Notes under the pieces: generated by a model
Seen by the model: the letters and a program-made list of their open reading frames with translations, nothing else
Told to the model about the DNA's origin: nothing
The model's database searches: none
Made by a program: the position numbers and the translations under genes
In this document: one piece after another, positions 1 to 40,875 of the stretch
Numbering within the stretch: the stretch's first letter is position 1
Layout of the letters: each line of letters begins with the position of its first letter
Source: Prevotella sp.
GTDB lineage: Bacteria; Bacteroidota; Bacteroidia; Bacteroidales; Bacteroidaceae
DNA: 40,875 bases
NCBI GenBank assembly: GCA_017475005.1
Contig: JAFVGI010000060.1
Span: 1-40,875 of the forward strand
Direction: 5' to 3'

Positions 1-73
1 CATGTCATATTAGAGTTTTGCTTGTTTTCTTTTTGCAACACTAAGATAAGTGAAAATTCTGACATGGCAAAAT

Positions 74-98
74 CCTGGGCAACTTTTTGTTGCTCAGG
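74..98. other. 10-bp hairpin in leading non-coding region
   Basis: Arms CCTGGGCAAC (74-83) and GTTGCTCAGG (89-98) pair over ten base pairs with one G-T wobble and a TTTTT loop. No T-run follows, so it may be a weak terminator or a processed RNA structure of a gene that lies before the window. Positions 1-470 hold no convincing gene. Confidence 0.4.
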
Positions 99-187
99 AA
101 CTTATAAATAAAGTTAAATTATAGTGTTGCGGAATTAAGGATATTGTAATCATCGTAAAAAGTAATAATTAATAATCGCACGGTTTA

Positions 188-216
188 CCCCCTCTGCCCG
201 CAGAGGGGGTTCTTTT
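188..216 (+). terminator. Rho-independent terminator-like hairpin
   Basis: A perfect 9-bp GC-rich stem (188-196 with 201-209, loop CCCG) is followed by TTCTTTT. It would end a plus-strand transcript entering from before the window. Confidence 0.6.
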
Positions 217-308
217 CCCCCAAAAAGATTTTATCGTGTAGCTTTTAAAACATATAATATACAGCCCGTGAGGGCAAATTCTTCTTTTTAATTTAGTAGT
301 AAATCTTT

Positions 309-344
309 CATCCTGCTGAATAATTTAGCAGGATGATTCGTTTT
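309..344 (+). terminator. 12-bp hairpin, possible terminator
   Basis: Arms 309-320 and 324-335 form a 12-bp stem with one G-T wobble and a TAA loop, followed by ATTCGTTTT. An ATG at 333 lies in this hairpin and opens the following frame, but the hairpin and the promoter at 433 show that the gene starts later, at 471. Confidence 0.45.
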
Positions 345-432
345 ATTTGTATTTCTCATAACTTATTGGATAAAATTTTCACACTCGAGAAAATAAATAT
401 ATTCTTTTTTTCTCGCTTAATCAATTTTTTCG

Positions 433-440
433 TATCTTTG
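433..440 (+). promoter_or_regulatory. Bacteroidetes -7 element (TATCTTTG)
   Basis: TATCTTTG matches the TAnnTTTG consensus and lies 30 nt before the ATG at 471. No clear -33 TTTG was seen at the expected spacing. Confidence 0.6.
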
Positions 441-470
441 CACCATTGTTTGTCTAATAACAATAATTTT

Positions 471-1985
471 ATGAGAAGATTCATATCTATTAGCATTCTG
501 ACGTTACTTGCTATAGCAACGATGTCTGCCCAGAAGACTCAAGATCCAAAGGGCCTCTTTCGCCTTCAAAAATTCATCTACGAAGACGGTAGTGATAAAA
601 CACCTGACTTCAGCCAGTATAAATATGCAGCAGACTCTGTCGGGCTGCTCGTTTCTTACAGACAAGCCAGCAATCCCCAGCAATGGAGCCAGATGGCTGT
701 TGAGATACGTGAGCCACATCCGTTGAAAAATACTGGCGAGAAGCCACAGGGTGCCGATGGACATGATATACAGATATTTAATGTCAGCGACAAAGGTTTC
801 TATTTCAAGTGGTATAACACCCAATGGGCCAATATGAGTAAACTCAATGAGTTTATCACTGAGGTTTATGGCGTTGATGGTATTGAGAGTGAAGTGGCAA
901 AGGCTTTCAACTTGCTTGAAAATAAGTCTGACGCCAAGGATAACAAACTCTACGGATGGTGGATACGCATAGCAGCAACAGCGAATCCAGACGGCACAGG
1001 ACAACGCCAACAGGTACCTACTATTTGGAAGGCCTACTCTCCTGAGATGTCAATGGTGGCGCGCCCTATCAATAGAAACACATTGGGATGCAGCCCTACT
1101 ACGACAGTAAAATATGAGAATGACAGCACCATTTATGAGACAGGCCATGTCTGCAACATCAAATGGCTTAATGACGACTGTCATGCACTCACCTTTGTGC
1201 AGGAAAATAATATTCCCCTTACTGAGATATGGGTAAGAGGCGGATTGCCAAGAATGTGGCAAAGCATCTTCAAGACCAACGTAGAGATCTTCAGAGATGC
1301 TAATGAGTGCATCAGACTTGCTGTTGAGACCGCACATAATGGAGACCTCAAGAAGGCAGAGGGATTCATGGACGAAGCCATTAATGACAAAAACGTCGGT
1401 ATCGAACCCTTCTGTCAGGGCGTTTCAGGTATAACATTTCTCTTATATAGTAAAAAGAACTACAAGGACTGTCAGAAATACTGTACCAAATATCTGCAGC
1501 AGATAGATGAGTATGCAAAGAACGGACATGACCACAATATGGGTTCTAAACTCTACTGCTATGAAGTAGGGAATCTGAAGGCTATATCTACATATCGCAG
1601 TGGGGACACCGAGAAAGGGCGTAAGATGATGGATGAATGTCTCTCTGTTCTCAATAGCGAGATAGAACAATATCGTGGTGTCAATGGTATGGACATGTAT
1701 ATCGCAGGTCTCAATTATATGACCTTTATGATGTATGATCTCGGCTATGATATCTTTGGTGCAGAGCAAACGTTACTAAACCTTGATGCTCTTACATTGA
1801 TTTCACCATTTCTTACGTCAGGATCAAACAAACCTCAGCTGTTAGAATGCCGTGGCAACTGCTACCTCCTGCTGGGCGACAAAGATAATGCCCGAAAGCT
1901 GTGGCAACAGGTGAAGGAAATCAATCCTAACTATTTTAAGAATAAACGCGTTGAGTCAGCCCTAAAGAATGAGTTTGGGGAATAA
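471..1985 (+). CDS. Secreted TPR-containing protein of unknown function
   Basis: 504 residues starting at ATG 471, which places a signal peptide (MRRFISISILTLLAIATMSAQ) at the N-terminus. The frame is open from 333, but that start lies inside a hairpin and upstream of the promoter. Residues about 20-270 form a beta-rich region that I cannot assign, with many Trp and Tyr. Residues about 285-495 are helical with TPR-like spacing; the last segment (LLGDKDNARKLWQQVKEINP) is a typical TPR helix pair. The protein is probably periplasmic and engaged in protein-protein contacts. It stands alone, converging on the GH31 gene, with a hairpin and repeats between them. Function cannot be named from sequence. 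Confidence 0.7.
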   Translation: MRRFISISILTLLAIATMSAQKTQDPKGLFRLQKFIYEDGSDKTPDFSQYKYAADSVGLLVSYRQASNPQQWSQMAVEIREPHPLKNTGEKPQGADGHDIQIFNVSDKGFYFKWYNTQWANMSKLNEFITEVYGVDGIESEVAKAFNLLENKSDAKDNKLYGWWIRIAATANPDGTGQRQQVPTIWKAYSPEMSMVARPINRNTLGCSPTTTVKYENDSTIYETGHVCNIKWLNDDCHALTFVQENNIPLTEIWVRGGLPRMWQSIFKTNVEIFRDANECIRLAVETAHNGDLKKAEGFMDEAINDKNVGIEPFCQGVSGITFLLYSKKNYKDCQKYCTKYLQQIDEYAKNGHDHNMGSKLYCYEVGNLKAISTYRSGDTEKGRKMMDECLSVLNSEIEQYRGVNGMDMYIAGLNYMTFMMYDLGYDIFGAEQTLLNLDALTLISPFLTSGSNKPQLLECRGNCYLLLGDKDNARKLWQQVKEINPNYFKNKRVESALKNEFGE

Positions 1986-1987
1986 GA

Positions 1988-2155
1988 GACCCCACCCCGA
2001 CCCTCCCAAGGGGAGGGGGAATAGTTTAGAGTTTGGGGAGTAAGAGTCAGTGGTAAGTTTAGAGTATTAGGTTCCAAGTTATCGTTAACGTTATCGTTAT
2101 CGTTGAAAACCTTTCACATTTCACCTCTCACCTTTCACCTTTCACATTTCACCTC
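1988..2155. repeat. GC hairpin plus heptamer and hexamer tandem repeats between convergent genes
   Basis: A 7-bp hairpin (CCCTCCC 2001-2007 with GGGAGGG 2011-2017) may end transcripts from both sides. Then come GTTTAGA-like 7-mers (2026-2076, including AGTCAGTGGTAAG at 2045-2057, repeated exactly at 31609-31621). Next are ATCGTT hexamers (about 2089-2105) and six heptamers of the type CTTTCAC/ATTTCAC/CTCTCAC (about 2111-2153). The last set runs into the 3' end of the GH31 gene and encodes its final residues. Confidence 0.75.
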
Positions 2156-4639
2156 TACTCTCTTTCCTTTATAGGTGATTTCTTTTTCTGCTCCTCCTGC
2201 TACAGAAATCTTTATTTTCTGTATCTTTGAGGCTGCATATTTCCCTTCCCGGGCTCCGATGGTGAGGCCACTAGTGGCATTGTCCCAATGTAGGGCAATG
2301 CGGCTTTGCTGTCCCTTGGTATATTCTGTGCTGTAGCCATCATCTTCATATAGGGTGAAGTCGGCATCGGCACCTGGATAGATACGAATCTCTAACGGCT
2401 CCGTTGTCGTCTCGAGGGCATACTGACGAACAGGACCATAGGGGAGTATGCTGCCACCTTTTACGAAGACAGGAATAAAGCTGTTATCAACAGATGTCTT
2501 TACTACTTCGCCTCCGGCATAATGCTTTCCTGTGTGGAAGTCATACCATCCGGCAGCATTGACAGGCAGATATGTTGTCCATTCCGTGACGTCTGGTATT
2601 GTAACAGGGCTGATAAGGAGCGACTTGCCAAACATATATTCATATTTCTGCTCCAAGGCGCGGTTATCATTGCAGAAATCGAATACCAGCGGACGCATCA
2701 AGGTAGAACCCTCGAAAGATACTGCAGCAGCATTGCTGTATATATAAGGCATGAGGCGATAGCGTTCATTGAGATTTTTTGTGATGACAGCCTCTGCCTC
2801 CTCACCATAACGCCAAGGCTCGGTGTCAGACATATAACCATGTATTCGCATCAAAGGCAGATAGACACTTGTCTCTACCCAGCGCATCAGACGCTGTATA
2901 TAGGCTTGGTCTTTGTACTGATTGCCTGGACGGAAGAAACCACCTGCGTCGTATGTCCACCAAGGAAGTCCCGCTGCCTGCAGTCCCAGACCTGCCACAA
3001 TCTGTCTGCGGAATGTCTCCCAATCGTTGCCGATATCTCCACTCCATAGGGCAGAACCATAACGTTGTATGCCAGGGAAACCACAACGGGTGAGTATCAT
3101 AGGGCGCTTTTCGGGAAGTGACTGCAGCAGTCCTTCGCATACAGTCTTGTTGACAAGAAGAGGATATACATTACGCACCTGTTCTCCTGCCCATAATCCG
3201 TTGTTTACGCGACGTCCCAAGAGGTCGTCATTCTCTGGTTCCGTAGCATCCTGCCACCAAGCATCGATGCCCAGCGGAACAAGGCGCTCAGAGAAGTTCT
3301 TCCAATATGTTGTGGCAGCAGCAGGATTGAAGAAATCTATCCAGTCGGTACCAGGGATGTAGTAGTTGCTGCCCATCATCTGCTGACCTACCTCAGAGCC
3401 TTTGTCTATCTTTGACCATACGCTGAGCATCAGGCGCATATTCATCTTATGGAGGCTGTCTGTCAAAGCCTTCGGATCGGGATAGTATGCCTCATCGAAA
3501 CGCATAGCATTCCATCCGTATTTTCCCCAATACTGCCAATCTTGTACCAAGACATCAATAGGCATTTTCTTGCTGCGGAACTGGTTGCCTGTCTGTAATA
3601 TCTCGTCAGATGAATGGAAGCGTTCGCGACAGTGTATGTATCCCAGAGCCCATTGTGGCATGAGTGGTGCAGGACCTGTCAGTTGGCGGTAGGTCGCCAT
3701 CACCTCGTCAGGAGTGCCGACAAAAACGGTATAGTCAACAGCTGCTGCTATTGGAGAGCGGAAGACACTCTCGTCCTCTATCTTCTTGAAGAAAAGGGTA
3801 GGGCGGTCGCCTTTTGACAGTTCAGCTGAAACAGTATGACTGCCGGCAGAAAGGGTTACTATGGCCGATGCCGTTGGTGGCAGCCACAGGTTTTGCATCT
3901 CTATGACGGGAGCGCCATCGATGACGAGGTTATGGCGTCGGGCCATCTTCTGTCCCACATCGAGAAGAAGGGAATACTGTCCTCCTTCAGCGATGTTCAG
4001 GGTACCCTCAAAAATGTTTCTCTCGCGTACCTCTTTCTTACCACCTTCTGTTGAGGTGACATCAACGATATCTTTCTTGGAATCAGTGTTGCTGTTCGCC
4101 TGCAGTGCGATGCTGTTGTCTGCAGGATTGAAATCCACAAGGCCGTAGTTGTTCCACAGTATGCCATAGCCCTTGTTTGACAGCATCATAGGAACACTGA
4201 TCTGGGTGTTCACCTGTGTCAGGCGGCGAGCCAAACCACGGATGTTGCTGTAGCCGTCCTGGAATTGTCCCAAACCGAAGAGATACTCGTCTTTCGGAGA
4301 AGCAAAAGACAGCTGTGCCTGCGTGCCATTCATAGAATGTTTCGTGGCGGTGAAGACCGGTGTGCCGCTTTCATTCTTTATCGTCAGCAACTGTTGCTGG
4401 GTGTTGACATCAACATTCAAGGCACAGTTATCAACGGCTGTAGCACGACCCTCATAGAGCCAATCAGGAAGACCACCATCATTGAGTTCATTCTCGTAAT
4501 ACTGTATGCGGACAGCGTTATGAGCCACAGGGATAACCTTCAGAAATCCGTTACCAAAGTTCAGGGTCGCTTCTTTCTGCTGTGCATTGCCGATGAAGGC
4601 AGTGCAGAAAAAGAGAATAGTAAGAACAATATTTCTCAT
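2135..4639 (-). CDS. GH31 glycoside hydrolase, alpha-xylosidase-like
   Basis: 834 residues with a signal peptide (cleavage near residue 19). An N-terminal GH31 beta-sandwich (about 25-200) is interrupted by a PA14-like insert (about 205-290, with NIAEGGQYSLLLDVG). The (beta/alpha)8 barrel follows from about 325 and distal beta domains from about 640. The nucleophile is Asp464 in WWQDATEPE and the acid/base is Asp535 in WSGDIGNDW. A PA14-type insert and WWQDATEPE are typical of xyloglucan alpha-xylosidases such as CjXyl31A, so removal of xylose from xyloglucan oligosaccharides in the periplasm is the best guess; alpha-glucosidase is the alternative. It is not in a SusC/D locus here. Its last residues (EVKCER and stop) are encoded by an intergenic heptamer repeat. 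Confidence 0.88.
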   Translation of the reverse strand: MRNIVLTILFFCTAFIGNAQQKEATLNFGNGFLKVIPVAHNAVRIQYYENELNDGGLPDWLYEGRATAVDNCALNVDVNTQQQLLTIKNESGTPVFTATKHSMNGTQAQLSFASPKDEYLFGLGQFQDGYSNIRGLARRLTQVNTQISVPMMLSNKGYGILWNNYGLVDFNPADNSIALQANSNTDSKKDIVDVTSTEGGKKEVRERNIFEGTLNIAEGGQYSLLLDVGQKMARRHNLVIDGAPVIEMQNLWLPPTASAIVTLSAGSHTVSAELSKGDRPTLFFKKIEDESVFRSPIAAAVDYTVFVGTPDEVMATYRQLTGPAPLMPQWALGYIHCRERFHSSDEILQTGNQFRSKKMPIDVLVQDWQYWGKYGWNAMRFDEAYYPDPKALTDSLHKMNMRLMLSVWSKIDKGSEVGQQMMGSNYYIPGTDWIDFFNPAAATTYWKNFSERLVPLGIDAWWQDATEPENDDLLGRRVNNGLWAGEQVRNVYPLLVNKTVCEGLLQSLPEKRPMILTRCGFPGIQRYGSALWSGDIGNDWETFRRQIVAGLGLQAAGLPWWTYDAGGFFRPGNQYKDQAYIQRLMRWVETSVYLPLMRIHGYMSDTEPWRYGEEAEAVITKNLNERYRLMPYIYSNAAAVSFEGSTLMRPLVFDFCNDNRALEQKYEYMFGKSLLISPVTIPDVTEWTTYLPVNAAGWYDFHTGKHYAGGEVVKTSVDNSFIPVFVKGGSILPYGPVRQYALETTTEPLEIRIYPGADADFTLYEDDGYSTEYTKGQQSRIALHWDNATSGLTIGAREGKYAASKIQKIKISVAGGAEKEITYKGKRVEVKCER

Positions 4640-4682
4640 TTTTGTTTAAGGCTTATTTACTTTGTTTTATCTTTATTTTGTG

Positions 4683-4690
4683 CAAAGGTA
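4683..4690 (-). promoter_or_regulatory. -7 element (TACCTTTG) for the GH31 gene
   Basis: On the minus strand TACCTTTG lies 43 nt before the GH31 ATG, in AT-rich DNA. This fits TAnnTTTG. Confidence 0.6.
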
Positions 4691-4731
4691 AATAAAATAT
4701 TGCAAATAACCCTATGATAACGAAAAAAAAA

Positions 4732-7614
4732 CTATCTGTTGAGATTATCTGTATTGCCCCACTTCTTGTCGTAGCGTCCTTCTGTGTCGGTCTTGCCGCC
4801 AAAGATATTTAGGCGGTAGCGCACGTGAAGCATTGCGTATGAGTTGATACTGCTGAAACGTGTATCACTGCGTGAAGTTGCGTTGACCCAACGCTCGTAG
4901 TTGCTTTGTTTGCGGAGCAAATCGTAGAAGTTCAGCGCTACGACGAGTGTCTTATCCTTTAGGAAAGTCTTCGAAATCTGTCCGTTCCAAATCAGTTCGT
5001 TGGTGTTCGACGACGGGTCGTTGTATCCGCGTCGGCTGTTCTGGTGAAGATTGGTAGATATCTCAAAGTTGTGTGGCAGTCTCAACAATATCTGACCGCC
5101 GTAGCTGAAGCGCCAGATGTTGAGGTTTGCCGACGGCTGCAATTCATTTCGTGTGTGTTGGTAGTTGACAAATCCGTCGAGAGTCACTTCGAGCCAGTCG
5201 TTCCTGAAGCTGCCGTTAAGTCTTTCGTTAAGGTTTATGGTGCGCGTATGGTTCTTCTCTGGGTCGGAATGACCTTCTGTCACATAGCTTACGTAGTTAT
5301 TGTATCGCACGCGGGTGTCGGTGCCGATGTTCCAGTGGGCTGTGGAATCAAGGGCGGTGTTGAAGTTAAATCCACCGTTGGCATTCCAGTTGCCGTTGAT
5401 GTTCTCCGGACGTGTTATGCTACCGCCAGTGCCTTCGTCGTATGTCACCATGTTGGATATGGCGTTACGGATGTGGCGGTAGTTGGCATAGAGCACTATA
5501 GAACGCTTGTGCTTTACTGTGTAGTTGTTGAAATACACGTTGAGCGAGTTCGTGAACTGTGGCTTCAGACCCGGGTTACCTTGCGTGATGCGCAGAGGGT
5601 TTGAGTCGTCGGTGATGTCGAGCAGTTGGGTGATGTCGGGCTGCTGGGTGTCGCCACGATAGTGAACCCACAGGTTGCACTGATCGTTGAACTTATAGTG
5701 GAAGTCAACAGTTGGCGTCAGGTTGGTCACGACGCGAAGGGTATCAACATATATGCCGCGATAGTTCTGTATGAAGTCCGTGTGCTGCGGCTGTATGAGT
5801 ACACCCACGTTGTAGTCGTATTCATTCTGCGCATGTCGCAGGTTGAAGCGGATGTTGTGGGTATAAACCTTGTATTCCGAGTAGCGGCTCAAGTTCTTGT
5901 CAAAATATTTGTCCATGTCGTCATACACCGTATGCAGCCACGGATCCCATTCGCGGTATTGTGGTTCTATGCCTGAGAAAATATTCGTAGGCATGTGGCT
6001 GAAGTCATACGTCTTACGGTCGCTCTTGTTCTTACTGTAGCGCAGCTCGTAGCCGGTCTGCAGGTGGGCACCCTTCCACAGCGGTTCGCTGTAAGTGATG
6101 TTTCCGACATATCCGACATTGTCGCCCGGGGTAGTGTTGTAGCGTGCCGTGAAGTATGTGGAGTCCTGTCCGGCGTAGTTGACAATACGGAATAGATGTA
6201 CCTCGTTATTTGACGTGTTACGGTTCTTTGTGTCTCCGATGCTTCCCTCCACGCGCATAGTGATGTTGCGTCCGCGTTGGTTCAGGCGGCGGTAGAACTG
6301 TATCATCGTCCATGCATTTCTGTTCTCACCGTATGAGAGGTTGGCTCCCACATTGTGGTTCACGGCATATGGCAGCAGGGTAGTGTTGATGTCTGCCAGC
6401 GGGTCGAGGGAATATTGATATGGGTCTTGGTCGAAGGTGCCACTGGCCGACGTTACCTTGCTGTCGTTGGAACTAATGCTTCCGTTGGCACGCATCAGTA
6501 TGTTGGTCAGCGTATCGGGTTTCCATTCCAGTCGCATATTGCTGTACCATGTATTGCTGCGGGTCATGGTCTTTGTGCGGCTGTTGGAGAATGTGCGTGA
6601 GACGGCGCTGTAGAAGTTCTCTGTAGAGTTCTCCTCCAGGTTGTCGCCGTCGCGGTGGTTCCAGCGTATGCTCAGATCGATTTTCAATTTCTCATCGTCG
6701 TCATAGTTCAGGTTGGTGCCCAGCATCTTACGTGCATTTAATCCGCGACGGTTCCACCAGCTGGCGTTCTCTTCCTTGTTGTTGAAGTTGCCCAGAATCA
6801 CGAGGCGCGTCTTGTCGGTGAACATGCTTCCCATGCCCCTTGAGGCGTAGCGATTATGCGTACCGCCGGCGATGTCGAGGTTGGTCATGTAGCCTCGGTT
6901 CATGCCTTTCTTTATGGTGAAGTCGAGTACGGTCTCCTTGTTGCCGTCATCAATTCCCGTTATACGCGATTGATCGCTTTGCTGGTCGTAGAATTTCAGG
7001 TTCTGTATGATGTTGACAGGAATATTTTTCAGCGCCGTCTCTATGTCGCCGAGCATGAATTCCTTTCCGTCGAGGAGAATCTTCTTTACCACCTTTCCGT
7101 TCATGGTAATGTTACCGTCTTCATCGATGTCTGCTCCGGGTATGCGCTTAATGAGTTCCTCAATTGTCGATCCCTCCGGTGTGCGGTAGGCTTCGGGACT
7201 GTACATCAGCGTATCCTTGCGCACAACTACCTGTGCGGCACGTCCTGTGACGACGGCCTCTTGCAGCATCACCGATTCAGGCGCCATGAGCAGCGTGCCT
7301 AATTCTTGGTTCTGGTTGCGGCGGATAGTGACTTCGCGCTCTATGGATTGAAAACCTATTGACAGTATCTTCAGTTTGTATGTGCCGTTCGACGGTGCCT
7401 CGATGCTGAATGTTCCATTGTCGTTGGAAACAGTACCGCCTACGAAGGTGCTGTCGGAAATGGTGAAAAGCTGTATGGCTGCCTGCACCACAGGTTCCTT
7501 CAGTTCTACGTCAACCAATTGACCACTGATGGTTCTATAGCGTGTTCCGTCCTGTGCGGTGGCAAAAAGAGAAAAAAATGTGAAAATAAGCAGAGTAAAA
7601 AATCCTTGTTTCAT
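4732..7614 (-). CDS. TonB-dependent outer-membrane beta-barrel protein with carboxypeptidase-regulatory-like domain
   Basis: 960 residues with an N-terminal signal peptide (cleavage after FATAQ). Residues about 28-110 are a CarboxypepD_reg-like domain (YRTISGQLVDVELKEPV). Residues about 115-235 are a plug-like domain, and the rest is a long run of amphipathic strands with aromatic girdles, as in 22-strand barrels. It resembles the outer-membrane-protein beta-barrel family of Bacteroidetes rather than SusC: there is no SusD partner and the plug sequence differs from the SusC at 19325. Substrate is unknown. The gene is isolated, 92 nt after the GH31 promoter region and 104 nt from PL11. It may import iron complexes, peptides or glycans, or act in export. 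Confidence 0.8.
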   Translation of the reverse strand: MKQGFFTLLIFTFFSLFATAQDGTRYRTISGQLVDVELKEPVVQAAIQLFTISDSTFVGGTVSNDNGTFSIEAPSNGTYKLKILSIGFQSIEREVTIRRNQNQELGTLLMAPESVMLQEAVVTGRAAQVVVRKDTLMYSPEAYRTPEGSTIEELIKRIPGADIDEDGNITMNGKVVKKILLDGKEFMLGDIETALKNIPVNIIQNLKFYDQQSDQSRITGIDDGNKETVLDFTIKKGMNRGYMTNLDIAGGTHNRYASRGMGSMFTDKTRLVILGNFNNKEENASWWNRRGLNARKMLGTNLNYDDDEKLKIDLSIRWNHRDGDNLEENSTENFYSAVSRTFSNSRTKTMTRSNTWYSNMRLEWKPDTLTNILMRANGSISSNDSKVTSASGTFDQDPYQYSLDPLADINTTLLPYAVNHNVGANLSYGENRNAWTMIQFYRRLNQRGRNITMRVEGSIGDTKNRNTSNNEVHLFRIVNYAGQDSTYFTARYNTTPGDNVGYVGNITYSEPLWKGAHLQTGYELRYSKNKSDRKTYDFSHMPTNIFSGIEPQYREWDPWLHTVYDDMDKYFDKNLSRYSEYKVYTHNIRFNLRHAQNEYDYNVGVLIQPQHTDFIQNYRGIYVDTLRVVTNLTPTVDFHYKFNDQCNLWVHYRGDTQQPDITQLLDITDDSNPLRITQGNPGLKPQFTNSLNVYFNNYTVKHKRSIVLYANYRHIRNAISNMVTYDEGTGGSITRPENINGNWNANGGFNFNTALDSTAHWNIGTDTRVRYNNYVSYVTEGHSDPEKNHTRTINLNERLNGSFRNDWLEVTLDGFVNYQHTRNELQPSANLNIWRFSYGGQILLRLPHNFEISTNLHQNSRRGYNDPSSNTNELIWNGQISKTFLKDKTLVVALNFYDLLRKQSNYERWVNATSRSDTRFSSINSYAMLHVRYRLNIFGGKTDTEGRYDKKWGNTDNLNR

Positions 7615-7662
7615 CTATTATATATATGTGCTTTTATACGCAAATACATATAAGACGTACAT

Positions 7663-7706
7663 CATGGTCAATAGTTTAACGGACCATGAAAAAGTTAGTA
7701 TACTAA
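7663..7706. repeat. Two inverted repeats between the PL11 and barrel-protein genes
   Basis: CATGGTC (7663-7669) pairs with GACCATG (7682-7688) over a 12-nt loop. TTAGTATACTAA (7695-7706) is a perfect 12-bp palindrome, directly downstream of the PL11 stop. Neither has a T-run on the minus strand, so they could be weak terminators or protein-binding sites. Confidence 0.45.
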
Positions 7707-7718
7707 GATTTTTGCCCC

Positions 7719-9866
7719 TTATTTTATAAGAACTTTTTGCCCTTTATGAATGAAGATACCGCCATGTGGGTTTGATACCTTCTGACCCATCATGTTGTAG
7801 TAACTGTTGTCGTCAGAGGCCTTTCTGTCAGGAACAACTGTCACGATGTCGGTTATTGCATCTTTGTTCTGTACCTTCGCAGCCTCTTCCCATGCTATGG
7901 CATCGCTGGTGAGGTCGCTGCCGAGGTAGTACCCGAGGTTTGTAGGCTGGTTATAACCGATGTTTTGGTTCAGGGCACTCATCCAGTAGCAATGGTCTGT
8001 CATCAGCCAAGGGAATTTATGGGTGGTAGGATACCAAGTCGAGAAAATCTTTATGTCAGCCAGTTTTGTGCCGTCTGGGACTATCACCTCTTCGCGCCAG
8101 TCGCCTACGAGGTCACCAAACCATGAGGGGTTACCCTTTGTGCCGTTAATCATCGACATGCTATATCTCCACATCGTGAAGGTGCGTCCGTTTGGTACGC
8201 TGTGTATGATACCCTCTTCCGATAAGCCCTGTCTGCTCAACGTACCGTCAAACCATATAGCAGCAGCAAAGCCGGGCTTCCAGTCGCTTGCTGTACTGAT
8301 GCCTGTGGAGTTGCCATTCTGGTCGAAGAGGTCACTCTTATAATAGCAGAATTCGCACCCCTTCGTAGCAGGCGAATAGTCTGCTACCATACAGCGTCCC
8401 ATATCGTTGTCGCTTGCAGCATCCTTCTTCCATATCACACTGCCATCCGTCGCATCATGCAGGGCACACATTGTCTTTCCTGTCTCTAAGCAATGGAACA
8501 TCTGTAGACCCTCTCTGGCAGGAAGGAATTTTCCTACATAGTTGGCATCACCGTGTCCCAAGCCAGTGTTCCACAGTCCTATGCCATCTTCATCTACTGC
8601 CATAGAACCATACATCACCTCGTCAAAGCCGTCGCCGTCAAGGTCTGCTACATTCAGGGAGTGATTACCCTGTGCAGCGTATGTGCTATGCTTCTTGCCG
8701 TCTTTACCAGTCTTTCCGTCGTTGGTGTCGAAGCGCCATTTCTTTGTCAGTTTGCCATCTCGCCAGTCCCATACCTCGATGACGCTGTGGGCATAGACAC
8801 CTCTTCCCGTAACAACAGAGGGTAGGCCTGTCTCATCAAAACAACCTACACCGACTCTGAAGGAACAAGCCCTCTTCCAATAGTTGTCGCCCCATGATTC
8901 TGATGTTTCGCGATTTATGAATTTGTCACGCGCCAGTTCCTTTCCTGTTTTTCCGTCAATGATAGAGATAAACTCAGGTCCTGCACTATTATAGTGATCT
9001 ATCCATCCAGGGCTGCTGGTGTCAAGGTTTCCCCATGTACGATAGTCTATCTTTCCGTCTCCGTCTGTATCACCTATCTCTGTGCCATCGCCAAAGACAG
9101 TACCTTCACAAGTCCTTATCGCCATCTCGGCACAGCCATCGCCATCAAAATCTGCTATGGCGAAGCTGGAAGAATTTCCCAGAATAATGCCAGGCCCACC
9201 CTTTATGCGCCACAGGAAAGTACCATCCAGTTTATATGCATCCCATATCACAGCCCACAGACAATCCTTTTGTGAGTAGCTGGCACCGGAGCCGTCGCTG
9301 ATGATATTGCCGCTGTCGTCTTTTACGCTCTGCAGACGCTTTACGACGAGTTCAAACTGTCCGTCACCATCCAAGTCTCCAATGCTGACATCGTTGGCAG
9401 TATACACTATTTTGTCAGTATTCTTATAAACATCCTTTGTGTCCCGAAGTAGAATGCTGATATACGGCTGTCCTGCACTTACATATTCCTTCTTCAGGGT
9501 GAATGATGACAATGTCTCTGTCTGGCCATTATATGTCAGCCTGTAGTGATTGTCATTCGTCTTGCTGGCATTAGCATCCTGAATACATGTTTTGTTCTTT
9601 ACGTTGGTAGCGATTTTTGATTCAATACTGCTCGTTCCAATGCGACGATAAACATCAAAGCCTGTATTCTCGTCGTCCCCAGGCAGCATTCTCCAACTGA
9701 CGAGTACTGTTCCCGTATATTGCTGGTAGTCGCCAAGAGAAGCATTCTTGGCACCATTGATGCTGGCCCACAGGGCACGCTCCTGAGAGCTGTTAGTCTG
9801 TGCCCCTGCTGTCAGACAGGAAGCAACTAAAGCGATAGCGAATAATAGTTTGTTAACAGAAGTCAT
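7719..9866 (-). CDS. PL11 rhamnogalacturonan lyase, secreted
   Basis: 715 residues with a signal peptide (cleavage after LTAGAQ). An FnIII-like N-terminal region (about 45-130) precedes the PL11 eight-bladed propeller. That fold is marked by calcium-binding repeats: IGDLDGDGQFELVVKR, FAIADFDGDGCAEMAIRTCEG, VADLDGDGFDEVMYG and GDLVGDWREEVIVPDG. These match the YesW/YesX family, which cleaves the rhamnose-galacturonic acid backbone of rhamnogalacturonan I by beta-elimination. The C-terminus adds about 45 residues ending in a tail (YNMMGQKVSNPHGGIF...) of a kind seen on many Prevotella secreted proteins; the protein at 13819 has a similar end. The gene has its own promoter and is separated from the fructan operon by a terminator. 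Confidence 0.9.
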   Translation of the reverse strand: MTSVNKLLFAIALVASCLTAGAQTNSSQERALWASINGAKNASLGDYQQYTGTVLVSWRMLPGDDENTGFDVYRRIGTSSIESKIATNVKNKTCIQDANASKTNDNHYRLTYNGQTETLSSFTLKKEYVSAGQPYISILLRDTKDVYKNTDKIVYTANDVSIGDLDGDGQFELVVKRLQSVKDDSGNIISDGSGASYSQKDCLWAVIWDAYKLDGTFLWRIKGGPGIILGNSSSFAIADFDGDGCAEMAIRTCEGTVFGDGTEIGDTDGDGKIDYRTWGNLDTSSPGWIDHYNSAGPEFISIIDGKTGKELARDKFINRETSESWGDNYWKRACSFRVGVGCFDETGLPSVVTGRGVYAHSVIEVWDWRDGKLTKKWRFDTNDGKTGKDGKKHSTYAAQGNHSLNVADLDGDGFDEVMYGSMAVDEDGIGLWNTGLGHGDANYVGKFLPAREGLQMFHCLETGKTMCALHDATDGSVIWKKDAASDNDMGRCMVADYSPATKGCEFCYYKSDLFDQNGNSTGISTASDWKPGFAAAIWFDGTLSRQGLSEEGIIHSVPNGRTFTMWRYSMSMINGTKGNPSWFGDLVGDWREEVIVPDGTKLADIKIFSTWYPTTHKFPWLMTDHCYWMSALNQNIGYNQPTNLGYYLGSDLTSDAIAWEEAAKVQNKDAITDIVTVVPDRKASDDNSYYNMMGQKVSNPHGGIFIHKGQKVLIK

Positions 9867-9889
9867 TGTAGTTTACGGTTTGTTGGGGA

Positions 9890-9897
9890 CAAAGGTA
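9890..9897 (-). promoter_or_regulatory. -7 element (TACCTTTG) for the PL11 gene
   Basis: TACCTTTG on the minus strand lies 23 nt before the PL11 ATG, implying a very short leader. Upstream (about 9913-9946) is an ATGAAAAA repeat, with the palindrome TTCGTACGAA at 9950-9959. Confidence 0.6.
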
Positions 9898-9971
9898 CGA
9901 AATAAAATTGAAAATGAAAGAATGAAAAAATGAAAAAATGAAAAAAAAGTTCGTACGAAAGACGAATGACG

Positions 9972-10010
9972 AAAAAAAAAAGAGATGTAGTCTGTTGACC
10001 ACACCTCTTT
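9972..10010 (-). terminator. Strong terminator of the fructan operon
   Basis: On the minus strand a 14-bp stem (arms 9997-10010 and 9979-9992, two G-T wobbles, 4-nt loop) runs directly into a long T tract (A run at 9972-9980 on plus). It lies 20 nt after the fructokinase stop and closes the eight-gene operon. Confidence 0.85.
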
Positions 10011-10030
10011 CCTTTTATATAGGGTAGGTT

Positions 10031-10924
10031 TTATTTCACCAGATCTATCAGTTCCTGTGAGTATGCCGGCATAGCGCCGTTTTGGGTGCATACATACGCA
10101 GAGACATTGACGGCGATGCGATGGGCCTCTTCTATTGTCTTGCCATTGAGGATGGCGGCACAGAAAGAGCCTGTGAATGAATCGCCTGCGCCCACCGTGT
10201 CAGCCACCTTTACCTTAGGAGTGTCCTGGAAAGATTTCTGTCCCGGTGTGAACACATAGGAGCCGTTTGTGCCACAAGTGAGTACGAGCATGTCGAGATT
10301 GTACTTACCAAGTATAAGCCAACACTTGTTCTCGATGTCGAGACCCGGATAGCCGAACATGCGGCCTATAAGAACCAATTCCTCATCGTTAATCTTCAGG
10401 ATGTTACAACGCTGGAACGACTCCCTCAGAATCTCCTTCGTATAGAATTGCTGACGAAGATTAATATCAAATATCTTCAAACAGTCTGCCGGTGTAGCAT
10501 CGAGGAATTTCTGGATTGTTTCACGGCTCACCACATTACGCTGAGCCAAAGATCCGAAACAAACAGCACGACAATTACGTGCAATCTCTGCGATATCATC
10601 GTCGAAAGGAATGTTATCCCAGGCCACATTTTCCTTGATGTCGTATGTAGGGATACCCTGTTCGTCAAGCTGTACCTGCACAGTGCCGGTAGGATAAGGC
10701 ACGCGAGGCAGCAAGTCGTTCAGGTCATGCTCTTTCAGGGCCTCAATAGTCTCATCGGCCAATTTGTCATCTCCAAGCGCACTTACTGCGATAGTATTAT
10801 CCATACCCAAGAACTGCCCTGCATGATAGGCGAAGTTAGCAGGTGCGCCGCCTAATTTCTTACCTTCGGGAAGTACATCCCACAGGACTTCTCCGAGTCC
10901 TACTACATAACGTTTCTGATTCAT
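10031..10924 (-). CDS. PfkB-family fructokinase
   Basis: 297 residues, a normal length for a PfkB sugar kinase. The N-terminal signature GGAPANFAYHAGQFLG (about 25-40) and the C-terminal ATP-binding signature DTVGAGDSFTGSF (242-254, catalytic Asp248) are intact. It is cytoplasmic and would phosphorylate fructose with ATP. It is the last gene of the operon, 3 nt after the MFS gene, so the two are translationally coupled. Fructokinase is supported by the context: two GH32 proteins and a sugar importer, the order known from fructan loci of Bacteroides. Confidence 0.92.
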   Translation of the reverse strand: MNQKRYVVGLGEVLWDVLPEGKKLGGAPANFAYHAGQFLGMDNTIAVSALGDDKLADETIEALKEHDLNDLLPRVPYPTGTVQVQLDEQGIPTYDIKENVAWDNIPFDDDIAEIARNCRAVCFGSLAQRNVVSRETIQKFLDATPADCLKIFDINLRQQFYTKEILRESFQRCNILKINDEELVLIGRMFGYPGLDIENKCWLILGKYNLDMLVLTCGTNGSYVFTPGQKSFQDTPKVKVADTVGAGDSFTGSFCAAILNGKTIEEAHRIAVNVSAYVCTQNGAMPAYSQELIDLVK

Positions 10925-10927
10925 GAT

Positions 10928-12091
10928 TTATGCGGTTTTTAGTTGTTTGATATATGTAAACAGATATATAACACCTACAGCCATTACCAGTACGGCACCA
11001 TCCTGTCCCATGGCATCGCTCAGCAGTCCCATAAACAATGGGAATATCGTGCCGCCGAAGAGACCCATAATCATAAGTCCGGAAACTTCGTTCTGTTTCT
11101 CCGGCATAGACTCAAGCGCTGTTGCAAAACACATAGAGAACACATTGGAGTTGCCGTAGCCCACCAGTGCTATGGCGGTGTAGAGCATCCATTGCTCAGT
11201 GCCGATTAACAGTCCACACATAGACAGAGCCATCATCACCACGCTGATGACAAAGAATGTGCGCATCTTTAGCACCCGCAAGAAGAACGACCCTGTCAGA
11301 CATCCGATGGTACGGAAGATAAAGTAAAGCGAAGTGGCAAAAGCAGCCTCGTTGAGCGACACACTAAGACGCTCCATCAGAATCTTTGGTGCTGTGGTAT
11401 TTGTGCCGACATCTATGCCCACATGACACATAATGCCAAGGAAAGACAGCAGCACCATCGGTGTGCCAAGCAACTTGAAACATTCCACGAAAGTAGAAGG
11501 CTTGCCATCCATCGGTGGTTCATCTATAGGTGTCACGAACAGTAATAATGTAGATAGCGTGCCTACGATGAAGAATATACAGAACAGTATGCGCCAATCG
11601 TAGCCAAAGTCAGGAATAACCTTTGTAGCCCCCCACATAGCCAGGTAAGGAGCCGAGAATGACGCGATAGCCTTGACAAACTGTCCGAATGTCAGTGTTG
11701 AAGCCAGATTGCCACCACCCATCACTGTCGATACCAGCGGATTTAAGGATGTCTGCATCAAAGCATTACCAATACCTAATAGAGAGAAGGCTACCAGCAT
11801 GAAGGCAAAAGTCTCTCCAAAGAGGGGCAATAGCAATGACACCACTGTGACAACAAGCGACAGCAGAACAGTCTTCTTGCGTCCTATCTTATTCATCAGC
11901 ATACCCGTCGGCACACTGAAGATGAGGAACCAGAAGAATACCAGCGACGGGAATACATTTGCTACAGAGTCTGTCAGTGCAAGATCTTCCTTCACGTAGT
12001 TGGAGGCAATGCCAACCAAATCCACGAATCCCATGCAGAAGAAGCATAGCATTACGGGGATAAGATAAATAGATTTGTTTTTATTACCCAT
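10928..12091 (-). CDS. MFS sugar importer, probably fructose
   Basis: 387 residues with about twelve hydrophobic membrane segments. The MFS loop 2-3 signature appears as GMLMNKIGRKKTVL (about 63-76). The protein resembles the FucP/glucose-galactose branch of the major facilitator superfamily, which couples sugar uptake to protons. It sits between the periplasmic GH32 and the fructokinase, as the fructose permease does in the Bacteroides thetaiotaomicron levan locus, so fructose import across the inner membrane is the likely role. The exact substrate is inferred from context only. Confidence 0.85.
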   Translation of the reverse strand: MGNKNKSIYLIPVMLCFFCMGFVDLVGIASNYVKEDLALTDSVANVFPSLVFFWFLIFSVPTGMLMNKIGRKKTVLLSLVVTVVSLLLPLFGETFAFMLVAFSLLGIGNALMQTSLNPLVSTVMGGGNLASTLTFGQFVKAIASFSAPYLAMWGATKVIPDFGYDWRILFCIFFIVGTLSTLLLFVTPIDEPPMDGKPSTFVECFKLLGTPMVLLSFLGIMCHVGIDVGTNTTAPKILMERLSVSLNEAAFATSLYFIFRTIGCLTGSFFLRVLKMRTFFVISVVMMALSMCGLLIGTEQWMLYTAIALVGYGNSNVFSMCFATALESMPEKQNEVSGLMIMGLFGGTIFPLFMGLLSDAMGQDGAVLVMAVGVIYLFTYIKQLKTA

Positions 12092-12107
12092 ATTCGTATT
12101 TTTCTTA

Positions 12108-12148
12108 ATTCTTAACTCTTAACTCTTAATTCTTAATTCTTAACTTCA
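12108..12148. repeat. Heptamer tandem repeat at the GH32/MFS junction
   Basis: About five to six 7-nt units alternate between TTCTTAA and CTCTTAA. The repeat fills the 41-nt gap between the GH32 stop and the MFS start and extends into GH32, whose last codons (VKN and stop) are repeat sequence. It is the only such repeat inside the fructan operon. Confidence 0.8.
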
Positions 12149-13803
12149 TAGATAGTAGCCCTACCTCCCGTCACCTTTATATTATTATAAGGTTCTGTTG
12201 GGAATACAAGGTTCGTCATAGCCATCTTTCCCTCAGCGTCGAAGGCTTCGACAGAGCAGCGGTCGATGAAGATACGCAGCTGCTTCACGGTGCCATAGGT
12301 AGGGGCCTCTGTCACACAAGGGAAGTCGGCACTGAAACTTATGTTTCCACTCTTGGTACGATCCATTGAGAAAGTCTGTTTTGCAGCATCGTAGTACATC
12401 ACGACCTGCTCGTTTTTGGTGTTCGATAATATAATCTCTGTATGCTTCTTTACGTCCACTACAATTTCACATGCTTCCGTGGGTTGCTTCGCCTTAGCAC
12501 CGCGCATGACCAGCATTTCTTTCGATGGTACCACGCTTACATATGTTTCACCATTGTATTTGAAAAGGCCAAGGTCGCGAGGAATAGAGTTTGCTGAGCG
12601 GAACTGCATGGTAGGAACCTGATTGGCGTACTGCCAGTTCGACATCCATGCCATTACAGTGCGCCTGTTGTCAGGAGCGTTACAGAACGAAACCGTAGCA
12701 TAGTGGTCTTTGCCGTAATCCATCCATCGCGTGTCCTGATGCTCGCACGTGAACTTATGTCCGTCGAACTGTCCCACGAAATACTGCGTGGCCGAGCCGC
12801 CGAACGGTCCGCCAGGGTTGATGTTGCATATCAGCACCCACTTCTTTGGTTGACCAATGGGGAACAGGTCCGGACACTCCCACACGCCGCCGTGGCAGCC
12901 ATATTCCTTTCCGAACGAGCTTTCGTACTTCCATTTCTTCAGATCAGGTGAGGAGTAAATGCGCATTTCCTGTCCTACAGCCAGGATGAGGTTCCAGGCC
13001 TTGATGTCTTCGTTCCAGAACGGACGCGGGTCGCGGAAATCCTTTTCTTCGGCAGTCAATACGGGGTTGCCCTCATATTTTCTGAATGTCTTGCCGTTGT
13101 CTTTTGAGAAGGCAATGCATTGCGCCTGCACATCTCCTCCAAACGGGGTAGGACGGCTCGTCGTGTACATGGCCACGATGTTTCCGTTGTCTGTCACGCA
13201 TGAGCCGCTGAACATTGTGCCCCACGCATCGGGAGCCAGCGCCACGCCCTCATCCTTCCAATGAACGAGGTCGGCAGAGCTGGAGTGTCCCCAATGCATG
13301 TTGCCCCACATGGAACCATAGGGGTTATACTGATAGAAGAGATGCCACACGCCGTCCTTGTAGAACATACCGTTAGGGTCGTTCATCCATCCACGCTTGG
13401 GTGTATGATGATATAGAGGGCGATATTTCTCTTCAATCAGCGCAAAATCCACGTTGTCATTCTGTTTCAGATTCTTGAAGCACACGCTTCCCGCCGGCAC
13501 ATTCTGCACACAGACGCGCAGGGCCTTGTTACCCTGATACAGCTGCAAATCCAACGCAACATAATAGTCCGTCTTTTCTCGGGCCATACGTATGTTCTGC
13601 TCCATTTGCAACATGCCGCCGACAATAAGCTGAACCTTTCCTTCCGGAGCAGACTCCTGAATCGGCAGCCACAAATATCGTCCCTGTGACTTCGGTATCA
13701 CGATGCTCTGTTCACATGCCTGGGTTATCACCTCTTGTGCCCAGACCACCGTGAGCATCATCACAGCAGACAGTGTCATTAAACATCTTCTCATCTTTAC
13801 CAT
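12133..13803 (-). CDS. GH32 exo-fructanase (levanase/inulinase-like), periplasmic
   Basis: 556 residues; ATG at 13803 or 13794, both leaving a signal peptide ending VVWAQ and no lipobox, so a periplasmic enzyme is expected. Residues about 25-125 form a beta domain like DUF4980, which precedes GH32 in Bacteroidetes. The five-bladed propeller begins with WMNDPNG (nucleophile Asp142). It continues with DFRDPRPF (transition-state stabiliser Asp258) and WECPDLFP (acid/base Glu309), all three catalytic residues intact. A C-terminal beta-sandwich follows (about 420-555). It would release fructose from oligosaccharides delivered by SusC. Linkage preference (beta-2,1 or beta-2,6) cannot be read from sequence. 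Confidence 0.92.
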   Translation of the reverse strand: MVKMRRCLMTLSAVMMLTVVWAQEVITQACEQSIVIPKSQGRYLWLPIQESAPEGKVQLIVGGMLQMEQNIRMAREKTDYYVALDLQLYQGNKALRVCVQNVPAGSVCFKNLKQNDNVDFALIEEKYRPLYHHTPKRGWMNDPNGMFYKDGVWHLFYQYNPYGSMWGNMHWGHSSSADLVHWKDEGVALAPDAWGTMFSGSCVTDNGNIVAMYTTSRPTPFGGDVQAQCIAFSKDNGKTFRKYEGNPVLTAEEKDFRDPRPFWNEDIKAWNLILAVGQEMRIYSSPDLKKWKYESSFGKEYGCHGGVWECPDLFPIGQPKKWVLICNINPGGPFGGSATQYFVGQFDGHKFTCEHQDTRWMDYGKDHYATVSFCNAPDNRRTVMAWMSNWQYANQVPTMQFRSANSIPRDLGLFKYNGETYVSVVPSKEMLVMRGAKAKQPTEACEIVVDVKKHTEIILSNTKNEQVVMYYDAAKQTFSMDRTKSGNISFSADFPCVTEAPTYGTVKQLRIFIDRCSVEAFDAEGKMAMTNLVFPTEPYNNIKVTGGRATIYEVKN

Positions 13804-13818
13804 TGGGATAAAATATGA

Positions 13819-14679
13819 CTATTTACCAACAAATTTCTTGCCGTTGACAATGTACAGTCCCTTTTGTCCGATATTGTCAACTTTTACACCGGAAATGGTA
13901 TAAATAGAGTTATCGGCCTTTTCTGTCTTTGCAGAAACATTCCTGACAGCCGATGATTTAGCAACGAGTTCCACCTGCGTGAAGTTGAACGGAGAACCAC
14001 TTTCCTTGTTGCACTGAATCATAAGACGATCTACGTCAGCGAGCGCTGCCTCCATGTCGATACCCTCAAGGCTGAGTTCTGCATATTCGTCGGTCATGGT
14101 CATAGTAGTCTGGTCGCCGAGTTTGCCACCATCGCCCCACTTGGTCATCACGTTGATGATATAGTCAGTGCGTCCAGCCTCGGAGTAGAAGCGGATGGCA
14201 GAGATATTGTCCCAGTCAACGCCCACGAAGCTGTTCTTTGTAATCTCCAGGGTGCTCCATTCGTCCATCCAGAAGAATCCGCTCCAGGCAGTCAGGTCGT
14301 CGATGCCCTCTTTGCCGTCACCATACCAGATTTTGGTGGCGATGAAATCCATACCGCAGACCTCAAGGCCATGCTCCTGCAGATATGAAAGCATTGCAGG
14401 GGTGGCGAATACCTCGATATTACTCTGGTCAGGGAAGATTAAGTGCGCAAAGCGTGAACCCGGAAGCATGCCTCCGTCGCTGTGCAGCTCAATAACCTCG
14501 CCTGCAGCGTCCTTGAATTCAATAACCAGTTTGTCGCCAACCTTCATGTCTGCAAACTTGGCAGCCTCGATTTTCAGGGTATTGCTCCAATCTACAGCGT
14601 GCTCACCTTCCCACACGTCAGTTGCTCCTGCGATAACAGTTGTTGCCATAAGGCACATGAGTAAAAATACTTTTTTCAT
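13819..14679 (-). CDS. Two-module secreted protein of the fructan operon, unknown family
   Basis: 286 residues with a signal peptide (cleavage near VIAGA). Two similar beta-rich modules follow, about 22-125 and 130-248. Each opens with a Trp-rich motif (VWEGEHAVDWSNTLKIEAAKF; FFWMDEWSTLEITKNSF) and contains a KVGDKLVIEF-like or DNISAIRFYSE-like strand. The last about 30 residues (YTISGVKVDNIGQKGLY...) form a Prevotella-type secreted-protein tail. No catalytic motif is visible. Placed between the two GH32 genes and 15 nt upstream of the second, it is probably a fructan-binding or presenting protein, by inference only. Confidence 0.75.
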   Translation of the reverse strand: MKKVFLLMCLMATTVIAGATDVWEGEHAVDWSNTLKIEAAKFADMKVGDKLVIEFKDAAGEVIELHSDGGMLPGSRFAHLIFPDQSNIEVFATPAMLSYLQEHGLEVCGMDFIATKIWYGDGKEGIDDLTAWSGFFWMDEWSTLEITKNSFVGVDWDNISAIRFYSEAGRTDYIINVMTKWGDGGKLGDQTTMTMTDEYAELSLEGIDMEAALADVDRLMIQCNKESGSPFNFTQVELVAKSSAVRNVSAKTEKADNSIYTISGVKVDNIGQKGLYIVNGKKFVGK

Positions 14680-14724
14680 GATAAAAACAGTGTTTTGATA
14701 TTAATAAATGTGTTGTTTATATGC

Positions 14725-14774
14725 CACCCAAGGCCTGCGGAGACCCCGGGTGACTGTTTGATAAACCGGTTTAT
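14725..14774. other. Structured intercistronic element inside the fructan operon
   Basis: ATAAACCGGTTTAT (14761-14774) is a perfect 14-bp palindrome that includes the stop codon of the GH32-like gene. Next to it, CACCC (14725-14729) pairs with GGGTG (14748-14752) around a GC-rich loop. No T-run follows on the minus strand. In this 91-nt gap, the widest in the operon, it may be an RNA-processing or partial-attenuation site separating surface genes from downstream genes. Confidence 0.45.
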
Positions 14775-16375
14775 TGTTGCGATACCCTTACATCACTGAT
14801 GGTGATAGTACCGCCATAGCCGTTTATGCTCCAGCAGTTCTTCTGTATGCCATAGATACGGTTCGTATAGCATACATTGTCGTTGATGTACATCACCATT
14901 ACAGAGTTGTCAGTATAAATATCCACCTTGTACGTGTTGTCAGATGGGGTGGGGAACATGTATCCGTCTATGTTGCCAATGAATCCCTTACCTTCTTTAC
15001 CCTCCTCTTCGAAGTTGATTTTACGTTTTGCATAACCATCCTCTGGACTAACCACCATAGTATAGTATTTCTCGGAGTCTGTGCCGCGAACAAGGGAAAT
15101 ACCGAACTTGTCCCCCTGATTTGCTGTAGTAACTGTGAAACTGATATGGTTGCATACGCCAAGACGTGTATAGAGGACGTAAGCACCTTCACCTGCGAGT
15201 GTTCCGTTGCTGTAGCCATTGCTTGCCATTACGTTGACTTCCTGTGTCTTGTCATATTTCGCATCAATGCCCTGTACGGGACCAAATGAGATTGTTCCGT
15301 CAGCATGCTGTACTATCTTGTGGCATACCAATGCACCTGACCATTCAGGCTCTTCTGCACCGACATTGACATTCTTTTCAAAGATGTCTGCCCCTTTACG
15401 GTAAGGACACCATCCCCAAATATAACGGTCTGTGCCGTTGGAGGCTGTCTTGCCTGCATAGAAGCCTCGGCTGTCGAGTTGTCCTTGCTTGTCGTCTGGG
15501 AAGTTATGGTCAGGATCGTTGAAACACTTCTTCAAGTTTTCATAAGAATCTGCCTTGACATACTTCACAGTACGGGCATTTCCTTCGTGAGAGGCATCGC
15601 TGTAGATGAGATACCACCAATCGCCCATCTTGAAAATGTCAGGACATTCACACATGCGATTCCATAACATCTTGAAGGGCCCCACATTTTCCCAGTTCTT
15701 CATATCAGTTGACTTAAACTCAGCAAATACCGGGTCACCACCGGCTGCAGGACTGGTAGAGATAACCATGCGGTATGTGCCGTCATCAATCTTGAAAATC
15801 TGAGGATCGCGGAAATCCATCTTTGAGTATTCATAGTCCGCACCACGCAGTGACCAGCTATAGTCGCGTGTCCAATTCTTAAAGTCAGGAGAGGTGGCCC
15901 GCATCACAACCTCGCGATTGGAGAGCAGTATGTTGTAGCCCGTGTAATAGATGTAGTACAGACCGTCATTTTCGTTATATACAGCGCATCCTGTACCAAG
16001 CACGGCATCCTGTTGCTTGTTGCTTGTGCCGGTTGGAAGCACTTCTCCCATCGGAACGTAATTGGCACCATCTGTGGTACTGACACCCCAATAAGGGTGA
16101 TAGCACGCTCCGTTGTTGTCATATTCCTGCAAATAAAGCACCTTAAACTCTTGTGCTTTCTGGTCATAGAATGGCATTGGGTCGCCGCAACGCCCTATGG
16201 CAGGATTGTAATAAGTGCGGAAACCTTTTTCATCCGTAGGGATGAATGTCTCTGTTGTGCCCGACCAGTTCTTTTCCGGATCAGGACCATATGTATCATC
16301 GCTGCATGAGGTGATAGCTGTGGCTGCACCACAACATACAAGTCCTGCATAGAATATATAAAACATCTTTTTCAT
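14771..16375 (-). CDS. GH32-like surface lipoprotein (DUF4975-type C-terminus)
   Basis: 534 residues with an SPII signal: lipobox AITSC with Cys24, followed by SDD, an acidic stretch typical of Bacteroidetes surface export. A GH32-type propeller covers about 50-360. The nucleophile motif is altered: CGDPMPF (Asp65) stands where the usual enzyme has WMNDPNG. FRDP (Asp190) and ECP (Glu243) are intact. A beta-sandwich follows (about 380-534), resembling DUF4975 of Bacteroidetes GH32 proteins. It probably cuts fructan at the cell surface for SusCD or binds it; the altered nucleophile motif leaves activity uncertain. It starts 6 nt after the DUF4960 stop. Confidence 0.82.
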   Translation of the reverse strand: MKKMFYIFYAGLVCCGAATAITSCSDDTYGPDPEKNWSGTTETFIPTDEKGFRTYYNPAIGRCGDPMPFYDQKAQEFKVLYLQEYDNNGACYHPYWGVSTTDGANYVPMGEVLPTGTSNKQQDAVLGTGCAVYNENDGLYYIYYTGYNILLSNREVVMRATSPDFKNWTRDYSWSLRGADYEYSKMDFRDPQIFKIDDGTYRMVISTSPAAGGDPVFAEFKSTDMKNWENVGPFKMLWNRMCECPDIFKMGDWWYLIYSDASHEGNARTVKYVKADSYENLKKCFNDPDHNFPDDKQGQLDSRGFYAGKTASNGTDRYIWGWCPYRKGADIFEKNVNVGAEEPEWSGALVCHKIVQHADGTISFGPVQGIDAKYDKTQEVNVMASNGYSNGTLAGEGAYVLYTRLGVCNHISFTVTTANQGDKFGISLVRGTDSEKYYTMVVSPEDGYAKRKINFEEEGKEGKGFIGNIDGYMFPTPSDNTYKVDIYTDNSVMVMYINDNVCYTNRIYGIQKNCWSINGYGGTITISDVRVSQQ

Positions 16376-16381
16376 AAGGCA

Positions 16382-17542
16382 TTATTTTGTTAAGTAATCG
16401 ATTGCGTTTTTGGTAATAATCTCAATGTTCTTATGGTAGTGCTCAGAGTAGCCTGGGGCAAACTTGTATGAATACCAGTCATAACCACCATATCCAATGC
16501 AGACGATGCCGCCTTTATCACCAGTAGCAGGATATTCCCATGCAACAACGGTATCGCTGGAACCGTCTTTTGATACACCAAGGATGATGCCACCGGTTCT
16601 TGCCTTCCATGCAGAGAAATCTGCCCATCCGTCCCAACCGAGGTGGTACTGTGCTACAGAATTAGAAACGAAGTATCCGCTGTCGGTACATGGCACTTTT
16701 CCTGCGAAGCCGTCGTTAACGAGGTTATTCCAAATAGGATGACCGGCCTGCTCGGCATAGATATCAAACGCCCATGGTCCGTCACATTTGAATGAACTCA
16801 TTTCTGGGTCGCCGAAGCAATTGTTAGGTACCGTCCATTCGTCATCTCCTGTCACACCGATGAATGTAGGCAGGTGAGTAGCATAGCGGGTGAGAAGCAT
16901 AGAGCCACCATTCTCGTAGAAAGCCTTCAGCTGGTTTTTCACATTAAGGGCATCAGTACCCTTTGCAAGGAAACCGTCGTGTCCGTCCACGACACCATCA
17001 TCATGCCAGTGCCACCATATCAGCTTACATTCTGAAAGGTCTGCCGTGCCATCGGCAATATCTTCAAATGAGGCATAGAAGGCATCGGGCACATTTGCAA
17101 GCATCCAGTTACATGCTGTCTGGGCCTCCATGTCGAGTTCCTCCTTACTGTATGCTGAACCTACGAAGAGGGCTGCTGGTTTGATGGCTGGTTTATAGTT
17201 GCGTGCAATCAATGTCCAATCCATGAAAACATCACCATTGACAATATGCAGCACGATAGCGGCTCCCATATTGAGGATATCACCCTCGTGAATGTTGCAG
17301 GTCGCACCATTGGAAAGTTTGAGGTTTGTTACCTTCATGGCCGATGTGTTGTAGGCTTCAGGTACTGTGACTGTGATGGTATGAGCAGTATGATCGATGA
17401 TGCCCTCATATTCATCAAGTCCAACTTTCTCAACGAGGCAGTCTCCACTTAAGTTTAGGCTGGCTTTGTCATCATCACTACAGGCAACGAATCCTAAAAG
17501 GGAGCAAACGATGCATGTAAGAAAAAATATTTTTGTTTTCAT
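16382..17542 (-). CDS. DUF4960-type surface lipoprotein (SusE-position)
   Basis: 386 residues from ATG 17542; the longer frame to 17590 would place extra residues before the signal peptide and is rejected. Lipobox GFVAC is followed by SDDD, a likely surface-export signal. Residues about 30-125 form an Ig-like DUF5018-type domain (IIDHTAHTITVTVPEAYN). Residues about 125-386 resemble DUF4960, with an amidotransferase-like fold suggested by GGSMLLTRYATHLP and GGIVCIGYGGYDWYS. It occupies the SusE position, directly after SusD, in fructan loci. It is probably a surface glycan-binding protein; no enzymatic activity is evident. Confidence 0.8.
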   Translation of the reverse strand: MKTKIFFLTCIVCSLLGFVACSDDDKASLNLSGDCLVEKVGLDEYEGIIDHTAHTITVTVPEAYNTSAMKVTNLKLSNGATCNIHEGDILNMGAAIVLHIVNGDVFMDWTLIARNYKPAIKPAALFVGSAYSKEELDMEAQTACNWMLANVPDAFYASFEDIADGTADLSECKLIWWHWHDDGVVDGHDGFLAKGTDALNVKNQLKAFYENGGSMLLTRYATHLPTFIGVTGDDEWTVPNNCFGDPEMSSFKCDGPWAFDIYAEQAGHPIWNNLVNDGFAGKVPCTDSGYFVSNSVAQYHLGWDGWADFSAWKARTGGIILGVSKDGSSDTVVAWEYPATGDKGGIVCIGYGGYDWYSYKFAPGYSEHYHKNIEIITKNAIDYLTK

Positions 17543-17583
17543 AATATCTGTATTCTTAATTATCAGTTGTGAATTATTAAGTT

Positions 17584-19311
17584 TTACCAATTGCCAATAT
17601 TCTGGGTATAGTGTCCATTGGATGCAGATATCTGTTCGAATGGTATTGGCAGATATTCATCCTTATCAGCTGTGAAGTGAGCATCTTTGTAGATGTTGCA
17701 GTTATCGATTTCTTCGGCGTAGAATTTGTTAAGCACCTTTTCTGCTTCACCCCAGCGTACGAGGTCGAAGAAACGTTCACATTCCATGCCAAGTTCCAAA
17801 CGGCGTTCCATCTTCACTCTCTTGATTGCATCATCCTTGCTGTAACTGCCGGTATAGGCATTTACCTTGAAGGAAACACCATAGTCGGCAGGGTATGAGG
17901 CTATCATCTGTGTGCTGCCTGCTGCACGGCTGCGGATTCGGTTTACCAGATTCATGGCTTCTGTAGTGTTGCCCATCTGGGCGTATGCTTCTGCACGCTC
18001 AAGCAGTACGTCGGCATAGCGGAAGACAATGCGATTCATAGAACTTGCCCAGTAAGAGCCCTTGATGAGATATACGTTCGCTAGAGCAGGGTCAACATTC
18101 TGTTTCAGGGTGACGTTATATCCATACAATCCGTTGGAACGGCTCCATGTGTGATTTTTTTCTATGATATAGTTTTTGTTGAACATATAGGGCAGGTCGG
18201 GAATACCTACAGTGAGGAATAGACGTGGGTCGGCGTTGTCTGCTGACTTGTCGTAGTTTTGGTCGTTGAAGTTGTCAAGAAGGGGCAGCCCATCTGTTCC
18301 TGTACGATAGGCATTGACGAGGTTCTGTGATGGCTTGTAGAAGTCGCAGCCGCCATCGGTAACACCAGGAATGCTTGGAGGAATAAGTCCGTAGCTCCAG
18401 TTAAGGTTACCATAAGTGGAACCGTCGTTGCGAGAGTATTGGATAGCCCAGATGCTCTCTCTGCCGTTCTCGTACTGCTCCTCGGGACGGAAGTTGTTGT
18501 GGATGTCTTTCTCCAAGCCGTAGTTGCCGTAATAGGCTGGATCGGAGAATTCTATTACTTTCTGCAAATCGTCCTGATTGATGGAGGTGACCTGATTGCT
18601 GTTTGGGTCGTCCTGACGATATGCCTTGTAGAGATATACCTTTGTCAAGAAAGCAGCTGCTGCACCCTTTGTAGGACGTCCGAGTTCTTCCTGTTGCTCT
18701 GGTAGTGTGTTGAAGGCCACCATAAGGTCGTTGATAATCTGTTGCCAGCCTTCGTCGTTAGTGAACTCTCTGTTTGATAAAGTGTTATACTCTTCATAAG
18801 TGAGGTCGGATTTCATGACGAAAGGAATATTCTTATAGAGTCGCTTCAGCAGGAAGTGTGCGTAGGCTCTCATGAATTTCATTTCGGCAATGCGCTGCTG
18901 CTTTGCTTCAAAACTCTCGTCACAGGATTCAAGAACTGACAGTGCGATATTTACACGTGATATGCAATTATAGAGGCGTACCCACATGTCGTTGATGTTC
19001 CAGTTTGTGGTAAGCACTCCTTGTTGTATTTCCAGCTGATGGAACACATCTCCGTCATTGGTGCCGTTGCCACCTTTGTAGGCATCGTCAGAGCGTACGT
19101 CAAAATTCCACATTGAGAATGAGGAGTTGATATCCTCGGCAGAAGTGAAGATGGCGTAGGCTGCCACTACCAAGTGTTCTGCATTCTCAGGATCTTTTAC
19201 CTGATCTTCATTCAGCGCTGCCTGGGGCACGTGTTCGTCAAGGAATCCTTTGCACGATGCTAATACACACAGAAGGAGCACTGCTGCGAATATATTGAAT
19301 ATCTTTTTCAT
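17584..19311 (-). CDS. SusD-like fructan-binding lipoprotein
   Basis: 575 residues from ATG 19311; the frame extends to 19338, but this start gives a normal SPII signal (lipobox LASC, then KGFLDEH). RagB/SusD features include the helical TPR-like core (MKFMRAYAHFLLKRLYKNIPFV), the C-terminal block MNRIVFRYADVLLERAEAYAQMG, and ERRLELGMECERFFDLVRWGEA. It caps SusC at the outer membrane and binds the glycan. It starts 13 nt after the SusC stop. The C-terminal QNIGNW is typical of the family. Confidence 0.95.
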   Translation of the reverse strand: MKKIFNIFAAVLLLCVLASCKGFLDEHVPQAALNEDQVKDPENAEHLVVAAYAIFTSAEDINSSFSMWNFDVRSDDAYKGGNGTNDGDVFHQLEIQQGVLTTNWNINDMWVRLYNCISRVNIALSVLESCDESFEAKQQRIAEMKFMRAYAHFLLKRLYKNIPFVMKSDLTYEEYNTLSNREFTNDEGWQQIINDLMVAFNTLPEQQEELGRPTKGAAAAFLTKVYLYKAYRQDDPNSNQVTSINQDDLQKVIEFSDPAYYGNYGLEKDIHNNFRPEEQYENGRESIWAIQYSRNDGSTYGNLNWSYGLIPPSIPGVTDGGCDFYKPSQNLVNAYRTGTDGLPLLDNFNDQNYDKSADNADPRLFLTVGIPDLPYMFNKNYIIEKNHTWSRSNGLYGYNVTLKQNVDPALANVYLIKGSYWASSMNRIVFRYADVLLERAEAYAQMGNTTEAMNLVNRIRSRAAGSTQMIASYPADYGVSFKVNAYTGSYSKDDAIKRVKMERRLELGMECERFFDLVRWGEAEKVLNKFYAEEIDNCNIYKDAHFTADKDEYLPIPFEQISASNGHYTQNIGNW

Positions 19312-19324
19312 GATTGCTGTCGTT

Positions 19325-22300
19325 TTAGAATGAAACATTTAGACCAAATGTTATATTCAGTGGAATAGGGTATCCGAAGTTCGGATTTTCGGGATCTACT
19401 CCAGAGAACTTACTGCTCTTGATAGTTATCAGATTCTGTGCCGATACATATAGGCGCAGGCGCTCCATATACATCTTTTCACATATCTTCTTAGGGAAGT
19501 TGTAACCAAACTGTATGGTACGCAGTTTTGCGTACGAGCCATTCTCAACATAGTAGCTTGATACACGCTTCTCGTTATTGTTGTCCATCGTGCTGACGGC
19601 TGGGATGTTTGAGCCGTTGTTCATTGGTGTCCATGCATCGAGGATGTGGTCACCCTTGTTAAGATTTGAAATGTTCAGGCCGCTCCAGATGTCTGTCTGC
19701 TTCTTCAGGTCGCTGATGACATCTCTGCCTTGTTCGCCTTGCCAGAACATTGTCATGTCGAAGTTCTTATACTGCAGATAGATGTTTAGACCCCATGTGA
19801 AGGCTGGAACCGGGTCGAAAATCCATGTCTGGTCTTTCTCATTTATTATGCCGTCATTGTTAAGGTCTTTCCAACGCATGCGACCTACTGCTGCACCATT
19901 CTGAACAGCATGGTTATCAACTTCTGCCTGACTCTTGAAAATACCGTCATAGACATATCCTACCTGTGCGCCCATTGGATGGCCTACGACACTCTCCACA
20001 CCATTACCGCCGAAGGTGCCGCGTGCTGCAATTGTTTCCGGAAGTTTGGTAACCTCGTTGCGATAAGTGCCGATGTTACCTGAGATGTCATAGTGGAACT
20101 TGCCTATTGCGTCGCGATAGCCGATGTTCAGTTCAACACCCGAATTCTTCATCTCGCCCGCATTAATCCATTGTGTCGTACCTTCACCCATTGCTGCGAT
20201 TGCTGGCATTGGAACAAGAATGTCTTTTGTCGTCTTGTGATACCACTCAAACGAACCATAGATGGAGTTGTGGAGCATAGCGAAGTCGAAACCGAGGTTT
20301 GTCTGTGTACTTGTCTCCCATTTAAGGTCGTCATTACCCAACTGGTTGCGTTTGAAACCGCTTGGCAGTATCTTGCCGCCATTGGTGCCTGCTATGTCGT
20401 AACTCGTGCCATAGCTTTGACCGCCAAATCCTGCTTCACCATAGTTGCTGACATAAAGGGTGTAGCGGGCCAGATTATTGATTTCCTGGTTACCGGTCTG
20501 TCCCCATGAAACACGCAACTTGAGGTTTTCAAGCCATGTAAGTGATTTCATGAACGACTCCTCGCTGATACGCCAGCCGGCACTGAATGAAGGGAAGGTG
20601 CCATAGCGATGGTTTTTACCAAAGCGTGATGAGCCGTCGTGACGCAAGGTGAAACTTGCAAGATAGCGGTCGTTGTATGTGTAGTTAGCCTTTCCGAAGA
20701 AAGATGTAAGGGTGTATCCACCACCGGAACCATAGGCCATCGACTCACCAACACCAGCATCTGGCCACATGTAATCCTTGTTATATACGTTGAAGTCGTA
20801 TTTCACAACGCTGAAATACTTGTCGTCTTCGCGGTTTAGCTCTATACCTGCAAGGAAATCGGCACGATGCTTGCCACTCTCCAAATTATAGGTGGCAATA
20901 GCATTCCACATCCACTTTGTCCAATGCTCCTGCTTAGGTTCTACAGCATTGGTGGGATTGGCAACAGTGCCTTCTGTGACAGGATAGACGAATCTACGCT
21001 GCTCCTTCTGAGAGTAGTCAAGACCGAAGGTGGTCTTAATATTCAGGTTCTTTATAGGGTTGATATTTACGTAAGCATCACCAAACATACGCCAGAAGGT
21101 GTAACGGTTGTCCTTGTTACGCTCTAGGCGGGCCAATGGATTCTCTCGGTCTGCATATCCACCCTCAGGACCTGCAAAATCACCCTTTGTAGTATAAACG
21201 GGTAGGGAAGGGTTGAACTGTAATACATTCTCGATAAAGCCTCCAGGAGCCTCTACCTCGCTGGTGCGATTCAACGTGAAGTGCTCACCGATTGTGACGA
21301 TATTGCGGTCGCCTACCTTCACCAGCTTGTATTCCGTATTCATACGTCCTGAGAAACGCTCGAAGTCTGTATGTTTTATAATACCATTATTCTTGTAGTA
21401 TCCAAGAGAGAAGAATGATGACCCGCGCTCAGAACCATTGCTTAATGATACGTTATACTGATGTATGACACCTGTGCGAGTGGTCTGGTCAAACCAATCT
21501 GTATCGGCAGAAGGGGTTGTACCTGCAGCATCGAGATATTTTGCCATCGTGATTTTGTTCAGTACAGGATATCCCTGAGCGTTGTAACCCCAGTCGTAAG
21601 AATATCCCAATCCGTTGGTGTTAGGATTTAGGCCATCGTTGACATATCCCTGCCACATTACTTCTCCGAACTGCTTTGCATTCAGCACGTCAATCTTGTG
21701 AGCATAGGTCTGTACGGCAACGCTGGCGTCAAAGTCAACCTTTACCTTGCCTTCCTTACCTTTCTTGGTGGTGATGATGATGACACCGTTTGCCGCGCGC
21801 GAACCATATATAGAAGCAGAAGAGGCATCCTTCAGCACCTGTATTGATTCAATGTCATTACCATTGAGTTCGTGCATTCCAGCTGTTGTCGGTACACCAT
21901 CAATGATGTAGAGAGGGTCGGCACCTGCATTCATAGTACCGACACCACGAATACGTACGGCAGCCTTTCCTGATGGAGAACCGCCATCAGGAGTGATGTT
22001 CATACCAGGCACACGTCCTTGCAATGCCTTGATGGGGTTGTTCTCGTTCTGCTTCGCCAATTCGTCAACGCTGACTGTTGAGATAGCACCTGTCAGGTCG
22101 GCCTTGCGTTGGGTGGTATAACCGGTTACCACAACTTCGTTCAGTGCCAAGGCATCTTCTTGCAAAACTACTTTCATGCCGTTCTTGGCGGTTTCCTCAA
22201 GTGGCTGGAAGCCAACATAGGTAATAACCAGTGTCTTTCCTGAGGCCACCTTCAACGTAAAATTACCATCGAAGTCCGTTACTGTACCATTCGATGTACC

Positions 22301-22468
22301 TTTCTCCATAACTGTGGCACCGATGATGGCTTCGCCAGTCGCATCTGTCACATTACCTGAAATCTGCTGTGCATATGATATCTGACACAGCATGAGAGAC
22401 AGGAAAACCAATGCTCGCCCCTTAGAGACGCTTGCCAAAGCAAGTAAGAATCGTTTCATGTGTTCCAT
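19325..22468 (-). CDS. SusC-like TonB-dependent transporter of the fructan operon
   Basis: 1047 residues. Either ATG 22468 or ATG 22459 is possible; GGAATGGA before the second could serve as its ribosome-binding site. After a long signal peptide (ending SYAQ) come the carboxypeptidase-regulatory-like domain (about 36-105) and a TonB-box region (NEVVVTGYTTQRKADLTGAI). The SusC plug follows (ALQGRVPGMNI, VRIRGVGTMNAGADPLYIIDG, ILKDASSASIYGSRAANGVI-type block). The 22-strand barrel ends in the C-terminal Phe (ITFGLNVSF). It imports fructo-oligosaccharides using TonB energy with SusD as lid. It is the first gene of the operon, 58 nt after the promoter. Confidence 0.95.
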   Translation of the reverse strand: MEHMKRFLLALASVSKGRALVFLSLMLCQISYAQQISGNVTDATGEAIIGATVMEKGTSNGTVTDFDGNFTLKVASGKTLVITYVGFQPLEETAKNGMKVVLQEDALALNEVVVTGYTTQRKADLTGAISTVSVDELAKQNENNPIKALQGRVPGMNITPDGGSPSGKAAVRIRGVGTMNAGADPLYIIDGVPTTAGMHELNGNDIESIQVLKDASSASIYGSRAANGVIIITTKKGKEGKVKVDFDASVAVQTYAHKIDVLNAKQFGEVMWQGYVNDGLNPNTNGLGYSYDWGYNAQGYPVLNKITMAKYLDAAGTTPSADTDWFDQTTRTGVIHQYNVSLSNGSERGSSFFSLGYYKNNGIIKHTDFERFSGRMNTEYKLVKVGDRNIVTIGEHFTLNRTSEVEAPGGFIENVLQFNPSLPVYTTKGDFAGPEGGYADRENPLARLERNKDNRYTFWRMFGDAYVNINPIKNLNIKTTFGLDYSQKEQRRFVYPVTEGTVANPTNAVEPKQEHWTKWMWNAIATYNLESGKHRADFLAGIELNREDDKYFSVVKYDFNVYNKDYMWPDAGVGESMAYGSGGGYTLTSFFGKANYTYNDRYLASFTLRHDGSSRFGKNHRYGTFPSFSAGWRISEESFMKSLTWLENLKLRVSWGQTGNQEINNLARYTLYVSNYGEAGFGGQSYGTSYDIAGTNGGKILPSGFKRNQLGNDDLKWETSTQTNLGFDFAMLHNSIYGSFEWYHKTTKDILVPMPAIAAMGEGTTQWINAGEMKNSGVELNIGYRDAIGKFHYDISGNIGTYRNEVTKLPETIAARGTFGGNGVESVVGHPMGAQVGYVYDGIFKSQAEVDNHAVQNGAAVGRMRWKDLNNDGIINEKDQTWIFDPVPAFTWGLNIYLQYKNFDMTMFWQGEQGRDVISDLKKQTDIWSGLNISNLNKGDHILDAWTPMNNGSNIPAVSTMDNNNEKRVSSYYVENGSYAKLRTIQFGYNFPKKICEKMYMERLRLYVSAQNLITIKSSKFSGVDPENPNFGYPIPLNITFGLNVSF

Positions 22469-22525
22469 TCCTTTTTTAGGTTAGTTAAAACAATAAGTGA
22501 ATTGATTAAATTTAGAATTTGGGAG

Positions 22526-22533
22526 CAAAAGTA
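22526..22533 (-). promoter_or_regulatory. -7 element (TACTTTTG) of the fructan operon
   Basis: TACTTTTG on the minus strand fits TAnnTTTG and lies 57 nt before the SusC ATG. The same octamer precedes the pectin operon at 40086-40093. No good -33 element was seen, as expected for an activator-dependent promoter. Confidence 0.65.
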
Positions 22534-22578
22534 ACCCTATTTACGCACGTATGATAAAAATAATGTTTCTTTGGATTT

Positions 22579-22626
22579 AAAATATCGTTCATTGCAACAA
22601 AAATTAAAGCAGATGAACGATATTTT
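22579..22626. promoter_or_regulatory. 14-bp inverted repeat upstream of the SusC promoter
   Basis: AAAATATCGTTCAT (22579-22592) and its exact reverse complement (22613-22626) flank 20 nt. Its centre is about 70 nt upstream of the SusC -7 element, a suitable position for an AraC-type activator. The second arm shares ATGAA with the terminator hairpin at 22607-22640, so the two RNA structures cannot form together. Confidence 0.55.
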
Positions 22627-22640
22627 TCATTCATCTGCTT
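22607..22640 (-). terminator. Terminator of the regulator gene
   Basis: On the minus strand, arms AAGCAGATGAA and TTCATCTGCTT (22640-22630 and 22617-22607) form a perfect 11-bp stem with a 12-nt loop, followed by TAATTTTTG. It lies 38 nt after the regulator stop. Confidence 0.7.
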
Positions 22641-22677
22641 CTGTCTGCTGTATTTCTTGTGTTGAAAAATAGGCGAT

Positions 22678-24243
22678 TTAATCGTTTGTTATACCATTTC
22701 CTCCCCTTACATCTCCAGGTAATATACCATATTCGTCTTTAAAGCATTTTGTGAAATAGCTGGGTGCTGTAAATCCTACCTTGTATGCCACTTCGCTGAT
22801 GCTCATATCGGTGGTCATCAGCATCTGATATCCCCGTTTTAATCGGGCTGTTCGCAACAATTCCACAGGTGATGCTCCTGTGATGGCTTTCACCTTTCTG
22901 TAAAGTTGCACACGGCTAAGATTCATCTCTGATGCCAATTCCTCTACACCCAGTTCGCTCTCCTCCAGTTTCGCCTCCACGACATCTTTGAATCGTGTGA
23001 AGAAAATAGATGTTGCGGCGTTTCCCTTATCGGTTTGTGCTTCCAAGATGGTGTCATCGCCGGAAGCAGGGCTGTCCAATGTTGGGAGTTCTTCTTTCTT
23101 CAGCTCCCACAGACTGTTCACCATACGCTCCCTTCGAAGGGTTACTTTACCTAATCTATACAAGTATAATAGCACTATGACAGCAATCAGCAATATGAGT
23201 CCTCCGAAAGCCATCCATGTAATCATACGTTGCGTATCCAGCTCTTTCAGATAGGAGTCTGCCATCTGATGCAGCCTGTCGAGATTCTCTTCCTGTCGCA
23301 TCGTCTCTTCTGTCTGCATCAGTAAAACACCGGCATTGTCGTGGGTCACAATAGCGGACATCATGAGGGTCTCTTTCTCGTAGGGCTTACCTTCAAGGAT
23401 GTCTATGGCCAACTGTAGCAGGCGGTCACCATTGGTGGGGTAAATAAATGAGGCATCTAAAACGGAGTCGTTCACCAGTTTTATACCGCCATTCTTTCCT
23501 GGCAATCCGTCAATGCCGCAGTATAAGGGCCTGCTGTCGCCTGCTTCCAAGAATGCCTTGCGTGCACCGATAGCAGAACGGTCGTTCATGCCAAAGACCA
23601 TATCGACAGCAACGTTGGGGTTCGCTTTCTTCCATTTCCTCACGATGTCATATCCCGTCTCCTCCGTCCAGTCACCCTGTAGAGTTGCTGCAATCTCCAT
23701 CCTCGAATAATTCTTCATGGCATCAACAAAACCCTTATGACGCTCTATTGCAGGGGAAGAACCTTTGAGTCCCATCACCTCAAGTACCTTTCCGTTGCCA
23801 TTCAGACGCTTGGCGATGTATTCACCCATCTGGCGACCCATCTCGTAATTGTCGGCACTCATAAATGCCGTGAACTTCTGGCTGTTGGTCTTCCTTTCAA
23901 AAACGATGACGGGAATACCGCTGTCGTAGGCGCGGTCTATGGCGGGGGAGATGGTAGCGACCTGATTGGGGGCAACGATAAGCAAGTCGATGCCACAGGC
24001 CACGAGACTGTCAATCTGCTCTATCTGCCGCTGGTCGCTGTCATAGGCAGCAGCAAAGCGCAACTCAACATTGTTATGGAAAAAATTCCCCATGCGCAGT
24101 TCTGCATTCTGCTTCTCGCGCCAGATGTCATCCGAACATTGTGAAACACCGATGACATAGTGCTTCTCCTTATTGGTACAGCTGATGCATATACATGCTA
24201 ATGCTGTGAGGGTAACCAGTAATAGCGTTTTAATATTGTTCAT
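22678..24243 (-). CDS. Transmembrane sensor-regulator: periplasmic sugar-binding domain fused to AraC domain
   Basis: 521 residues from ATG 24243 (a TTG two codons upstream is the alternative). An N-terminal signal anchor (lipobox-like CISC near residue 22) precedes a type-I periplasmic binding domain of the RbsB/fructose-sensor class (about 28-310: YVIGVSQCSDDIWREKQNAE, LLIVAPNQ, GIPVIVFERK, GLKGSSPAIERHKGF). One membrane segment follows (about 340-364) and then an AraC/HTH_18 domain (about 415-510: NLSRVQLYRKVKAITGASP, ISEVAYKVGFTAPSYFTKCFK). Hybrid two-component regulators such as BT1754 carry the same sensor and output but also histidine kinase, ATPase and receiver domains; none is present here. 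It probably senses fructose and activates the adjacent SusC operon. It is 9 nt after the patatin gene. Confidence 0.88.
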   Translation of the reverse strand: MNNIKTLLLVTLTALACICISCTNKEKHYVIGVSQCSDDIWREKQNAELRMGNFFHNNVELRFAAAYDSDQRQIEQIDSLVACGIDLLIVAPNQVATISPAIDRAYDSGIPVIVFERKTNSQKFTAFMSADNYEMGRQMGEYIAKRLNGNGKVLEVMGLKGSSPAIERHKGFVDAMKNYSRMEIAATLQGDWTEETGYDIVRKWKKANPNVAVDMVFGMNDRSAIGARKAFLEAGDSRPLYCGIDGLPGKNGGIKLVNDSVLDASFIYPTNGDRLLQLAIDILEGKPYEKETLMMSAIVTHDNAGVLLMQTEETMRQEENLDRLHQMADSYLKELDTQRMITWMAFGGLILLIAVIVLLYLYRLGKVTLRRERMVNSLWELKKEELPTLDSPASGDDTILEAQTDKGNAATSIFFTRFKDVVEAKLEESELGVEELASEMNLSRVQLYRKVKAITGASPVELLRTARLKRGYQMLMTTDMSISEVAYKVGFTAPSYFTKCFKDEYGILPGDVRGGNGITND

Positions 24244-24270
24244 TCTCAATTATCAATGTTCAATGTTCTT
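24244..24270. repeat. Heptamer repeat between patatin and regulator genes
   Basis: Units TCTCAAT, TATCAAT and GTTCAAT occur in a 7-nt register. The repeat covers the intergenic gap and encodes the last residues of the patatin (KNIEH and stop). Confidence 0.75.
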
Positions 24271-25143
24271 CAGCGCTTCGCGCATCTTTTCCCGTCCGTA
24301 GTCGGAGATTTTATCTACATGGTCATATTCAAATGGTCCGAAAAGGTCCATAGGGATATTCACCAGGATATCTGGCTTGTAGAGTTCTATATTGAGGGCG
24401 GCATTCTTCTGTATCATCATGCGGATTAGTCGCTGGCTCATGGTGAAATAGTTCACCTCTGGTTCGTCAGGCAACAACGATGACAAGAAGTCCAAAGCAG
24501 TTTGGGCCTTCGTTTTCGTTTTGGCCTTCGTTTTCGTTTTGGTTTTCGTTTTCGTTATCGTTTTCGTTATCGTTTTGGTATTCGTTTTCGTCTCATATGC
24601 CGTTCCACTCACGTTTACTGCCACCACGATGTCGCCAGGCATGTCCTTGCTGATGTTGAGGGGTAGGGGATTGAGAATTCCTCCGTCCACGAATGTTGTT
24701 CCACCTCGTTTTACAGGGTCGAAGAATAGCGGCATTGATATCGAGGCGCGTATGGCTTCGTAGAGGCTTCCCTTGCTGAATACCACTTCCTGACCTTTCT
24801 CCCAATCGGTGGCAATAGCCTTGAAGGGTATGGGCAGATTTTCTATCTTCACATCGGGCACTATCTCCTTCATGGCCTCGATGATCTTCTCGCCCTTTAC
24901 CAGATGGTCGAGAGAGAAGGTGATATCGAGGAGCGACAGAATCTTCTTTTTGTCGATGGTCTGCATCCATTCCTTATATTCCGCCAGCTTTCCTGCAGCA
25001 TACATACCTCCGATAATAGCACCCATAGAACATCCTACGATGCTCCTGATGCGATAACCCTGTGCCTCAAGTTCTTCTATGGCCCCAATATGAGCCAGTC
25101 CACGGGCTCCACCGCTGGATAGTACTAATGCAACGTCTCTCAC
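24253..25143 (-). CDS. Patatin-like phospholipase with repeat-encoded KT-rich insert
   Basis: About 296 residues from GTG 25143, which begins six residues before VLSSGGARGLAHIG, as usual for the RssA/YchK type. A TTG at 25185 would add 14 residues made entirely of an intergenic repeat. Catalytic features are intact: the oxyanion-hole block SGGARG, the nucleophile serine in GCSMG and the dyad aspartate in DGGILNPLP. It would hydrolyse lipid acyl esters in the cytoplasm or at the inner membrane. An insert of alternating Thr-Lys/Ile-Lys/Ala-Lys dipeptides (encoded by 24509-24591) follows VNVSGTAYE, where relatives have a short loop. The C-terminus is also repeat-encoded. It is probably co-transcribed with the regulator. 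Confidence 0.85.
   Translation of the reverse strand: MRDVALVLSSGGARGLAHIGAIEELEAQGYRIRSIVGCSMGAIIGGMYAAGKLAEYKEWMQTIDKKKILSLLDITFSLDHLVKGEKIIEAMKEIVPDVKIENLPIPFKAIATDWEKGQEVVFSKGSLYEAIRASISMPLFFDPVKRGGTTFVDGGILNPLPLNISKDMPGDIVVAVNVSGTAYETKTNTKTITKTITKTKTKTKTKAKTKTKAQTALDFLSSLLPDEPEVNYFTMSQRLIRMMIQKNAALNIELYKPDILVNIPMDLFGPFEYDHVDKISDYGREKMREALKNIEH
24509..24591. repeat. Hexamer repeat inside the patatin coding sequence
   Basis: Fourteen hexamers of the type TTCGTT, with variants TTGGCC, TTGGTT and ATCGTT, lie in frame and give KT/KA/IT dipeptides. The same hexamer family occurs between genes at about 2089-2105, 25230-25262 and 31711-31745. Confidence 0.85.
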
Positions 25144-25146
25144 TTT

Positions 25147-25205
25147 AGTTTCTGGTTTCAAGTTTCTGGTTTCAAGAATGGTCAATGTTCAATGGTCAAT
25201 GTTTT
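25147..25205. repeat. Two abutting heptamer repeat families before the patatin gene
   Basis: GTTTCTG/GTTTCAA units (25149-25175) are followed by GTCAATG/TTCAATG units (about 25181-25201), both with a 7-nt period. They occupy the patatin leader. A related family (CTTGAAA/CCTGAAA) lies at 32829-32852. Confidence 0.8.
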
Positions 25206-25213
25206 TTCGGGAG

Positions 25214-25293
25214 CGAAGGTACGATAAATTTAACGAAAACCAAAACGAAAACGAAAATATTTTTGGTTTTGTTATATTTTTTGTATAATTTTG
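25214..25293. promoter_or_regulatory. Divergent promoters of patatin (-) and GH2 (+)
   Basis: Minus strand: TACCTTCG (25214-25221), one mismatch to TAnnTTTG, faces patatin. Plus strand: TTTG (25262-25265), a 20-nt spacer, then TAATTTTG (25286-25293) faces GH2. Between them is an ACGAAA hexamer repeat. The same arrangement recurs at 31687-31765. Confidence 0.6.
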
Positions 25294-25310
25294 CAGCCAA
25301 AAATAAATTA

Positions 25311-25340
25311 ACGGTTAAAGGTTAACGGTTAAAGGTTAAA
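25311..25340. repeat. GGTTAAA-type heptamer repeat in the GH2 leader
   Basis: About four units of GGTTAAA/GGTTAAC lie in a 7-nt register between the GH2 promoter and its ATG. The same family follows the GH2 stop at 27211. Confidence 0.8.
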
Positions 25341-25345
25341 GAATA

Positions 25346-25396
25346 ATTTTCAATGTTCAAAACACATTTCACATTTCACATTTCACTTCTCACATT
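25346..25396 (+). repeat. Heptamer repeat forming the GH2 start and signal-peptide n-region
   Basis: CAATGTTCAA supplies the start codon. Three ACATTTC units and two degenerate ones (ACTTCTC, ACATTAC) then encode residues about 4-14 (THFTFHISLLT) of the signal peptide. Confidence 0.8.
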
Positions 25397-27209
25397 ACTG
25401 TTAAGTCTTCTGACACTGAGTGTTAGCGCCCAGGAGGTGCCACAGTTGGGTAATATAATGAGTCATGAAACAATGCTGCTGAATGGTAAGTGGCATTATA
25501 TCGTTGATGTACAGGAGGAGGGGTATTATGACTACCGCATGAATCCTACAAGATGGGGATTTTTCCTTAATGCGAAGCCACAACGCCCAGAGGACCTTAT
25601 AGAGTATGACTTCGACAAAGCTCCCACGATGCAGATTCCCGGTGACTGGAATACGCAGGACGAAAAGCTGTTCTTCTACGAGGGAACAGTATGGTTTAAG
25701 ACCAGTTTTCAGGCACAGGTGCCTATCGAAGGCTGTCGCACACTGCTCTATTTCGGTGCTGTGAATTATGACTGCCACGTCTATGTAAACGGCAAGGAGG
25801 CAGGACACCATATCGGTGGCTTCACACCTTTCAACTATGATGTGACGGACCTGCTGCGTAGTGGTGAGAATGTCGTCATTGTGAAGGTTGACAACAAGCG
25901 CAAGGCTGAGAATGTGCCAACACTGATATTCGACTGGTGGAACTATGGTGGCATTACCCGCGATGTGATGTTGGTAAAGGTGCCAAATACATACATCGAG
26001 AACTATAAGGTGCAGTTGGAGAAGGCTGATGCAAAGGCTCGTCAGCATGAGATAACGATGACGGCACACCTCAGCAAACCTTTGGCAGGACAAAAGGTGA
26101 CATTGTGCATCCCAGAACTGAAGGTTGAGAAACAATGTGTTACAGATAACGATGGTAATGCCCGTCTCGTTGTCAGTGTGCCATCAAAACGCCTCACACT
26201 ATGGTGCCCTGAAACACCAAGGCGCTATCGTGTAGATCTGTCATTGGACGGAAAAGCTGCAGACGGCTCTGTGGTAAGCGACTTTGTAAGTGACAGTATC
26301 GGATTCCGCACCATCGAGACAAAAGGAAAGCAGATACTGCTGAATGGCAAACCAATCTTCCTGCGTGGCATCAGCATCCACGAAGAAAAACCAAATGGCG
26401 GTGGTAGGGCTAACTCCACAGAAGATGCTCATACTCTGCTGTCATGGGCAAAGGAACTGGGATGTAACTTTGTGCGTCTGGCTCACTATCCTCATAACGA
26501 ATATGCTGTTCGTGAGGCAGAGAGAATGGGCATTCTGGTGTGGTCGGAGATACCTGTCTATTGGACTATAGCATGGAAGAATCCTGATACCTATAAAAAT
26601 GCACAGCGACAGCTGACAGACATGATAGCACGTGACCAGAACCGTGCCAATGTCATAATATGGTCTATCGCTAACGAGACACCTCATTCTCCAGAGCGTG
26701 ATCAGTTCCTGAGCAACTTGTCACAGTATGCACGCAGCCTCGATGATACCCGCCTGATATCTATGGCGATGGAGGTTACGTCGGCTTCTAACTTTAAGAA
26801 CCGCTTGCAGGATAATATGAACAAATATGTCGATGTGGTATCCTTCAATCAGTATGTTGGCTGGTATCGTGATGTCAATGATGCCCCCAAGATGGTGTGG
26901 GAGATTCCTTATGACAAACCAGTTATCATCAGCGAATTTGGTGGTGGTGCAAAAGCCGGTTATCATGGTGCCAAGAACCAGCGCTGGACAGAGGAATTCC
27001 AAGAGAATCTCTATCGTGAGAATCTGAATATGATAGACAAGATAGAAGGCCTTGCAGGCACCTCTCCATGGATACTGAAGGACTTCCGCTCTCCACGTCG
27101 TGTGCTCAATGGCATACAGGACTACTATAACCGAAAGGGCCTCGTCTCTGATGGTGGTGAGAAGAAACTGGCCTTCAAAGTACTGCAAGAGTGGTACAAA
27201 AATAAATAG
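25353..27209 (+). CDS. GH2 beta-glucuronidase-like enzyme, secreted
   Basis: 618 residues with a signal peptide ending SVSAQ. Domain order is the GH2 sugar-binding jelly roll (about 40-210), an Ig-like domain (about 215-320) and a TIM barrel (about 325-610). The acid/base is Glu442 in IIWSIANETP and the nucleophile is Glu528 in PVIISEFGGG. Near the C-terminus the tripeptide NRK (593-595, in YYNRKGLVS) matches the N-x-K motif by which beta-glucuronidases bind the glucuronate carboxylate. It is shorter than LacZ-type galactosidases and close to GUS in length. It likely removes terminal glucuronic acid from plant glycans in the periplasm; a galacturonidase role is the alternative. The n-region of the signal peptide is repeat-encoded. 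Confidence 0.85.
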   Translation: MFKTHFTFHISLLTLLLSLLTLSVSAQEVPQLGNIMSHETMLLNGKWHYIVDVQEEGYYDYRMNPTRWGFFLNAKPQRPEDLIEYDFDKAPTMQIPGDWNTQDEKLFFYEGTVWFKTSFQAQVPIEGCRTLLYFGAVNYDCHVYVNGKEAGHHIGGFTPFNYDVTDLLRSGENVVIVKVDNKRKAENVPTLIFDWWNYGGITRDVMLVKVPNTYIENYKVQLEKADAKARQHEITMTAHLSKPLAGQKVTLCIPELKVEKQCVTDNDGNARLVVSVPSKRLTLWCPETPRRYRVDLSLDGKAADGSVVSDFVSDSIGFRTIETKGKQILLNGKPIFLRGISIHEEKPNGGGRANSTEDAHTLLSWAKELGCNFVRLAHYPHNEYAVREAERMGILVWSEIPVYWTIAWKNPDTYKNAQRQLTDMIARDQNRANVIIWSIANETPHSPERDQFLSNLSQYARSLDDTRLISMAMEVTSASNFKNRLQDNMNKYVDVVSFNQYVGWYRDVNDAPKMVWEIPYDKPVIISEFGGGAKAGYHGAKNQRWTEEFQENLYRENLNMIDKIEGLAGTSPWILKDFRSPRRVLNGIQDYYNRKGLVSDGGEKKLAFKVLQEWYKNK

Positions 27210-27210
27210 G

Positions 27211-27252
27211 GTAACGGTTAAAGGTTAACGTTTATCGGTTATAGTTTATAGT
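27211..27252. repeat. Heptamer repeat between GH2 and the LolA-like gene
   Basis: GTTAAAG/GTTAACG units pass into GTTATAG/TTTATAG units in the same 7-nt register. They start directly after the GH2 stop and fill the whole 44-nt gap. Confidence 0.8.
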
Positions 27253-27253
27253 A

Positions 27254-27292
27254 ATGTTCAATATTCAATATTCAATTCTCAATATTTTATTT
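27254..27292 (+). repeat. AATATTC heptamer repeat inside the LolA-like signal peptide
   Basis: The ATG and the next four units (TTC, AATATTC, AATATTC, AATTCTC, AATATTT) are in a strict 7-nt register and encode residues 1-12. Confidence 0.75.
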
Positions 27293-27895
27293 TCTTTACT
27301 GCTTAGTCTTGTGACACTAGGCGTTAATGCTCAGGATACACCTAATTCCAGGCAGGCGAAACGTATGTTCTTGGAAACCTACCATCGTGCGTTCAGCGAG
27401 GGTGGGGCAACGATGCACTATAAGGTGAATATCGCCAGCCTCTATAAGACGGAGGGCACTGTGTGGTATAAGGGAAAGAAGAGCCGTTTTGTCTCCAAGA
27501 ACAGCCTCGGATGGAATGATGGCGTTACGGCATATTATACAAAGGAAAAGAAGAAAACAGTAGAGGTGTATAAGGCCTCTTCAAAGAAGAAGAGTAAGTA
27601 CGAGGATAAGTTCAAGTTCGAGCCCGACAACTATGACTATAGCATAGCAAATGCAGATGATGGCTATCTCATCACTATCAAGGCAAAGAAAGGCGTTGAT
27701 GGTGTGAAGGAAGCTCGCATACTTCTCGATAAACGCACTCGTGCCCCCAAAAGCCTGAAGATAAAAGTAGCCTTCTTCTGGGCCACCATACATATCTCGA
27801 ATTTCCAGTCAGGCAATCTCGACGACAGCCTTTTCGTCTTCCCAAAAGCAAGGTTCGCAGGCTACAAATTCATAGACAAAAGGGATGAAGATTAG
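27254..27895 (+). CDS. LolA-like secreted/periplasmic protein
   Basis: 213 residues. The signal peptide ends GVNAQ; its h-region (LLLSLVTLGVNAQ) is nearly the same as that of the GH2 enzyme upstream, while its n-region (MFNIQYSILNI) is encoded by an AATATTC heptamer repeat. The mature part has the LolA pattern: a curved beta-sheet, with WYKGKKSRFVSKNSLGWNDG and AYYTKEKKKTVEVY near the middle. It ends with ATIHISNFQSGNLDDSLFVF and YKFIDKR. LolA-like proteins carry lipids or lipoproteins across the periplasm. It lies 44 nt after GH2 and is probably co-transcribed. Its stop overlaps the stop of the opposite gene. Confidence 0.7.
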   Translation: MFNIQYSILNILFSLLLSLVTLGVNAQDTPNSRQAKRMFLETYHRAFSEGGATMHYKVNIASLYKTEGTVWYKGKKSRFVSKNSLGWNDGVTAYYTKEKKKTVEVYKASSKKKSKYEDKFKFEPDNYDYSIANADDGYLITIKAKKGVDGVKEARILLDKRTRAPKSLKIKVAFFWATIHISNFQSGNLDDSLFVFPKARFAGYKFIDKRDED

Positions 27896-28482
27896 AACTT
27901 AACCTGTGGTGGCATGTTTCTATGCTTAGTATAATCTAACTCTTTCTCTGCTCTCAAAAGAAGTTCCATCTTATTGGTTACCTGATTGCTCCAGCGTTGC
28001 CACTCCTTTAGCATTGTTTCACGTATTCGGTCTGCAGCAGCATGATCACATTGTTTCTGCAGATTGTCTGTATAGCCATGAATAAATTGTGCTATAGCAG
28101 CAACACGCTGACTGAGGTCTTGCCAGCGGTAGTTCCAATGTGACAGCGTGTCCAGATGCTGGTTTATCTTTGATTTTGCTATCTCGCGTTGCAAGGCCTT
28201 CAGGGCCTCTTTCTTCTGCTCATCCTCTTTCCCCAGTTCTTTTTTCAACTGCTCATTCGTAGCAGCCAGTTGTTTAAGGCTGTCGTTTAGCGTCGCTATG
28301 ACAGTCTTCATCTGTTTTTCTGCTATTGTCCTTTTCTGCTCGCTATGTTGCTGTTTCTGTACCAATTCATTACGCACAGAATCAATAGCGACCTTTGTCT
28401 CTTGGGTATCATCGTTTTTCAGAAGAAATGTGGAGATTCCCAGTGCCAGCAACAGCAATGCTATTAAAGTATTCACCACCAA
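27892..28482 (-). CDS. Membrane-anchored coiled-coil protein, unknown; start uncertain
   Basis: About 196 residues from TTG 28482. An N-terminal membrane segment (about 4-21) precedes a coiled coil (about 25-110, rich in Lys, Glu and Gln). A helical C-terminal region contains several Trp. No family was recognised; it may be an inner-membrane structural or division-type protein. No ATG exists in this frame: upstream it reads IEKRRWPLVV back to a stop. An ATG at 28507 in another frame would read MNRE and join KRRWPLVV only after a frameshift near 28495-28500. The start is therefore either TTG/GTG or hidden by a frameshift. The C-terminal stop shares bases with the stop of the convergent LolA-like gene. 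Confidence 0.6.
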   Translation of the reverse strand: MVVNTLIALLLLALGISTFLLKNDDTQETKVAIDSVRNELVQKQQHSEQKRTIAEKQMKTVIATLNDSLKQLAATNEQLKKELGKEDEQKKEALKALQREIAKSKINQHLDTLSHWNYRWQDLSQRVAAIAQFIHGYTDNLQKQCDHAAADRIRETMLKEWQRWSNQVTNKMELLLRAEKELDYTKHRNMPPQVKF

Positions 28483-28511
28483 AGGCCATCGACGTTTCTC
28501 TATTCATGTTA

Positions 28512-28557
28512 TGCATTTTATCGGAAAATAATAAAAATATTACTGCATTTTATCGGA
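28512..28557. promoter_or_regulatory. 14-bp direct repeat, 32-bp spacing, between divergent genes
   Basis: TGCATTTTATCGGA occurs exactly at 28512-28525 and 28544-28557, three helical turns apart. It lies just upstream of the TAGCTTTG promoter and next to the start of the minus-strand gene, so it is a candidate operator pair. Confidence 0.55.
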
Positions 28558-28574
28558 GTTTGAATAATTATTCG

Positions 28575-28582
28575 TAGCTTTG
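28575..28582 (+). promoter_or_regulatory. -7 element (TAGCTTTG)
   Basis: TAGCTTTG fits TAnnTTTG, 54 nt before the ATG at 28637. Confidence 0.65.
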
Positions 28583-28636
28583 CAGCCGAGAACTATCAGA
28601 CAACAGATTACATCTTTATAATATTATGGATACGAT

Positions 28637-29005
28637 ATGAAACGAACTGTGTTTTCTTTATTGCTGTTTTTGCTGGCGATGGTTGCGCGAGCACAGCATA
28701 TTTCGTACATAGAGGATACGAAGAACTGGTACTATGTGTATGATGAGGCTGGTAAGAAAATTGGCGGCCTGGCACGTAGCAGCATTGGAGAATTGAGAGG
28801 GTGGGGCAGTGACTTCTTCGTGGCAAAGTACTATTCCTTCTATCGCATCTATGACGCCAAAGGAAAGGTGCTGAAAGCAATGAATGCCTCTGATGTTGGA
28901 GAAATAGTTGGTGTATCAGGAAACACCATCACAAGCCGGAAGGGCAATTGGATATATACCTGGAGCAAAGAAGGAAAGAAAATAAGTGCTAAAATAAAGA
29001 ACTAA
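28637..29005 (+). CDS. Small secreted protein with internal repeats, unknown function
   Basis: 122 residues with a signal peptide ending ARAQ. The mature part has about three degenerate repeats of 33-37 residues, each with an aromatic pair, Tyr-Asp and Gly-Lys: NWYYVYDEAGKKIGGL, SFYRIYDAKGKVLKAM and NWIYTWSKEGKKI. This looks like a beta-propeller or beta-meander fragment. No catalytic residues are evident. It has its own promoter with an operator-like direct repeat and a strong terminator, so it is an independently controlled single gene. Confidence 0.7.
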   Translation: MKRTVFSLLLFLLAMVARAQHISYIEDTKNWYYVYDEAGKKIGGLARSSIGELRGWGSDFFVAKYYSFYRIYDAKGKVLKAMNASDVGEIVGVSGNTITSRKGNWIYTWSKEGKKISAKIKN

Positions 29006-29007
29006 AA

Positions 29008-29037
29008 AACTGCCGTACTTTTTCAAGTGCGGCAGTT
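29008..29037. terminator. Bidirectional terminator
   Basis: Arms 29008-29020 and 29025-29037 form a 13-bp stem with one G-T wobble and a TTTC loop. It follows the plus-strand gene at once, and on the minus strand it is followed by a T-run (A run 29004-29009) that would end the aquaporin transcript. Confidence 0.8.
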
Positions 29038-29065
29038 GATGTTGTTATGTAAGTGAAATGTGTCT

Positions 29066-29737
29066 TTACTTTGTTGCGATGGCTTTCCAGCAGAGGGCTG
29101 CGATGACGCTGCCGATGAATGGACCTACGATGAATACCCAAAGCTCAGAGAGAGCCTTGCCGCCTTCGAAGAGTGCCGGGCCGATAGAACGGGCTGGGTT
29201 TACAGAGGTGCCTGTGAAGTGGATGCCTACGAGGTGGATGAGAATCAGTGACAGACCGATTGCAAGTCCTGCAAAGTTGCCTGTTGCCTCGTTGTCCTTT
29301 GATGTTGCACCAAGTACTACCAATACAAAGAGTGCTGTGAGAACTGCCTCTACGATAATGCCATTGGTAACGCCATAGTTGCACGCATTAGCACCTGTTG
29401 CTGTGGTGGTAACGAGAGATGGGTCGGTTGCTACGATGCCTGCCAATACTGCTGCTGCGATGATGGCACCGATAACCTGGAACAGCATATACATGCCACA
29501 GTCTTTTGCGTTGATGCGACCAGTGAGGAAACAGCCCAGTGTGATGGCTGGATTGATGTGGCAACCACTGATGCCGCCGATGGTGTAGGCCATAGCAACT
29601 ACGGCAAGGCCGAAGGCGATTGCTGTACCAACGATAGCAGCGGTGTTCTCAGAACCACAACCTAATGCGACTGCTGCGCCGCATCCTAAGAATGTAAGTA
29701 CAAAAGTACCTACCATTTCAGCTAAATACTTTTTCAT
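29066..29737 (-). CDS. aqpZ: Aquaporin (MIP family)
   Basis: 223 residues with six membrane segments and both half-helix motifs: HINPAIT (about 61-67) and SVNPARS (about 178-184). The NPA boxes are intact and the length is typical of AqpZ. It forms a water channel in the inner membrane. The symbol follows family similarity; a glycerol facilitator is less likely because the aspartate after the second NPA box (NPARD), typical of those, is Ser here. It lies 58 nt after the B3/B4 gene on the same strand and ends at the terminator at 29008. Confidence 0.92.
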   Translation of the reverse strand: MKKYLAEMVGTFVLTFLGCGAAVALGCGSENTAAIVGTAIAFGLAVVAMAYTIGGISGCHINPAITLGCFLTGRINAKDCGMYMLFQVIGAIIAAAVLAGIVATDPSLVTTTATGANACNYGVTNGIIVEAVLTALFVLVVLGATSKDNEATGNFAGLAIGLSLILIHLVGIHFTGTSVNPARSIGPALFEGGKALSELWVFIVGPFIGSVIAALCWKAIATK

Positions 29738-29795
29738 TTCGTTTTTAAATTTAGTGATACAAAATAGAAATTAAGTATATTTGGTAAACTAACGT

Positions 29796-30473
29796 TTAAT
29801 TTTCTTTTTTATTGTAAAGAAAGAAATTACCGCCATCGCTGTGGCAGTATTTGCGGAGGAGCGTTTGTATGTATTCCGCATTTTCAGTAACGCGTTGCGT
29901 GTTACCATCGTAGCCGTTGATGAGGACAACGAGATGTGTGGTGGTTAGCTGCATCTTGGTGCGTTCGTTGTCGCTGGTGGGTGTGCCGACACCTCCTTGT
30001 GCATCACGATAGACGGGCAGTCCGTGGATATTTATCATACCTCGTCCGATGCCTTCATAGGGTTCGCCTTCTCGTCCGATGCCAAGTGTCAGGGTGTCGC
30101 CAACAAATTTGTCAGCATCAAAGCCGCCAATGCTGTATCCATAGGCGATAGAGGCGAGGTTGACGAGATCTACAAGGGTGTCACGCTGGTATAGCTCCTT
30201 ACCTTGCAAGATGCGTCGTATGAGGGCCTCGGAGGCAGGACGATAGCGTGAGGGGTCTTTGCCACAGGCTTTATAGACATTGCGTGTGGCAGCGATGCTG
30301 GTGAGTTCCTTCAGCGACTCAGTGGTCAGCTCATTACGGAACTTCTCCCCGAGGGCATTGATTTCGTCCCACAGTTCTTTACAATAAGGACTGTTGGTGA
30401 CTTGGGCTTCGATGCAGGCACCCACGAAGGTGGGGCAGACGTGATTTATTTCTTCAGAAACGATGACTTTCAT
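29796..30473 (-). CDS. B3/B4 tRNA-binding domain protein
   Basis: 225 residues, cytoplasmic, with no signal peptide. The whole chain resembles the B3/B4 domain found in the beta subunit of phenylalanyl-tRNA synthetase and in free-standing proteins: RNVYKACGKDPSRYRPASEALIRRIL, VDLVNLASIAYGYSIGGFDAD, and the central glycine-rich IGREGEPYEGIG. In the synthetase this domain edits mischarged Tyr-tRNA(Phe). A role for the free protein is not settled; trans-editing or binding of amino acids or nucleotides is possible. It lies downstream of TerC with a 76-nt gap filled by heptamer repeats. Confidence 0.82.
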   Translation of the reverse strand: MKVIVSEEINHVCPTFVGACIEAQVTNSPYCKELWDEINALGEKFRNELTTESLKELTSIAATRNVYKACGKDPSRYRPASEALIRRILQGKELYQRDTLVDLVNLASIAYGYSIGGFDADKFVGDTLTLGIGREGEPYEGIGRGMINIHGLPVYRDAQGGVGTPTSDNERTKMQLTTTHLVVLINGYDGNTQRVTENAEYIQTLLRKYCHSDGGNFFLYNKKEN

Positions 30474-30475
30474 AA

Positions 30476-30552
30476 AGAGTTAAGAATGAAGAGTTAAGAA
30501 TTAAGAAATATTCAATAACCAATAACCTATAACCAATAACCTATAACCGTTA
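30476..30552. repeat. Heptamer repeats between TerC and B3/B4 genes
   Basis: Four GAGTTAA/GAATTAA-type units are followed by AATAACC/TATAACC units (about 30514-30545), each in a 7-nt register. They fill the gap and touch the TerC stop codon. Confidence 0.8.
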
Positions 30553-31572
30553 CCCTTTCTTCTTCACTGCAAGTGAGAATAGTATGGACAGTGTGAGCAG
30601 TCCGAAGATGACGGAGAGGCTGAGAGGTGTGGAAATCTCGATGTGAGGCATGGTGTAATGGATGCCAGCGAGGTGGAGGAGGGCATTGATGTATTCATCC
30701 ATTGCGAGCAACATCTTTATGCCCACAAAGATGAGGATGAGGCCGAGGCCGTATTTCAGGAGCTTGAAATATCTTGCTACTGCTGCGAGGGCGAAGTACA
30801 TGGCACGCAGGCCCAGAATAGCAAAGATATTACTTGTGAGCACGATGAAGGGGTCACGACTCACCGAGAATACTGCCGGTATGCTGTCAACGGCAAAGGC
30901 TACATCAGTTGTCTCGATGACAATGAGAGCGACGAAGAGGGGAGTGGCCTTTTTAGTTAAGAGTGAAGAGTGAAGAGTTAAGAGTTTGGTTTCTGGTATT
31001 TCCTCTCTTATGAAGAATTTGTCGCCGTGCATTTTGTCGGTGACGGGGAAGAACTTTTTAAACCATTTGACGAAGATATTCTTTGAGGGGTCGGTGAGTT
31101 GTTCTTCATCGTGTCCGAACATCTTTCCTCCGGAATAGATAAGGAAGAGTCCGAAGAGTCCCAATATCCATTCAAACTGTTCTACCATAGCAGCACCGGC
31201 GAAGATGAAAATACTCCTGAGTACGAGGGCTCCGAAGATGCCCCAGAAGAGTACTTCGTGCTGGTATTTTCTTTCGATACCAAAGAAGGTGAAAAGCATC
31301 AGGAAGACGAAGAGATTATCCATTGACAGCGACTTCTCTATCAGGTATCCTGCCAGAAACTCCATCGCCTTTTCGTGGGATGCTATGGGGTAGAAGAAAT
31401 AGATGCCAACGCAGAAGAGAAGGGAGACAGCTATCCATACTGCCGTCATGTGCAGCGCTTCCTTCACATTGACTTCATGCTGACCTTTTTTGCCAAACAT
31501 CTTTAAGTCGATGATTAGCATTATCAACACCAGTACGTAAAATATTATCCAAGCCCAAAGAGGCAATGTCAT
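30550..31572 (-). CDS. TerC-family integral membrane protein with repeat-encoded loop insert
   Basis: 340 residues with about eight to nine membrane segments. TerC hallmarks are present: SMDNLFVFLMLFTFFGI (about 78-94), KYQHEVLFWGIFGAL and VIETTDVAFAVDSIPA (about 222-237). TerC proteins are metal-ion exporters or helpers of secreted metalloenzymes; tellurite resistance is not implied alone. Between IPE and ATPLFVALIVIETTD is an insert of about 13 residues (TKLLTLHSSLLTKK) encoded by a CTCTTAA/CTCTTCA heptamer repeat of intergenic type. Relatives have a short link here, in a cytoplasmic loop before the conserved helix. Divergent from yicC. Confidence 0.88.
   Translation of the reverse strand: MTLPLWAWIIFYVLVLIMLIIDLKMFGKKGQHEVNVKEALHMTAVWIAVSLLFCVGIYFFYPIASHEKAMEFLAGYLIEKSLSMDNLFVFLMLFTFFGIERKYQHEVLFWGIFGALVLRSIFIFAGAAMVEQFEWILGLFGLFLIYSGGKMFGHDEEQLTDPSKNIFVKWFKKFFPVTDKMHGDKFFIREEIPETKLLTLHSSLLTKKATPLFVALIVIETTDVAFAVDSIPAVFSVSRDPFIVLTSNIFAILGLRAMYFALAAVARYFKLLKYGLGLILIFVGIKMLLAMDEYINALLHLAGIHYTMPHIEISTPLSLSVIFGLLTLSILFSLAVKKKG
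30957..30986 (-). repeat. Heptamer repeat inside the TerC coding sequence
   Basis: On the minus strand four units alternate CTCTTAA and CTCTTCA in a 7-nt register and keep the TerC frame. The same family sits between genes at 12108-12148 and 30476-30504. Confidence 0.85.
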
Positions 31573-31576
31573 TAGT

Positions 31577-31685
31577 TGAGAGTTTATAGTTTAAAGTTTA
31601 TAGTTTATAGTCAGTGGTAAGAGTAAAGTTGAAAGAATTAAGGTCGCTAACCCCTAACCTCTAACCGCTAACCTGTTTTCAGGTT
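31577..31685. repeat. Three heptamer families in the TerC leader
   Basis: GTTTATA/GTTTAAA units (31582-31609) come first, then AGTCAGTGGTAAG (31609-31621, also at 2045-2057). CTAACCC-type units (about 31646-31671) follow, then a 6-bp hairpin AACCTG/CAGGTT (31670-31675, 31680-31685). Confidence 0.75.
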
Positions 31686-31686
31686 G

Positions 31687-31765
31687 CGAAGGTACGAATT
31701 TTTCTCTAAAAACAAAAACGAAAAATAAAAAAGTTTTGGTTTTCGTTATATTTTTAGTACCTTTG
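31687..31765. promoter_or_regulatory. Divergent promoters of terC (-) and upstream promoter of yicC (+)
   Basis: Minus: TACCTTCG (31687-31694), the same octamer as before patatin. Plus: TTTG (31735-31738), a 19-nt spacer, then TACCTTTG (31758-31765). The plus element lies in a 12-bp hairpin (31756-31767 with 31772-31783, TTTC loop, one wobble). Confidence 0.55.
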
Positions 31766-31823
31766 ACTTTCGTCGAAGGTACTCTGTCATGATAATTCAA
31801 AAAAATAAAAATTTTCTTATTTT

Positions 31824-31855
31824 TTTGCATTATTCATAACTTAATCGTACCTTTG
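31824..31855 (+). promoter_or_regulatory. Promoter of yicC
   Basis: TTTG (31824-31827), a 20-nt spacer and TACCTTTG (31848-31855) make a textbook Bacteroidetes promoter, 27 nt before the ATG. Confidence 0.75.
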
Positions 31856-31881
31856 CAGTCAAAATCAAATGGTAAATACAT

Positions 31882-32784
31882 ATGATATTATCTATGACGG
31901 GCTTTGGTAAAGCCGTAGCAAAATACCAGAACAAGACGATACATGTAGAGATAAAGTCATTGAATTCAAAGGCTTTGGACTGCTCAATGCGCATAGCTCC
32001 TATCTATAGAGAAAAAGAAGTGGAGATACGCAAGGCAATACAGGACAGTGCTGTCAGGGGTAAGATGGATGTGTCTCTGTGGGTAGAAAAGGATGTTGCT
32101 GCTGATGTGGCACATATTGACACAGCACTGGCGAAGACATATTATGAACAAATAAAGACAATGTCAGAAGAGCTGGACATAGAACAGTCGAATGTCCTGT
32201 CTGTCATCATGCGGATGCCGGATGTGTTAGCAAAAACAGAGACGGAAGAATTGTCAGAGGAGGAGTGGAATGTTGTTTCTGAAGCTATTGCTAATACCCT
32301 GAAGGCGCTTGAGGAATTCCGTAAGCAGGAGGGTGCAGCATTATGTAAGAAGTTTGAGGAAAAACTGAATAATATCTCTGCCCTCATGGCATCGATAGAG
32401 CCATATGAACAGGGTAGGGTGGAGAAGATACGCCAGCGTTTGATAGAGAGGCTGCAGAGTATTCCGGAGGTGGAATATGATCGTAACCGCCTGGAGCAGG
32501 AGATGATTTTTTATGTAGAGAAACTCGATATCTCAGAAGAAAAACAACGTCTTACCAATCACATAAAGTATTTCCGTGATACCATGAACGAACCTTGGCA
32601 GCCAGCCTCTGAAGGCGGCAAGAGTCAGGGAGTGGGCAAGAAACTTGGTTTCATAGCACAGGAGATGGGCCGAGAGATAAACACCACTGGCTCAAAGAGC
32701 AATCAGGCTGAAATGCAGAATATCGTGGTGCAGATGAAGGACGAACTGGAGCAGATAAAAGAGCAAGTGCTGAATGTGCTGTAA
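31882..32784 (+). CDS. yicC: YicC/YloC family endoribonuclease-type protein
   Basis: 300 residues. The N-terminus ILSMTGFGKA and the C-terminal block GKKLGFIAQEMGREINTTGSKSN...MKDELEQIKEQVLNVL are the YicC family signatures, and the length is typical. The central part is helical. E. coli YicC acts in RNA turnover as an endoribonuclease. In many bacteria gmk (guanylate kinase) follows yicC; here it does not: a repeat and a bidirectional terminator follow at once. Confidence 0.95.
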   Translation: MILSMTGFGKAVAKYQNKTIHVEIKSLNSKALDCSMRIAPIYREKEVEIRKAIQDSAVRGKMDVSLWVEKDVAADVAHIDTALAKTYYEQIKTMSEELDIEQSNVLSVIMRMPDVLAKTETEELSEEEWNVVSEAIANTLKALEEFRKQEGAALCKKFEEKLNNISALMASIEPYEQGRVEKIRQRLIERLQSIPEVEYDRNRLEQEMIFYVEKLDISEEKQRLTNHIKYFRDTMNEPWQPASEGGKSQGVGKKLGFIAQEMGREINTTGSKSNQAEMQNIVVQMKDELEQIKEQVLNVL

Positions 32785-32787
32785 ACG

Positions 32788-32853
32788 TGAAATGTGAAAG
32801 GTGAAATGTGATGGATGAAGGGTGAAAGACTTGAAACCTGAAACTTGAAACTA
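32788..32853. repeat. Heptamer repeats after yicC
   Basis: GTGAAAT/GTGAAAG units (32788-32827, the complement of the family at 2111-2153) are followed by CTTGAAA/CCTGAAA units (32830-32852). They begin 3 nt after the yicC stop. Confidence 0.8.
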
Positions 32854-32887
32854 AAATGGGCTGGCTCAGATGTGAGTCAGCCCATTT
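32854..32887. terminator. Bidirectional terminator between yicC and the pectin operon
   Basis: A 15-bp stem with one wobble (32854-32868 with 32873-32887, loop GATG) is flanked by A and T runs. It would end yicC on plus and the PL1 operon on minus. Confidence 0.8.
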
Positions 32888-32922
32888 CTTATTGTAGTTA
32901 TAAAACGGGATATCAGCCTAGA

Positions 32923-35736
32923 TTATTCTTGACTTACAGGTTCCAACTTAATGAGCATTACCAGCCCCTCAGCACTGCCCTTGGTGATGACATATTTTGT
33001 GCCGGCAGTAATAGCAATAGGATCCATTTCATAATATGCTCCATCGGTATTCACAGTGCCACTGACGGTAGTCTTCACGTCATTGAATTTTACGTCACGA
33101 CCGCTCTTTGCAGTACCCATAATGATGGTCATATTGTAATCCTTCTGAGGAGTGAAGGTGATAGAACCATTTGAGTCAAGTTTTACACCTTTCTTGTAGT
33201 ATATTTCATTGTAAGTAATTTTACCATCACCATAACTGCCACTTACAGTGAACATGCTGACAGAAGGACTTCCGTTAAATGAAGCGAGTATAACACCTTC
33301 AGGGTCAGGTGTTGGCTCTGGAGTAGGTTCTGGTGTAGGCTCTGGTGTTGGCTCATCGCCACCGCCTTCTGCTTCGTCATAGATACCTATGAGAGATGAC
33401 TTGTAATTGTCAATGAGATTAGAGAGTGCATTATTGACGTCGTAACTGATATCATCAACCTCATTGTTGAATGTAAACTGACAGTCACCATGGTTCATGC
33501 GGCCTGCTCCGTAATAGCCTGTAACGATTGCTGGCACATTGATTGCATCATCTGGAACGTAGCTGTACATCAGCGAGGTGTTAGTATCGAAGTTGTTGTA
33601 GGTAGTGCCTCCTTGAAGTGTCTTCACAGTAGAAGGAACTTGCTCGTCACGTGTTGTTGCCTCATAGCAGTCGAAGCTTGTGTTGTTTGTCTGGTATGTG
33701 ATTGGCATATAGAATGCGCTGCCACCGTTTTCAGCATAGATATTGCCGAAAGACTTTATGATACCACCATTCTCGCCAGAGAAGGTTCCGTCGCCCTTAG
33801 CGTCTGTACCCTGCTTTGAAGAGAGCAGAGGATCGTGTGTGTGACGGAAATAGTTGTTCTCAGCAAAACAGCTGGCTCCTGTAGTAACGCCAATGCCATA
33901 CTTAGAGTTCCCGTCGAAGTAGTTGTTATAGGCATGCACACTCATAGTGCGGATACGAGGATGACGAGAATCAGAGTGGTCTAACCAGTTGTGGTGATAA
34001 GTGATGTAGTTAGGTCCTGACTCGCTCTTCATACCAAACATATTGCTCTTTCCTGTATCCCAGAAACGGCAGTATGACAGTGTAACGTATTTTGAATCGC
34101 TCTTTACATCGATAGCACCGTCGCCCTTAGCATGGTCGCCAGAGCCGTGTTTGCCATAGTAGACGTCGATGTTGTGAATCCAGATGTTGGAGTTGTCTGT
34201 ATCGAGTGAAATACCATCATCCATACAGCGCATGATGCCGAAGTTGCGGAACTCTACACTCTTGGAATTACGAACGAGAAATCCGAAACCGTATATGGTA
34301 GCATCGTCGCCAATGCCTTCAAAGGTCATATTAAGTTCGCTGTCAGCCCTTCTGCCTTTAACCTGAATACCTTCTTCTGAGCTTCCGAACTCGTCAACGT
34401 CAGCAGCCTTAATAGTGCCGATTATACGGAAGGTAATCGGAGTTAGATCGTAGCCCTTCTCATAGCCGCTGATGATGGCCTGCAGGCCTGTGTACTCAGT
34501 AGTGCCCCCCTTGGAGTCGGTGACTATGGTTGTCGTAATGGTCTTGGCGGTATTTGCCGTAACATAGAAGATCTTGCCGCCATTCTTCAAAGAGCCGTCG
34601 TTGTTATATGCACCAATGCCTGAGTTGTAGTTGAAATGAGCAAAACCAGAACGGTCGTATGTCTTGACTATCATCTCCTTTGCTAAACTAGCCTTGTCGG
34701 TAACTTCTGCATTGTCAATGACAGGAACGACTTTCGCTTCATAGACACCTTCTACCAATCCTACAACATCGGCACGAACGTAGTTGGGGTATTTGCGGAT
34801 GAGCTGATAGTCAATCTTTGTAAAGTCGGTATATTTTCCACCTTTTACATATACATTATATGATGTCGCTCCTTCATAGTAGTTCCACTTCATGTAGAGA
34901 GACTCCTGCCATCCTGCAGCCTCTGTCAGCTCTACGCCATTGTTCTCGATGATGCCAGGTGTTACCTCGTCGCTCTTCTTGCAGAAGCTTATCTCGCTGA
35001 CATTTCCGCTGAAGATATCTGAATTTTCATCCTTTATATTTACAGTAACCTTTGCGTCATCAATACTGATGTCTGTCAGGTCTTCTGTATTGTAATATTT
35101 TACATCACCGGAAGAAAGCTGGAGTCCAGCCTGATTTTTGAGCATATTCTTTGCAACAGAGTGGTCATCCCCTGCGGGCTGAGGATCAGGATCCGGCTCA
35201 ACAGCAGCACTGACCGATATAGAGAATACGTTGACACTGCCGCCTGTAGAGGATAATGTCACATCACCGTCAGCAGCAACAGTACCAGTACCAGTCTGTG
35301 TAGTGTTCTTGTCAGCAGGTGTGAAGCCGCTGGTCTTCTCAAGGTTCACCTGATTATCCAGGGTCAGTACTGTATTGCCTGTTGAGGCGAATGATATAGT
35401 CACAGTCTGGCCTTTCTTAAGATTAGGAATCGTAATCTCAACATTTTTGCCTGCCAGCTGTACTCGCTTATTGACATCGATTCTTATTTTTTTCTCAGCA
35501 GCCTTGAACTTCAGCCCTTGGGTGGTCAAAAGAACTGCATCACCAGCTGTCAAAGCACCATTGATGGCATTGATATTCTCATATCTGTCGCTTGACTCTG
35601 TGTAGGTCCATTCTGTTGTAGCTTTTTTTAGCGCTGTTACATCGTTAGCATTGGTAACAGTGAAGTCCCAGCTCTGTTGTGCATTGCATATCATGGACAT
35701 GAACAATGCTATAATGGAAAATAAAGACTTTTTCAT
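32923..35736 (-). CDS. Multimodular PL1 pectate lyase, secreted
   Basis: 937 residues with a signal peptide (cleavage after CNAQ). The order is an N-terminal beta module (about 21-180), a DPDPQP linker, an FnIII-like region (about 280-360) and a right-handed parallel beta-helix of PL1 type (about 365-780). A PTPEP linker (about 793-812) and a C-terminal beta module (about 813-937) follow. PL1 motifs are NSNIWIHNIDV, GAIDVKSDSKYVTLSYCRF (calcium-binding region) and HHNWLDHSDSRHPRIR, which supplies the catalytic arginine. It cleaves homogalacturonan by beta-elimination. The terminal modules look like glycan-binding beta-sandwiches but match no family I can name. It is the last gene of the pectin operon, 21 nt after the small secreted gene. 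Confidence 0.88.
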   Translation of the reverse strand: MKKSLFSIIALFMSMICNAQQSWDFTVTNANDVTALKKATTEWTYTESSDRYENINAINGALTAGDAVLLTTQGLKFKAAEKKIRIDVNKRVQLAGKNVEITIPNLKKGQTVTISFASTGNTVLTLDNQVNLEKTSGFTPADKNTTQTGTGTVAADGDVTLSSTGGSVNVFSISVSAAVEPDPDPQPAGDDHSVAKNMLKNQAGLQLSSGDVKYYNTEDLTDISIDDAKVTVNIKDENSDIFSGNVSEISFCKKSDEVTPGIIENNGVELTEAAGWQESLYMKWNYYEGATSYNVYVKGGKYTDFTKIDYQLIRKYPNYVRADVVGLVEGVYEAKVVPVIDNAEVTDKASLAKEMIVKTYDRSGFAHFNYNSGIGAYNNDGSLKNGGKIFYVTANTAKTITTTIVTDSKGGTTEYTGLQAIISGYEKGYDLTPITFRIIGTIKAADVDEFGSSEEGIQVKGRRADSELNMTFEGIGDDATIYGFGFLVRNSKSVEFRNFGIMRCMDDGISLDTDNSNIWIHNIDVYYGKHGSGDHAKGDGAIDVKSDSKYVTLSYCRFWDTGKSNMFGMKSESGPNYITYHHNWLDHSDSRHPRIRTMSVHAYNNYFDGNSKYGIGVTTGASCFAENNYFRHTHDPLLSSKQGTDAKGDGTFSGENGGIIKSFGNIYAENGGSAFYMPITYQTNNTSFDCYEATTRDEQVPSTVKTLQGGTTYNNFDTNTSLMYSYVPDDAINVPAIVTGYYGAGRMNHGDCQFTFNNEVDDISYDVNNALSNLIDNYKSSLIGIYDEAEGGGDEPTPEPTPEPTPEPTPDPEGVILASFNGSPSVSMFTVSGSYGDGKITYNEIYYKKGVKLDSNGSITFTPQKDYNMTIIMGTAKSGRDVKFNDVKTTVSGTVNTDGAYYEMDPIAITAGTKYVITKGSAEGLVMLIKLEPVSQE

Positions 35737-35757
35737 CGTAGTATAATGTGCTTATGA

Positions 35758-36195
35758 TTACTGTTTTACAAATTTGACAATCTGTTTGCCAGCCTTGAGG
35801 ATATACATTCCAGGCTTGAGACCACTTACATTGATGTTAGAGCCATTGGTGGTAATAACATCCTTACCTGAAGCGTCATAGATAATTACCTTTGCTTCGT
35901 CAGCCAGACCATCAATTAACAAGTTGTCATCAACAACCTTGTTCATCTGGTAGGTGGTGATGCTTTTTATTGATGTTGGCGAATCAGAGAATCGCAAGAT
36001 GACATTCCCCATATCTTCTGATATTTCTGTAGCATCAGAAAATGTGAGAACTGCAAGATCACCATCAAAGGTGATTTTTGTTACAACTTTTTCAACAGGC
36101 TCACCATTGATGATGAGAGTCTGGGTTGTTGCTGCCTTTATTGATGATGCATGCATCAATAAGACGGTCGAAAATAGAAATAGTAATTTTTTCAT
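35758..36195 (-). CDS. Small secreted protein with C-terminal sorting-like domain
   Basis: 145 residues with a signal peptide (ending SIKAA). A short beta region contains KVVTKITFDGDLAVLTFSD. The last about 45 residues (KVIIYDASGKDVIT...SGLKPGMYILKAGKQ) resemble the type A C-terminal domain used by the type IX secretion system. There is no catalytic motif. It sits between two pectate lyase genes with gaps of 37 and 21 nt, so it is likely co-expressed; a pectin-binding or anchoring role is only inference. Confidence 0.7.
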   Translation of the reverse strand: MKKLLFLFSTVLLMHASSIKAATTQTLIINGEPVEKVVTKITFDGDLAVLTFSDATEISEDMGNVILRFSDSPTSIKSITTYQMNKVVDDNLLIDGLADEAKVIIYDASGKDVITTNGSNINVSGLKPGMYILKAGKQIVKFVKQ

Positions 36196-36232
36196 TATTG
36201 TTAGTATTTATAGTATTTTGTTTGAATCTTTG

Positions 36233-38602
36233 TTACTCTGTCGGGAACTTGCCGTTGAGGATGTATTGCACTAAGAACATTACGTCGGGCATACCGATTT
36301 TATCGTCACCATTGACGTCGGCAGCATCAGCGTTGAAGTCTTCGGCAGGATTGCCAAGGATATACTGCACAAGGTATGTCACGTCAGACATATCTATTTT
36401 TCCATCGCCATTGACATCACCTCTTATCACTTCGGGCGCTGTCATAATACCCTCTATGGAGATATTGCAGAATCCGATGTCCTTAAGTGATGGAGTTCCT
36501 TCGGAAGAATTAAAACTGAGGTCATACATGTTTATGACTAGCTTACATTCTCCTGTGGTAGCTTCACCCTCCAAAGTGGTGGAGTAGGTAGAATAAAAAG
36601 GTGATTGTTCTTCTATACCAGATGAGTTGTTATTGCGTTTTGGCGTAACTCCGGTACATATGACGGACGTGCCATTATCGTCAACCCATTTGGCGTCTAT
36701 CTTTCCTCTGTTAGTACCAATTCGTGTAGCTGTAAATGATACTGAGGTAGTCTTCAGCGAATATCCTTTAGCAGGGATGATGCTGAATGTGATGGTGTTG
36801 GCATCAGTCGGAGTGGTTCCGTCGGGATTGGTCTGCTGTATTTTTGTCTCAGTGAATCCTCCTGCTGACTGCTTGCCGTTATACTTCAGTTCTGAACCAA
36901 GTGTTACTGTAGCACTCTTGATACCTTTCTGTGCTAAGCTGTCTAATGTAGCCTGCTGTCCGTCTGCCCCTGTGTCAAATCTCCACAGTATGCTGCAGTT
37001 GGTTGTTGGGGTAGGAGGGGTGGGGTCATCGTTTGGAAGTTTGACGCATTCCGGATAATACTCGTCAACTCCACTCAGTGCATCTGTATTGCCACCCTTC
37101 ATGATATCTTCAACAACGCTGTTACAATATACTTCAATATTAGTGTACCATCGGTTCTGACTGTCCAGTGTGTATTCATTGGGGTTGAGGTTACCACCAT
37201 TGAGTTGTTCCCATTCATCAGGCATACCATCACGATCGGTGTCGAAACCGCTCGGACGTGTGCCGGTTCCAAAATTTTCTTCTGTATAGCCATTTACATC
37301 TGACACCAAATCGATACGGCCTGGTTTGTCTGTTACAGAACCCTTATAAGTGGCATAACCGTTCTGGGCTTCCCTCATGTATCTGGCATCCACGTTATCG
37401 CGATGTAGCGAAGCACCGGCATATTCAAGTACCTTGCTAAAAGACGTTTGAGCATCATGGGTAGTAACAGTGCCGTAATCAATAGGACTGGTCAGTTCCA
37501 TTTGGACACAGTCTGTTCCCTCTGGATTCTTGGAATATGTTACTTTATCTCCATAATAATGGTTCGGATCAGGAGTATGCTGTTTTCCATTAATAGTGTA
37601 GGTTGCATTCTTGTCGTAGGTTACTGCATCCCAGTTCTTGGACTTTCCGTCTATCATGTTGCCTGCAATGTAGTAACGGCTCAGGATTGTCCAGAACTCT
37701 TGGTTGTCCTTTGAAGTAGTGCTGTTAGCTACTGAAGCTGTCGTGATACATGTGGTACTGCCTGCAGGTCCGGACTTGTAGTAGTTGTTGACCATATTTA
37801 TTTGACCACCGCCAGGACCACCGTAACAACCATTACCGCAATTGTATACTACGCAGTTACGGAAATCAACATTCTCAGCTTGTATGGCATTTTGCCAATT
37901 GAACTCGCTGTAACGAGTGTTATTAGTGTAACCTGACCAATTATATCGAGCACCATTGAAGCGTGGTGAACGGTTGTTGACGTGGCAAATCATGTTGTGA
38001 TGGAAAGAAGCCAACTTACCGCCCCAGATGCCACCATAGCCGTGGGCACCTTTACCATGGCCGGCATTGTTCAGACTTTCACCCACTGTACACCATTGCA
38101 TGGTGAAGTTGTTGTTGTCGTAAAATGAAGCCACTTCATCGATGCTCCATGAGAAAGAACAGTGGTCAAGTATGATACCGTCAGCTTCCTTCTGCCATGT
38201 TGCATCGGCTCCGTCATTTACATCCTTCTCCTGTCCACGACGGAAACGTATGAAACGGATGATGTTGTTGGACTTTGGACGTACGGTGAAATAGCGCAGG
38301 GTGATACCAGGGGCAGGTGCTGTCTGTCCCTCAATAGTCGTGTTGGCACCAATGGTAAGGTCACTCTGCAGGGCAATCACACCACCTACATCAAACACCA
38401 CAATCTTCTTCGTAGAGCCGTTGACTGCAGCACGGAGTGAACCTGTTCCTGAGTCATTGAGGTTTGTGACATGACGGATTTCTCCACCACGTCCACCGGT
38501 AACATATCGACCATGTCCCTCTGCTCCAGGGAATGCGGGAGCCTGTCCCATCATCGTGATGGATGCGGTGAGGAGTATAAGAGTGAATAGTAGTTTTTTC
38601 AT
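36233..38602 (-). CDS. Pectate lyase with C-terminal dockerin-like domain
   Basis: 789 residues from ATG 38602; a start at 38617 would place MLNVK before the signal peptide. The beta-helix domain (about 20-480) opens with FPGAEGHGRYVTGGRGGEI and NDSGTGSLRAAV, typical of PL1-like pectate lyases. HHNMICHVNNRSPRF and ILDHCSFSWSIDE supply the active-site region. A PTPPTPT linker precedes a beta module (about 545-715). The end (about 725-789) has two EF-hand-like repeats, GDVNGDGKIDMSDVTYLVQYILG and a second with DVNGDDKIGMPDV, the layout of a type I dockerin. No cohesin is present in the window. Second gene of the pectin operon. Confidence 0.85.
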   Translation of the reverse strand: MKKLLFTLILLTASITMMGQAPAFPGAEGHGRYVTGGRGGEIRHVTNLNDSGTGSLRAAVNGSTKKIVVFDVGGVIALQSDLTIGANTTIEGQTAPAPGITLRYFTVRPKSNNIIRFIRFRRGQEKDVNDGADATWQKEADGIILDHCSFSWSIDEVASFYDNNNFTMQWCTVGESLNNAGHGKGAHGYGGIWGGKLASFHHNMICHVNNRSPRFNGARYNWSGYTNNTRYSEFNWQNAIQAENVDFRNCVVYNCGNGCYGGPGGGQINMVNNYYKSGPAGSTTCITTASVANSTTSKDNQEFWTILSRYYIAGNMIDGKSKNWDAVTYDKNATYTINGKQHTPDPNHYYGDKVTYSKNPEGTDCVQMELTSPIDYGTVTTHDAQTSFSKVLEYAGASLHRDNVDARYMREAQNGYATYKGSVTDKPGRIDLVSDVNGYTEENFGTGTRPSGFDTDRDGMPDEWEQLNGGNLNPNEYTLDSQNRWYTNIEVYCNSVVEDIMKGGNTDALSGVDEYYPECVKLPNDDPTPPTPTTNCSILWRFDTGADGQQATLDSLAQKGIKSATVTLGSELKYNGKQSAGGFTETKIQQTNPDGTTPTDANTITFSIIPAKGYSLKTTSVSFTATRIGTNRGKIDAKWVDDNGTSVICTGVTPKRNNNSSGIEEQSPFYSTYSTTLEGEATTGECKLVINMYDLSFNSSEGTPSLKDIGFCNISIEGIMTAPEVIRGDVNGDGKIDMSDVTYLVQYILGNPAEDFNADAADVNGDDKIGMPDVMFLVQYILNGKFPTE

Positions 38603-38627
38603 TTTAACGTTTAGCAATTCTCAAATT

Positions 38628-40058
38628 TCACTTTTCAATGAGCTCTTCATTGATATAGAGATTGTTCAAAACAATGTCTCGTGTTTTGCCGCTTATTGAG
38701 TTACCGTCTTGGACTCCGTTGAAGCGACAATTCTTTACGTTGATGTCATAGACGTATGTATCCTCTTCAAGACCTATAATCTGCACACCATATTGTGATT
38801 TCTTGCTGGTGATATTCTCGATATTCACATTACGGACGATAGGGTAGAAGCCACGACAGCAAACCTCTTTTGGTTCATAGTCAAGATTTATCTTCAGGAC
38901 AGATTCCTTGCAGACACCCACTTTTATATTGCGAGCATTGATATTCTCGATGATACCGCCACGACAGGAATTGGTCTTTATACGCACTACACGCTCCAGT
39001 TCTGGTGAGTCCATCACACAGTCGTGAGCAAATACATTCTGGCAACCGCCAGATATTTCAGAACCGATTACCACACCACCATGTCCGTTCTTCATTTCGC
39101 AGTTACGGATGATGATATTTTTTGATGGCATGTTACGTTCACGTCCATCGCGATTGCGTCCACTCTTGATGGCGATACAGTCATCACCAGTGTCAAAGAA
39201 ACAATCTTCTATGAGAACTCTGTCGCAGCATTCTGGGTCGCATCCGTCACCATTAGGACCATCGTTAATCATTTTTACACGACGTACAGTAAGGTCTGTA
39301 CACTCCAAGGGATGAATTACCCAGAAAGGAGAACGCAGCAGGGAAACGTCTTCCATGAGTATGCGCTGGCACTTGTTGAAGTTTACCAGCTGAGGACGCA
39401 GAAGGTCCTTTGCCTCGAAGGTGCGGATAGGGTTACGCTGACCTTTCTCATTGTACATAGGCTCCCCGTCTTCACCGCTTTTTAGCAGACGCGGACGGGC
39501 ATTTTCATCCTGTTGGCGTGGCATGCCTTTTTGCCAACCATATTTTGGCTTTCCGCACCATGACCACCAGTTCTCGTTAGAACCTCCGCCATCAATAGTA
39601 CCCTTACCTGTAATGGCCAGGTCTGTAGCCTCGAAAGCATATACGCATGGTGAGAGGTTAAAGCAGAGAAGTCCCTCCCATGATGTCTCTACGATAGGGT
39701 AGAGCTCTGGCTGAAAGACGAAAAGGAGCACAGCACCTTCTTCTACATGCAGATTGACATGACTCTTCAGCTGGATGGCACCAGTCTTAAAAGTCTGTCC
39801 AGCAGGTATTATGATACGTCCGCCACCATTTTTCGTGCATTCATCGATAGCCTTTTGTATGGCTTTCTGATTTTTTGCAGCATTGGCTGACGCTTTGGCA
39901 CCAAACTTTGTGATGTCATAGTCCTTACCGGAAATATCTGGTGTCTGTATGCTTTGCTCTATCTGTTTGTAGAGTTGTTCGTCCCATTCACGAGCTGCTA
40001 CTGGGATAGCTGGCATCATGAGTGTCATAAGCAGGAATGATATGATCTTTTGTTTCAT
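38628..40058 (-). CDS. GH28 polygalacturonase
   Basis: 476 residues with a signal peptide (ending PVAAR). It has the parallel beta-helix with all GH28 motifs: NGDG (269-272), DTGDDC (289-294, catalytic Asp292/293 with Asp271), GHG (325-327) and RIK (359-361). It hydrolyses alpha-1,4 galacturonic acid links in pectin. Long inserts (about 160-220) at the substrate cleft suggest an exo-acting type, by inference. First gene of the four-gene pectin operon, 27 nt after its promoter. No SusC/SusD pair accompanies this operon. Confidence 0.92.
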   Translation of the reverse strand: MKQKIISFLLMTLMMPAIPVAAREWDEQLYKQIEQSIQTPDISGKDYDITKFGAKASANAAKNQKAIQKAIDECTKNGGGRIIIPAGQTFKTGAIQLKSHVNLHVEEGAVLLFVFQPELYPIVETSWEGLLCFNLSPCVYAFEATDLAITGKGTIDGGGSNENWWSWCGKPKYGWQKGMPRQQDENARPRLLKSGEDGEPMYNEKGQRNPIRTFEAKDLLRPQLVNFNKCQRILMEDVSLLRSPFWVIHPLECTDLTVRRVKMINDGPNGDGCDPECCDRVLIEDCFFDTGDDCIAIKSGRNRDGRERNMPSKNIIIRNCEMKNGHGGVVIGSEISGGCQNVFAHDCVMDSPELERVVRIKTNSCRGGIIENINARNIKVGVCKESVLKINLDYEPKEVCCRGFYPIVRNVNIENITSKKSQYGVQIIGLEEDTYVYDINVKNCRFNGVQDGNSISGKTRDIVLNNLYINEELIEK

Positions 40059-40085
40059 AGGTTATATTTATTAATATTTCTGCTG

Positions 40086-40093
40086 CAAAAGTA
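40086..40093 (-). promoter_or_regulatory. -7 element (TACTTTTG) of the pectin operon
   Basis: TACTTTTG on the minus strand lies 27 nt before the GH28 ATG. It is the same octamer as the fructan-operon promoter. Confidence 0.65.
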
Positions 40094-40484
40094 CTGCTTA
40101 ATATAAATAAGTAAGGTGTAATTATTGCCGAAACAAGTGGAAAAAGGTACAATAAGGTCTAAAAATGGGGCACTCCTGCATAAATCTGTGTTTGATTTTA
40201 AACAAAAACCATGAAAACCCCTGTCAATGGCATAAGTCTTTTCAGACTTTTGTAGTAATTCAAGCATAAGTGCCATTAAAAGTAAACTTTTATGTCCCTT
40301 TTCCTTAAACTCCTACACCTTCCTTCGTCAGGTTATACTCTTGCCAGGCGAAGAACCTCGGTTTGTTCCAAACCTGAAAAACAGGATTATGTATTTGACT
40401 CCTTGTGTTTCTTGTTGGTCTAACAGTAAATTTGTTTTTTTCTAAAACCCTACGCGCGAGCTAAACGCAGGGTTAATGCTCAGC

Positions 40485-40520
40485 AAAGGCAGGTTATTGA
40501 AAATTAAAGGCATGTTATTG
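40485..40520. repeat. 15-bp direct repeat with 21-bp spacing
   Basis: AAAGGCAGGTTATTG (40485-40499) and AAAGGCATGTTATTG (40506-40520) differ at one base and start 21 bp apart, close to two helical turns. They lie next to the 22-bp array. Confidence 0.6.
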
Positions 40521-40542
40521 GCAAATAATGTGCCCTTATTGA

Positions 40543-40624
40543 CGATACGCCGTTTCGTGACCATCGATACGCCGTTTCGAGTTCAATGATACGCCGTTTC
40601 GATGATGGCCGTACGCCGTATCAA
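40543..40624. repeat. Array of four near-palindromes, exact 22-bp period
   Basis: GATACGCCGTTTCG is identical at 40544, 40566 and 40588; a diverged copy (CGTACGCCGTATCA) starts at 40610. Starts are exactly 22 bp apart, with unrelated 8-bp spacers. With the preceding base, units read CGATACG-C-CGTTTCG, a 7+1+7 palindrome with one mismatch. This looks like a set of dimer-binding sites on one face of the helix. Confidence 0.8.
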
Positions 40625-40793
40625 TGACTTTTCCTGATTCCACTAGACACTTTTTCTATTTATAAACTAAATCAATAGACAAATGTTTATATGTCGTACT
40701 AATTTGATAGACATTAGCGAAAAAGCTGTATGGGTTTGCTGCCACCCAAGACAAATCTGGACATATAGAGCAGGGATTTGTTGCTTGGCTCTG

Positions 40794-40801
40794 CAAAGAT
40801 A
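40794..40801 (-). promoter_or_regulatory. Possible -7 element (TATCTTTG) upstream of the array
   Basis: TATCTTTG on the minus strand matches TAnnTTTG and would transcribe through the array toward GH28. No -33 element or gene supports it. Confidence 0.35.
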
Positions 40802-40875
40802 CAACATTATTTTCATTTTCTGTCTCTTTTTTAGGATTTTTATTCTTTTTCCACTTTCTTTCCTGCATTCCCCGC

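Follow-up and report, generated by a model that had tools for sequence, protein, structure and literature searches.

The window, meaning the whole stretch of DNA analyzed (40,875 nt), is a single contig from the assembly of a rumen-type Prevotella (source genome G000), in which genes were called by longest-ORF rules without a gene finder. Tandem heptamer arrays occupy many of its gaps and gene ends. We located them with Tandem Repeats Finder, which returned a row of period 7 (or 14) at every place where a sequence-only reading of the window had listed heptamers, and four more rows at 9955-9974, 25363-25396, 27253-27286 and 30955-30986 (Table 1). Identity at lag 7 was 0.40 in the gaps of the window, compared with 0.31-0.34 at lags 5, 6, 8 and 9, and coding sequence showed no peak at lag 7. 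At gathering scores, no Rfam family was matched in the window. Annotation is affected, since arrays overrun gene ends and doubtful start codons can arise from them. The true start of the GH2 gene may lie further downstream than called.

Table 1. Heptamer arrays of the window, with their counterparts in sister species.
Positions	Units	Place	Sister species
2109..2154	ACCTTTC/ACATTTC	overlaps stop codon of minus-strand GH31 gene (2135-4639)	G040 has a different mix; ACCTCTC the sole shared unit
9955-9974	period-7 (or 14) Tandem Repeats Finder row	beyond the list of the sequence-only reading	
12102..12143	TTCTTAA/CTCTTAA	gap between two minus-strand genes	length differs from G040 by exactly 14 nt
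24242..24268 (Tandem Repeats Finder row 24253-24268)	ATTCTCA/ATTATCA/ATGTTCA	junction of two minus-strand genes	G040 longer by exactly 14 nt
25147..25201 (Tandem Repeats Finder row 25147-25203)	GTTTCTG/GTTTCAA, then GTCAATG/TTCAATG	across called start of patatin-like gene	no unit in common with G040 gap
25308..25341	GGTTAAC/GGTTAAA	upstream of GH2 gene	
25363..25396	CACATTT	just within called GH2 ORF	
27206..27252	GGTTAAA to GTTTATA	flush with GH2 stop	no unit in common with G040 gap
27253..27286	AATGTTC/AATATTC		
30475..30548	composite, AAGAGTT..AATAACC	fills gap between B3/4 and TerC genes	G040 shares no unit; G041 shares AACCTAT only
30955..30986	heptamer array	inside TerC coding sequence, variable loop	+7 residues in L043 (G041), an in-frame 21-nt difference
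31573..31611	AGTTTAT/AGTTTAA	flush with TerC start codon	gap length differs by 35 nt between G040 and G041
31647..31673 (Tandem Repeats Finder row 31647-31674)	CTAACCC/CTAACCT		absent from corresponding L042 and L043 gaps
32783..32852	GTGAAAT, then CTTGAAA	directly after YicC stop codon	one extra heptamer in G040; GGTTAAM units at matching place in L044

The excess was also found genome-wide. Across 41 stretches of G000 (691 kb), lag-7 identity was 0.314 compared with 0.274 +/- 0.001 in ten dinucleotide shuffles, and 62 exact period-7 runs were present compared with none in one shuffle. Once the detected arrays (score 9 or more) were masked, the excess at lag 7 was no greater than at lags 6, 8 and 9; therefore, the signal resides in discrete arrays, and a hidden register outside them was rejected. 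Among the 180 intergenic arrays with unit lengths of 4-13 nt in a 968-kb sample of G000, 134 had period 7, 11 had period 8 and 13 had period 11; the samples of G040 and G041 held period-7 and period-8 intergenic arrays in ratios of 84/5 and 80/1. Exact three-copy repeats in the G000 sample peaked at 7 nt (44, compared with 15 at 4, 12 at 6 and 3 at 8 nt); the window holds one such exact array, and most of the arrays listed are imperfect. Neither 100 kb of E. coli nor shuffled gaps (515 from G000 and those of 80 Prevotella loci) contained any array. The genomes are MAGs that may be incomplete or mixed, and G000 is 81% complete.

The sequence-only reading had called the 7-nt period strict. It is dominant but not strict, as periods 8 and 11 also occur and other Prevotella are octamer-enriched. 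The latter label is safe for three congeners (G045, G047 and G050), each sampled over 74 to 97 kb and noticed through one locus. With those loci removed, period-7/period-8 counts were 4/4 in G050, 2/2 in G047 and 0/9 in G045, or 6/15 when pooled, compared with 298/17 for G000, G040 and G041 together (p = 5e-13). The term "8-dominated" applies to one G045 contig and is otherwise not safe, and period labels on the tree were taken from single loci, with L048 (G045) labelled "seven" there. Of the mechanism first suggested, a genome-wide process that makes or preserves mostly 7-nt units stands, whereas a fixed 7-nt mechanism is unsupported because octamers are enriched in three congeners and a single genome can hold arrays of both 7 and 8 nt.

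Many different words are in use, as first noted, but the families are not all unrelated: the vocabulary is common to the clade (cosine 0.72-0.77 within it and 0.19-0.42 outside). A common register across adjoining families was not borne out. Over 102 pairs of adjoining, separately called arrays, mean unit mismatch was 5.29 at the register-keeping offset compared with 4.85 elsewhere, in a test biased against register by the merging of run-on in-register arrays into one call; neighboring arrays of the same family were in phase in 3 of 22 cases.

Placement is far from even. In G000, G040 and G041, gaps of 20-600 nt carried arrays in 174 of 617 co-directional (28%), 40 of 119 convergent (34%) and 14 of 136 divergent cases (10%). 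That arrays sit flush with gene ends was upheld, with flushness to stops and starts above random placement; in co-directional cases, an array lay at most 10 nt from the stop in 55 of 143, compared with 0.11 expected. Period-7 arrays of the G000 sample were intergenic in 134 cases and inside ORF calls, some of them doubtful, in 28. Stops in all three frames of a strand occurred at a frequency of 0.87, compared with 0.73 for column-permuted units, an excess absent for arrays inside ORF calls. Strong stop-codon selection was considered and rejected, the excess being real yet modest and confined to arrays outside those calls. A cruder comparison against background heptamers gave a larger-looking excess of three-frame stops.

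The concentration of arrays in gaps bordered by the 3′ end of a gene, their three-frame stops and their retention in the same gaps despite word change would suit a selected RNA function of stop-rich gene-end arrays, for example as three-frame stops, cistron spacers or RNA-binding-protein sites. We consider such a function improbable, given that the words change and in some species the period too, that 443 of the 617 co-directional gaps are without arrays, that the stop excess is modest, that the sense-strand purine bias is weak (0.55), and that one array sits inside a gene loop (TerC).

Sister species, about 90% identical, were used to follow turnover at orthologous gaps; because only different species were compared, no event was caught while happening. 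In 32 comparisons of gaps with arrays in both species, 17 had no shared unit and 15 had one, in the same orientation in all 15. Array-bearing gaps nonetheless coincide, with 17 bearing arrays in both species, 9+1 in one and 96 in neither (p = 2e-13); the lopsided split between 9 G040-only gaps and 1 G000-only gap may be caused by the gap definition on the G000 side. Indels of at least 5 nt in loose alignments were multiples of 7 in 15 of 71 cases within arrays and 31 of 179 outside; these lengths were uninformative, and clean indels between matched flanks were used instead. Six of the seven clean indels flagged as array were multiples of 7, and unflagged ones in array-like sequence, judged by eye, included lengths of 8 and 15 nt besides two of 7 nt.

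The sharp peak at 7 and the mostly whole-unit changes are what local replication slippage would produce if an enzyme set a ruler of about 7 nt and permissive sequence turned heptameric with no copying between loci. The idea of a polymerase-slippage ruler is reportedly that of Mrazek in 2007, as quoted by other papers. Slippage of this kind is also consistent with passages stating that heptamers are the commonest across prokaryotes (PMC4679880) and that mismatch repair acts poorly on loops above 3 nt (PMC4060949). A ruler so set is unlikely, however, in view of the three octamer-enriched congeners, the 7- and 8-nt arrays in shared genomes, the clade-specific vocabulary and the composite blocks shared between loci. 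Additionally, 7 of 10 genomes have MutS1 above the cut-off, so there is no need to invoke loss of mismatch repair.

The arrays are not one spreading element, as the sequence-only reading held, but the idea that nothing spreads is unsupported: array segments, of which some contain small hairpins, turn up again in unrelated gaps, and composite blocks recur. Ordered mixed 24-mers linked 41 locus pairs, compared with a mean of 13.5 and a maximum of 25 in 20 unit-order shuffles. At 16 nt there was no excess (16 pairs compared with a shuffled mean of 23.3), and at 22 nt, once the richest stretches (L008 and L185) were set aside, the count of 18 lay within the shuffled range (maximum 19). One hairpin-bearing pattern occurs dispersed across 4 sister genomes but in 0 of 5 others; a second, with 11 copies in G000, is absent from 8 other genomes. 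A 112-nt array block present in G040 is missing from G041 and G000; among the 40 of 145 G040 candidates scored, it had no close or exact donor, the best reaching 85% over 66 nt.

Species-specific dispersal of hairpin modules might reflect mobile mini-elements, with transposase target duplications of 7 bp (elsewhere 8 bp) seeding arrays and driving the period. This would account for 7 versus 8, and in 12 of 13 contexts the 35-nt module is bordered on both sides by heptamers that match in phase. We find such seeding hard to credit. Spacers of the second module are out of phase, and no terminal inverted repeats were seen by eye. In the one filled/empty pair, the length difference is exactly 35 nt and the empty site already has both flanking units, which makes duplication unnecessary, although the pair lies within an array, where the duplication signal is masked. 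Y1 transposase (PF01797), the one transposase family searched, had no match in G000 or G041 and two in G040, one above the cut-off; RAYT/Y1 transposition was rejected because no such gene was found in the 81%-complete G000.

Overall, we lean towards regarding the arrays as a library of short tandem units that spans the genome and turns over fast, a bacterial counterpart of satellite DNA; neither an enzyme acting as a strict ruler nor a dedicated function is as likely as such a library. Whole units would be gained and lost by slippage or unequal exchange, in keeping with the length changes observed, and array-bearing segments would be copied between unrelated gaps in both orientations, as the shared composite blocks suggest, perhaps where short words in common allow template switching or ectopic conversion. 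Selection would purge arrays from promoters and coding sequence, save for tolerated in-frame change, and survivors would therefore accumulate in operon and convergent gaps, reaching the stop or start codon. Unit length and vocabulary would then be properties of the resident library, which would explain a clade-wide vocabulary, word change per locus and the possibility of many octamers in a related genome. Arrays need no function under the library reading, and none was shown.

The library is supported by the excess, the placement, whole-unit change, descent plus replacement, copying, coexisting 7- and 8-nt arrays and the clade vocabulary. Against it count the lack of a 16-nt block excess, the 22-nt count within the shuffled range, the lack of a close donor for the 112-nt block among the matches scored, the mostly out-of-phase arrays of the same family, the 8- and 15-nt indels, the loose-alignment indels and the restriction to between-species comparisons. 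A purely neutral library would explain the three-frame stop excess only through seeding at stop codons. We speculate, with considerable reserve, that unit length and vocabulary are heritable whole-genome traits set in trans and able to shift from 7 towards 8 between congeners while gaps stay array-bearing and exchange words. If true, a bacterium would show concerted evolution of the satellite type, which an enzyme whose step can be switched might run.

An excess of heptanucleotides in prokaryotes has already been published: in most genomes they outnumber every other class of long simple repeat (Mrazek 2007, as quoted in a passage of PMC4679880). For their dominance, the literature consulted quotes no explanation other than the suggestion of polymerase slippage. 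The question can be tested in a genus whose close species have different periods and vocabularies and whose syntenic gaps can be compared, as a polymerase ruler, inter-locus copying and selection each predict differently. No description of heptamer arrays in Prevotella or of a 7-to-8 change was recognized in the open-access literature, mainly from titles and the starts of abstracts. The sequence-only reading named the cyanobacterial STRR as tandem heptamers and knew of no described counterpart in the group; for the phylum this is partly superseded, since a portion of MacGregor 2015 (PMC4679880) describes TAACTGA repeats in five Bacteroidetes and other heptamer repeats in some gaps.

Compared with known systems, the Prevotella arrays are unlike the G-rich, quadruplex-forming heptamers GGGAATC and GGGGA(C/T)T of Xanthomonas and Nostoc, as described in part of Rehm 2015 (PMC4692102): tandem pairs of GGGAATC (the only GGGNATC variant searched), GGGGATT and GGGGACT had 0 loci in our genome samples. 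They resemble the TAACTGA repeats of Beggiatoaceae, cyanobacteria and five Bacteroidetes, which, in the sections of PMC4679880 concerned, are heptamers in gaps, often near start codons, patchy between relatives and accompanied by other heptamers in some Bacteroidetes. That work centers on one fixed word, whereas the Prevotella arrays use many, and a tandem pair of exact TAACTGA copies had 0 loci in the G000, G040 and G041 samples. Similar to the heptanucleotide long simple repeats (a class with 5-11-nt units, in the account excerpted from PMC4060949), they are tandem 7-nt units in excess and mostly intergenic. Unlike those repeats, the Prevotella arrays are mostly imperfect and draw on many words, the word in a given gap can differ from one sister species to another, and octamers are enriched in congeners.

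Tandem Repeats Finder returned period-7 or period-14 rows at every window gap where the sequence-only reading had named tandem heptamers. Lag-7 identity in the window gaps was 0.40, compared with 0.31-0.34 at lags 5, 6, 8 and 9, and the window coding sequence showed no lag-7 peak. The autocorrelation check that had been proposed was run, and the excess proved to be genome-wide: 0.314 in 691 kb of the source genome (G000), compared with 0.274 +/- 0.001 in ten dinucleotide shuffles. The same 691 kb held 62 exact runs at period 7, 45 at 14 and 23 at 21, with at most 11 at each remaining period up to 30; one shuffle held no exact period-7 run. With unit lengths of 4-13 considered, the best period of the intergenic arrays in 968 kb of G000 was 7 in 134 cases, 11 in 13 and 8 in 11, with at most 6 at every other period tested. 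Three controls run with the same caller, namely E. coli K-12 (100 kb), 515 shuffled G000 gaps and shuffled gaps from 80 Prevotella loci, contained no array. Once the arrays were masked, the lag-7 excess was no greater than that at lags 6, 8 and 9; therefore, the signal consists of discrete arrays. Pooled with two sister species (G040 and G041), G000 yielded 298 period-7 arrays in 2.17 Mb. Such arrays are rarer outside this clade: the 1.28 Mb covered by 68 further Prevotella loci contained 32, and the 38 kb covered by ten loci from other families in the order contained 1.

The window corresponds to contig C53 in an assembly of 72 contigs and 2.36 Mb (81% complete). The proteins of the window (TonB-dependent receptor, GH31, GH32, GH2, rhamnogalacturonan lyase, pectate lyase and dockerin) are consistent with Bacteroidales, and its YicC shares 97-98% identity with the YicC of Prevotella/Prevotellaceae MAGs at loci L042-L044. 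Orthologous gene ends of the sister species were aligned, as had been suggested, and both unit-number change and word replacement were found. In gaps anchored in flanking genes ~90% identical, G000 and G040 both carried arrays in 17, G040 only in 9, G000 only in 1 and neither in 96 (Fisher p 2e-13 for co-occurrence); the G000-G041 comparison gave 12 for both, 9 for G041 only, 2 for G000 only and 76 for neither (p 2e-8), and the G040-G041 comparison gave 3 for both, 1 for each alone and 27 for neither. Both species carried arrays in 32 comparisons, in which some gaps enter under two species pairs; of these, 17 had no common unit and 15 had at least one, with the same orientation in 15/15. Unrelated gaps paired at random had a common unit ~17% of the time, in either orientation about equally. 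Shared units in kept orientation, together with array gaps lacking a shared unit, therefore indicate descent plus replacement at persistent sites. The sequence following the YicC stop codon holds GTGAAAT units in both the window and L042, with one heptamer difference, and L044 has GGTTAAM units adjoining a conserved hairpin at the same place; in the B3/4-TerC gap, the window, L042 and L043 (in G041) carry largely different repeat families. Clean indels flagged as within arrays measured 7, 7, 14, 14, 18, 21 and 28 nt, and unflagged ones that were array-like by eye measured 7 (two), 8 and 15 nt, so that 8/11 were multiples of 7. The TerC gene itself contains a heptamer array in a variable loop, where L043 has seven additional residues, an in-frame 21-nt difference.

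Arrays at different loci also share sequence. Mixed (non-perfect) ordered 24-mers linked 41 within-genome locus pairs, whereas 20 shuffles of unit order gave 13.5 on average and never more than 25; when the two richest stretches, L008 and L185, were left out, 21 links remained (shuffled mean 7.0, maximum 13). Ordered 16-nt words gave no excess of linked pairs over shuffles, and ordered 22-nt words without L008 and L185 gave 18 pairs, within the shuffled range. Pairs of different array-rich gaps with at least 40 nt in common at >=88% numbered 94 in G000 (436 gaps), 25 in G040 (296) and 107 in G041 (184), in both orientations. The shared sequence comprised an array plus other sequence in 40, 17 and 10 pairs, respectively; purely repetitive pairs could be of convergent origin. 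For one 112-nt array block, present in G040 alone, scoring 40 of the 145 G040 candidates brought up no close donor, which counts against copying as the whole story. The composite arrays of L008 recur in several gaps between unrelated genes and are present on L185 too.

A 29-nt hairpin-bearing pattern had 2 copies in G000, 8 each in G040 and G041, 5 in G042 and none in five other genomes; a second such pattern had 11 copies in G000 and none in eight other genomes. The 29-nt pattern is part of a 35-nt module, and the heptamers on either side of this module match best in phase in 12/13 distinct contexts. One G000 gap contains exactly 35 nt absent from G041. Same-family arrays split by other spacers were in phase in 3/22 and thus not generally so. 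Target duplications by mini-elements, which these modules bring to mind, are a very unlikely source of the arrays in our judgment. The 261-nt insertion in G040 looks like a dispersed MITE-like element.

Coordinates of repeat features noted alongside the arrays
Location	Positions	Feature
L008 (G000 contig C7)	1-500, 2900-3262, 5454-5796, 7728-7937	Heptamer arrays, composite and very large, containing higher-order repeats; units ACTCTAA, ACTATAC, ACTTTCC, CCGTTAA
L039, compared with G040C1	gap at 9714	Clean 261-nt insertion in G040; inner CTCGGC/GCCGAG hairpin
L039 (G000 gap)	8739-9054	Sequence similar to the 261-nt G040 insertion
Window	1990-2014	Dispersed GC-rich palindrome CCCCACCCCGACCCTCCCAAGGGGA; 8 contexts in sequence sampled (<=2 mismatches), several adjoining heptamer arrays
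Window	24509-24591	TTCGTT hexamer tract, 13.8 copies, within patatin-like ORF
Window	40542-40602	22-nt unit, 2.8 repeats

In pooled gaps of 20-600 nt from the three sister genomes, arrays occurred in 174/617 co-directional, 40/119 convergent and 14/136 divergent gaps; divergent gaps are avoided. When only arrays with >30 nt of free room were compared with random placement, the distance from array to stop codon was at most 10 nt in 55/143 co-directional (random 0.11) and 31/100 convergent cases (0.09), and the distance to the start codon was at most 10 nt in 37/143 co-directional (0.11) and 8/34 divergent cases (0.06). These counts exceed random placement; therefore, the flushness named in the sequence-only reading is real at both gene ends. 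At least one strand contained a stop codon in 99.1% of 457 arrays (94.8% with unit columns permuted), and 86.9% had three-frame stops on one strand (72.8% permuted). This excess exists, and base composition accounts for its larger part. A selected role of the arrays at the RNA level, to which such placement might point, seems to us quite doubtful.

The strict 7-nt period of the sequence-only reading did not survive, as the 7/8 array ratio differs between Prevotella lineages and both periods coexist within one genome. Intergenic arrays of period 7/8 numbered 134/11 in G000, 84/5 in G040, 80/1 in G041, 11/1 in G044 and 8/2 in G046, compared with 6/12 in G045, 4/10 in G047 and 4/11 in G050 (pooled Fisher p 6e-23). 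The last three genomes each came to notice through one locus, without which they gave 0/9, 2/2 and 4/4, together 6/15 compared with 298/17 in the three sister genomes (p 5e-13). Octamer arrays are akin to the heptamers, with many words and several arrays flush with gene ends. In a YicC tree, the three octamer-enriched genomes fell in three separate places; two of them (L052 and L048) belong to the window's 13-species group. Arrays of 7 and 8 nt can share a genome, and they share the L048 contig (in G045) as well; therefore, unit length behaves like a trait of the resident families. Vocabulary cosines of unit classes were 0.72-0.77 among the three sister genomes; other Prevotella, for which samples were smaller or pooled, gave 0.19-0.42 against these three. 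MutS1 was over threshold in 7/10 genomes searched, including octamer-enriched G045; G000, G047 and G050 gave no over-threshold match, perhaps because their assemblies are incomplete. Local slippage with an enzyme acting as a ruler is, in light of these period data, an unlikely explanation. Separately, a 22-nt period occurs in intergenic sequence of several Prevotella (L051, L101 and L128).

Overall, we observed mostly whole-unit length change, descent with kept orientation, replacement at persistent sites, composite blocks common to unrelated gaps and few arrays in divergent gaps. On balance, we lean towards the arrays being a satellite-like library of tandem units. Slippage or unequal exchange would change array length, template switching or conversion at short common words may move segments, and purifying selection would confine the arrays.

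The excess of heptanucleotide repeats is already known, while the open-access literature searched yielded no account of Prevotella arrays, word exchange at persistent gaps or a 7-to-8 change. In the excerpts of Mrazek 2007 quoted in PMC4679880 and PMC4692102, heptanucleotides outnumber the other long simple repeats in most genomes, and polymerase slippage is proposed for them; a passage of PMC4060949 argues that mismatch repair acts poorly on loops >3 nt. The earlier statement that no described counterpart is known in this group holds for Prevotella, for which we found none, but not for Bacteroidetes at large: MacGregor 2015 (PMC4679880) describes heptamer arrays in a few of them, some adjoining other heptamers. 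Of five published words sought in tandem, TAACTGA, GGGAATC, GGGGATT and GGGGACT had no occurrence in the G000, G040 and G041 samples, and GTGATTA was present at one G000 locus.
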